A stretch of 64,000 nucleotides of DNA from Crossaster papposus (lineage: Eukaryota; Echinodermata; Asteroidea; Velatida; Solasteridae): NCBI GenBank assembly GCA_037893245.1, contig JBAIAA010000244.1, positions 496,001 through 560,000 of the forward strand. Reading direction: 5' to 3'. Each line of letters begins with the position of its first letter. The first letter of the stretch is position 1. Under the pieces are notes generated by a model that made no database searches, was not told where the DNA came from, and saw nothing but the letters and a program-made list of their open reading frames with translations. The position numbers and the translations under genes are program-made. Below, one piece after another: positions 1 to 64,000 of the stretch.

Positions 1-30
1 AATATGTAAAGGGAAAGAATTGTGCATAAG

Positions 31-61
31 AAATATGTAAAGGGAAAGAAGTGTGCATAAG
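31..61. repeat. Reference 31-mer unit
   Basis: First complete canonical unit. On the plus strand 24 of 31 bases are purines and only one is C. It contains a 13-base purine run, AAAGGGAAAGAAG, whose first nine bases are a perfect mirror repeat. The plus strand has two TAA triplets. The minus strand has no stop in any frame, and because 31 is not a multiple of three the three frames form one 31-residue peptide period. Common variants are CATAAT, CATACG, CATCAG or CATTAG at the 3' end, AAGGAAAAG or AAAGAGAAAG in the purine run, and AATTGTGC. Confidence 0.96.
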
Positions 62-97
62 AAATAAACACCTGATGTCGGAACAAGCCCTCGAGTT
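62..97. repeat. Reference type-A 36-mer
   Basis: First complete type-A element. Starting at the shared AAATA, it carries CACCTGATG at positions 8-16, a CpG at 18-19, CAA at 23-25 and the hexamer CTCGAG (XhoI site, second CpG) at 29-34. It ends in TT. The TT plus the first base of the next 31-mer gives TTA, a TAA stop on the minus strand. CAA is TTG on the minus strand, which works as a formal alternative start. Function unknown; no known protein-binding box such as the CENP-B box is recognisable. Confidence 0.95.
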
Positions 98-665
98 AAA
101 TATGTAAAGGGAAAGAAGTGTGCATAAGAAATATGTAAAGGGAAAGAAGTGTGCATAAGAAATATGTAAAGGGAAAGAAGTGTGCATAAGAAATAAACAC
201 CTGATGTCGGAACAAGCCCTCGAGTTAAATATGTAAAGGGAAAGAAGTGTGCATAAGAAATTTGTAAAGGGAAAGAAGTGTGCATAAGAAATAAACACCT
301 GATGTCGGAACAAGCCCTCGAGTTAAATATGTAAAGGGAAAGAAGTGTGCATAAGAAATATGTAAAGGGAAAGAAGTGTGCATAAGAAATATGTAAAGGG
401 AAAGAAGTGTGCATAAGAAATATGTAAAGGGAAAGAAGTGTGCATAAGAAATATGTAAAGGGAAAGAAGTGTGCATAAGAAATATGTAAAGGGAAAGAAG
501 TGTGCATAAGAAATATGTACAGGGAAAGAAGTGTGCATAAGAAATATGTAAAGGGAAAGAAGTGTGCATAAGAAATATGTAAAGGGAAAGAAGTGTGCAT
601 AAGAAATATGTAAAGGGAAAGAAGTGTGCATAAGAAATATGTAAAGGGAAAGAAGTGTGCATAAG

Positions 666-2549
666 AAATAAACACCTGATGTCGGAACAAGCCCTCGAGT
701 TAAATATGTAAAGGGAAAGAAGTGTGCATAAGAAATATGTAAAGGGAAAAAAGTGTGCATAAGAAATAAACACCTGATGTCGGAACAAGCCCTCGAGTTA
801 AATATGTAAAGGGTAAGAAGTGTGCATAAGAAATATGTAAAGGGAAAGAAGTGTGCATAAGAAATAAACACCTGATGTCGGAACAAGCCCTCGAGTTAAA
901 TATGTAAAGGGAAAGAAGTGTGCATTAGAAATATGTAAAGGGAAAGAAGTGTGCATAAGAAATATGTAAAGGGAAAGAAGTGTGCATAAGAAATATGTAA
1001 AGGGAAAGAAGTGTGCATAAGAAATAAACACCTGATGTCGGAACAAGCCCTCGAGTTAAATATGTAAAGGGAAAGAAGTGTGCATAAGAAATATGTAAAG
1101 GGAAAGAAGTGTGCATAAGAAATAAACACCTGATGTCGGAACAAGCCCTCGAGTTAAATATGTAAAGGGAAAGAAGTGTGCATAAAAAATATGTAAAGGG
1201 AAAGAAGTGTGCATAAGAAATATGTAAAGGGAAAGAAGTGTGCATAAGAAATATGTAAAGGGAAAGAAGTGTGCATAAGAAATATGTAAAGGGAAAGAAG
1301 TGTGCATAAGAAATATGTAAAGGGAAAGAAGTGTGCATAAGAAATATGTAAAGGGAAAGAAGTGTGCATAAGAAATAAACACCTGATGTCGGAACAAGCC
1401 CTCGAGTTAAATATGTAAAGGGAAAGAAGTGTGCATAAGAAATATGTAAAGGGAAAGAAGTGTGCATAAGAAATATGTAAAGGGAAAGAAGTGTGCATAA
1501 GAAATAAACACCTGATGTCGGAACAAGCCCTCGAGTTAAATATGTAAAGGGAAAGAAGTGTGCATAAGAAATATGTAAAGGGAAAGAAGTGTGCATAAGA
1601 AATATGTAAAGGGAAAGAAGTGTGCATAAGAAATATGTAAAGGGAAAGAAGTGTGCATAAGAAATAAACACCTGATGTCGGAACAAGCCCTCGAGTTAAA
1701 TATGTAAAGGGAAAGAAGTGTGCATAAGAAATATATAAAGGGAAAGAAGTGTGCATAAGAAATATGTAAAGGGAAAGAAGTGTGCATAAGAAATAAACAC
1801 CTGATGTCGGAACAAGCCCTCGAGTTAAATATGTAAAGGGAAAGAAGTGTGCATAATAAATATGTAAAGGGAAAGAAGTGTGCATAATAAATATGTAAAG
1901 GGAAAGAAGTGTGCATAAGAAATATGTAAAGGGAAAGAAGTGTGCATAAGAAATATGTAAAGGGAAAGAAGTGTGCATAAGAAATATGTAAAGGGAAAGA
2001 AGTGTGCATAAGAAATATGTAAAGGGAAAGAAGTGTGCATAAGAAATATGTAAAGGGAAAGAAGTGTGCATAAGAAATATGTAAAGGGAAAGAAGTGTGC
2101 ATAAGAAATATGTAAAGGGAAAGAAGTGTGCATAAGAAATATGTAAAGGGAAAGAAGTGTGCATAAGAAATAAACACCTGATGTCGGAACAAGCCCCCGA
2201 GTTAAATATGTAAAGGGAAAGAAGTGTGCATAAGAAATATGTAAAGGGAAAGAAGTGTGCATAAGAAATATGTAAAGGGAAAGAAGTGTGCATAAGAAAT
2301 ATGTAAAGGGAAAGAAGTGTGCATAAGAAATATGTAAAGGGAAAGAAGTGTGCATAAGAAATATGTAAAGGGAAAGAAGTGTGCATAAGAAATAAACACC
2401 TGATGTCGGAACAAGCCCTCGAGTTAAATATGTAAAGGGAAAGAAGTGTGCATAAGAAATATGTAAAGGGAAAGAAGTGTGCATAAGAAATATGTAAAGG
2501 GAAAGAAGTGTGCATAAGAAATATGTAAAGGGAAAGAAGTGTGCATAAG
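666..2549. repeat. Higher-order repeat alpha, copy 1
   Basis: Anchors are 690, 788, 886, 1046, 1144, 1397, 1526, 1686, 1815, 2192 and 2414. The spacing series 98, 98, 160, 98, 253, 129, 160, 129, 377, 222 recurs in copies 2 and 3 with changes of single 31-mers. A private CATAAAAAAT unit lies about 40 bp after anchor 1144 (near 1183). The element at anchor 2192 has T to C at 2197, which destroys its CTCGAG hexamer. Confidence 0.88.
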
Positions 2550-4339
2550 AAATAAACACCTGATGTCGGAACAAGCCCTCGAGTTAAATATGTAAAGAGA
2601 AAGAAGTGTGCATAAGAAATATGTAAAGGGAAAGAAGTGTGCATAAGAAATAAACACCTGATGTCGGAACAAGCCCTCGAGTTAAATATGTAAAGGGAAA
2701 GAAGTGTGCATAAGAAATATGTAAAGGGAAAGAAGTGTGCATAAGAAATAAACACCTGATGTCGGAACAAGCCCTCGAGTTAAATATGTAAAGGGAAAGA
2801 AGTGTGCATAAGAAATATGTAAAGGGAAAGAAGTGTGCATAAGAAATATGTAAAGGGAAAGAAGTGTGCATAAGAAATATGTAAAGGGAAGAAGTGTGCA
2901 TAAGAAATAAACACCTGATGTCGGAACAAGCCCTCGAGTTAAATATGTAAAGGGAAAGAAGTGTGCATAAGAAATATGTAAAGGGAAAGAAGTGTGCATA
3001 AGAAATAAACACCTGATGTCGGAACAAGCCCTCGAGTTACATATGTAAAGGGAAAGAAGTGTGCATAAAAAATATGTAAAGGGAAAGAAGTGTGCATAAG
3101 AAATATGTAAAGGGAAAGAAGTGTGCATAAGAAATATGTAAAGGGAAAGAAGTGTGCATAAGAAATATGTAAAGGGAAAGAAGTGTGCATAAGAAATATG
3201 TAAAGGGAAAGAAGTGTGCATAAGAAATATGTAAAGGGAAAGAAGTGTGCATAAGAAATAAACACCTGATGTCGGAACAAGCCCTCGAGTTAAATATGTA
3301 AAGGGAAAGAAGTGTGCATAAGAAATATGTAAAGGGAAAGAAGTGTGCATAAGAAATATGTAAAGGGAAAGAAGTGTGCATAAGAAATAAACACCTGATG
3401 TCGGAACAAGCCCTCGAGTTAAATATGTAAAGGGAAAGAAGTGTGCATAAGAAATATGTAAAGGGAAAGAAGTGTGCATAAGAAATATGTAAAGGGAAAG
3501 AAGTGTGCATAAGAAATATGTAAAGGGAAAGAAGTGTGCATAAGAAATAAACACCTGATGTCGGAACAAGCCCTCGAGTTAAATATGTAAAGGGAAAGAA
3601 GTGTGCATAAGAAATATGTAAAGGGAAAGAAGTGTGCATAAGAAATATGTAAAGGGAAAGAAGTGTGCATAAGAAATAAACACCTGATGTCGGAACAAGC
3701 CCTCGAGTTAAATATGTAAAGGGAAAGAAGTGTGCATAAGAAATATGTAAAGGGAAAGAAGTGTGCATAAGAAATATGTAAAGGGAAAGAAGTGTGCATA
3801 AGAAATATGTAAAGGGAAAGAAGTGTGCATAAGAAATATGTAAAGGGAAAGAAGTGTGCATAAGAAATATGTAAAGGGAAAGAAGTGTGCATAAGAAATA
3901 TGTAAAGGGAAAGAAGTGTGCATAAGAAATATGTAAAGGGAAAGAAGTGTGCATAAGAAATATGTAAAGGGAAAGAAGTGTGCATAAGAAATATGTAAAG
4001 GGAAAGAAGTGTGCATAAGAAATATGTAAAGGGAAAGAAGTGTGCATACGAAATATGTAAAGGGAAAGAAGTGTGCATAAGAAATAAACACCTGATGTCG
4101 GAACAAGCCCTCGAGTTAAATATGTAAAGGGAAAGAAGTGTGCATAAGAAATATGTAAAGGGAAAGAAGTGTGCATAAGAAATATGTAAAGGGAAAGAAG
4201 TGTGCATAAGAAATATGTAAAGGGAAAGAAGTGTGCATAAGAAATATGTAAAGGGAAAGAAGTGTGCATAAGAAATATGTAAAGGGAAAGAAGTGTGCAT
4301 AAGAAATAAACACCTGATGTCGGAACAAGCCCTCGAGTT
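2550..4339. repeat. Higher-order repeat alpha, copy 2
   Basis: Anchors are 2574, 2672, 2770, 2929, 3027, 3280, 3409, 3569, 3698, 4106 and 4328. They match copy 1 at +1,884, then at +1,883 after a one-base deletion in the purine run near 2889. One extra 31-mer lies between 3698 and 4106. The CATAAAAAAT marker recurs near 3066. Copies 1 and 2 are directly adjacent. Confidence 0.87.
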
Positions 4340-5036
4340 AAATATGTAAAGGGAAAGAAGTGTGCATAAGAAATATGTAAAGGGAAAGAAGTGTGCATAA
4401 GAAATATGTAAAGGGAAAGAAGTGTGCATAAGAAATATGTAAAGGGAAAGAAGTGTGCATAAGAAATATGTAAAGGGAAAGAAGTGTGCATAAGAAATAT
4501 GTAAAGGGAAAGAAGTGTGCATAAGAAATATGTAAAGGAAAAGAAGTGTGCATAAGAAATATGTAAAGGGAAAGAAGTGTGCATAAGAAATAAACACCTG
4601 ATGTCGGAACAAGCCCTCGAGTTAAATATGTAAAGGGAAAGAAGTGTGTATAAGAAATATGTAAAGGGAAAGAAGTGTGCATAAGAAATATGTAAAGGGA
4701 AAGAAGTGTGCATAAGAAATATGTAAAGGGAAAGAAGTGTGCATAAGAAATAAACACCTGATGTCGGAACAAGCCCTCGAGTTAAATATGTAAAGGGAAA
4801 GAAGTGTGCATAAGAAATATGTAAAGGGAAAGAAGTGTGCATAAGAAATATGTAAAGGGAAAGAAGTGTGCATAAGAAATATGTAAAGGGAAAGAAGTGT
4901 GCATAAGAAATAAACACCTGATGTCGGAACAAGCCCTCGAGTTAAATATGTAAAGGGAAAGAAGTGTGCATAAGAAATATGTAAAGGGAAAGAAGTGTGC
5001 ATAAGAAATATGTAAAGGGAAAGAAGTGTGCATAAG
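4340..5036. repeat. Spacer between alpha copy 2 and beta copy 1
   Basis: Type-A anchors are 4612, 4772 and 4932, embedded in ordinary 31-mers. One unit has GTGTGTATAAG near 4647. I recognised no higher-order partner for this stretch. Confidence 0.8.
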
Positions 5037-7586
5037 AAATAAACACCTGATGTCGGAACAAGCCCTCGAGTTAAATATGTAAAGGGAAAGAAGTGTGCAT
5101 AAGAAATAAACACCTGATGTCGGAACAAGCCCTCGAGTTAAATATGTAAAGGGAAAGAAGTGTGCATAAGAAATATGTAAAGGGAAAGAAGTGTGCATAA
5201 GAAATATGTAAAGGGAAAGAAGTGTGCATAAGAAATATGTAAAGGGAAAGAAGTGTGCATAAGAAATAAACACCTGATGTCGGAACAAGCCCTCGAGTTA
5301 AATATGTAAAGGGAAAGAAGTGTGCATAAGAAATATGTAAAGGGAAAGAAGTGTGCATAAGAAATATGTAAAGGGAAAGAAGTGTGCATACGAAATAAAC
5401 ACCTGATGTCGGAACAAGCCCTCGAGTTAAATATGTAAAGGGAAAGAAGTGTGCATAAGAAATATGTAAAGGGAAAGAAGTGTGCATAAGAAATATGTAA
5501 AGGGAAAGAAGTGTGCATAAGAAATATGTAAAGGGAAAGAAGTGTGCATAAGAAATATGTAAAGGGAAAGAAGTGTGCATAAGAAATATGTAAAGAGAAA
5601 GAAGTGTGCATAAGAAATATGTAAAGGGAAAGAAGTGTGCATAAGAAATATGTAAAGGGAAAGAAGTGTGCATAAGAAATATGTAAAGGGAAAGAAGTGT
5701 GCATAAGAAATATGTAAAGGGAAAGAAGTGTGCATAAGAAATAAACACCTGATGTCGGAACAAGCCCTCGAGTTAAATATGTAAAGGGAAAGAAGTGTGC
5801 ATAAGAAATATGTAAAGGGAAAGAAGTGTGCATAAGAAATATGTAAAGGGAAAGAAGTGTGCATAAGAAATATGTAAAGGGAAAGAAGTGTGCATAAGAA
5901 ATATGTAAAGGGAAAGAAGTGTGCATCAGAAATATGTAAAGGGAAAGAAGTGTGCATAAGAAATATGTAAAGGGAAAGAAGTGTGCATAAGAAATATGTA
6001 AAGGGAAAGAAGTGTGCATAAGAAATATGTAAAGGGAAAGAAGTGTGCATAAGAAATATGTAAAGGGAAAGAAGTGTGCATAAGAAATAAACACCTGATG
6101 TCGGAACAAGCCCTCGAGTTAAATATGTAAAGGGAAAGAAGTGTGCATAAGAAATAAACACCTGATGTCGGAACAAGCCCTCGAGTTAAATATGTAAAGG
6201 GAAAGAAGTGTGCATAAGAAATATGTAAAGGGAAAGAAGTGTGCATAAGAAATATGTAAAGGGAAAGAAGTGTGCATAAGAAATATGTAAAGGGAAAGAA
6301 GTGTGCATAAGATATATGTAAAGGGAAAGAAGTGTGCATAAGAAATAAACACCTGATGTCGGAACAAGCCCTCGAGTTAAATATGTAAAGGGAAAGAAGT
6401 GTGCATAAGAAATATGTAAAGGGAAAGAAGTGTGCATAAGAAATATGTAAAGGGAAAGAAGTGTGCATAAGAAATATGTAAAGGGAAAGAAGTGTGCATA
6501 AGAAATATGTGAAGGGAAATAAGTGTGCATAAGAAATATGTAAAGGGAAAGAAGTGTGCATAAGAAATATGTAAAGGGAAAGAAGTGTGCATAAGAAATA
6601 TGTAAAGGGAAAGAAGTGTGCATAAGAAATATGTAAAGGGAAAGAAGTGTGCATAAGAAATATGTAAAGGGAAAGAAGTGTGCATAAGAAATAAAAACCT
6701 GATGTCGGAACAAGCCCTCGAGTTAAATATGTAAAGGGAAAGAAGTGTGCATAAGAAATAAACACCTGATGTCGGAACAAGCCCTCGAGTTAAATATGTA
6801 AAGGGAAAGAAGTGTGCATAAGAAATATGTAAAGGGAAAGAAGTGTGCATAAGAAATATGTAAAGGGAAAGAAGTGTGCATAAGAAATATGTAAAGGGAA
6901 AGAAGTGTGCATAAGATATATGTAAAGGGAAAGAAGTGTGCATAAGAAATAAACACCTGATGTCGGAACAAGCCCTCGAGTTAAATATGTAAAGGGAAAG
7001 AAGTGTGCATAAGAAATATGTAAAGGGAAAGAAGTGTGCATAAGAAATATGTAAAGGGAAAGAAGTGTGCATAAGAAATATGTAAAGGGAAAGAAGTGTG
7101 CATAAGAAATATGTAAAGGGAAAGAAGTGTGCATAAGAAATAAACACCTGATGTCGGAACAAGCCCTCGAGTTAAATATGTAATGGGAAAGAAGTGTGCA
7201 TAAGAAATATGTAAAGGGAAAGAAGTGTGCATAAGAAATATGTAAAGGGAAAGAAGTGTGCATAAGAAATAAACACCTGATGTCGGAACAAGCCCTCGAG
7301 TTAAATATGTAAAGGGAAAGAAGTGTGCATAAGAAATATGTAAAGGGAAAGAAGTGTGCATAAGAAATATGTAAAGGGAAAGAAGTGTGCATAAGAAATA
7401 TGTAAAGGGAAAGAAGTGTGCATAAGAAATAAACACCTGATGTCGGAACAAGCCCTCGAGTTAAATATGTAAAGGGAAAGAAGTGTGCATAAGAAATATG
7501 TAAAGGGAAAGAAGTGTGCATAAGAAATATGTAAAGGGAAAGAAGTGTGCATAAGAAATATGTAAAGGGAAAGAAGTGTGCATAAG
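5037..7586. repeat. Higher-order repeat beta, copy 1 (2,550 bp)
   Basis: Anchors are 5061, 5128, 5288, 5417, 5763, 6109, 6176, 6367, 6713, 6780, 6971, 7162, 7291 and 7451. Seven private variants recur exactly 2,550 bp downstream: CATACG near 5391, AAAGAGAAAG near 5594, CATCAG near 5926, GATATATG near 6313, GTGAAGGGAAATAAG near 6511, AAATAAAAACCTG near 6694 and TAATGGGAAAG near 7183. Confidence 0.93.
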
Positions 7587-10012
7587 AAATAAACACCTGA
7601 TGTCGGAACAAGCCCTCGAGTTAAATATGTAAAGGGAAAGAAGTGTGCATAAGAAATAAACACCTGATGTCGGAACAAGCCCTCGAGTTAAATATGTAAA
7701 GGGAAAGAAGTGTGCATAAGAAATATGTAAAGGGAAAGAAGTGTGCATAAGAAATATGTAAAGGGAAAGAAGTGTGCATAAGAAATATGTAAAGGGAAAG
7801 AAGTGTGCATAAGAAATAAACACCTGATGTCGGAACAAGCCCTCGAGTTAAATATGTAAAGGGAAAGAAGTGTGCATAAGAAATATGTAAAGGGAAAGAA
7901 GTGTGCATAAGAAATATGTAAAGGGAAAGAAGTGTGCATACGAAATAAACACCTGATGTCGGAACAAGCCCTCGAGTTAAATATGTAAAGGGAAAGAAGT
8001 GTGCATAAGAAATATGTAAAGGGAAAGAAGTGTGCATAAGAAATATGTAAAGGGAAAGAAGTGTGCATAAGAAATATGTAAAGGGAAAGAAGTGTGCATA
8101 AGAAATATGTAAAGGGAAAGAAGTGTGCATAAGAAATATGTAAAGAGAAAGAAGTGTGCATAAGAAATATGTAAAGGGAAAGAAGTGTGCATAAGAAATA
8201 TGTAAAGGGAAAGAAGTGTGCATAAGAAATATGTAAAGGGAAAGAAGTGTGCATAAGAAATATGTAAAGGGAAAGAAGTGTGCATAAGAAATAAACACCT
8301 GATGTCGGAACAAGCCCTCGAGTTAAATATGTAAAGGGAAAGAAGTGTGCATAAGAAATATGTAAAGGGAAAGAAGTGTGCATAAGAAATATGTAAAGGG
8401 AAAGAAGTGTGCATAAGAAATATGTAAAGGGAAAGAAGTGTGCATAAGAAATATGTAAAGGGAAAGAAGTGTGCATCAGAAATATGTAAAGGGAAAGAAG
8501 TGTGCATAAGAAATATGTAAAGGGAAAGAAGTGTGCATAAGAAATATGTAAAGGGAAAGAAGTGTGCATAAGAAATATGTAAAGGGAAAGAAGTGTGCAT
8601 AAGAAATATGTAAAGGGAAAGAAGTGTGCATAAGAAATAAACACCTGATGTCGGAACAAGCCCTCGAGTTAAATATGTAAAGGGAAAGAAGTGTGCATAA
8701 GAAATAAACACCTGATGTCGGAACAAGCCCTCGAGTTAAATATGTAAAGGGAAAGAAGTGTGCATAAGAAATATGTAAAGGGAAAGAAGTGTGCATAAGA
8801 AATATGTAAAGGGAAAGAAGTGTGCATAAGAAATATGTAAAGGGAAAGAAGTGTGCATAAGATATATGTAAAGGGAAAGAAGTGTGCATAAGAAATAAAC
8901 ACCTGATGTCGGAACAAGCCCTCGAGTTAAATATGTAAAGGGAAAGAAGTGTGCATAAGAAATATGTAAAGGGAAAGAAGTGTGCATAAGAAATATGTAA
9001 AGGGAAAGAAGTGTGCATAAGAAATATGTAAAGGGAAAGAAGTGTGCATAAGAAATATGTGAAGGGAAATAAGTGTGCATAAGAAATATGTAAAGGGAAA
9101 GAAGTGTGCATAAGAAATATGTAAAGGGAAAGAAGTGTGCATAAGAAATATGTAAAGGGAAAGAAGTGTGCATAAGAAATATGTAAAGGGAAAGAAGTGT
9201 GCATAAGAAATATGTAAAGGGAAAGAAGTGTGCATAAGAAATAAAAACCTGATGTCGGAACAAGCCCTCGAGTTAAATATGTAAAGGGAAAGAAGTGTGC
9301 ATAAGAAATAAACACCTGATGTCGGAACAAGCCCTCGAGTTAAATATGTAAAGGGAAAGAAGTGTGCATAAGAAATATGTAAAGGGAAAGAAGTGTGCAT
9401 AAGAAATATGTAAAGGGAAAGAAGTGTGCATAAGAAATATGTAAAGGGAAAGAAGTGTGCATAAGATATATGTAAAGGGAAAGAAGTGTGCATAAGAAAT
9501 AAACACCTGATGTCGGAACAAGCCCTCGAGTTAAATATGTAAAGGGAAAGAAGTGTGCATAAGAAATATGTAAAGGGAAAGAAGTGTGCATAAGAAATAT
9601 GTAAAGGGAAAGAAGTGTGCATAAGAAATATGTAAAGGGAAAGAAGTGTGCATAAGAAATATGTAAAGGGAAAGAAGTGTGCATAAGAAATAAACACCTG
9701 ATGTCGGAACAAGCCCTCGAGTTAAATATGTAATGGGAAAGAAGTGTGCATAAGAAATATGTAAAGGGAAAGAAGTGTGCATAAGAAATATGTAAAGGGA
9801 AAGAAGTGTGCATAAGAAATAAACACCTGATGTCGGAACAAGCCCTCGAGTTAAATATGTAAAGGGAAAGAAGTGTGCATAAGAAATATGTAAAGGGAAA
9901 GAAGTGTGCATAAGAAATATGTAAAGGGAAAGAAGTGTGCATAAGAAATATGTAAAGGGAAAGAAGTGTGCATAAGAAATAAACACCTGATGTCGGAACA
10001 AGCCCTCGAGTT
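7587..10012. repeat. Higher-order repeat beta, copy 2 (tandem)
   Basis: Anchors are 7611, 7678, 7838, 7967, 8313, 8659, 8726, 8917, 9263, 9330, 9521, 9712, 9841 and 10001, each 2,550 bp after its partner. The seven private variants recur near 7941, 8144, 8476, 8863, 9061, 9244 and 9733. I saw no difference from copy 1 by eye. Correspondence is lost after anchor 10001, where the next spacing is 129 instead of 160. Confidence 0.93.
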
Positions 10013-10833
10013 AAATATGTAAAGGGAAAGAAGTGTGCATAAGAAATATGTAAAGGGAAAGAAGTGTGCATAAGAAATATGTAAAGGGAAAGAAGTGTGC
10101 ATAAGAAATAAACACCTGATGTCCGAACAAGCCCTCGAGTTAAATATGTAAAGGGAAAGAAGTGTGCATAAGAAATATGTAAAGGGAAAGAAGTGTGCAT
10201 AAGAAATATGTAAAGGGAAAGAAGTGTGCATAAGAAATATGTAAAGGGAAAGAAGTGTGCATAAGAAATATGTAAAGGGAAAGAAGTGTGCATAAGAAAT
10301 ATGTAAAGGGAAAGAAGTGTGCATAAGAAATATGTAAAGGGAAAGAAGTGTGCATAAGAAATATGTAAAGGGAAAGAAGTGTGCATAAGAAATATGTAAA
10401 GGGAAAGAAGTGTGCATAAGAAATATGTAAAGGGAAAGAAGTGTGCATAAGAAATATGTAAAGGGAAAGAAGTGTGCATAATAAATAAACACCTGATGTC
10501 GGAACAAGCCCTCGAGTTAAATATGTAAAGGGAAAGAAGTGTGCATAAGAAATATGTAAAGGGAAAGAAGTGTGCATAAGAAATATGTAAAGGGAAAGAA
10601 GTGTGCATAAGAAATATGTAAAGGGAAAGAAGTGTGCATAAGAAATAAACACCTGATGTCGGAACAAGCCCTCGAGTTAAATATGTAAAGGGAAAGAAGT
10701 GTGCATAAGAAATATGTAAAGGGAAAGAAGTGTGCATAAGAAATATGTAAAGGGAAAGAAGTGTGCATAAGAAATATGTAAAGGGAAAGAAGTGTGCATA
10801 AGAAATATGTAAAGGGAAAGAAGTGTGCATAAG
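10013..10833. repeat. Spacer between beta copy 2 and alpha copy 3
   Basis: Type-A anchors are 10130, 10507 and 10667. The element at anchor 10130 reads GATGTCCGAAC instead of GATGTCGGAAC. A CATAAT variant immediately precedes the element at anchor 10507. Confidence 0.8.
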
Positions 10834-12625
10834 AAATAAACACCTGATGTCGGAACAAGCCCTCGAGTTAAATATGTAAAGGGAAAGAAGTGTGCATAAG
10901 AAATATGTAAAGGGAAAGAAGTGTGCATAAGAAATAAACACCTGATGTCGGAACAAGCCCTCGAGTTAAATATGTAAAGGGAAAGAAGTGTGCATAAGAA
11001 ATATGTAAAGGGAAAGAAGTGTGCATAAGAAATAAACACCTGATGTCGGAACAAGCCCTCGAGTTAAATATGTAAAGGGAAAGAAGTGTGCATAAGAAAT
11101 AGGTAAAGGGAAAGAAGTGTACATAAGAAATATGTAAAGGGAAAGAAGTGTGCATAAGAAATATGTAAAGGGAAAGAAGTGTGCATAAGAAATAAACACC
11201 TGATGTCGGAACAAGCCCTCGAGTTAAATATGTAAAGGGAAAGAAGTGTGCATAAGAAATATGTAAAGGGAAAGAAGTGTGCATAAGAAATAAACACCTG
11301 ATGTCGGAACAAGCCCTCGAGTTAAATATGTAAAGGGAAAGAAGTGTGCATAAAAAATATGTAAAGGGAAAGAAGTGTGCATAAGAAATATGTAAAGGGA
11401 AAGAAGTGTGCATAAGAAATATGTAAAGGGAAAGAAGTGTGCATAAGAAATATGTAAAGGGAAAGAAGTGTGCATAAGAAATATGTAAAGGGAAAGAAGT
11501 GTGCATAAGAAATAAACACCTGATGTCGGAACAAGCCCTCGAGTTAAATATGTAAAGGGAAAGAAGTGTGCATAAGAAATATGTAAAGGGAAAGAAGTGT
11601 GCATAAGAAATATGTAAAGGGAAAGAAGTGTGCATAAGAAATAAACACCTGATGTCGGAACAAGCCCTCGAGTTAAATATGTAAAGGGAAAGAAGTGTGC
11701 ATAAGAAATATGTAAAGGGAAAGAAGTGTGCATAAGAAATATGTAAAGGGAAAGAAGTGTGCATAAGAAATATGTAAAGGGAAAGAAGTGTGCATAAGAA
11801 ATAAACACCTGATGTCGGAACAAGCCCTCGAGTTAAATATGTAAAGGGAAAGAAGTGTGCATAAGAAATATGTAAAGGGAAAGAAGTGTGCATAAGAAAT
11901 ATGTAAAGGGAAAGAAGTGTGCATAAGAAATAAACACCTGATGTCGGAACAAGCCCTCGAGTTAAATATGTAAAGGGAAAGAAGTGTGCATAAGAAATAT
12001 GTAAAGGGAAAGAAGTGTGCATAAGAAATATGTAAAGGGAAAGAAGTGTGCATAAGAAATATGTAAAGGGAAAGAAGTGTGCATAAGAAATATGTAAAGG
12101 GAAAGAAGTGTGCATAAGAAATATGTAAAGGGAAAGAAGTGTGCATAAGAAATATGTAAAGGGAAAAGAAGTGTGCATAAGAAATATGTAAAGGGAAAGA
12201 AGTGTGCATAAGAAATATGTAAAGGGAAAGAAGTGTGCATAAGAAATATGTAAAGGGAAAGAAGTGTGCATAAGAAATATGTAAAGGGAAAGAAGTGTGC
12301 ATACGAAATATGTAAAATGAAAGAAGTGTGCATAAGAAATAAACACCTGATGTCGGAACAAGCCCTCGAGTTAAATATGTAAAGGGAAAGAAGTGTGCAT
12401 AAGAAATATGTAAAGGGAAAGAAGTGTGCATAAGAAATATGTAAAGGGAAAGAAGTGTGCATAAGAAATATGTAAAGGGAAAGAAGTGTGCATAAGAAAT
12501 ATGTAAAGGGAAAGAAGTGTGCATAAGAAATATGTAAAGGGAAAGAAGTGTGCATAAGAAATATGTAAAGGGAAAGAAGTGTGCATAAGAAATAAACACC
12601 TGATGTCGGAACAAGCCCTCGAGTT
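10834..12625. repeat. Higher-order repeat alpha, copy 3
   Basis: Anchors are 10858, 10956, 11054, 11214, 11312, 11534, 11663, 11823, 11952, 12361 and 12614. Spacings 98, 98, 160, 98, 222, 129, 160, 129, 409, 253 follow copies 1 and 2 with single-unit differences and one inserted A near 12,167. The CATAAAAAAT marker recurs near 11,352, again about 40 bp after the fifth anchor. The right edge is uncertain. Confidence 0.82.
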
Positions 12626-12749
12626 AAATATGTAAAGGGAAAGAAGTGTGCATAAGAAATATGTAAAGGGAAAGAAGTGTGCATAAGAAATATGTAAAGG
12701 GAAAGAAGTGTGCATAATAAATATGTAAAGGGAAAGAAGTGTGCATAAG
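12626..12749. repeat. 31-mer spacer
   Basis: Four 31-mers with no 36-mer, including a CATAAT variant near 12,717. This joins alpha copy 3 to the partial beta copy. Confidence 0.8.
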
Positions 12750-13833
12750 AAATAAACACCTGATGTCGGAACAAGCCCTCGAGTTAAATATGTAAAGGGA
12801 AAGAAGTGTGCATAAGAAATAAACACCTGATGTCGGAACAAGCCCTCGAGTTAAATATGTAAAGGGAAAGAAGTGTGCATAAGAAATATGTAAAGGGAAA
12901 GAAGTGTGCATAAGAAATATGTAAAGGGAAAGAAGTGTGCATAAGAAATATGTAAAGGGAAAGAAGTGTGCATAAGAAATAAACACCTGATGTCGGAACA
13001 AGCCCTCGAGTTAAATATGTAAAGGAAAAGAAGTGTGCATAAGAAATATGTAAAGGGAAAGAAGTGTGCATAAGAAATATGTAAAGGGAAAGAAGTGTGC
13101 ATAAGAAATAAACACCTGATGTCGGAACAAGCCCTCGAGTTAAATATGTAAAGGGAAAGAAGTGTGCATAAGAAATATGTAAAGGGAAAGAAGTGTGCAT
13201 AAGAAATATGTAAAGGGAAAGAAGTGTGCATAAGAAATATGTAAAGGGAAAGAAGTGTGCATAAGAAATATGTAAAGGGAAAGAAGTGTGCATAAGAAAT
13301 ATGTAAAGGGAAAGAAGTGTGCATAAGAAATATGTAAAGGGAAAGAAGTGTGCATAAGAAATATGTAAAGGGAAAGAAGTGTGCATAAGAAATATGTAAA
13401 GGGAAAGAAGTGTGCATAAGAAATATGTAAAGGGAAAGAAGTGTGCATAAGAAATAAACACCTGATGTCGGAACAAGCCCTCGAGTTAAATATGTAAAGG
13501 GAAAGAAGTGTGCATAAGAAATATGTAAAGGGAAAGAAGTGTGCATAAGAAATATGTAAAGGGAAAGAAGTGTGCATAAGAAATATGTAAAGGGAAAGAA
13601 GTGTGCATAAGAAATATGTAAAGGGAAAGAAGTGTGCATAAGAAATATGTAAAGGGAAAGAAGTGTGCATAAGAAATATGTAAAGGGAAAGAAGTGTGCA
13701 TAAGAAATATGTAAAGGGAAAGAAGTGTGCATCAGAAATATGTAAAGGGAAAGAAGTGTGCATAAGAAATATGTAAAGGGAAAGAAGTGTGCATAAGAAA
13801 TAAACACCTGATGTCGGAACAAGCCCTCGAGTT
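12750..13833. repeat. Higher-order repeat beta, partial copy 3
   Basis: Anchors 12774, 12841, 13001, 13130, 13476 and 13822 repeat the opening beta spacings 67, 160, 129, 346 and 346. CATCAG recurs near 13,731. The expected next 67-bp spacing is missing, so only about the first 1.1 kb of beta is present. Confidence 0.75.
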
Positions 13834-14174
13834 AAATATGTAAAGGGAAAGAAGTGTGCATAAGAAATATGTAAAGGGAAAGAAGTGTGCATAAGAAATA
13901 TGTAAAGGGAAAGAAGTGTGCATAAGAAATATGTAAAGGGAAATAAGTGTGCATAAGAAATATGTAAAGGGAAAGAAGTGTGCATAAGAAATATGTAAAG
14001 GGAAAGAAGTGTGCATAAGAAATATGTAAAGGGAAATAAGTGTGCATAAGAAATATGTAAAGGGAAAGAAGTGTGCATAAGAAATATGTAAAGGGAAAGA
14101 AGTGTGCATAAGAAATATGTAAAGGGAAAGAAGTGTGCATAAGAAATATGTAAAGGGAAAGAAGTGTGCATAAG
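13834..14174. repeat. 31-mer run between beta copy 3 and gamma copy 1
   Basis: Exactly eleven 31-mers with no 36-mer. Two of them carry GGGAAATAAG (near 13,941 and 14,034), three units apart. Confidence 0.8.
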
Positions 14175-16568
14175 AAATAAACACCTGATGTCGGAACAAG
14201 CCCTCGAGTTAAATATGTAAAGGGAAAGAAGTGTGCATAAGAAATAAACACCTGATGTCGGAACAAGCCCTCGAGTTAAATATGTAAAGGGAAAGAAGTG
14301 TGCATAAGAAATAAACACCTGATGTCGGAACAAGCCCTCGAGTTAAATATGTAAAGGGAAAGAAGTGTGCATAAGAAATATGTAAAGGGAAAGAAGTGTG
14401 CATAATAAATATGTAAAGGGAAAGAAGTGTGCATAAGAAATATGTAAAGGGAAAGAAGTGTGCATAAGAAATATGTAAAGGGAAAGAAGTGTGCATAAGA
14501 AATATGTAAAGGGAAAGAAGTGTGCATAAGAAATATGTAAAGGGAAAGAAGTGTGCATAAGAAATAAACACCTGATGTCGGAACAAGCCCTCGAGTTAAA
14601 TATGTAAAGGGAAAGAAGTGTGCATAAGAAATATGTAAAGGGAAAGAAGTGTGCATAAGAAATATGTAAAGGGAAAGAAGTGTGCATAAGAAATAAACAC
14701 CTGATGTCGGAACAAGCCCTCGAGTTAAATATGTAAAGGGAAAGAAGTGTGCATAAGAAATAAACACCTGATGTCGGAACAAGCCCTCGAGTTAAATATG
14801 TAAAGGGAAAGAAGTGTGCATAAGAAATATGTAAAGGGAAAGAAGTGTGCATTAGAAATATGTAAAGGGAAAGAAGTGTGCATAAGAAATATGTAAAGGG
14901 AAAGAAGTTTGCATAAGAAATATGTAAAGGGAAAGAAGTGTGCATAAGAAATAAACACCTGATGTCGGAACAAGCCCTCGAGTTTAATATGTAAAGGGAA
15001 AGAAGTGTGCATAAGAAATATGTAAAGGGAAAGAAGTGTGCATAAGAAATATGTAAAGGGAAAGAAGTGTGCATAAGAAATATGTAAAGGGAAAGAAGTG
15101 TGCATAAGAAATAAACACCTGATGTCGGAACAAGCCCTCGAGTTAAATATGTAAAGGGAAAGAAGTGTGCATAAGAAATATGTAAAGGGAAAGAAGTGTG
15201 CATAAGAAATAAACACCTGATGTCGGAACAAGCCCTCGAGTTAAATATGTAAAGGGAAAGAAGTGTGCATAAGAAATATGTAAAGGGAAAGAAGTGTGCA
15301 TAAGAAATATGTAAAGGGAAAGAAGTGTGCATAAGAAATATGTAAAGGGAAAGAAGTGTGCATAAGAAATAAACACCTGATGTCGGAACAAGCCCTCGAG
15401 TTAAATATGTAAAGGGAAAGAAGTGTGCATAAGAAATAAACACCTGATGTCGGAACAAGCCCTCGAGTTAAATATGTAAAGGGAAAGAAGTGTGCATAAG
15501 AAATAAACACCTGATGTCGGAACAAGCCCTCGAGTTAAATATGTAAAGGGAAAGAAGTGTGCATAAGAAATATGTAAAGGGAAAGAAGTGTGCATAAGAA
15601 ATATGTAAAGGGAAAGAAGTGTGCATAAGAAATATGTAAAGGGAAAGAAGTGTGCATAAGAAATGCGTAAAGGGAAAGAAGTGTGCATAAGAAATAAACA
15701 CCTGATGTCGGAACAAGCCCTCGAGTTAAATATGTAAAGGGAAAGAAGTGTGTATAAGAAATATGTAAAGGGAAAGAAGTGTGCATAAGAAATATGTAAA
15801 GGGAAAGAAGTGTGCATAAGAAATATGTAAAGGGAAAGAAGTGTGCATAAGAAATAAACACCTGATGTCGGAACAAGCCCTCGAGTTAAATATGTAAAGG
15901 GAAAGAAGTGTGCATAAGAAATAAACACCTGATGTTGGAACAAGCCCTCGAGTTAAATATGTAAAGGGAAAGAAGTGTGCATAAGAAATAAACACCTGAT
16001 GTCGGAACAAGCCCTCGAGTTAAATATGTAAAGGGAAAGAAGTGTGCATAAGAAATATGTAAAGGGAAAGAAGTGTGCATAAGAAATATGTAAAGGGAAA
16101 AAAGTGTGCATAAGAAATATGTAAAGGGAAAGAAGTGTGCATAAGAAATATGTAAAGGGAAAGAAGTGTGCATAAGAAATAAACACCTGATGTCGGAACA
16201 AGCCCTCGAGTTAAATATGTAAAGGGAAAGAAGTGTGCATAAGAAATATGTAAAGGGAAAGAAGTGTGCATAAGAAATAAACACCTGATGTCGGAACAAG
16301 CCCTCGAGTTAAATATGTAAAGGGAAAGAAGTGTGCATAAGAAATATGTAAAGGGAAAGAAGTGTGCATAAGAAATATGTAAAGGGAAAGAAGTGTGCAT
16401 AAGAAATATGTAAAGGGAAAGAAGTGTGCATAAGAAATAAACACCTGATGTCGGAACAAGCCCTCGAGTTAAATATGTAAAGGGAAAGAAGTGTGCATAA
16501 GAAATAAACACCTGATGTCGGAACAAGCCCTCGAGTTAAATATGTAAAGGGAAAGAAGTGTGCATAAG

Positions 16569-19150
16569 AAATAAACACCTGATGTCGGAACAAGCCCTCG
16601 AGTTAAATATGTAAAGGGAAAGAAGTGTGCATAAGAAATATGTAAAGGGAAAGAAGTGTGCATAAGAAATATGTAAAGGGAAAGAAGTGTGCATAAGAAA
16701 TATGTAAAGGGAAAGAAGTGTGCATAAGAAATATGTAAAGAGAAAGAAGTGTGCATAAGAAATAAACACCTGATGTCGGAACAAGCCCTCGAGTTAAATA
16801 TGTAAAGGGAAAGAAGTGTGCATAAGAAATATGTAAAGTGAAAGAAGTGTGCATAAGAAATATGTAAAGGGAAAGAAGTGTGCATAAGAAATATGTAAAG
16901 GGAAAGAAGTGTGCATAAGAAATATGTAAAGGGAAAGAAGTGTGCATAAGAAATAAACACCTGATGTCGGAACAAGCCCTCGAGTTAAATATGTAAAGGG
17001 AAAGAAGTGTGTATAAGAAATATGTAAAGGGAAAAAAGTGTGCATAAGAAATATGTAAAGGGAAAGAAGTGTGCATAAGAAATATGTAAAGGGAAAGAAG
17101 TGTGCATAAGAAATAAACACCTGATGTCGGAACAAGCCCTCGAGTTAAATATGTAAAGGGAAAGAAGTGTGCATCAGAAATAAACACCTGATGTTGGAAC
17201 AAGCCCTCGAGTTAAATATGTAAAGGGAAAGAAGTGTGCATAAGAAATAAACACCTGATGTCGGAACAAGCCCTCGAGTTAAATATGTAAAGGGAAAGAA
17301 GTGTGCATAAGAAATATGTAAAGGGAAAGAAGTGTGCATAAGAAATATGTAAAGGGAAAGAAGTGTGCATAAGAAATATGTAAAGGGAAAGAAGTGTGCA
17401 TAAGAAATATGTAAAGGGAAAGAATTGTGCATAAGAAATATGTAAAGGGAAAGAAGTGTGCATAAGAAATATGTAAAGGGAAAGAATTGTGCATAAGAAA
17501 TATGTAAAGGGAAAGAAGTGTGCATAAGAAATATGTAAAGGGAAAGAAGTGTGCATTAGAAATATGTAAAGGGAAAGACGTGTGCATAAGAAATATGTAA
17601 AGGGAAAGAAGTGTGCATAAGAAATATGTAAAGGGAAAGAAGTGTGCATAAGAAATATGTAAAGGGAAAGAAGTGTGCATAAGAAATATGTAAAGGGAAA
17701 GAAGTGTGAATAAGAAATATGTAAAGGGAAAGAAGTGTGCATAAGGAATATGTAAAGGGAAAGAAGTGTGCATAAGAAATATGTAAAGGGAAAGAAGTGT
17801 GCATAAGAAATATGTAAAGGGAAAGAAGTGTGCATAAGAAATATGTAAAGGGAAAGAAGTGTGCATAAGAAATATGTAAAGGGAAAGAAGTGTGCATAAG
17901 AAATATGTAAAGGGAAAGAAGTGTGCATAAGAAATAAACACCTGATGTCGGAACAAGCCCTCGAGTTAAATATTTAAAGGGAAAGAAGTGTGCATAAGAA
18001 ATAAACACCTGATGTCGGAACAAGCCCTCGAGTTAAATATGTAAAGGGAAAGAAGTGTGCATAAGAAATATGTAAAGGGAAAGAAGTGTGCATAAGAAAT
18101 ATGTAAAGGGAAAGAAGTGTGCATAAGAAATATGTAAAGGGAAAGAAGTGTGCATAAGAAATATGTAAAGGGAAAGAAGTGTGCATAAGAAATATGTAAA
18201 GGGAAAGAAGTGTGCATAAGAAATATGTAAAGGGAAAGAAGTGTGCATAATAAATATGTAAAGGGAAAGAAGTGTGCATAAGAAATATGTAAAGGGAAAG
18301 AAGTGTGCATAAGAAATATGTAAAGGGAAAGAAGTGTGCATAAGAAATATGTAAAGGGAAAGAAGTGTGCATAAGAAATAGGTAAAGGGAAAGAAGTGTG
18401 CATAAGAAAAAAAACACCTGATGTCGGAACAAGCCCTCGAGTTAAATATGTAAAGGGAAAGAAGTGTGCATAAGAAATATGTAAAGGGAAAGAAGTGTGC
18501 ATAAGAAATAAACACCTGATGTCGGAACAAGCCCTCGAGTTAAATATGTAAAGGGAAAGAAGTGTGCATAAGAAATAAACACCTGATGTCGGAACAAGCC
18601 CTCGAGTTAAATATGTAAAGGGAAAGAAGTGTGCATAAGAAATATGTAAAGGGAAAGAAGTGTGCATAAGAAATATGTAAAGGGAAAGAAGTGTGCATAA
18701 GAAATATGTAAAGGGAAAGAAGTGTGCATAAGAAATATGTAAAGGGAAAAAAGTGTGCATAAGAAATATGTAAAGGGAAAGAAGTGTGCATAAGAAATAT
18801 GTAAAGGGAAAGAAGTGTGCATAAGAAATAAACACCTGATGTCGGAACAAGCCCTCGAGTTAAATATGTAAAGGGAAAGAAGTGTGCATAAGAAATATGT
18901 AAAGGGAAAGAAGTGTGCATCAGAAATAAACACCTGATGTCGGAACAAGCCCTCGAGTTAAATATGTAAAGGGAAAGAAGTGTGCATAAGAAATATGTAA
19001 AGGGAAAGAAGTGTGCATAAGAAATATGTAAAGGGAAAGAAGTGTGCATAAGAAATATGTAAAGGGAAAGAAGTGTGCATAAGAAATAAACACCTGATGT
19101 CGGAACAAGCCCTCGAGTTAAATATGTAAAGGGAAAGAAGTGTGCATAAG
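16569..19150. repeat. Higher-order repeat delta, copy 1 (2,582 bp)
   Basis: Anchors are 16593, 16784, 16975, 17135, 17202, 17269, 17956, 18023, 18432, 18530, 18597, 18850, 18948 and 19108. The opening spacings 191, 191, 160, 67, 67, 687, 67 recur in copy 2. Markers are GATGTTGG (T at 17,195), a run of 21 31-mers after anchor 17269, and an A-rich 36-mer start (AAAAAAAACACC) before anchor 18432. Confidence 0.88.
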
Positions 19151-21500
19151 AAATAAACACCTGATGTCGGAACAAGCCCTCGAGTTAAATATGTAAAGGG
19201 AAAGAAGTGTGCATAAGAAATATGTAAAGGGAAAGAAGTGTGCATAAGAAATATGTAAAGGGAAAGAAGTGTGCATAAGAAATATGTAAAGGGAAAGAAG
19301 TGTGCATAAGAAATATGTAAAGAGAAAGAAGTGTGCATAAGAAATAAACACCTGATGTCAGAACAAGCCCTCGAGTTAAATATGTAAAGGGAAAGAAGTG
19401 TGCATAAGAAATATGTAAAGGGAAAGAAGTGTGCATAAGAAATATGTAAAGGGAAAGAAGTGTGCATAAGAAATATGTAAAGGGAAAGAAGTGTGCATAA
19501 GAAATATGTAAAGGGAAAGAAGTGTGCATAAGAAATAAACACCTGATGTCGGAACAAGCCCTCGAGTTAAATATGTAAAGGGAAAGAAGTGTGTATAAGA
19601 AATATGTAAAGGGAAAAAAGTGTGCATAAGAAATATGTAAAGGGAAAGAAGTGTGCATAAGAAATATGTAAAGGGAAAGAAGTGTGCATAAGAAATAAAC
19701 ACCTGATGTCGGAACAAGCCCTCGAGTTAAATATGTAAAGGGAAAGAAGTGTGCATCAGAAATAAACACCTGATGTTGGAACAAGCCCTCGAGTTAAATA
19801 TGTAAAGGGAAAGAAGTGTGCATAAGAAATAAACACCTGATGTCGGAACAAGCCCTCGAGTTAAATATGTAAAGGGAAAGAAGTGTGCATAAGAAATATG
19901 TAAAGGGAAAGAAGTGTGCATAAGAAATATGTAAAGGGAAAGAAGTGTGCATAAGAAATATGTAAAGGGAAAGAAGTGTGCATAAGAAATATGTAAAGGG
20001 AAAGAAGTGTGCATAAGAAATATGTAAAGGGAAAGAAGTGTGCATAAGAAATATGTAAAGGGAAAGAATTGTGCATAAGAAATATGTAAAGGGAAAGAAG
20101 TGTGCATAAGAAATATGTAAAGGGAAAGAAGTGTGCATTAGAAATATGTAAAGGGAAAGACGTGTGCATAAGAAATATGTAAAGGGAAAGAAGTGTGCAT
20201 AAGAAATATGTAAAGGGAAAGAAGTGTGCATAAGAAATATGTAAAGGGAAAGAAGTGTGCATAAGAAATATGTAAAGGGAAAGAAGTGTGAATAAGAAAT
20301 ATGTAAAGGGAAAGAAGTGTGCATAAGGAATATGTAAAGGGAAAGAAGTGTGCATAAGAAATATGTAAAGGGAAAGAAGTGTGCATAAGAAATATGTAAA
20401 GGGAAAGAAGTGTGCATAAGAAATATGTAAAGGGAAAGAAGTGTGCATAAGAAATATGTAAAGGGAAAGAAGTGTGCATAAGAAATATGTAAAGGGAAAG
20501 AAGTGTGCATAAGAAATAAACACCTGATGTCGGAACAAGCCCTCGAGTTAAATATGTAAAGGGAAAGAAGTGTGCATAAGAAATAAACACCTGATGTCGG
20601 AACAAGCCCTCGAGTTAAATATGTAAAGGGAAAGAAGTGTGCATAAGAAATATGTAAAGGGAAAGAAGTGTGCATAAGAAATATGTAAAGGGAAAGAAGT
20701 GTGCATAAGAAATATGTAAAGGGAAAGAAGTGTGCATAAGAAATATGTAAAGGGAAAGAAGTGTGCATAAGAAATATGTAAAGGGAAAGAAGTGTGCATA
20801 AGAAATATGTAAAGGGAAAGAAGTGTGCATAAGAAATATGTAAAGGGAAAGAAGTGTGCATAAGAAATATGTAAAGGGAAAGAAGTGTGCATAAGAAATA
20901 TCTAAAGGGAAAGAAGTGTGCATAAGAAATATGTAAAGGGAAAGAAGTGTGCATAAGAAATATGTAAAGGGAAAGAAGTGTGCATAAGAAAAAAAACACC
21001 TGATGTCGGAACAAGCCCTCGAGTTAAATATGTAAAGGGAAAGAAGTGTGCATAAGAAATATGTAAAGGGAAAGAAGTGTGCATAAGAAATATGTAAAGG
21101 GAAAGAAGTGTGCATAAGAAATATGTAAAGTGAAAGAAGTGTGCATAAGAAATATGTAAAGGGAAAGAAGTGTGCATAAGAAATATTTAAAGGGAAAGAA
21201 GTGTGCATAAGAAATATGTAAAGGGAAAGAAGTGTGCATAAGAAATAAACACCTGATGTCGGAACAAGCCCTCGAGTTAAATATGTAAAGGGAAAGAAGT
21301 GTGCATAAGAAATAAACACCTGATGTCGGAACAAGCCCTCGAGTTAAATATGTAAAGGGAAAGAAGTGTGCATAAGAAATATGTAAAGGGAAAGAAGTGT
21401 GCATAAGAAATATGTAAAGGGAAAGAAGTGTGCATAAGAAATATGTAAAGGGAAAGAAGTGTGCATAAGAAATATGTAAAGGGAAAGAAGTGTGCATAAG
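19151..21500. repeat. Higher-order repeat delta, copy 2 (2,350 bp)
   Basis: Anchors are 19175, 19366, 19557, 19717, 19784, 19851, 20538, 20605, 21014, 21267 and 21334, with 21525 opening copy 3. The first nine lie 2,582 bp after copy 1. GATGTTGG (T at 19,777) and the A-rich 36-mer start before anchor 21014 are shared. The element at anchor 19366 reads GATGTCAGAAC, which also removes its CpG. Confidence 0.88.
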
Positions 21501-22842
21501 AAATAAACACCTGATGTCGGAACAAGCCCTCGAGTTAAATATGTAAAGGGAAAGAAGTGTGCATAAGAAATATGTAAAGGGAAAGAAGTGTGCATAAGAA
21601 ATATGTAAAGGGAAAGAAGTGTGCATAAGAAATATGTAAAGGGAAAGAAGTGTGCATAAGAAATATGTAAAGGGAAAGAAGTGTGCATAAGAAATAAACA
21701 CCTGATGTCGGAACAAGCCCTCGAGTTAAATATGTAAAGGGAAAGAAGTGTGCATAAGAAATATGTAAAGGGAAAGAAGTGTGCATAAGAAATATGTAAA
21801 GGGAAAGAAGTGTGCATAAGAAATATGTAAAGGGAAAGAAGTGTGCATAAGAAATATGTAAAGGGAAAGAAGTGTGCATAAGAAATAAACACCTGATGTC
21901 GGAACAAGCCCTCGAGTTAAATATGTAAAGGGAAAGAAGTGTGTATACGAAATATGTAAAGGGAAAGAAGTGTGCATAAGAAATATGTAAAGGGAAAGAA
22001 GTGTGCATAAGAAATATGTAAAGGGAAAGAGGTGTGCATAAGAAATAAACACCTGATGTCGGAACAAGCCCTCGAGTTAAATATGTAAAGGGAAAGAAGT
22101 GTGCATAAGAAATAAACACCTGATGTTGGAACAAGCCCTCGAGTTAAATATGTAAAGGGAAAGAAGTGTGCATAAGAAATAAACACCTGATGTCGGAACA
22201 AGCCCTCGAGTTAAATATGTAAAGGGAAAGAAGTGTGCATAAGAAATATGTAAAGGGAAAGAAGTGTGCATAAGAAATATGTAAAGGGAAAGAAGTGTGC
22301 ATAAGAAATATGTAAAGGGAAAGAAGTGTGCATAAGAAATATGTAAAGGGAAAGAAGTGTGCATCAGAAATATGTAAAGGGAAAGAAGTGTGCATAAGAA
22401 ATATGTAAAGGGAAAGAAGTGTGCATAAGAAATATGTAAAGGGAAAGAAGTGTGCATAAGAAATATGTAAAGGGAAAGAAGTGTGCATTAGAAATATGTA
22501 AAGGGAAAGAAGTGTGCATAAGAAATATGTAAAGGGAAAGAAGTGTGCATAAGAAATATGTAAAGGGAAAGAAGTGTGCATAAGAAATATGTAAAGGGAA
22601 AGAAGTGTGCATAAGAAATATGTAAAGTGAAAGAAGTGTGCATAAGAAATATGTAAAGGGAAAGAAGTGTGCATAAGAAATATGTAAAGGGAAAGAAGTG
22701 TGCATAGAAAATATGTAAAGGGAAAAAAGTGTGCATAAGAAATAAACACCTGATGTCGGAACAAGCCCTCGAGTTAAATATGTAAAGGGAAAGAAGTGTG
22801 CATAAGAAATAAACACCTGATGTCGGAACAAGCCCTCGAGTT
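21501..22842. repeat. Higher-order repeat delta, partial copy 3
   Basis: Anchors are 21525, 21716, 21907, 22067, 22134, 22201, 22764 and 22831. They follow delta spacing with four 31-mers (124 bp) missing from the long run after 22201. GATGTTGG is present (T at 22,127). Confidence 0.83.
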
Positions 22843-24045
22843 AAATATGTAAAGGGAAAGAAGTGTGCATAAGAAATATGTAAAGGGAAAGAAGTGTGCA
22901 TACGAAATATGTAAAGGGAAAGAAGTGTGCATAAGAAATATCTAAAGGGAAAGAAGTGTGCATAAGAAATATGTAAAGGGAAAGAAGTGTGCATAAGAAA
23001 TATGTAAAGGGAAAGAAGTGTGCATAAGAAATATGTAAAGGGAAAGAAGTGTGCATAAGAAATATGTAAAGGGAAAGAAGTGTGCATAAGAAATATGTAA
23101 AGGGAAAGAAGTGTGCATAAGAAATATGTAAAGGGAAAGAAGTGTGCATAAGAAATAAACACCTGATGTCGGAACAAGCCCTCGAGTTAAATATGTAAAG
23201 GGAAAGAAGTGTGCATAAGAAATAAACACCTGATGTCGGAACAAGCCCTCGAGTTAAATATGTAAAGGGAAAGAAGTGTGCATAAGAAATATGTAAAGGG
23301 AAAGAAGTGTGCATAAGAAATATGTAAAGGGAAAGAAGTGTGCATAAAAAATATGTAAAGGGAAGGAAGTGTGCATAAGAAATAAACACCTTATGTCGGA
23401 ACAAGCCCTCGAGTTAAATATGTAAAGGGAAAGAAGTGTGCATAAGAAATATACACCTGATGTCGGAACAAGCCCTCGAGTTAAATATGTAAAGGGAAAG
23501 AAGTGTGCATAAGAAATATGTAAAGGGAAAGAAGTGTGCATAAGAAATATGTAAAGGGAAAGAAGTGTGCATAAGAAATATGTAAAGGGAAAGAAGTGTG
23601 CATAAGAAATATGTAAAGGTAAAGAAGTGTGCATAAGAAATAAACACCTGATGTCGGAACAAGCCCTCGAGTTAAATATGTAAAGGGAAAGAAGTGTGCA
23701 TAAGAAAAATGTAAAGGGAAAGAAGTGTGCATAAGAAATATGTAAAGGGAAAGAAGTGTGCATAAGAAATATGTAAAGGGAAAGAAGTGTGCATAAGAAA
23801 TATGTAAAGGGAAAGAAGTGTGCATAAGAAATATGTAAAGGGAAAGAAGTGTGCATAAGAAATATGTAAAGGGAAAGAAGTGTGCATAAGAAATATGTAA
23901 AGGAAAAGAAGTGTGCATAAGAAATATGTAAAGGGAAAGAAGTGTGCATAAGAAATATGTAAAGGGAAAGAAGTGTGCATAAGAAATATGTAAAGGGAAA
24001 GAAGTGTGCATAAGAAATATGTAAAGGGAAAGAAGTGTGCATAAG
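22843..24045. repeat. Type-A array segment after delta copy 3
   Basis: Anchors are 23177, 23244, 23404, 23471 and 23662. The element at 23404 reads CACCTTATG, and the one at 23471 reads ATACACCTG at its start. A unit with GAAAAATG occurs near 23,705. No clear higher-order partner was seen for the segment as a whole. Confidence 0.8.
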
Positions 24046-25072
24046 AAATAAACACCTGATGTCGGAACAAGCCCTCGAGTTAAATATGTAAAGGGAAAGA
24101 AGTGTGCATAAGAAATATGTAAAGGGAAAGAAGTGTGCATAAGAAATAAACACCTGATGTCGGAACAAGCCCTCGAGTTAAATATGTAAAGGGAAAGAAG
24201 TGTGCATAAGAAATATGTAAAGGGAAAGAAGTGTGCATAAGAAATATGTAAAGGGAATGAAGTGTGCATAAGAAATAAACACCTGATGTCGGAACAAGCC
24301 CTCGAGTTAAATATGTAAATGGAAAGAAGTGTGCATAAGAAATATGTAAAGGGAAAGAAGTGTGCATAAGAAATATGTAAAGGGAAAGAAGTGTGCATAA
24401 GAAATATGTAAAGGGAAAGAAGTGTGCATAAGAAATAAACACCTGATGTCGGAACAAGCCCTCGAGTTAAATATGTAAAGAGAAAGAAGTGTGCATAAGA
24501 AATATGTAAAGGGAAAGAAGTGTGCATAAGAAATATGTAAAGGGAAAGAAGTGTGCATAAGAAATATGTAAAGGGAAAGAAGTGTGCATAAGAAATATGT
24601 AAAGGGAAAGAAGTGTGCATAAGAAATATGTAAAGGGAAAGAAGTGTGCATAAGAAATATGTAAAGGGAAAGAAGTGTGCATAAGAAATATGTAAAGGGA
24701 AAGAAGTGTGCATAAGAAATATGTAAAGGGAAAGAAGTGTGCATAAGAAATATGTAAAGGGAAAGAAGTGTGCATAAGAAATAAACACCTGATGTCGGAA
24801 CAAGCCCTCGAGTTAAATATGTAAAGGGAAAGAAGTGTGCATAAGAAATATGTAAAGGGAAAGAAGTGTGCATAAGAAATAAACACCTGATGTCGGAACA
24901 AGCCCTCGAGTTAAATATGTAAAGGGAAAGAAGTGTGCATAAGAAATATGTAAAGGGAAAGAAGTGTGCATAAGAAATATGTAAAGGGAAAGAAGTGTGC
25001 ATAAGAAATATGTAAAGGGAAAGAAGTGTGCATAAGAAATAAACACCTGATGTCGGAACAAGCCCTCGAGTT
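24046..25072. repeat. Higher-order repeat epsilon, copy 1
   Basis: Anchors are 24070, 24168, 24297, 24457, 24803, 24901 and 25061. Markers GGGAATGAAG (24,253-24,262), GTAAATGG (from 24,315) and TAAAGAGAAAG (from 24,476) are all found again in copy 2. Confidence 0.85.
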
Positions 25073-25511
25073 AAATATGTAAAGGGAAAGAAGTGTGCAT
25101 AAGAAATATGTAAAGGGAAAGAAGTGTGCATAAGAAATAAACACCTGATGTCGGAACAAGCCCTCGAGTTAAATATGTAAAGGGAAAGAAGTGTGCATAA
25201 GAAATATGTAAAGGGAAAGAAGTGTGCATAAGAAATATGTAAAGGGAAAGAAGTGTGCATAAGAAATATGTAAAGGGAAATAAGTGTGCATAAGAAATAT
25301 GTAAAGGGAAAGAAGTGTGCATAAGAAATATGTAAAGGGAAAGAAGTGTGCATAAGAAATATGTAAAGGGAAAGAAGTGTGCATAAGAAATATGTAAAGG
25401 GAAAGAAGTGTGCATAAGAAATATGTAAAGGGAAAGAAGTGTGCATAAGAAATATGTAAAGGGAAAGAAGTGTGCATAAGAAATATGTAAAGGGAAAGAA
25501 GTGTGCATAAG
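25073..25511. repeat. Spacer between the epsilon copies
   Basis: Contains type-A anchor 25159 and a run of eleven 31-mers to the next anchor. GGGAAATAAG occurs near 25,275. Confidence 0.8.
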
Positions 25512-26476
25512 AAATAAACACCTGATGTCGGAACAAGCCCTCGAGTTAAATATGTAAAGGGAAAGAAGTGTGCATAAGAAATATGTAAAGGGAAAGAAGT
25601 GTGCATAAGAAATAAACACCTGATGTCGGAACAAGCCCTCGAGTTAAATATGTAAAGGGAAAGAAGTGTGCATAAGAAATATGTAAAGGGAAAGAAGTGT
25701 GCATAAGAAATATGTAAAGGGAATGAAGTGTGCATAAGAAATAAACACCTGATGTCGGAACAAGCCCTCGAGTTAAATATGTAAATGGAAAGAAGTGTGC
25801 ATAAGAAATATGTAAAGGGAAAGAAGTGTGCATAAGAAATATGTAAAGGGAAAGAAGTGTGCATAAGAAATAAACACCTGATGTCGGAACAAGCCCTCGA
25901 GTTAAATATGTAAAGAGAAAGAAGTGTGCATAAGAAATATGTAAAGGGAAAGAAGTGTGCATAAGAAATATGTAAAGGGAAAGAAGTGTGCATAAGAAAT
26001 ATGTAAAGGGAAAGAAGTGTGCATAAGAAATATGTAAAGGGAAAGAAGTGTGCATAAGAAATATGTAAAGGGAAAGAAGTGTGCATAAGAAATATGTAAA
26101 GGGAAAGAAGTGTGCATAAGAAATATGTAAAGGGAAAGAAGTGTGCATAAGAAATATGTAAAGGGAAAGAAGTGTGCATAAGAAATATGTAAAGGGAAAG
26201 AAGTGTGCATAAGAAATAAACACCTGATGTCGGAACAAGCCCTCGAGTTAAATATGTAAAGGGAAAGAAGTGTGCATAAGAAATATGTAAAGGGAAAGAA
26301 GTGTGCATAAGAAATAAACACCTGATGTCGGAACAAGCCCTCGAGTTAAATATGTAAAGGGAAAGAAGTGTGCATAAGAAATATGTAAAGGGAAAGAAGT
26401 GTGCATAAGAAATATGTAAAGGGAAAAAATTGTGCATAAGAAATAAACACCTGATGTCGGAACAAGCCCTCGAGTT
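25512..26476. repeat. Higher-order repeat epsilon, copy 2
   Basis: Anchors are 25536, 25634, 25763, 25892, 26238, 26336 and 26465. The offset from copy 1 is 1,466 bp for the first three, then 1,435 and finally 1,404 after losing one 31-mer twice. The three private markers recur at the matching places (from 25,719, 25,781 and 25,911). Confidence 0.85.
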
Positions 26477-29331
26477 AAATATGTAAAGGGAAAGAAGTGT
26501 GCATAAGAAATATGTAAAGGGAAAGAAGTGGGCATAAGAAATATGTAAAGGGAAAGAAGTGTGCATAAGAAATATGTAAAGGGAAAGAAGTGTGCATAAG
26601 AAATATGTAAAGGGAAAGAAGTGTGCATAAGAAAAATGTAAAGGGAAAGAAGTGTGCATAAGAAATATGTAAAGGGAAAGAAGTGTGCATACGAAATATG
26701 TAAAGGGAAAGAAGTGTGCATAAGAAATAAACACCTGATGTCGGAACAAGCCCTCGAGTTAAATATGTAAAGGGAAAGAAGTGTGCATAAGAAATAAACA
26801 CCTGATGTCGGAACAAGCCCTCGAGTTAAATATGTAAAGGGAAAGAAGTGTGCATAAGAAATATGTAAAGGGAAAGAAGTGTGCATAAGAAATAAACACC
26901 TGATGTCGGAACAAGCCCTCGAGTTAAATATGTAAAGGGAAAGAAGTGTGCATAAGAAATATGTAAAGGGAAAGAAGTGTGCATAAGAAATATGTAAAGG
27001 GAAAGAAGTGTGCATAAGAAATATGTAAAGGGAAAGAAGTGTGCATAAGAAATATGTAAAGGGAAAGAAGTGTGCATAAGAAATATGTAAAGGGAAAGAA
27101 GTGTGCATAAGAAATATGTAAAGGGAAAGAAGTGTGCATAAGAAATATGTAAAGGGAAAGAAGTGTGCATAAGAAATATGTAAAGGGAAAAAAGTGTGCA
27201 TAATAAATATGTAAAGGGAAAGAAGTGTGCATAAGAAATATGTAAAGGGAAAGAAGTGTGCATAAGAAATAAACACCTGATGTCGGAACAAGCCCTCGAG
27301 TTAAATATGTAAAGGGAAAGAAGTGTGCATAAGAAATATGTAAAGGGAAAGAAGTGTGCATAAGAAATATGTAAAGGGAAAGAAGTGTGCATAAGAAATA
27401 TGTAAAGGGAAAGAAGTGTGCATAAGAAATATGTAAAGGGAAAGAAGTGTGCATAAGAAATATGTAAAGGGAAATAAGTGTGCATAAGAAATATGTAAAG
27501 GGAAAGAAGTGTGCATAAGAAATATGTAAAGGGAAAGAAGTGTGCATAAGAAATATGTAAAGGGAAAGAAGTGTGCATAAGAAATATGTAAAGGGAAAGA
27601 AGTGTGCATAAGAAATATGTAAAGGGAAAGAAGTGTGCATAAGAAATATGTAAAGGGAAAGAAGTGTGCATAAGAAATATGTAAAGGGAAAGAAGTGTGC
27701 ATAAGAAATATGTAAAGGGAAAGAAGTGTGCATACGAAATATGTAAAGGGAAAGAAGTGTGCATAAGAAATAAACACCTGATGTCGGAACAAGCCCTCGA
27801 GTTAAATATGTAAAGGGAAAGAAGTGTGCATAAGAAATAAACACCTGATGTCGGAACAAGCCCTCGAGTTAAATATGTAAACGGAAAGAAGTGTGCATAA
27901 GAAATATGTAAAGGGAAAGAAGTGTGCATAAGAAATATGTAAAGGGAAAGAAGTGTGCATAAGAAATATGTAAACGGAAAGAAGTGTGCATAAGAAATAT
28001 GTAAAGGGAAAGAAGTGTGCATAAGAAATATGTAAAGGGAAAGAAGTGTGCATAAGAAATATGTAAAGGGAAAGAAGTGTGCATAAGAAATATGTAAAGG
28101 GAAAGAAGTGTGCATAAGAAATATGTAAAGGGAAAGAAGTGTGCATAAGAAATATGTAAAGGGAAAGAAGTGTGCATAAGAAATATGTAAAGGGAAAGAA
28201 GTGTGCATAAGAAATAAACACCTGATGTCGGAACAAGCCCTCGAGTTAAATATGTAAAGGGAAAGAAGTGTGCATAAGAAATATGTAAAGGGAAAGAAGT
28301 GTGCATAAGAAATAAACACCTGATGTCGGAACAAGCCCTCGAGTTAAATATGTAAAGGGAAAGAAGTGTGCATAAGAAATATGTAAAGGGAAAGAAGTGT
28401 GCATAAGAAATAAACACCTGATGTCGGAACAAGCCCTCGAGTTAAATATGTAAAGGGAAAGAAGTGTGCATAAGAAATATGTAAAGGGAAAGAAGTGTGC
28501 ATAAGAAATATGTAAAGGGAAAGAAGTGTGCATAAGAAATATGTAAAGGGAAAGAAGTGTGCATAAGAAATATGTAAAGGGAAAGAAGTGTGCATAAGAA
28601 ATATGTAAAGGGAAAGAAGTGTGCATAAGAAATATGTAAAGGGAAAGAAGTGTGCATAAGAAATATGTAAAGGGAAAGAAGTGTGCATAAGAAATATGTA
28701 AAGGGAAAGAAGTGTGCATAAGAAATAAACACCGGATGTCGGAACAAGCCCTCGAGTTAAATATGTAAAGGGAAAGAAGTGTGCATAAGAAATATGTAAA
28801 GGGAAAGAAGTGTGCATAAGAAATATGTAAAGGGAAAGAAGTGTGCATAAGAAATATGTAAAGGGAAAGAAGTGTGCATAAGAAATATGTAAAGGGAAAG
28901 AAGTGTGCATAAGAAATATGTAAAGGGAAAGAAGTGTGCATAAGAAATATGTAAAGGGAAAGAAGTGTGCATAAGAAATAAACACCTGATGTCGGAACAA
29001 GCCCTCGAGTTAAATATGTAAAGGGAAAGAAGTGTGCATAAGAAATATGTAAAGGGAAAGAAGTGTGCATAAGAAATAAACACGTGATGTCGGAACAAGC
29101 CCTCGAGTTAAATATGTAAAGGGAAAGAAGTGTGCATAAGAAATATGTAAAGGGAAAGAAGTGTGCATAAGAAATAAACACCTGATGTCGGAACAAGACC
29201 TCGAGTTAAATATGTAAAGGGAAAGAAGTGTGCATAAGAAATATGTAAAGGGAAAGAAGTGTGCATAAGAAATATGTAAAGGGAAAGAAGTGTGCATAAG
29301 AAATATGTAAAGGGAAAGAAGTGTGCATAAG
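26477..29331. repeat. Type-A array segment before gamma copy 2
   Basis: Anchors are 26749, 26816, 26914, 27291, 27792, 27859, 28236, 28334, 28432, 28747, 29000, 29098 and 29196. The element at 28747 reads CACCGGATG, that at 29098 reads CACGTGATG, and that at 29196 reads CAAGACCTCGAG. Units with GTAAACGG occur near 27,878 and 27,971, three units apart. I did not find a convincing partner for this block. Confidence 0.8.
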
Positions 29332-31726
29332 AAATAAACACCTGATGTCGGAACAAGCCCTCGAGTTAAATATGTAAAGGGAAAGAAGTGTGCATAAGAA
29401 ATAAACACCTGATGTCGGAACAAGCCCTCGAGTTAAATATGTAAAGGGAAAGAAGTGTGCATAAGAAATAAACACCTGATGTCGGAACAAGCCCTCGAGT
29501 TAAATATGTAAAGGGAAAGAAGTGTGCATAAGAAATATGTAAAGGGAAAGAAGTGTGCATAATAAATATGTAAAGGGAAAGAAGTGTGCATAAGAAATAT
29601 GTAAAGGGAAAGAAGTGTGCATAAGAAATATGTAAAGGGAAAGAAGTGTGCATAAGAAATATGTAAAGGGAAAGAAGTGTGCATAAGAAATATGTAAAGG
29701 GAAAGAAGTGTGCATAAGAAATAAACACCTGATGTCGGAACAAGCCCTCGAGTTAAATATGTAAAGGGAAAGAGGTGTGCATAAGAAATATGTAAAGGGA
29801 AAGAGAGTGTGCATAAGAAATATGTAAAGGGAAAGAAGTGTGCATAAGAAATAAACACCTGATGTCGGAACAAGCCCTCGAGTTAAATATGTAAAGGGAA
29901 AGAAGTGTGCATAAGAAATAAACACCTGATGTCGGAACAAGCCCTCGAGTTAAATATGTAAAGGGAAAGAAGTGTGCATAAGAAATATGTAAAGGGAAAG
30001 AAGTGTGCATTAGAAATATGTAAAGGGAAAGAAGTGTGCATAAGAAATATGTAAAGGGAAAGAAGTTTGCATAAGAAATATGTAAAGGGAAAGAAGTGTG
30101 CATAAGAAATAAACACCTGATGTCGGAACAAGCCCTCGAGTTTAATATGTAAAGGGAAAGAAGTGTGCATAAGAAATATGTAAAGGGAAAGAAGTGTGCA
30201 TAAGAAATATGTAAAGGGAAAGAAGTGTGCATAAGAAATATGTAAAGGGAAAGAAGTGTGCATAAGAAATAAACACCTGATGTCGGAACAAGCCCTCGAG
30301 TTAAATATGTAAAGGGAAAGAAGTGTGCATAAGAAATATGTAAAGGGAAAGAAGTGTGCATAAGAAATAAACACCTGATGTCGGAACAAGCCCTCGAGTT
30401 AAATATGTAAAGGGAAAGAAGTGTGCATAAGAAATATGTAAAGGGAAAGAAGTGTGCATAAGAAATATGTAAAGGGAAAGAAGTGTGCATAAGAAATATG
30501 TAAAGGGAAAGAAGTGTGCATAAGAAATAAACACCTGATGTCGGAACAAGCCCTCGAGTTAAATATGTAAAGGGAAAGAAGTGTGCATAAGAAATAAACA
30601 CCTGATGTCGGAACAAGCCCTCGAGTTAAATATGTAAAGGGAAAGAAGTGTGCATAAGAAATAAACACCTGATGTCGGAACAAGCCCTCGAGTTAAATAT
30701 GTAAAGGGAAAGAAGTGTGCATAAGAAATATGTAAAGGGAAAGAAGTGTGCATAAGAAATATGTAAAGGGAAAGAAGTGTGCATAAGAAATATGTAAAGG
30801 GAAAGAAGTGTGCATAAGAAATGCGTAAAGGGAAAGAAGTGTGCATAAGAAATAAACACCTGATGTCGGAACAAGCCCTCGAGTTAAATATGTAAAGGGA
30901 AAGAAGTGTGTATAAGAAATATGTAAAGGGAAAGAAGTGTGCATAAGAAATATGTAAAGGGAAAGAAGTGTGCATAAGAAATATGTAAAGGGAAAGAAGT
31001 GTGCATAAGAAATAAACACCTGATGTCGGAACAAGCCCTCGAGTTAAATATGTAAAGGGAAAGAAGTGTGCATCAGAAATAAACACCTGATGTTGGAACA
31101 AGCCCTCGAGTTAAATATGTAAAGGGAAAGAAGTGTGCATAAGAAATAAACACCTGATGTCGGAACAAGCCCTCGAGTTAAATATGTAAAGGGAAAGAAG
31201 TGTGCATAAGAAATATGTAAAGGGAAAGAAGTGTGCATAAGAAATATGTAAAGGGAAAAAAGTGTGCATAAGAAATATGTAAAGGGAAAGAAGTGTGCAT
31301 AAGAAATATGTAAAGGGAAAGAAGTGTGCATAAGAAATAAACACCTGATGTCGGAACAAGCCCTCGAGTTAAATATGTAAAGGGAAAGAAGTGTGCATAA
31401 GAAATATGTAAAGGGAAAGAAGTGTGCATAAGAAATAAACACCTGATGTCGGAACAAGCCCTCGAGTTAAATATGTAAAGGGAAAGAAGTGTGCATAAGA
31501 AATATGTAAAAGGAAATAAGTGTGCATAAGAAATATGTAAAGGGAAAGAAGTGTGCATAAGAAATATGTAAAGGGAAAGAAGTGTGCATAAGAAATAAAT
31601 ACCTGATGTCGGAACAAGCCCTCGAGTTAAATATGTAAAGGGAAAGAAGTGTGCATAAGAAATAAACACCTGATGTCGGAACAAGCCCTCGAGTTAAATA
31701 TGTAAAGGGAAAGAAGTGTGCATAAG

Positions 31727-34251
31727 AAATAAACACCTGATGTCGGAACAAGCCCTCGAGTTAAATATGTAAAGGGAAATAAGTGTGCATAAGAAATATG
31801 TAAAGGGAAAGAAGTGTGCATAAGAAATATGTAAAGGGAAAGAAGTGTGCATAAGAAATATGTAAAGGGAAAGAAGTGTGCATAAGAAATATGTAAAGAG
31901 AAAGAAGTGTGCATAAGAAATAAACACCTGATGTCGGAACAAGCCCTCGAGTTAAATATGTAAAGGGAAAGAAGTGTGCATAAGAAATATGTAAAGGGAA
32001 AGAAGTGTGCATAAGAAATATGTAAAGGGAAAGAAGTGTGCATAAGAAATATGTAAAGGGAAAGAAGTGTGCATAAGAAATATGTAAAGGGAAAGAAGTG
32101 TGCATAAGAAATAAACACCTGATGTCGGAACAAGCCCTCGAGTTAAATATGTAAAGGGAAAGAAGTGTGTATAAGAAATATGTAAAGGGAAAAAAGTGTG
32201 CATAAGAAATATGTAAAGGGAAAGAAGTGTGCATAAGAAATATGTAAAGGGAAAGAAGTGTGCATAAGAAATAAACACCTGATGTCGGAACAAGCCCTCG
32301 AGTTAAATATGTAAAGGGAAAGAAGTGTGCATCAGAAATAAACACCTGATGTTGGAACAAGCCCTCGAGTTAAATATGTAAAGGGAAAGAAGTGTGCATA
32401 AGAAATAAACACCTGATGTCGGAACAAGCCCTCGAGTTAAATATGTAAAGGGAAAGAAGTGTGCATAAGAAATATGTAAAGGGAAAGAAGTGTGCATAAG
32501 AAATATGTAAAGGGAAAGAAGTGTGCATAAGAAATATGTAAAGGGAAAGAAGTGTGCATAAGAAATATGTAAAGGGAAAGAATTGTGCATACGAAATATG
32601 TAAAGGGAAAGAAGTGTGCATAAGAAATATGTAAAGGGAAAGAATTGTGCATAAGAAATATGTAAAGGGAAAGAAGTGTGCATAAGAAATATGTAAAGGG
32701 AAAGAAGTGTGCATTAGAAATATGTAAAGGGAAAGACGTGTGCATAAGAAATATGTAAAGGGAAAGAAGTGTGCATAAGAAATATGTAAAGGGAAAGAAG
32801 TGTGCATAAGAAATATGTAAAGGGAAAGAAGTGTGCATAAGAAATATGTAAAGGGAAAGAAGTGTGCATAAGAAATATGTAAAGGGAAAGAAGTGTGCAT
32901 AAGAAATATGTAAAGGGAAAGAAGTGTGCATAAGAAATATGTAAAGGGAAAGAAGTGTGCATAAGAAATAAACACCTGATGTCGGAACAAGCCCTCGAGT
33001 TAAATATGTAAAGGGAAAGAAGTGTGCATAAGAAATAAACACCTGATGTCGGAACAAGCCCTCGAGTTAAATATGTAAAGGGAAAGAAGTGTGCATAAGA
33101 AATATGTAAAGGGAAAGAAGTGTGCATAAGAAATATGTAAAGGGAAAGAAGTGTGCATAAGAAATATGTAAAGGGAAAGAAGTGTGCATAAGAAATATGT
33201 AAAGGGAAAGAAGTGTGCATAAGAAATATGTAAAGGGAAAGAAGTGTGCATAAGAAATATGTAAAGGGAAAGAAGTGTGCATAATAAATATGTAAAGGGA
33301 AAGAAGTGTGCATAAGAAATATGTAAAGGGAAAGAAGTGTGCATAAGAAATATGTAAAGGGAAAGAAGTGTGCATAAGAAATATGTAAAGGGAAAGAAGT
33401 GTGCATAAGAAATATGTAAAGGGAAAGAAGTGTGCATAAGAAAAAAAACACCTGATGTCGGAACAAGCCCTCGAGTTAAATATGTAAAGGGAAAGAAGTG
33501 TGCATAAGAAATATGTAAAGGGAAAGAAGTGTGCATAAGAAATAAACACCTGATGTCGGAACAAGCCCTCGAGTTAAATATGTAAAGGGAAAGAAGTGTG
33601 CATAAGAAATAAACACCTGATGTCGGAACAAGCCCTCGAGTTAAATATGTAAAGGGAAAGAAGTGTGCATAAGAAATATGTAAAGGGAAAGAAGTGTGCA
33701 TAAGAAATATGTAAAGGGAAAGAAGTGTGCATAAGAAATATGTAAAGGGAAAGAAGTGTGCATAAGAAATATGTAAAGGGAAAAAAGTGTGCATAAGAAA
33801 TATGTAAAGGGAAAGAAGTGTGCATAAGAAATATGTAAAGGGAAAGAAGTGTGCATAAGAAATAAACACCTGATGTCGGAACAAGCCCTCGAGTTAAATA
33901 TGTAAAGGGAAAGAAGTGTGCATAAGAAATATGTAAAGGGAAAGAAGTGTGCATCAGAAATAAACACCTGATGTCGGAACAAGCCCTCGAGTTAAATATG
34001 TAAAGGGAAAGAAGTGTGCATAAGAAATATGTAAAGGGAAAGAAGTGTGCATAAGAAATATGTAAAGGGAAAGAAGTGTGCATAAGAAATATGTAAAGGG
34101 AAAGAAGTGTGCATAAGAAATAAACACCTGATGTCGGAACAAGCCCTCGAGTTAAATATGTAAAGGGAAAGAAGTGTGCATAAGAAATAAACACCTGATG
34201 TCGGAACAAGCCCTCGAGTTAAATATGTAAAGGGAAAGAAGTGTGCATAAG
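31727..34251. repeat. Delta copy inside gamma copy 2 (first)
   Basis: Anchors are 31751, 31942, 32133, 32293, 32360, 32427, 32990, 33057, 33466, 33564, 33631, 33884, 33982, 34142 and 34209. It carries GATGTTGG (T at 32,353) and the A-rich 36-mer start before anchor 33466. Against delta copy 1 it lacks four 31-mers and has one extra 31+36 pair near its end. Confidence 0.86.
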
Positions 34252-36602
34252 AAATAAACACCTGATGTCGGAACAAGCCCTCGAGTTAAATATGTAAAGG
34301 GAAAGAAGTGTGCATAAGAAATATGTAAAGGGAAAGAAGTGTGCATAAGAAATATGTAAAGGGAAAGAAGTGTGCATAAGAAATATGTAAAGGGAAAGAA
34401 GTGTGCATAAGAAATATGTAAAGAGAAAGAAGTGTGCATAAGAAATAAACACCTGATGTCGGAACAAGCCCTCGAGTTAAATATGTAAAGGGAAAGAAGT
34501 GTGCATAAGAAATATGTAAAGGGAAAGAAGTGTGCATAAGAAATATGTAAAGGGAAAGAAGTGTGCATAAGAAATATGTAAAGGGAAAGAAGTGTGCATA
34601 AGAAATATGTAAAGGGAAAGAAGTGTGCATAAGAAATAAACACCTGATGTCGGAACAAGCCCTCGAGTTAAATATGTAAAGGGAAAGAAGTGTGTATAAG
34701 AAATATGTAAAGGGAAAAAAGTGTGCATAAGAAATATGTAAAGGGAAAGAAGTGTGCATAAGAAATATGTAAAGGGAAAGAAGTGTGCATAAGAAATAAA
34801 CACCTGATGTCGGAACAAGCCCTCGAGTTAAATATGTAAAGGGAAAGAAGTGTGCATCAGAAATAAACACCTGATGTTGGAACAAGCCCTCGAGTTAAAT
34901 ATGTAAAGGGAAAGAAGTGTGCATAAGAAATAAACACCTGATGTCGGAACAAGCCCTCGAGTTAAATATGTAAAGGGAAAGAAGTGTGCATAAGAAATAT
35001 GTAAAGGGAAAGAAGTGTGCATAAGAAATATGTAAAGGGAAAGAAGTGTGCATAAGAAATATGTAAAGGGAAAGAAGTGTGCATAAGAAATATGTAAATG
35101 GAAAGAAGTGTGCATAAGAAATATGTAAAGGGAAAGAAGTGTGCATAAGAAATATGTAAAGGGAAAGAATTGTGCATAAGAAATATGTAAAGGGAAAGAA
35201 GTGTGCATAAGAAATATGTAAAGGGAAAGAAGTGTGCATTAGAAATATGTAAAGGGAAAGACGTGTGCATAAGAAATATGTAAAGGGAAAGAAGTGTGCA
35301 TAAGAAATATGTAAAGGGAAAGAAGTGTGCATAAGAAATATGTAAAGGGAAAGAAGTGTGCATAAGAAATATGTAAAGGGAAAGAAGTGTGAATAAGAAA
35401 TATGTAAAGGGAAAGAAGTGTGCATAAGGAATATGTAAAGGGAAAGAAGTGTGCATAAGAAATATGTAAAGGGAAAGAAGTGTGCATAAGAAATATGTAA
35501 AGGGAAAGAAGTGTGCATAAGAAATATGTAAAGGGAAAGAAGTGTGCATAAGAAATATGTAAAGGGAAAGAAGTGTGCATAAGAAATATGTAAAGGGAAA
35601 GAAGTGTGCATAAGAAATAAACACCTGATGTCGGAACAAGCCCTAGAGTTAAATATGTAAAGGGAAAGAAGTGTGCATAAGAAATAAACACCTGATGTCG
35701 GAACAAGCCCTCGAGTTAAATATGTAAAGGGAAAGAAGTGTGCATAAGAAATATGTAAAGGGAAAGAAGTGTGCATAAGAAATATGTAAAGGGAAAGAAG
35801 TGTGCATAAGAAATATGTAAAGGGAAAGAAGTGTGCATAAGAAATATGTAAAGGGAAAGAAGTGTGCATAAGAAATATGTAAAGGGAAAGAAGTGTGCAT
35901 AAGAAATATGTAAAGGGAAAGAAGTGTGCATAAGAAATATGTAAAGGGAAAGAAGTGTGCATAAGAAATATGTAAAGGGAAAGAAGTGTGCATAAGAAAT
36001 ATCTAAAGGGAAAGAAGTGTGCATAAGAAATATGTAAAGGGAAAGAAGTGTGCATAAGAAATATGTAAAGGGAAAGAAGTGTGCATAAGAAAAAAAACAC
36101 CTGATGTCGGAACAAGCCCTCGAGTTAAATATGTAAAGGGAAAGAAGTGTGCATAAGAAATATGTAAAGGGAAAGAAGTGTGCATAAGAAATATGTAAAG
36201 GGAAAGAAGTGTGCATAAGAAATATGTAAAGTGAAAGAAGTGTGCATAAGAAATATGTAAAGGGAAAGAAGTGTGCATAAGAAATATTTAAAGGGAAAGA
36301 AGTGTGCATAAGAAATATGTAAAGGGAAAGAAGTGTGCATAAGAAATAAACACCTGATGTCGGAACAAGCCCTCGAGTTAAATATGTAAAGGGAAAGAAG
36401 TGTGCATAAGAAATAAACACCTGATGTCGGAACAAGCCCTCGAGTTAAATATGTAAAGGGAAAGAAGTGTGCATAAGAAATATGTAAAGGGAAAGAAGTG
36501 TGCATAAGAAATATGTAAAGGGAAAGAAGTGTGCATAAGAAATATGTAAAGGGAAAGAAGTGTGCATAAGAAATATGTAAAGGGAAAGAAGTGTGCATAA
36601 GA
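34252..36602. repeat. Delta copy inside gamma copy 2 (second)
   Basis: Anchors are 34276, 34467, 34658, 34818, 34885, 34952, 35639, 35706, 36115, 36368, 36435 and 36626. It carries GATGTTGG (T at 34,878). The element at anchor 35639 has C to A at 35,645, which destroys CTCGAG; its partner at 20538 is intact, so this change came after the duplication. Confidence 0.86.
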
Positions 36603-36637
36603 AATAAACACCTGATGTCGGAACAAGCCCTCGAGTT

Positions 36638-37815
36638 AAATATGTAAAGGGAAAGAAGTGTGCATAAGAAATATGTAAAGGGAAAGAAGTGTGCATAAGA
36701 AATATGTAAAGGGAAAGAAGTGTGCATAAGAAATATGTAAAGGGAAAGAAGTGTGCATAAGAAATATGTAAAGGGAAAGAAGTGTGCATAAGAAATATGT
36801 AAAGGGAAAGAAGTGTGCATAAGAAATATGTAAAGGGAAAGAAGTGTGCATAAGAAATATGTAAAGGGAAAGAAGTGTGCATAAGAAATATGTAAAGGGA
36901 AAGAAGTGTGCATAAGAAATATGTAAAGGGAAAGAAGTGTGCATAAGAAATATGTAAAGGGAAAGAAGTGTGCATAAAAAATATGTAAAGGGAAAGAAGT
37001 GTGCATAAGAAATATGTAAAGGGAAAGAAGTGTGCATAAGAAATATGTAAAGGGAAAGAAGTGTGCATAAGAAATATGTAAAGGGAAAGAAGTGTGCATA
37101 AGAAATATGTAAAGGGAAAGAAGTGTGCATAAGAAATATGTAAAGGGAAAGAAGTGTGCATAAGAAATATGTAAAGGGAAAGAAGTGTGCATAAGAAATA
37201 TGTAAAGGGAAAGAAGTGTGCATAAGAAATATGTAAAGGGAAAGAAGTGTGCATAAGAAATATGTAAAGGGAAAGAAGTGTGCATAAGAAATATGTAAAG
37301 GGAAAGAAGTGTGCATAAGAAATATGTAAAGGGAAAGAAGTGTGCATAAGAAATATGTAAAGGGAAAGAAGTGTGCATAAGAAATATGTAAAGGGAAAGA
37401 AGTGTGCATAAGAAATATGTAAAGGGAAATAAGTGTGCATAAGAAATATGTAAAGGGAAAGAAGTGTGCATAAGAAATATGTAAAGGGAAAGAAGTGTGC
37501 ATAAGAAATATGTAAAGGGAAAGAAGTGTGCATAAGAAATATGTAAAGGGAAAGAAGTGTGCATAAGAAATATGTAAGGGGAAAGAAGTGTGCATGAGAA
37601 ATATGTAAAGGGAAAGAAGTGTGCATAAGAAATATGTAAAGGGAAAGAAGTGTGCATAAGAAATATGTAAAGGGAAAGAAGTGTGCATAAGAAATATGTA
37701 AGGGGAAAGAAGTGTGCATAAGAAATATGTAAAGGGAAAGAAGTGTGCATAAGAAATATGTAAAGGGAAAGAAGTGTGCATACGAAATATGTAAAGGGAA
37801 AGAAGTGTGCATAAG
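36638..37815. repeat. 31-mer run joining regions I and II
   Basis: Exactly 38 consecutive 31-mers (1,178 bp) with no 36-mer, lying between the last type-A and the first type-B element. Variants include TAAGGGG near 37,575 and 37,701, four units apart, and CATGAG near 37,594. Confidence 0.9.
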
Positions 37816-37851
37816 AAATAAACACATGATGTGGGAACAAGCCCTCGAGTT
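37816..37851. repeat. Type-B 36-mer (reference)
   Basis: First type-B element. The core reads CACATGATGTGGGAAC and the 3' half, CAAGCCCTCGAGTT, is the same as type A. Confidence 0.95.
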
Positions 37852-37913
37852 AAATATGTAAAGGGAAAGAAGTGTGCATAAGAAATATGTAAAGGGAAAG
37901 AAGTGTGCATAAG

Positions 37914-37949
37914 AAATAAACACATGATGTGGGAACAAGCCCTCGAGTT
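37914..37949. repeat. Type-B 36-mer
   Basis: Two 31-mers after the preceding element (98-bp spacing). This is one of the few closely spaced pairs in region II. Confidence 0.93.
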
Positions 37950-38878
37950 AAATATGTAAAGGGAAAGAAGTGTGCATAAGAAATATGTAAAGGGAAAGAA
38001 GTGTGCATAAGAAATATGTAAAGGGAAAGAAGTGTGCATAAGAAATATGTAAAGGGAAAGAAGTGTGCATAAGAAATATGTAAAGGGAAAGAAGTGTGCA
38101 TAAGAAATATGTAAAGGGAAAGAAGTGTGCATAAGAAATATGTAAAGGGAAAGAAGTGTGCATAAGAAATATGTAAAGGGAAAGAAGTGTGCATAAGAAA
38201 TATGTAAAGGGAAAGAAGTGTGCATAAGAAATATGTAAAGGGAAAGAAGTGTGCATAAGAAATATGTAAAGGGAAAGAAGTGTGCATAAGAAATAATAAA
38301 GGGAAAGAAGTGTGCATAAGAAATATGTAAAGGGAAAGAAGTGTGCATAAGGAATATGTAAAGGGAAATAAGTGTGCATAAGAAATATGTAAAGGAAAAG
38401 AAGTGTGCATAAGAAATATGTAAAGGGAAAGAAGTGTGCATAAGAAATATGTAAAGGGAAAGAAGTGTGCATAAGAAATATGTAAAGGGAAAGAAGTGTG
38501 CATAAGAAATATGTAAAGGGAAAGAAGTGTGCATAAGAAATATGTAAAGGGAAAGAAGTGTGCATAAGAAATATGTAAAGGGAAAGAAGTGTGCATAAGA
38601 AATATGTAAAGGAAAAGAAGTGTGCATAAGAAATATGTAAAGGGAAAGAAGTGTGCATAAGAAATATGTAAAGGGAAAGAAGTGTGCATAAGAAATATGT
38701 AAAGGGAAAGAAGTGTGCATAAGAAATATGTAAAGGGAAAGAAGTGTGCATAAGAAATATGTAAAGGGAAAGAAGTGTGCATAAGAAATATGTAAAGGGA
38801 AAGAAGTGTGCATAAGAAATATGTAAAGGGAAAGAAGTGTGCATAAGAAATATGTAAAGGGAAAGAAGTGTGCATAAG

Positions 38879-38914
38879 AAATAAACACATGATGTGGGAA
38901 CAAGCCCTCGAGTT
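38879..38914. repeat. Type-B 36-mer
   Basis: Canonical type B. The preceding run is 30 units, one of which lacks a base (AAATAATAAAG near 38,294). Confidence 0.93.
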
Positions 38915-40247
38915 AAATATGTAAAGGGAAAGAAGTGTGCATAAGAAATATGTAAAGGGAAAGAAGTGTGCATAAGAAATATGTAAAGGGAAAGAAGTGT
39001 GCATAAGAAATATGTAAAGGGAAAGAAGTGTGCATAAGAAATATGTAAAGGGAAAGAAGTGTGCATAAGAAATATGTAAAGGGAAAGAAGTGTGCATAAG
39101 AAATATGTAAAGGGAAATAAGTGTGCATAAGAAATATGTAAAGGGAAATAAGTGTGCATAAGAAATATGTAAAGGGAAAGAAGTGTGCATAAGAAATATG
39201 TAAAGGGAAAGAAGTGTGCATAAGAAATATGTAAAGGGAAAGAAGTGTGCATAAGAAATATGTAAAGGGAAAGAAGTGTGCATAAGAAATATGTAAAGGG
39301 AAAGAAGTGTGCATAAGAAATATGTAAAGGGAAAGAAGTGTGCATAAGAAATATGTAAAGGGAAATAAGTGTGCATAAGAAATATGTAAAGGGAAAGAAG
39401 TGTGCATAAGAAATATGTAAAGGGAAAGAAGTGTGCATAAGAAATATGTAAAGGGAAAGAAGTGAGCATAAGAAATATGTAAAGGGAAAGAAGTGTGCAT
39501 AAGAAATATGTAAAGGGAAAGAAGTGTGCATAAGAAATATGTAAAGGGAAAGAAGTGTGCATAAGAAATATGTAAAGGGAAAGAAGTGTGCATAAGAAAT
39601 ATGTAAAGGGAAAGAAGTGTGCATAATAAATATGTAAAGGGAAAGAAGTGTGCATAAGAAATATGTAAAGGGAAAGAAGTGTGCATAAGAAATATGTAAA
39701 GGGAAAGAAGTGTGCATAAGAAATATGTAAAGGGAAAGAAGTGTGCATAAGAAATATGTAAAGGGAAAGAAGTGTGCATAAGAAATATGTAAAGGGAAAG
39801 AAGTGTGCATAATAAATATGTAAAGGGAAAGAAGTGTGCATAAGAAATATGTAAAGGGAAAGAAGTGTGCATAAGAAATATGTAAAGGGAAAGAAGTGTG
39901 CATAAGAAATATGTAAAGGGAAAGAAGTGTGCATAAGAAATATGTAAAGGAAAAGAAGTGTGCATAAGAAATATGTAAAGGGAAAGAAGTGTGCATAAGA
40001 AATATGTAAAGGGAAAGAAGTGTGCATAAGAAATATGTAAAGGGAAAGAAGTGTGCATAAGAAATATGTAAAGGGAAAGAAGTGTGCATAAGAAATATGT
40101 AAAGGGAAAGAAGTGTGCATAAGAAATATGTAAAGGGAAAGAAGTGTGCATAAGAAATATGTAAAGGGAAAGAAGTGTGCATAAGAAATATGTAAAGGGA
40201 AAGAAGTGTGCATAAGAAATATGTAAAGGGAAAGAAGTGTGCATAAG

Positions 40248-40283
40248 AAATAAACACATGATGTGGGAACAAGCCCTCGAGTT
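40248..40283. repeat. Type-B 36-mer
   Basis: Canonical type B after exactly 43 31-mers. Confidence 0.93.
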
Positions 40284-41182
40284 AAATATGTAAAGGGAAA
40301 GAAGTGTGCATAAGAAATATGTAAAGGGAAAGAAGTGTGCATAAGAAATATGTAAAGGGAAAGAAGTGTGAATAAGAAATATGTAAAGGGAAAGAAGTGT
40401 GCATAAGAAATATGTAAAGGGAAAGAAGTGTGCATAAGAAATATGTAAAGGGAAAGAAGTGTGCATAAGAAATATGTAAAGGGAAATAAGTGTGCATAAG
40501 AAATATGTAAAGGGAAATAAGTGTGCATAAGAAATATGTAAAGGGAAAGAAGTGTGCATAAGAAATATGTAAAGGGAAAGAAGTGTGCATAAGAAATATG
40601 TAAAGGGAAAGAAGTGTGCATAAGAAATATGTAAAGGAAAAGAAGTGTGCATAAGAAATATGTAAAGGGAAAGAAGTGTGCATAAGAAATATGTAAAGGG
40701 AAAGAAGTGTGCATAAGAAATATGTAAAGGGAAAGAAGTGTGCATAAGAAATATGTAAAGGGAAAGAAGTGTGCATAAGAAATATGTAAAGGGAAAGAAG
40801 TGTGCATAAGAAATATGTAAAGGGAAAGAAGTGTGCATAAGAAATATGTAAAGGGAAAGAAGTGTGCATAAGAAATATGTAAAGGGAAAGAAGTGTGCAT
40901 AAGAAATATGTAAAGGGAAAGAAGTGTGCATAAGAAATATGTAAAGGGAAAGAAGTGTGCATAAGAAATATGTAAAGGGAAAGAAGTGTGCATAAGAAAT
41001 ATGTAAAGGGAAAGAAGTGTGCATAAGAAATATGTAAAGGGAAAGAAGTGTGCATAAGAAATATGTAAAGGGAAAGAAGTGTGCATAAGAAATATGTAAA
41101 GGGAAAGAAGTGTGCATAAGAAATATGTAAAGGGAAAGAAGTGTGCATACGAAATATGTAAAGGGAAAGAAGTGTGCATAAG

Positions 41183-41218
41183 AAATAAACACATGATGTG
41201 GGAACAAGCCCTCGAGTT
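41183..41218. repeat. Type-B 36-mer
   Basis: Canonical type B after 29 31-mers. A CATACG unit lies just upstream, as it does before the element at 44,758; both belong to the zeta duplication. Confidence 0.93.
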
Positions 41219-42644
41219 AAATATGTAAAGGGAAAGAAGTGTGCATAAGAAATATGTAAAGGGAAAGAAGTGTGCATAAGAAATATGTAAAGGGAAAGAA
41301 GTGTGCATAAGAAATATGTAAAGGGAAAGAAGTGTGCATAATAAATATGTAAAGGGAAAGAAGTGTGCATAAGAAATATGTAAAGGGAAAGAAGTGTGCA
41401 TAAGAAATATGTAAAGGGAAAGAAGTGTGCATAAGAAATATGTAAAGGGAAAGAAGTGTGCATAAGAAATATGTAAAGGGAAAGGAGTGTGCATAAGAAA
41501 TATGTAAAGGGAAAGAAGTGTGCAAAAGAAATATGTAAAGGGAAAGAAGTGTGCATAAGAAATATGTAAAGGGAAAGAAGTGTGCATAAGAAATATGTAA
41601 AGGGAAAGAAGTGTGCATAAGAAATATGTAAAGGGAAAGAAGTGTGCATAAGAAATACGTAAAGGGAAAGAAGTGTGCATAAGAAATATGTAAAGGGAAA
41701 GAAGTGTGCATAAGAAATATGTAAAGGGAAAGAAGTGTGCATAAGAAATATGTAAAGGGAAAGAAGTGTGCATAAGAAATATGTAAATGGAAAGAAGTGT
41801 GCATAAGAAATATGTAAAGGGAAAGAAGTGTGCATAAGAAATATGTAAAGGGAAAGAAGTGTGCATAAGAAATATGTAAAGGGAAAGAAGTGTGCATAAG
41901 GAATATGTAAAGGAAAAGAAGTGTGCATAAGAAATATGTAAAGGGAAAGAAGTGTGCATAAGAAATATGTAAAGGGAAAGAAGTGTGCATAAGAAATATG
42001 TAAAGGGAAAGAAGTGTGCATAAGAAATATGTAAAGGGAAAGAAGTGTGCATACGAAATATGTAAAGGGAAAGAAGTGTGCATAAGAAATATGTAAAGGA
42101 AAAGAAGTGTGCATAAGAAATATGTAAAGGGAAAGAAGTGTGCATAAGAAATATGTAAAGGGAAAGAAGTGTGCATAAGAAATATGTAAAGGGAAAGAAG
42201 TGTGCATAAGAAATATGTAAAGGGAAAGAAGTGTGCATAAGAAATATGTAAATGGAAAGAAGTGTGCATAAGAAATATGTAAAGGGAAAGAAGTGTGCAT
42301 AAGAAATATGTAAAGGGAAAGAAGTGTGCATAAGAAATATGTAAAGGGAAAGAAGTGTGCATAAGAAATATGTAAAGGGAAAGAAGTGTGCATAAGAAAT
42401 ATGTAAAGGGAAAGAAGTGTGCATAAGAAATATGTAAAGGGAAAGAAGTGTGCATAAGAAATATGTAAAGGGAAAGAAGTGTGCATAAGAAATATGTAAA
42501 GGGAAAGAAGTGTGCATAAGAAATATGTAAAGGGAAAGAAGTGTGCATAAGAAATATGTAAAGGGAAAGAAGTGTGCATAAGAAATATGTAAAGGGAAAG
42601 AAGTGTGCATAAGAAATATGTAAAGGGAAAGAAGTGTGCATAAG

Positions 42645-42680
42645 AAATAAACACATGATGTGGGAACAAGCCCTCGAGTT
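42645..42680. repeat. Type-B 36-mer
   Basis: Canonical type B, 46 31-mers after the previous one. Its zeta partner is at 46,220. Confidence 0.93.
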
Positions 42681-44757
42681 AAATATGTAAAGGGAAAGAA
42701 GTGTGCATAAGAAATATGTAAAGGGAAAGAAGTGTGCATAAGAAATATGTAAAGGGAAAGAAGTGTGCATAAGAAATATGTAAAGGGAAAGAAGTGTGCA
42801 TAAGAAATATGTAAAGGGAAAGAAGTGTGCATAAGAAATATGTAAAGGGAAAGAAGTGTGCATAAGAAATATGTAAAGGGAAAGAAGTGTGCATAAGAAA
42901 TATGTAAAGGGAAATAAGTGTGCATAAGAAATATGTAAAGGGAAAGAAGTGTGCATAAGAAATATGTAAAGGGAAAGAAGTGTGCATAAGAAATATGTAA
43001 AGGGAAAGAAGTGTGCATAAGAAATATGTAAAGGGAAAGAAGTGTGCATAAGAAATATGTAAAGGGAAAGAAGTGTGCATAAGAAATATGTAAAGGGAAA
43101 GAAGTGTGCATAAGAAATATGTAAAGGGAAAGAAGTGTGCATAAGAAATATGTAAAGGGAAAGAAGTGTGCATAAGAAATATGTAAAGGGAAAGAAGTGT
43201 GCATAAGAAATATGTAAAGGGAAAGAAGTGTGCATAAGAAATATGTAAAGGGAAAGAAGTGTGCATAAGAAATATGTAAAGGGAAAGAAGTGTGCATAAG
43301 AAATATGTAAAGGGAAAGAAGTGTGCATAAGAAATATGTAAAGGGAAAGAAGTGTGCATAAGAAATATGTAAAGGGAAAGAAGTGTGCATAAGAAATATG
43401 TAAAGGAAAAGAAGTGTGCATAAGAAATATGTAAAGGGAAAGAAGTGTGCATAAGAAATATGTAAAGGAAAAGAAGTGTGCATACGAAATATGTAAAGGG
43501 AAAGAAGTGTGCATAAGAAATATGTAAAGGGAAAAAAGTGTGCATAAGAAATATGTAAAGGGAAAGAAGTGTGCATAAGAAATATGTAAAGGGAAAGAAG
43601 TGTGCATAAGAAATATGTAAAGGGAAAGAAGTGTGCATAAGAAATATGTAAAGGGAAAGAAGTGTGCATAAGAAATATGTAAAGGGAAAGAAGTGTGCAT
43701 AAGAAATATGTAAAGGGAAAGAAGTGTGCATAAGAAATATGTAAAGGGAAAGAAGTGTCCATAAGAAATATGTAGGGGGAAAGAAGTGTGCATAAGAAAT
43801 ATGTAAAGGGAAAGAAGTGTGCATAAGAAATATGTAAAGGGAAAGAAGTGTGCATAAGAAATATGTAAAGGGAAAGAAGTGTGCATAAGAAATATGTAAA
43901 GGGAAAGAAGTGTGCATAAGAAATATGTAAAGGGAAAGAAGTGTGCATAAGAAAAATGTAAAGGGAAAGAAGTGTGCATAAGAAATATGTAAAGGGAAAG
44001 AAGTGTGTATAAGAAATATGTAAAGGGAAAGAAGTGTGCATAAGAAATATGTAAAGGGAAAGAAGTGTGCATAAGAAATATGTAAAGGGAAAGAAGTGTG
44101 CATAAGAAATATGTAAAGGGAAAGAAGTGTGCATAAGAAATATGTAAAGGGAAAAAAGTGTGCATAAGAAATATGTAAAGGGAAAGAAGTGTGCATAAGA
44201 AATATGTAAAGGGAAAGAAGTGTGCATAAGAAATATGTAAAGGGAAAGAAGTGTGCATAAGAAATAGTTAAAGGGAAAGAAGTGTCCATAAGAGATATGT
44301 AGGGGGAAAGAAGTGTGCATAAGAAATATGTAAAGGGAAAGAAGTGTGCATAAGAAATATGTAAAGGGAAAGAAGTGTGCATAAGAAATATGTAAAGGGA
44401 AAGAAGTGTGCATAAGAAATATGTAAAGGGAAAGAAGTGTGCATAAGAAATATGTAAAGGGAAAGAAGTGTGCATAAGAAATATGTAAAGGGAAAGAAGT
44501 GTGCATAAGAAATATGTAAAGGGAAAGAAGTGTGCATAAGAAATATGTAAAGGGAAAGAAGTGTGCATAAGAAATATGTAAAGGGAAAGAAGTGTGCATA
44601 AGAAATATGTAAAGGGAAAGAAGTGTGCATAAGAAATATGTAAAGGGAAAGAAGTGTGCATAAGAAATATGTAAAGGAAAAGAAGTGTGCATAAGAAATA
44701 TGTAAAGGGAAAGAAGTGTGCATACGAAATATGTAAAGGGAAAGAAGTGTGCATAAG

Positions 44758-44793
44758 AAATAAACACATGATGTGGGAACAAGCCCTCGAGTT
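44758..44793. repeat. Type-B 36-mer
   Basis: Canonical type B, 67 31-mers after the previous one. It lies at the junction of the two zeta copies. Confidence 0.93.
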
Positions 44794-46219
44794 AAATATG
44801 TAAAGGGAAAGAAGTGTGCATAAGAAATATGTAAAGGGAAAGAAGTGTGCATAAGAAATATGTAAAGGGAAAGAAGTGTGCATAAGAAATATGTAAAGGG
44901 AAAGAAGTGTGCATAATAAATATGTAAAGGGAAAGAAGTGTGCATAAGAAATATGTAAAGGGAAAGAAGTGTGCATAAGAAATATGTAAAGGGAAAGAAG
45001 TGTGCATAAGAAATATGTAAAGGGAAAGAAGTGTGCATAAGAAATATGTAAAGGGAAAGGAGTGTGCATAAGAAATATGTAAAGGGAAAGAAGTGTGCAT
45101 AAGAAATATGTAAAGGGAAAGAAGTGTGCATAAGAAATATGTAAAGGGAAAGAAGTGTGCATAAGAAATATGTAAAGGGAAAGAAGTGTGCATAAGAAAT
45201 ATGTAAAGGGAAAGAAGTGTGCATAAGAAATATGTAAAGGGAAAGAAGTGTGCATAAGAAATATGTAAAGGGAAAGAAGTGTGCATAAGAAATATGTAAA
45301 GGGAAAGAAGTGTGCATAAGAAATATGTAAAGGGAAAGAAGTGTGCATAAGAAATATGTAAATGGAAAGAAGTGTGCATAAGAAATATGTAAAGGGAAAG
45401 AAGTGTGCATAAGAAATATGTAAAGGGAAAGAAGTGTGCATAAGAAATATGTAAAGGGAAAGAAGTGTGCATAAGGAATATGTAAAGGAAAAGAAGTGTG
45501 CATAAGAAATATGTAAAGGGAAAGAAGTGTGCATAAGAAATATGTAAAGGGAAAGAAGTGTGCATAAGAAATATGTAAAGGGAAAGAAGTGTGCATAAGA
45601 AATATGTAAAGGGAAAGAAGTGTGCATACGAAATATGTAAAGGGAAAGAAGTGTGCATAAGAAATATGTAAAGGAAAAGAAGTGTGCATAAGAAATATGT
45701 AAAGGGAAAGAAGTGTGCATAAGAAATATGTAAAGGGAAAGAAGTATGCATAAGAAATATGTAAAGGGAAAGAAGTGTGCATAAGAAATATGTAAAGGGA
45801 AAGAAGTGTGCATAAGAAATATGTAAATGGAAAGAAGTGTGCATAAGAAATATGTAAAGGGAAAGAAGTGTGCATAAGAAATATGTAAAGGGAAAGAAGT
45901 GTGCATAAGAAATATGTAAAGGGAAAGAAGTGTGCATAAGAAATATGTAAAGGGAAAGAAGTGTGCATAAGAAATATGTAAAGGGAAAGAAGTGTGCATA
46001 AGAAATATGTAAAGGGAAAGAAGTGTGCATAAGAAATATGTAAAGGGAAAGAAGTGTGCATAAGAAATATGTAAAGGGAAAGAAGTGTGCATAAGAAATA
46101 TGTAAAGGGAAAGAAGTGTGCATAAGAAATATGTAAAGGGAAAGAAGTGTGCATAAGAAATATGTAAAGGGAAAGAAGTGTGCATAAGAAATATGTAAAG
46201 GGAAAGAAGTGTGCATAAG

Positions 46220-46255
46220 AAATAAACACATGATGTGGGAACAAGCCCTCGAGTT
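46220..46255. repeat. Type-B 36-mer
   Basis: Canonical type B in zeta copy 2. It is followed by the longest 36-mer-free run of the window, 201 31-mers. Confidence 0.93.
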
Positions 46256-49200
46256 AAATATGTAAAGGGAAAGAAGTGTGCATAAGAAATATGTAAAGGG
46301 AAAGAAGTGTGCATAAGAAATATGTAAAGGGAAAGAAGTGTGCATAAGAAATATGTAAAGGGAAAGAAGTGTGCATAAGAAATATGTAAAGGGAAAGAAG
46401 TGTGCATAAGAAATATGTAAAGGGAAAGAAGTGTGCATAAGAAATATGTAAAGGGAAAGAAGTGTGCATAAGAAATATGTAAAGGGAAATAAGTGTGCAT
46501 AAGAAATATGTAAAGGGAAAGAAGTGTGCATAAGAAATATGTAAAGGGAAAGAAGTGTGCATAAGAAATATGTAAAGGGAAAGAAGTGTGCATAAGAAAT
46601 ATGTAAAGGGAAAGAAGTGTGCATAAGAAATATGTAAAGGGAAAGAAGTGTGCATAAGAAATATGTAAAGGGAAAGAAGTGTGCATAAGAAATATGTAAA
46701 GGGAAAGAAGTGTGCATAAGAAATATGTAAAGGGAAAGAAGTGTGCATAAGAAATATGTAAAGGGAAAGAAGTGTGCATAAGAAATATGTAAAGGGAAAG
46801 AAGTGTGCATAAGAAATATGTAAAGGGAAAGAAGTGTGCATAAGAAATATGTAAAGGGAAAGAAGTGTGCATAAGAAATATGTAAAGGGAAAGAAGTGTG
46901 CATAAGAAATATGTAAAGGGAAAGAAGTGTGCATAAGAAATATGTAAAGGGAAAGAAGTGTGCATAAGAAATATGTAAAGGAAAAGAAGTGTGCATAAGA
47001 AATATGTAAAGGGAAAGAAGTGTGCATAAGAAATATGTAAAGGAAAAGAAGTGTGCATACGAAATATGTAAAGGGAAAGAAGTGTGCATAAGAAATATGT
47101 AAAGGGAAAAAAGTGTGCATAAGAAATATGTAAAGGGAAAGAAGTGTGCATAAGAAATATGTAAAGGGAAAGAAGTGTGCATAAGAAATATGTAAAGGGA
47201 AAGAAGTGTGCATAAGAAATATGTAAAGGGAAAGAAGTGTGCATAAGAAATATGTAAAGGGAAAGAAGTGTGCATAAGAAATATGTAAAGGGAAAGAAGT
47301 GTGCATAAGAAATATGTAAAGGGAAAGAAGTGTCCATAAGAAATATGTAGGGGGAAAGAAGTGTGCATAAGAAATATGTAAAGGGAAAGAAGTGTGCATA
47401 AGAAATATGTAAAGGGAAAGAAGTGTGCATAAGAAATATGTAAAGGGAAAGAAGTGTGCATAAGAAATATGTAAAGGGAAAGAAGTGTGCATAAGAAATA
47501 TGTAAAGGGAAAGAAGTGTGCATAAGAAAAATGTAAAGGGAAAGAAGTGTGCATAAGAAATATGTAAAGGGAAAGAAGTGTGTATAAGAAATATGTAAAG
47601 GGAAAGAAGTGTGCATAAGAAATATGTAAAGGGAAAGAAGTGTGCATAAGAAATATGTAAAGGGAAAGAAGTGTGCATAAGAAATATGTAAAGGGAAAGA
47701 AGTGTGCATAAGAAATATGTAAAGGGAAAAAAGTGTGCATAAGAAATATGTAAAGGGAAAGAAGTGTGCATAAGAAATATGTAAAGGGAAAGAAGTGTGC
47801 ATAAGAAATATGTAAAGGGAAAGAAGTGTGCATAAGAAATAGTTAAAGGGAAAGAAGTGTCCATAAGAGATATGTAGGGGGAAAGAAGTGTGCATAAGAA
47901 ATATGTAAAGGGAAAGAAGTGTGCATAAGAAATATGTAAAGGGAAAGAAGTGTGCATAAGAAATATGTAAAGGGAAAGAAGTGTGCATAAGAAATATGTA
48001 AAGGGAAAGAAGTGTGCATAAGAAATATGTAAAGGGAAAGAAGTGTGCATAAGAAATATGTAAAGGGAAAGAAGTGTGCATAAGAAATATGTAAAGGGAA
48101 AGAAGTGTGCATAAGAAATATGTAAAGGGAAAGAAGTGTGCATAAGAAATATGTAAAGGGAAAGAAGTGTGCATAAGAAATATGTAAAGGGAAAGAAGTG
48201 TGCATAAGAAATATGTAAAGGGAAAGAAGTGTGCATAAGAAATATGTAAAGGAAAAGAAGTGTGCATAAGAAATATGTAAAGGGAAAGAAGTGTGCATAA
48301 GAAATATGTAAAGGAAAAGAAGTGTGCATAAGAAATATGTAAAGGAAAAGAAGTGTGCATACGAAATATGTAAAGGGAAAGAAGTGTGCATAAGAAATAT
48401 GTAAAGGGAAAGAAGTGTGCATAAGAAATATGTAAAGGGAAAGAAGTGTGCATAAGAAATATGTAAAGGGAAAGAAGTGTGCATAAGAAATATGTAAAGG
48501 GAAAGAAGTGTGCATAAGAAATATGTAAAGGGAAAGAAGTGTGCATAAGAAATATGTAAAGGGAAAGAAGTGTGCATAAGAAATATGTAAAGGGAAAGAA
48601 GTGAGCATAAGAAATATGTAAAGGGAAAGAAGTGTGCATACGAAATATGTAAAGGGAAAGAAGTGTGCATAAGAAATATGTAAAGGGAAAGAAGTGTGCA
48701 TAAGAAATATGTAAAGGGAAAGAAATGTGCATAAGAAATATGTAAAGGGAAAGAAGTGTGCATAGGAAATATGTAAAGGGAAAGAAGTGTGCATAAGAAA
48801 TATGTAAAGGGAAAGAAGTGTGCATAAGAAATATGTAAAGGGAAAGAAGTGTGCATAAGAAATATGTAAAGGGAAAGAAGTGTGCATAAGAAATATGTAA
48901 AGGGAAAGAAGTGTGCATAAGAAATATGTAAAGGGAAAGAAGTGTGCATAAGAAATATGTAAAGGGAAAGAAGTGTGCATAAGAAATATGTAAAGGGAAA
49001 GAAGTGTGCATAGGAAATATGTAAAGGGAAAGAAGTGTGCATAAGAAATATGTAAAGGGAAAGAAGTGTGCATAAGAAATATGTAAAGGGAAAGAAGTGT
49101 GCATAAGAAATATGTAAAGGGAAAGAAGTGTGCATAAGAAATATGTAAAGGGAAAGAAGTGTGCATAAGAAATATGTAAAGGGAAAGAAGTGTGCATAAG

Positions 49201-49501
49201 AAATATGTAAAGGGAAAGAAGTGTGCATAAGAAATATGTAAAGGGAAAGAAGTGTGCATAAGAAATATGTAAAGGGAAAGAAGTGTGCATAAGAAATATG
49301 TAAAGGGAAAGAAGTGTGCATAAGAAATATGTAAAGGGAAAGAAGTGTGCATAAGAAATATGTAAAGGGAAAGAAGTGTGCATAAGAAATTTGTAAAGGG
49401 AAAGAAGTGTGCATAAGAAATATGTAAAGGGAAAGAAGTGTGCATAATAAATATGTAAAGGGAAAGAAGTGTGCATAAGAAATATGTAAAGGGAAAGAAG
49501 T

Positions 49502-49734
49502 GTGCATAAAAAAATATGTAAAGGGAAAGAAGTGTGCATAAGAAATATGTAAAGGGAAAGAAGTGTGCATAAGAAATATGTAAAGGGAAAGAAGTGTGCA
49601 TAAGAAATATGTAAAGGGAAAGAAGTGTGCATAAGAAATATGTAAAGGGAAAGAAGTGTGCATAAGAAATATGTAAAGGGAAAGAAGTGTGCATAAGAAA
49701 TATGTAAAGGGAACGAAGTGTGCATGTGCATAAG
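49502..49734. repeat. 31-mers with two insertions
   Basis: One unit boundary reads CATAAAAAAATATG, one base longer than normal near 49,508. Near 49,721 the unit reads GAACGAAGTGTGCATGTGCATAAG in two overlapping parts, a 6-bp gain (extra TGCATG). Together these explain why the run from 46,256 to 52,493 is 201 units plus 7 bases. Confidence 0.88.
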
Positions 49735-51563
49735 AAATATGTAAAGGGAAAGAAGTGTGCATAAGAAATATGTAAAGGGAAAGAAGTGTGCATAAGAAAT
49801 ATGTAAAGGGAAAGAAGTGTGCATAAGAAATATGTAAAGGGAAAGAAGTGTGCATAAGAAATATGTAAAGGGAAAGAAGTGTGCATAAGAAATATGTAAA
49901 GGGAAAGAAGTGTGCATAAGAAATATGTAAAGGGAAAGAAGTGTGCATAAGAAATATGTAAAGGGAAAGAAGTGTGCATAAGAAATATGTAAAGGGAAAG
50001 AAGTGTGCATAAGAAATATGTAAAGGGAAAGAAGTGTGCATAAGAAATATGTAAAGGGAAAGAAGTGTGCATAAGAAATATGTAAAGGGAAAGAAGTGTG
50101 CATAAGAAATATGTAAAGGGAAAGAAGTGTGCATAAGAAATATGTAAAGGGAAAGAAGTGTGCATAAGAAATATGTAAAGGGAAAGAAGTGTGCATAAGA
50201 AATATGTAAAGGGAAAGAAGTGTGCATAAGAAATATGTAAAGGGAAAGAAGTGTGCATAAGAAATATGTAAAGGGAAAGAAGTGTGCATAAGAAATATGT
50301 AAAGGGAAAGAAGTGTGCATAAGAAATATGTAAAGGGAAAGAAGTGTGCATAAGAAATATGTAAAGGGAAAGAAGTGTGCATAAGAAATATGTAAAGGGA
50401 AAGAAGTGTGCATAAGAAATATGTAAAGGGAAAGAAGTGTGCATAAGAAATATGTAAAGGGAAAGAAGTGTGCATAAGAAATATGTAAAGGGAAAGAAGT
50501 GTGCATAAGAAATATGTAAAGGGAAAGAAGTGTGCATAAGAAATATGTAAAGGGAAAGAAGTGTGCATAAGAAATATGTAAAGGGAAAGAAGTGTGCATA
50601 AGAAATATGTAAAGGGAAAGAAGTGTGCATAAGAAATATGTAAAGGGAAAGAAGTGTGCATAAGAAATATGTAAAGGGAAAGAAGTGTGCATAAGAAATA
50701 TGTAAAGGGAAAGAAGTGTGCATAAGAAATATGTAAAGGGAAAGAAGTGTGCATAAGAAATATGTAAAGGGAAAGAAGTGTGCATAAGAAATATGTAAAG
50801 GGAAAGAAGTGTGCATAAGAAATATGTAAAGGGAAAGAAGTGTGCATAAGAAATATGTAAAGGGAAAGAAGTGTGCATAAGAAATATGTAAAGGGAAAGA
50901 AGTGTGCATAAGAAATATGTAAAGGGAAAGAAGTGTGCATAAGAAATATGTAAATGGAAAGAAGTGTGCATAAGAAATATGTAAAGGGAAAGAAGTGTGC
51001 ATAAGAAATATGTAAAGGGAAAGAAGTGTGCATAAGAAATATGTAAAGGGAAAGAAGTGTGCATAAGAAATATGTAAAGGGAAAGAAGTGTGCATAAGAA
51101 ATATGTAAAGGGAAAGAAGTGTGCATAAGAAATATGTAAAGGGAAAGAAGTGTGCATAAGAAATATGTAAAGGGAAAGAAGTGTGCATAAGAAATATGTA
51201 AAGGGAAAGAAGTGTGCATAAGAAATATGTAAAGGGAAAGAAGTGTGCATAAGAAATATGTAAAGGGAAAGAAGTGTGCATAAGAAATATGTAAAGGGAA
51301 AGAAGTGTGCATAAGAAATATGTAAAGGGAAAGAAGTGTGCATAAGAAATATGTAAAGGGAAAGAAGTGTGCATAAGAAATATGTAAAGGGAAAGAAGTG
51401 TGCATAAGAAATATGTAAAGGGAAAGAAGTGTGCATAAGAAATATGTAAAGGGAAAGAAGTGTGCATAAGAAATATGTAAAGGGAAAGAAGTGTGCATAA
51501 GAAATATGTAAAGGGAAAGAAGTGTGCATAAGAAATATGTAAAGGGAAAGAAGTGTGCATAAT
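49735..51563. repeat. Nearly homogeneous 31-mer run (59 units)
   Basis: Thirty-nine consecutive units (49,735-50,943) look identical to the consensus. The next has GTAAATGG. The following units are again canonical up to a CATAAT at the end of the run. Only two substitutions were seen in 1.8 kb. It starts right after the 6-bp insertion. Confidence 0.85.
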
Positions 51564-52493
51564 AAATATGTAAAGGGAAAGAAGTGTGCATAAGAAATAT
51601 GTAAAGGGAAAGAAGTGTGCATAAGAAATATGTAAAGGGAAAGAAGTGTGCATAAGAAATATGTAAAGGGAAAGAAGTGTGCATAAGAAATATGTAAAGG
51701 GAAAGAAGTGTGCATGAGAAATATGTAAAGGGAAAGAAGTGTGCATAAGAAATATGTAAAGGGAAAGAAGTGTGCATAAGAAATATGTAAAGGGAAAGAA
51801 GTGTGCATAAGAAATATGTAAAGGGAAAGAAGTGTGCATAAGAAATATGTAAAGGGAAAGAAGTGTGCATAAGAAATATGTAAAGGGAAAGAAGTGTGCA
51901 TAAGAAATATGTAAAGGGAAAGAAGTGTGCATAAGAAATATGTAAAGGGAAAGAAGTGTGCATAAGAAATATGTAAAGGGAAAGAAGTGTGCATAAGACA
52001 TATGTAAAGGGAAAGAAGTGTGCATAAGAAATATGTAAAGGGAAAGAAGTGTGCATAAGAAATATGTAAAGGGAAAGAAGTGTGCATAAGAAATATGTAA
52101 AGGGAAAGAAGTGTGCATAAGAAATATGTAAAGGGAAAGAAGTGTGCATATGAAATATGTAAAGGGAAAGAAGTGTGCATAAGAAATATGTAAAGGGAAA
52201 GAAGTGTGCATAAGAAATATGTAAAGGGAAAGAAGTGTGCATAAGAAATATGTAAAGGGAAAGAAGTGTGCATAAGAAATATGTAAAGGGAAAGAAGTGT
52301 GCATAAGAAATATGTAAAGGGAAAGAAGTGTGCATAAGAAATATGTAAAGGGAAAGAAGTGTGCATAAGAAATATGTAAAGGAAAAGAAGTGTGCATAAG
52401 AAATATGTAAAGGGAAAGAAGTGTGCATAAGAAATATGTAAAGGGAAAGAAGTGTGCATAAGAAATATGTAAAGGGAAAGAAGTGTGCATAAG

Positions 52494-52529
52494 AAATAAA
52501 CACATGATGTCGGGACAAGCCCTCGAGTT
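52494..52529. repeat. Type-C 36-mer
   Basis: The core reads CACATGATGTCGGGAC. It has the type-B A at position 11, the type-A CpG at 18-19 and a private A to G at position 21. Confidence 0.93.
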
Positions 52530-53116
52530 AAATATGTAAAGGGAAAGAAGTGTGCATAAGAAATAATAAAGAGAAAGAAGTGTGCATAAGAAATATGTAA
52601 AGGGAAAGAAGTGTGCATAAGAAATATGTAAAAGGAAAGAAGTGTGCATAAGAAATATGTAAAAGGAAAGAAGTGTGCATAGGAAATATGTAAAGGGAAA
52701 GAAGTGTGCATAAGAAATATGTAAAGGGAAAGAAGTGTGCATAAGAAATATGTAAAGAGAAAGAAGTGTGCATAAGAAATATGTAAAGGGAAAGAAGTGT
52801 GCATAAGAAATATGTAAAGGGAAAGAAGTGTGCATAAGAAATATGTAAAGGGAAAGAAGTGTGCATAAGAAATATGTAAAGGGAAAGAAGTGTGCATAAG
52901 AAATATGTAAAGGGAAAGAAGTGTGCATAAGAAATATGTAAAGGGAAAGAAGTGTGCATAAGAAATATGTAAAGGGAAAGAAGTGTGCATAAGAAATATG
53001 TAAAGGGAAAGAAGTGTGCATAAGAAATAATAAAGGAAAAGAAGTGTGCATAAGAAATATGTAAAGGGAAAGAAGTGTGCATAAGAAATATGTAAAGGGA
53101 AAGAAGTGTGCATAAG

Positions 53117-53152
53117 AAATAAACACATGATGTGGGAACAAGCCCTCGAGTT
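53117..53152. repeat. Type-B 36-mer
   Basis: Canonical type B. It follows 19 31-mers, two of which lack one base (AAATAATAAAG near 52,561 and 53,027). Confidence 0.93.
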
Positions 53153-54609
53153 AAATATGTAAAGGGAAAGAAGTGTGCATAAGAAATATGTAAAGGGAAA
53201 GAAGTGTGCATAAGAAATATGTAAAGGGAAAGAAGTGTGCATAAGAAATATGTAAAGGGAAAGAAGTGTGCATAAGAAATATGTAAAGGGAAAGAAGTGT
53301 GCATAAGAAATATGTAAAGGGAAAGAAGTGTGCATAAGAAATATGTAAAGGGAAAGAAGTGTGCATAAGAAATATGTAAAGAGAAAGAAGTGTGCATAAG
53401 AAATATGTAAAGGGAAAGAAGTGTGCATTAGAAATATGTAAAGGGAAAGAAGTGTGCATAAGAAATATGTAAAGGGAAAGAAGTGTGCATAAGAAATATG
53501 TAAAGGGAAAGAAGTGTGCATAAGAAATATGTAAAGGGAAAGAAGTGTGCATAAGAAATATGTAAAGGGAAAGAAGTGTGCATAAGAAATATGTAAAGGG
53601 AAAGAAGTGTGCATAAGAAATATGTAAAGGGAAAGAAGTGTGCATAAGAAATATGTAAAGGGAAAGAAGTGTGCATAAGAAATATGTAAAGGGAAAGAAG
53701 TGTGCATAATAAATATGTAAAGGGAAAGAAGTGTGCATAAGAAATATGTAAAGGGAAAGAAGTGTGCATAAGAAATATGTAAAGGGAAAGAAGTGTGCAT
53801 AATAAATATGTAAAGGGAAAGAAGTGTGCATAAGAAATATGTAAAGGGAAAGAAGTGTGCATAAGAAATATGTAAAGGGAAAGAAGTGTGCATAAGACAT
53901 ATGTAAAGGGAAAGAAGTGTGCATAAGAAATATGTAAAGGGAAAGAAGTGTGCATAAGAAATATGTAAAGGGAAAGAAGTGTGCATAAGAAATATGTAAA
54001 GGGAAAGAAGTGTGCATAAGAAATATGTAAAGGGAAAGAAGTGTGCATAAGAAATATGTAAAGGGAAAGAAGTGTGCATAAGAAATATGTAAAGGGAAAG
54101 AAGTGTGCATAAGACATATGTAAAGGGAAAGAAGTGTGCATAAGAAATATGTAAAGGGAAAGAAGTGTGCATAAGAAATATGTAAAGGGAAAGAAGTGTG
54201 CATAAGAAATATGTAAAGGGAAAGAAGTGTGCATAAGAAATATGTAAAGGGAAAGAAGTGTGCATATGAAATATGTAAAGGGAAAGAAGTGTGCATAAGA
54301 AATATGTAAAGGGAAAGAAGTGTGCATAAGAAATATGTAAAGGGAAAGAAGTGTGCATAAGAAATATGTAAAGGGAAAGAAGTGTGCATAAGAAATATGT
54401 AAAGGGAAAGAAGTGTGCATAAGAAATATGTAAAGGGAAAGAAGTGTGCATAAGAAATATGTAAAGGGAAAGAAGTGTGCATAAGAAATATGTAAAGGAA
54501 AAGAAGTGTGCATAAGAAATATGTAAAGGGAAAGAAGTGTGCATAAGAAATATGTAAAGGGAAAGAAGTGTGCATAAGAAATATGTAAAGGGAAAGAAGT
54601 GTGCATAAG

Positions 54610-54645
54610 AAATAAACACATGATGTCGGGACAAGCCCTCGAGTT
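54610..54645. repeat. Type-C 36-mer
   Basis: Same C-type core as the element 2,116 bp upstream; the two are eta duplicates. Confidence 0.93.
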
Positions 54646-55232
54646 AAATATGTAAAGGGAAAGAAGTGTGCATAAGAAATAATAAAGAGAAAGAAGTGTG
54701 CATAAGAAATATGTAAAGGGAAAGAAGTGTGCATAAGAAATATGTAAAAGGAAAGAAGTGTGCATAAGAAATATGTAAAAGGAAAGAAGTGTGCATAGGA
54801 AATATGTAAAGGGAAAGAAGTGTGCATAAGAAATATGTAAAGGGAAAGAAGTGTGCATAAGAAATATGTAAAGAGAAAGAAGTGTGCATAAGAAATATGT
54901 AAAGGGAAAGAAGTGTGCATAAGAAATATGTAAAGGGAAAGAAGTGTGCATAAGAAATATGTAAAGGGAAAGAAGTGTGCATAAGAAATATGTAAAGGGA
55001 AAGAAGTGTGCATAAGAAATATGTAAAGGGAAAGAAGTGTGCATAAGAAATATGTAAAGGGAAAGAAGTGTGCATAAGAAATATGTAAAGGGAAAGAAGT
55101 GTGCATAAGAAATATGTAAAGGGAAAGAAGTGTGCATAAGAAATAATAAAGGAAAAGAAGTGTGCATAAGAAATATGTAAAGGGAAAGAAGTGTGCATAA
55201 GAAATATGTAAAGGGAAAGAAGTGTGCATAAG

Positions 55233-55268
55233 AAATAAACACATGATGTGGGAACAAGCCCTCGAGTT
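55233..55268. repeat. Type-B 36-mer
   Basis: Canonical type B, 2,116 bp after the element at 53,117. The 587-bp run before it contains the same two one-base deletions. Confidence 0.93.
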
Positions 55269-56198
55269 AAATATGTAAAGGGAAAGAAGTGTGCATAAGA
55301 AATATGTAAAGGGAAAGAAGTGTGCATAAGAAATATGTAAAGGGAAAGAAGTGTGCATAAGAAATATGTAAAGGGAAAGAAGTGTGCATAAGAAATATGT
55401 AAAGGGAAAGAAGTGTGCATAAGAAATATGTAAAGGGAAAGAAGTGTGCATAAGAAATATGTAAAGGGAAAGAAGTGTGCATAAGAAATATGTAAAGGGA
55501 AAGAAGTGTGCATAAGAAATATGTAAAGGGAAAGAAGTGTGCATAAGAAATATGTAAAGGGAAAGAAGTGTGCATAAGAAATATGTAAAGGGAAAGAAGT
55601 GTGCATAAGAAATATGTAAAGGGAAAGAAGTGTGCATAAGAAATATGTAAAGGGAAAGAAGTGTGCATAAGAAATATGTAAAGGGAAAGAAGTGTGCATA
55701 AGAAATATGTAAAGGGAAAGAAGTGTGCATAAGAAATATGTAAAGGGAAAGAAGTGTGCATAAGAAATATGTAAAGGGAAAGAAGTGTGCATAAGACATA
55801 TGTAAAGGGAAAGAAGTGTGCATAAGAAATATGTAAAGGGAAAGAAGTGTGCATAAGAAATATGTAAAGGGAAAGAAGTGTGCATAAGAAATATGTAAAG
55901 GGAAAGAAGTGTGCATAAGAAATATGTAAAGGGAAAGAAGTGTGCATATGAAATATGTAAAGGGAAAGAAGTGTGCATAAGAAATATGTAAAGGGAAAGA
56001 AGTGTGCATAAGAAATATGTAAAGGGAAAGAAGTGTGCATAAGAAATATGTAAAGGGAAAGAAGTGTGCATAAGAAATATGTAAAAGGAAAGAAGTGTGC
56101 ATAAGAAATATGTAAAGGGAAAGAAGTGTGCATAAGAAATATGTAAAGGGAAAGAAGTGTGCATAAGAAATATGTAAAGGGAAAGAAGTGTGCATAAG

Positions 56199-56234
56199 AA
56201 ATAAACACATGATGTGGGAACAAGCCCTCGAGTT
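56199..56234. repeat. Type-B 36-mer
   Basis: Canonical type B after 30 31-mers, downstream of an AAGACA/CATATG marker pair. Confidence 0.93.
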
Positions 56235-57319
56235 AAATATGTAAAGGGAAAGAAGTGTGCATAAGAAATATGTAAAGGGAAAGAAGTGTGCATAAGAAAT
56301 ATGTAAAGGGAAAGAAGTGTGCATAAGAAATATGTAAAGGGAAAGAAGTGTGCATAAGAAATATGTAAAGGGAAAGAAGTGTGCATAAGAAATATGTAAA
56401 GGGAAAGAAGTGTGCATAAGAAATATGTAAAGGGAAAGAAGTGTGCATAAGAAATATGTAAAGGGAAAGAAGTGTGCATAAGAAATATGTAAAGGGAAAG
56501 AAGTGTGCATAAGAAATATGTAAAGGGAAAGAAGTGTGCATAAGAAATATGTAAAGGGAAATAAGTGTGCATAAGAAATATGTAAAGGGAAAGAAGTGTG
56601 CATAAGAAATATGTAAAGGGAAAGAAGTGTGCATAAGAAATATGTAAAGGGAAAGAAGTGTGCATAAGAAATATGTAAAGGGAAAGAAGTGTGCATAAGA
56701 AATATGTAAAGGGAAAGAAGTGTGCATAAGAAATATGTAAAGGGAAAGAAGTGTGCATAAGAAATATGTAAAGGGAAAGAAGTGTGCATAAGAAATATGT
56801 AAAGGGAAAGAAGTGTGCATAAGAAATATGTAAAGGGAAAGAAGTGTGCATAAGAAATATGTAAAGGGAAAGAAGTGTGCATAAGAAATATGTAAAGGGA
56901 AAGAAGTGTGCATAAGAAATATGTAAAGGGAAAGAAGTGTGCATAAGACATATGTAAAGGGAAAGAAGTGTGCATAAGAAATATGTAAAGGGAAAGAAGT
57001 GTGCATAAGAAATATGTAAAGGGAAAGAAGTGTGCATAAGAAATATGTAAAGGGAAAGAAGTGTGCATAAGAAATATGTAAAGGGAAAGAAGTGTGCATA
57101 TGAAATATGTAAAGGGAAAGAAGTGTGCATAAGAAATATGTAAAGGGAAAGAAGTGTGCATAAGAAATATGTAAAGGGAAAGAAGTGTGCATAAGAAATA
57201 TGTAAAGGGAAAGAAGTGTGCATAAGAAATATGTAAAGGGAAAGAAGTGTGCATAAGAAATATGTAAAGGGAAAGAAGTGTGCATAAGAAATATGTAAAG
57301 GGAAAGAAGTGTGCATAAG

Positions 57320-57355
57320 AAATAAACACATGATGTGGGAACAAGCCCTCGAGTT
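57320..57355. repeat. Type-B 36-mer
   Basis: Canonical type B after 35 31-mers, downstream of an AAGACA/CATATG marker pair. Confidence 0.93.
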
Positions 57356-58502
57356 AAATATGTAAAGGGAAAGAAGTGTGCATAAGAAATATGTAAAGGG
57401 AAAGAAGTGTGCATAAGAAATATGTAAAGGGAAAGAAGTGTGCATAAGAAATATGTAAAGGGAAAGAAGTGTGCATAAGAAATATGTAAAGGGAAAGAAG
57501 TGTGCATAAGAAATATGTAAAGGGAAAGAAGTGTGCATAAGAAATATGTAAAGGGAAAGAAGTGTGCATAAGAAATATGTAAAGAGAAAGAAGTGTGCAT
57601 AAGAAATATGTAAAGGGAAAGAAGTGTGCATTAGAAATATGTAAAGGGAAAGAAGTGTGCATAAGAAATATGTAAAGGGAAAGAAGTGTGCATAAGAAAT
57701 ATGTAAAGGGAAAGAAGTGTGCATAATAAATATGTAAAGGGAAAGAAGTGTGCATAAGAAATATGTAAAGGGAAAGAAGTGTGCATAAGAAATATGTAAA
57801 GGGAAAGAAGTGTGCATAAGAAATATGTAAAGGGAAAGAAGTGTGCATAAGAAATATGTAAATGGAAAGAAGTGTGCATAAGAAATATGTAAAGGGAAAG
57901 AAGTGTGCATAAGAAATATGTAAAGGGAAAGAAGTGTGCATAAGAAATATGTAAAGGGAAAGGAGTGTGCATAAGAAATATGTAAAGGGAAAGAAGTGTG
58001 CATAAGAAATATGTAAAGGAAAAGAAGTGTGCATAAGAAATATGTAAAGGGAAAGAAGTGTGCATAAGAAATATGTAAAGGGAAAGAAGTGTGCATAAGA
58101 AATATGTAAAGGGAAAGAAGTGTGCATAAGAAATATGTAAAGGGAAAGAAGTGTGCATAAGAAATATGTAAATGGAAAGAAGTGTGCATAAGAAATATGT
58201 AAAGGGAAAGAAGTGTGCATAAGAAATATGTAAAGGGAAAGAAGTGTGCATAAGAAATATGTAAAGGGAAAGAAGTGTGCATAAGAAATATGTAAAGGGA
58301 AAGAAGTGTGCATAAGAAATATGTAAAGGGAAAGAAGTGTGCATAAGAAATATGTAAAGGGAAAGAAGTGTGCATAAGAAATATGTAAAGGGAAAGAAGT
58401 GTGCATAAGAAATATGTAAAGGGAAAGAAGTGTGCATAAGAAATATGTAAAGGGAAAGAAGTGTGCATAAGAAATATGTAAAGGGAAAGAAGTGTGCATA
58501 AG

Positions 58503-58536
58503 AAATAACACATGATGTGGGAACAAGCCTCGAGTT
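58503..58536. repeat. Shortened type-B 36-mer (34 bp)
   Basis: Two one-base losses are visible: AAATAACACATG lacks one A, and CAAGCCTCGAG lacks one C. CTCGAG itself is kept. Confidence 0.9.
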
Positions 58537-58688
58537 AAATATGTAAAGGGAAAGAAGTGTGCATAAGAAATATGTAAAGGGAAAGAAGTGTGCATAAGAA
58601 ATATGTAAAGGGAAAGAAGTGTGCATAAGAAATATGTAAAGGGAAAGAAGTGTGCATAAATATGTAAAGGGAAAGAAGTGTGCATAAG

Positions 58689-58723
58689 AAATAAACACAT
58701 GATGTGGGAACAAGCCTCGAGAT
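58689..58723. repeat. Shortened type-B 36-mer (35 bp)
   Basis: Lacks one C (CAAGCCTCGAG), as in the neighbour at 58,503, and ends GAT instead of GTT, which removes the minus-strand TAA at its junction. It directly precedes the 111-unit homogeneous run. A 3-base deletion (CATAAATATG) lies near 58,658. Confidence 0.9.
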
Positions 58724-61700
58724 AAATATGTAAAGGGAAAGAAGTGTGCATAAGAAATATGTAAAGGGAAAGAAGTGTGCATAAGAAATATGTAAAGGGA
58801 AAGAAGTGTGCATAAGAAATATGTAAAGGGAAAGAAGTGTGCATAAGAAATATGTAAAGGGAAAGAAGTGTGCATAAGAAATATGTAAAGGGAAAGAAGT
58901 GTGCATAAGAAATATGTAAAGGGAAAGAAGTGTGCATAAGAAATATGTAAAGGGAAAGAAGTGTGCATAAGAAATATGTAAAGGGAAAGAAGTGTGCATA
59001 AGAAATATGTAAAGGGAAAGAAGTGTGCATAAGAAATATGTAAAGGGAAAGAAGTGTGCATAAGAAATATGTAAAGGGAAAGAAGTGTGCATAAGAAATA
59101 TGTAAAGGGAAAGAAGTGTGCATAAGAAATATGTAAAGGGAAAGAAGTGTGCATAAGAAATATGTAAAGGGAAAGAAGTGTGCATAAGAAATATGTAAAG
59201 GGAAAGAAGTGTGCATAAGAAATATGTAAAGGGAAAGAAGTGTGCATAAGAAATATGTAAAGGGAAAGAAGTGTGCATAAGAAATATGTAAAGGGAAAGA
59301 AGTGTGCATAAGAAATATGTAAAGGGAAAGAAGTGTGCATAAGAAATATGTAAAGGGAAAGAAGTGTGCATAAGAAATATGTAAAGGGAAAGAAGTGTGC
59401 ATAAGAAATATGTAAAGGGAAAGAAGTGTGCATAAGAAATATGTAAAGGGAAAGAAGTGTGCATAAGAAATATGTAAAGGGAAAGAAGTGTGCATAAGAA
59501 ATATGTAAAGGGAAAGAAGTGTGCATAAGAAATATGTAAAGGGAAAGAAGTGTGCATAAGAAATATGTAAAGGGAAAGAAGTGTGCATAAGAAATATGTA
59601 AAGGGAAAGAAGTGTGCATAAGAAATATGTAAAGGGAAAGAAGTGTGCATAAGAAATATGTAAAGGGAAAGAAGTGTGCATAAGAAATATGTAAAGGGAA
59701 AGAAGTGTGCATAAGAAATATGTAAAGGGAAAGAAGTGTGCATAAGAAATATGTAAAGGGAAAGAAGTGTGCATAAGAAATATGTAAAGGGAAAGAAGTG
59801 TGCATAAGAAATATGTAAAGGGAAAGAAGTGTGCATAAGAAATATGTAAAGGGAAAGAAGTGTGCATAAGAAATATGTAAAGGGAAAGAAGTGTGCATAA
59901 GAAATATGTAAAGGGAAAGAAGTGTGCATAAGAAATATGTAAAGGGAAAGAAGTGTGCATAAGAAATATGTAAAGGGAAAGAAGTGTGCATAAGAAATAT
60001 GTAAAGGGAAAGAAGTGTGCATAAGAAATATGTAAAGGGAAAGAAGTGTGCATAAGAAATATGTAAAGGGAAAGAAGTGTGCATAAGAAATATGTAAAGG
60101 GAAAGAAGTGTGCATAAGAAATATGTAAAGGGAAAGAAGTGTGCATAAGAAATATGTAAAGGGAAAGAAGTGTGCATAAGAAATATGTAAAGGGAAAGAA
60201 GTGTGCATAAGAAATATGTAAAGGGAAAGAAGTGTGCATAAGAAATATGTAAAGGGAAAGAAGTGTGCATAAGAAATATGTAAAGGGAAAGAAGTGTGCA
60301 TAAGAAATATGTAAAGGGAAAGAAGTGTGCATAAGAAATATGTAAAGGGAAAGAAGTGTGCATAAGAAATATGTAAAGGGAAAGAAGTGTGCATAAGAAA
60401 TATGTAAAGGGAAAGAAGTGTGCATAAGAAATATGTAAAGGGAAAGAAGTGTGCATAAGAAATATGTAAAGGGAAAGAAGTGTGCATAAGAAATATGTAA
60501 AGGGAAAGAAGTGTGCATAAGAAATATGTAAAGGGAAAGAAGTGTGCATAAGAAATATGTAAAGGGAAAGAAGTGTGCATAAGAAATATGTAAAGGGAAA
60601 GAAGTGTGCATAAGAAATATGTAAAGGGAAAGAAGTGTGCATAAGAAATATGTAAAGGGAAAGAAGTGTGCATAAGAAATATGTAAAGGGAAAGAAGTGT
60701 GCATAAGAAATATGTAAAGGGAAAGAAGTGTGCATAAGAAATATGTAAAGGGAAAGAAGTGTGCATAAGAAATATGTAAAGGGAAAGAAGTGTGCATAAG
60801 AAATATGTAAAGGGAAAGAAGTGTGCATAAGAAATATGTAAAGGGAAAGAAGTGTGCATAAGAAATATGTAAAGGGAAAGAAGTGTGCATAAGAAATATG
60901 TAAAGGGAAAGAAGTGTGCATAAGAAATATGTAAAGGGAAAGAAGTGTGCATAAGAAATATGTAAAGGGAAAGAAGTGTGCATAAGAAATATGTAAAGGG
61001 AAAGAAGTGTGCATAAGAAATATGTAAAGGGAAAGAAGTGTGCATAAGAAATATGTAAAGGGAAAGAAGTGTGCATAAGAAATATGTAAAGGGAAAGAAG
61101 TGTGCATAAGAAATATGTAAAGGGAAAGAAGTGTGCATAAGAAATATGTAAAGGGAAAGAAGTGTGCATAAGAAATATGTAAAGGGAAAGAAGTGTGCAT
61201 AAGAAATATGTAAAGGGAAAGAAGTGTGCATAAGAAATATGTAAAGGGAAAGAAGTGTGCATAAGAAATATGTAAAGGGAAAGAAGTGTGCATAAGAAAT
61301 ATGTAAAGGGAAAGAAGTGTGCATAAGAAATATGTAAAGGGAAAGAAGTGTGCATAAGAAATATGTAAAGGGAAAGAAGTGTGCATAAGAAATATGTAAA
61401 GGGAAAGAAGTGTGCATAAGAAATATGTAAAGGGAAAGAAGTGTGCATAAGAAATATGTAAAGGGAAAGAAGTGTGCATAAGAAATATGTAAAGGGAAAG
61501 AAGTGTGCATAAGAAATATGTAAAGGGAAAGAAGTGTGCATAAGAAATATGTAAAGGGAAAGAAGTGTGCATAAGAAATATGTAAAGGGAAAGAAGTGTG
61601 CATAAGAAATATGTAAAGGGAAAGAAGTGTGCATAAGAAATATGTAAAGGGAAAGAAGTGTGCATAAGAAATATGTAAAGGGAAAGAAGTGTGCATAAGA

Positions 61701-62164
61701 AATATGTAAAGGGAAAGAAGTGTGCATAAGAAATATGTAAAGGGAAAGAAGTGTGCATAAGAAATATGTAAAGGGAAAGAAGTGTGCATAAGAAATATGT
61801 AAAGGGAAAGAAGTGTGCATAAGAAATATGTAAAGGGAAAGAAGTGTGCATAAGAAATATGTAAAGGGAAAGAAGTGTGCATAAGAAATATGTAAAGGGA
61901 AAGAAGTGTGCATAAGAAATATGTAAAGGGAAAGAAGTGTGCATAAGAAATATGTAAAGGGAAAGAAGTGTGCATAAGAAATATGTAAAGGGAAAGAAGT
62001 GTGCATAAGAAATATGTAAAGGGAAAGAAGTGTGCATAAGAAATATGTAAAGGGAAAGAAGTGTGCATAAGAAATATGTAAAGGGAAAGAAGTGTGCATA
62101 AGAAATATGTAAAGGGAAAGAAGTGTGCATAAGAAATATGTAAAGGGAAAGAAGTGTGCATAAG
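58724..62164. repeat. Homogeneous 31-mer run (111 apparently identical units)
   Basis: 3,441 bp, exactly 111 x 31, in which I see no substitution or indel. It is bounded on the left by a degenerate type-B element and on the right by a unit missing a base in the purine run (GGGAAAAAGTG near 62,176). Confidence 0.88.
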
Positions 62165-62381
62165 AAATATGTAAAGGGAAAAAGTGTGCATAAGAAATAT
62201 GTAAAGGGAAAGAAGTGTGCATAATAAATATGTAAAGGGAAAGAAGTGTGCATAAGAAATATGTAAAGGGAAAGAAGTGTGCATAAGAAATATGTAAAGA
62301 GAAAGAAGTGTGCATAAGAAATATGTAAAGGGAAAGAAGTGTGCATAAGAAATATGTAAAGGGGAAAGAAGTGTGCATAAG

Positions 62382-62417
62382 AAATAAACACATGATGTGG
62401 GAACAAGCCCTCGAGTT
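62382..62417. repeat. Type-B 36-mer
   Basis: Canonical type B after a 118-unit run. The flanking units carry indels. Confidence 0.93.
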
Positions 62418-62541
62418 AAATATGTAAAGGGAAAGAAGTGTGCATAAGAAATATGTAAAGGGAAAGAAGTGTGCATAAGAAATATGTAAAGGGAAAGAAG
62501 TGTGCATAAGAAATATGTAAAGGGAAAGAAGTGTGCATAAG

Positions 62542-62577
62542 AAATAAACACATGATGTGGGAACAAGCCCTCGAGTT
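62542..62577. repeat. Type-B 36-mer
   Basis: Canonical type B, four 31-mers after the preceding element. Confidence 0.93.
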
Positions 62578-62824
62578 AAATATGTAAAGGGAAAGAAGTG
62601 TGCATAAGAAATATGTAAAGGGAAAGAAGTGTGCATAAGAAATATGTAAAGGGAAAAAAGTGTGCATAAGAAATATTTAAAGGAAAGAAGTGTGCATACG
62701 AAATATGTAAAGGGAAAGAAGTGTGCATAAGAAATATGTAAAGGGAAAGAAGTGTGCATAAGAAATATGTAAAGGGAAAGAAGTGTGCATAAGAAATATG
62801 TAAAGGGAAAGAAGTGTGCATAAG

Positions 62825-62860
62825 AAATAAACACATGATGTGGGAACAAGCCCTCGAGTT
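62825..62860. repeat. Type-B 36-mer (last 36-mer in the window)
   Basis: Canonical type B, eight units after the preceding element. Only 31-mers follow to 64,000. Confidence 0.93.
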
Positions 62861-63400
62861 AAATATGTAAAGGGAAAGAAGTGTGCATAAGAAATATGTA
62901 AAGGGAAAGAAGTATGCATAAGAAATATGTAAAGGGAAAGAAGTGTGCATAAGAAATATGTAAAGGGAAAGAAGTGTGCATAAGAAATATGTAAAGGGAA
63001 AGAAGTGTGCATAAGAAATATGTGTAAAGGGAAAGAAGTGTGCATAAGAAATATGTAAGGGAAAGAAGTGTGCATAAGAAATATGTAAAGGGAAAGAAGT
63101 GTGCATAAGAAATATGTAAAGGGAAAGAAGTGTGCATAAGAAATATGTAAAGGGAAAGAAGTGTGCATAAGAAATATGTAAAGGGAAAGAAGTGTGCATA
63201 AGAAATATGTAAAGGGAAAGAAGTGTGCATAAGAAATATGTAAAGGGAAAGAAGTGTGCATAAGAAATATGTAAAGGGAAATAAGTGTGCATAAGAAATA
63301 TGTAAAGGGAAAGAAGTGTGCATAAGAAATATGTAAAGGGAAAGAAGTGTGCATAAGAAATATGTAAAGGGAAGAAGAAGTGTGCATAAGAAATATGTAA

Positions 63401-64000
63401 AGGGAAAGAAGTGTGCATGAGAAATATGTAAAGGGAAAGAAGTGTGCATAAGAAATATGTAAAGGGAAAGAAGTGTGCATAAGAAATATGTAAAGGGAAA
63501 GAAGTGTGCATAAGAAATATGTAAAGGGAAAGAAGTGTGCATAAGAAATATGTAAAGGGAAAGAAGTGTGCATAAGAAATATGTAAAGGGAAAGAAGTGT
63601 GCATAAGAAATATGTAAAGGGAAAGAAGTGTGCATAAGAAATATGAAAAGGGAAAGAAGTGTGCATAAGAAATATGTAAAGGGAAAGAAGTGTGCATAAG
63701 AAATATGTAAAGGGAAAGAAGTGTGCATAAGAAATATGTAAAGGGAAAGAAGTGTGCATAAGAAATATGTAAAGGGAAAGAAGTGTGCATAAGAAATATG
63801 TAAAGGGAAAGAAGTGTGCATAAGAAATATGTAAAGGGAAAGAAGTGTGCATAAGAAATATGTAAAGGGAAAGAAGTGTGCATAAGAAATATGTAAAGGG
63901 AAAGAAGTGTGCATAAGAAATATGTAAAGGGAAAGAAGTGTGCATAAGAAATATGTAAAGGGAAAGAAGTGTGCATAAGAAATATGTAAAGGAAAAGAAG
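63401..64000. repeat. Terminal 31-mers
   Basis: Regular 31-mers with a few substitutions, such as CATGAG near 63,418, ATGAAAAGG near 63,644 and AAGGAAAAG in the last unit, which the window cuts off. No 36-mer, gene or array edge is visible. Confidence 0.9.

Follow-up and report, generated by a model that had tools for sequence, protein, structure and literature searches.

Two unrelated units in strict register within a 64-kb satellite array: a probable single origin and spread by in-register unequal exchange

The window—that is, the whole stretch of 64,000 bases analysed here—is occupied by a tandem array of a 31-base unit, referred to as A, in which a 36-base unit, referred to as B, is interspersed. 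A single period-31 array of 2,027.6 copies, spanning positions 1–64000, was returned by Tandem Repeats Finder (TRF), and a dynamic-programming parse (costs: mismatch, 1; indel base, 2; jump, 7) covered the entire window with these two units, namely 1,801 A segments and 228 B units, at a total cost of 419. The number of A segments includes one 37-base A entered as two pieces and a last A cut by the window end. Neither a third unit nor an inverted stretch was required by the parse, with the units running head-to-tail in one orientation throughout; 25 of the 2,029 segments were of non-standard length, and one jump was used. The array and its subdivisions are listed below.

1..64000, plus strand: array of the 31-mer A (AATATGTAAAGGGAAAGAAGTGTGCATAAGA) and scattered copies of the 36-mer B, extending beyond the window at both ends
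63..98, plus strand: first B unit (AATAAACACCTGATGTCGGAACAAGCCCTCGAGTTA); with its flank, it reads AAATA, 31 bases, AAATA
1..36638, plus strand: region I, B-dense; 209 B, separated by A runs of 1–21 units
36639..37816, plus strand: boundary A run of 38 units; last ACACCTGATG at 36608, first ACACATGATG at 37822
37817..64000, plus strand: region II, B-sparse; 19 B, with gaps of 2 to 201 A units

Both the long same-strand tandem array and the homogenization that characterize satellite DNA were found, the former over 64 kb. In the parse, 1,528 A segments are exact, and the fraction of full-length A units matching the consensus exactly is 0.855 in region I (944 units) and 0.865 in region II (834 units), with an identical A consensus in the two regions. 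Comparison of A with B revealed no similarity above that of shuffled sequences on either strand.

Frames of up to 3,282 codons are open on the minus strand, as a by-product of the stop-free 31-mer. Because 31 is not a multiple of 3, every frame through an A run gives the same 31-residue repeat, and such frames are therefore no evidence of a gene; shuffled versions of A are stop-free on the minus strand in 40% of cases. Gene finders may call false giant proteins from these frames across positions 1–64000.

Over the whole window, successive B units are separated by 1 to 201 A units, and 214 of the 227 B-to-B gaps measure exactly 31n bases. The 13 deviating gaps differ by +1 (six gaps), −1 (three), −2 (two), −3 (one), and +7 (one), the last being the 201-unit run, in which one A contains a 6-base TGTGCA duplication and another A has one extra base. 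This tandem duplication within one A, at 49719–49730, is the largest register slip in the window. The A units flanking B run to their unit ends for all 228 B in the parse. Furthermore, an ungapped scan independent of the parse recovered 228 B cores and found the A motif at the expected distance on the left of 221 and on the right of 226, the exceptions being one base off, with two of them also skipping one indel-bearing A. Apart from one-base slips, one phase of the 31-mer is used by every one of the 228 B units.

The parse, the register scan, and the lack of A/B similarity thus agree with the sequence-only reading, which had described two unrelated modules in strict register, and the gaps bear out its claim of 31n bases save for small indels, all 13 exceptions being off by 1–3 or 7 bases. 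The run of TRF that it had proposed likewise gave a 31-bp periodicity over 1–64000, and the parse and the scan place the 36-mers at one phase and not at many. Its range of 4 to 201 units for region II is correct at the upper end, but the lower end is 2 (the gap at 37853–37914). It had also held that a 36-mer never interrupts a 31-mer; the single phase among the 31 is real, but the wording is partly convention because the start of A is arbitrary, so that the statement restates the use of one phase.

Regions I and II differ in the subtype as well as the density of B. Position 10 of B is C in 208 and G in 1 of the 209 region I units, with A in none, and is A in all 19 region II units; in addition, C17 is replaced by G in 17 of these 19. 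The subtype switch falls between 36.6 and 37.8 kb, and B units of the same domain are nearly identical in sequence. In the B units at 52495 and 54611, which lie 2,116 bases apart within one block pair, the changes are C10A and A20G with C17 kept, making them a possible intermediate between the two subtypes. Since a rarer unit drifts to fixation faster, the scarcity of B may account for B differing between the domains while A does not. The 37 full-length A units adjoining B in region II (18 before and 19 after) contain 0 substitutions, with about 6 expected from the rate of 0.162 per unit in 796 inner units, which may be due to chance, block duplication making those A units non-independent.

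Ten ungapped block matches, with identities of 99.52–100%, exceeded the score cut-off in a search that compared whole units and is therefore blind to out-of-register copies. The shifts between the paired blocks are 15,157, 15,101, and 15,034 bases; 2,550, 2,582, and 2,525 bases; 17,683 bases; and 12,576 bases, with the last two corresponding to a sum and a difference of the ~15.1-kb and ~2.5-kb shifts. The shifts in region II are 3,575 and 2,116 bases. Five of the pairs are as follows.

14052..17684 and 29209–32842, plus strand: block pair, 99.75% identity, shift 15,157
19054–21692 and 34155–36793, plus strand: block pair, 99.89% identity, shift 15,101
4945..7556 and 7495–10106, plus strand: block pair, no difference, shift 2,550
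40750..44696 and 44325–48271, plus strand: block pair, 99.90% identity, shift 3,575
51813..53370 and 53929–55486, plus strand: block pair, no difference, shift 2,116

The pairs at shifts of 15,157 and 15,101 reflect a ~15.1-kb duplication. This duplication also appears as the most frequent B-to-B lag in region I, 475 units (51 observed versus 22.2 expected), followed by a lag of 473 units (40 versus 22.3). No single dominant multi-unit period, as in a regular higher-order repeat, was observed, the block copies occurring at several shifts. In the 15.1-kb duplication, the copy on the right runs to 36,793, just past the last region I B (36,638), so that the boundary between the domains resembles a breakpoint of exchange. 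Given that 25 of the 2,029 segments depart from the standard length and that the parse contains one jump, any copying that gave rise to the window stayed in register to within a few bases and out-of-register copies are absent; the near-identical block copies fit in-register unequal exchange.

Homogeneous arrays of such length are hard to assemble, and misjoined or collapsed reads could in principle have altered the number of units or the boundary between the domains, as the two block copies lacking any difference over 2,612 and 1,558 bases would suggest. However, other block pairs show 2 to 9 base differences, and the register and the absence of adjacent B units described below are both seen over distances far below long-read length. 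An assembly artefact is accordingly considered unlikely.

The edges of B are common to A, with AATA matching the A start and a final A matching the A end, giving a 5-base repeat on the two sides of a 31-base insert; the position of B is consequently ambiguous over 5 bases, with six equivalent placements. An edge overlap of at least 5 bases arose in 0.65% of shuffles (P = 0.0065; shuffled B, random rotation), and could be due to chance given the A-rich context. The insert and A are without similarity, and their equal length of 31 bases is taken as a coincidence. Such a junction is what would be left by one insertion that duplicated a 5-base target, by a microhomology-mediated join, or by the reverse event, a deletion between two AAATA copies.

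Two B units are never adjacent. In region I, the number of BB pairs is 0, whereas 5,000 unit shuffles gave 37.4 on average and at least 20 in every case; in region II, it is also 0, which is uninformative because only 0.39 is expected. Because block duplication makes B units non-independent, distinct contexts (left run, right run) were counted as well, and the 63 contexts found in region I gave P ~4e-6 for the lack of BB under independent placement. B units separated by a single A are common (51 of the 227 gaps), indicating that crowding as such is tolerated. Neither the absence of BB nor the existence of two B subtypes had figured in the sequence-only reading.

The same observations bear on the proposal that the B units are copies of a short sequence, mobile or targeted, that were inserted independently many times at AAATA with 5-base target duplications. 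AAATA is present on both sides of B, as a target duplication would leave it, and the 31-base insert has the edges AAC...GTT, a 3-base inverted repeat. Under this proposal, BB should be produced since the sites beside each B carry AAATA too; in 2,000 simulations of independent insertion, BB pairs indeed averaged 37.4, with a minimum of 20, against the observed 0. The near identity of the copies inside each domain also argues against independent mobile insertions, and 31 bases are too short for an intact mobile element, although B may be the remnant of one. Repeated insertion is therefore highly improbable.

The one-phase B array is instead best explained, with good confidence, by a single founding junction that was spread by in-register unequal exchange. 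A foreign 31-base sequence, flanked by the 5 bases AAATA, would have entered a 31-mer array at one phase in one junction event. Blocks ranging from a few units to ~15 kb would then have been duplicated and deleted by unequal exchange in register, or by an equivalent copying process guided by homology, and exchange at matching positions would have reused the junctions A-A, A-B, and B-A alone. Because homologous exchange joins equal positions, no further cause is needed for B being held to one phase and for BB never arising. Separate homogenization would have produced two domains that differ in B subtype and density.

For the first of these steps, an alternative is equally compatible with the junction: a 67-base AB unit may have lost B once, by deletion between two AAATA copies, which yields the same junction as an insertion. 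In the fuller form of this alternative, a regular 67-base AB repeat came first and the A-only units spread afterwards, and six local 67-base AB arrays detected by TRF (e.g., 12718–12888) are consistent with it. On the other hand, A far outnumbers B, and nothing in the window polarizes gain versus loss of B. An AB repeat as the ancestral state is considered less likely than not, but a serious possibility.

Spread from a single founding B was simulated in arrays with one B among 1,200 A, with mean exchange sizes of 10, 30, and 80 units, 6,000 attempts for each size, and up to 8,000 events. The B density of region I was reached in 43 of the 18,000 simulated arrays (4, 18, and 21 for mean exchanges of 10, 30, and 80 units, respectively), and BB was 0 in all 43, which is true by construction. 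The lumpiness of the run lengths, measured as the departure from a geometric law, is 4.47 in region I, with simulated medians of 2.8, 4.6, and 8.3 for the three exchange sizes; arrays at least as lumpy as that observed numbered 1 of 4, 10 of 18, and 19 of 21, respectively. The sequence-only reading had called the array an uncommon design, a view that these results do not sustain: one splice followed by homologous exchange must yield one phase without BB, and the simulations, conditioned on density, reproduce the lumpy spacing. Strict register thus requires no special design.

With 43 successes in 18,000 attempts, a single B seldom becomes common under pure drift unless this outcome is conditioned on. 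The low rate either argues against a fully neutral account or is simply the cost of starting from a single copy; a bias favouring B, or a starting array of smaller size, may lie behind the rise of B.

Selection that keeps B at a set spacing, as a protein-binding, methylation, or nucleosome-phasing element, has also to be weighed. The rarity of a neutral rise in the simulations would favour it, as would the lack of any gap longer than 21 units inside region I and the distribution of CpG: the A consensus contains 0 CpG, and of the window's 461 CpG, 432 start within B units (region I, 411; region II, 21) and the other 29 in A variants. However, a B-to-B spacing of 1 to 201 units and a region II with merely 19 B in 26,990 bases are at odds with a set spacing, and the lumpiness of the spacing in region I is matched by the neutral simulations. 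The CENP-B box (NTTCGNNNNANNCGGGN) was not found either, the best match lacking 4 of the 9 fixed bases when both strands of an A-A-B-A consensus string were searched. Selected spacing is accordingly regarded as improbable, and B is presumed to be without function. In a related and similarly improbable proposal, B is the main CpG-bearing module, kept as a putative sparse methylation or protein-binding element. Two CpG per B are present in 198 of the 209 units of region I, and one CpG, as a result of C17G, in 17 of the 19 units of region II. If the proposal were true, the dense domain (mostly two CpG per B) and the sparse domain (mostly one) would represent distinct chromatin states within the same array.

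Sequence collections were searched with parts of the array. No Rfam RNA family was detected in bases 1–6000, no match to bases 1–1500 was found in phage and plasmid collections, and a 25-mer of A and a 23-mer of B, used as exact queries, were both absent from viral contigs. In prokaryote genome contigs, 34 stretches contained a 17-mer of B, compared with ~30 expected by chance according to our own arithmetic, and none extended beyond 20 bases; 12 of the 34 came from related filamentous cyanobacteria and shared their flanks. Given the chance-level number, the short length, and the kinship of these cyanobacteria, the stretches were taken as unrelated. Together with the type of array, the negative results for viral, plasmid, phage, and RNA sequences suggest that the array is probably eukaryotic. 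Strings of 17–23 bases from the satellite had no match in open-access full texts, which says little since most satellite sequences are deposited in databases or supplements, and 14-base strings matched there solely on unrelated biomedical topics, probably as primers. The satellite family may be unnamed.

The kind of satellite, with unrelated units mixed in one array, and the process are already known. The bovine 1.711a and 1.711b satellites contain a foreign insertion within a 1.715-type repeat (~1.4 kb) that was co-amplified, and resemble the present array in having an insertion that is carried along. The insertion of elements into satellite arrays is treated in a review, as are composite satellites (PMC12628747). 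In human HSat1A (SAR), as described, one tandem array is made of short units of two kinds, A (17 bp) and B (25 bp), but they alternate as a 42-bp unit, in contrast to the occasional and irregular B found here, with 1 to 201 A between successive B (PMC9909926). The higher-order repeats of Meloidogyne chitwoodi and M. fallax likewise join dissimilar monomers, whose identity falls as low as 32%, within one array, with the junctions always in conserved short motifs; those monomers are ~170 bp long and form higher-order units with ~20-bp junction boxes, unlike the 31- and 36-bp units, 5-base edge, and irregular spacing in this window (PMC3694981). Cervid satellite I, set beside the array by description, has 31-bp subrepeats, but these are variable and lie within ~0.9-kb monomers with 46–53% GC in the table rows consulted, whereas the 31-mers here are nearly identical, have 32–35% GC, and are accompanied by an unrelated 36-mer (PMC7835801). 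The array is therefore akin to the mixed satellites of HSat1A and Meloidogyne but irregularly spaced, and is not of the regular alternating or higher-order type.

As a marker of the founding junction, B would make the array a clean natural record of satellite evolution, showing which exchanges took place, on what scale (up to ~15 kb), and with what strictness of register, and such a marker module could serve for estimating the size and rate of exchange in the array. XhoI sites (CTCGAG) number 226, versus 228 B units, and XhoI should therefore cut region I into a 31n+36 ladder and region II into long fragments.
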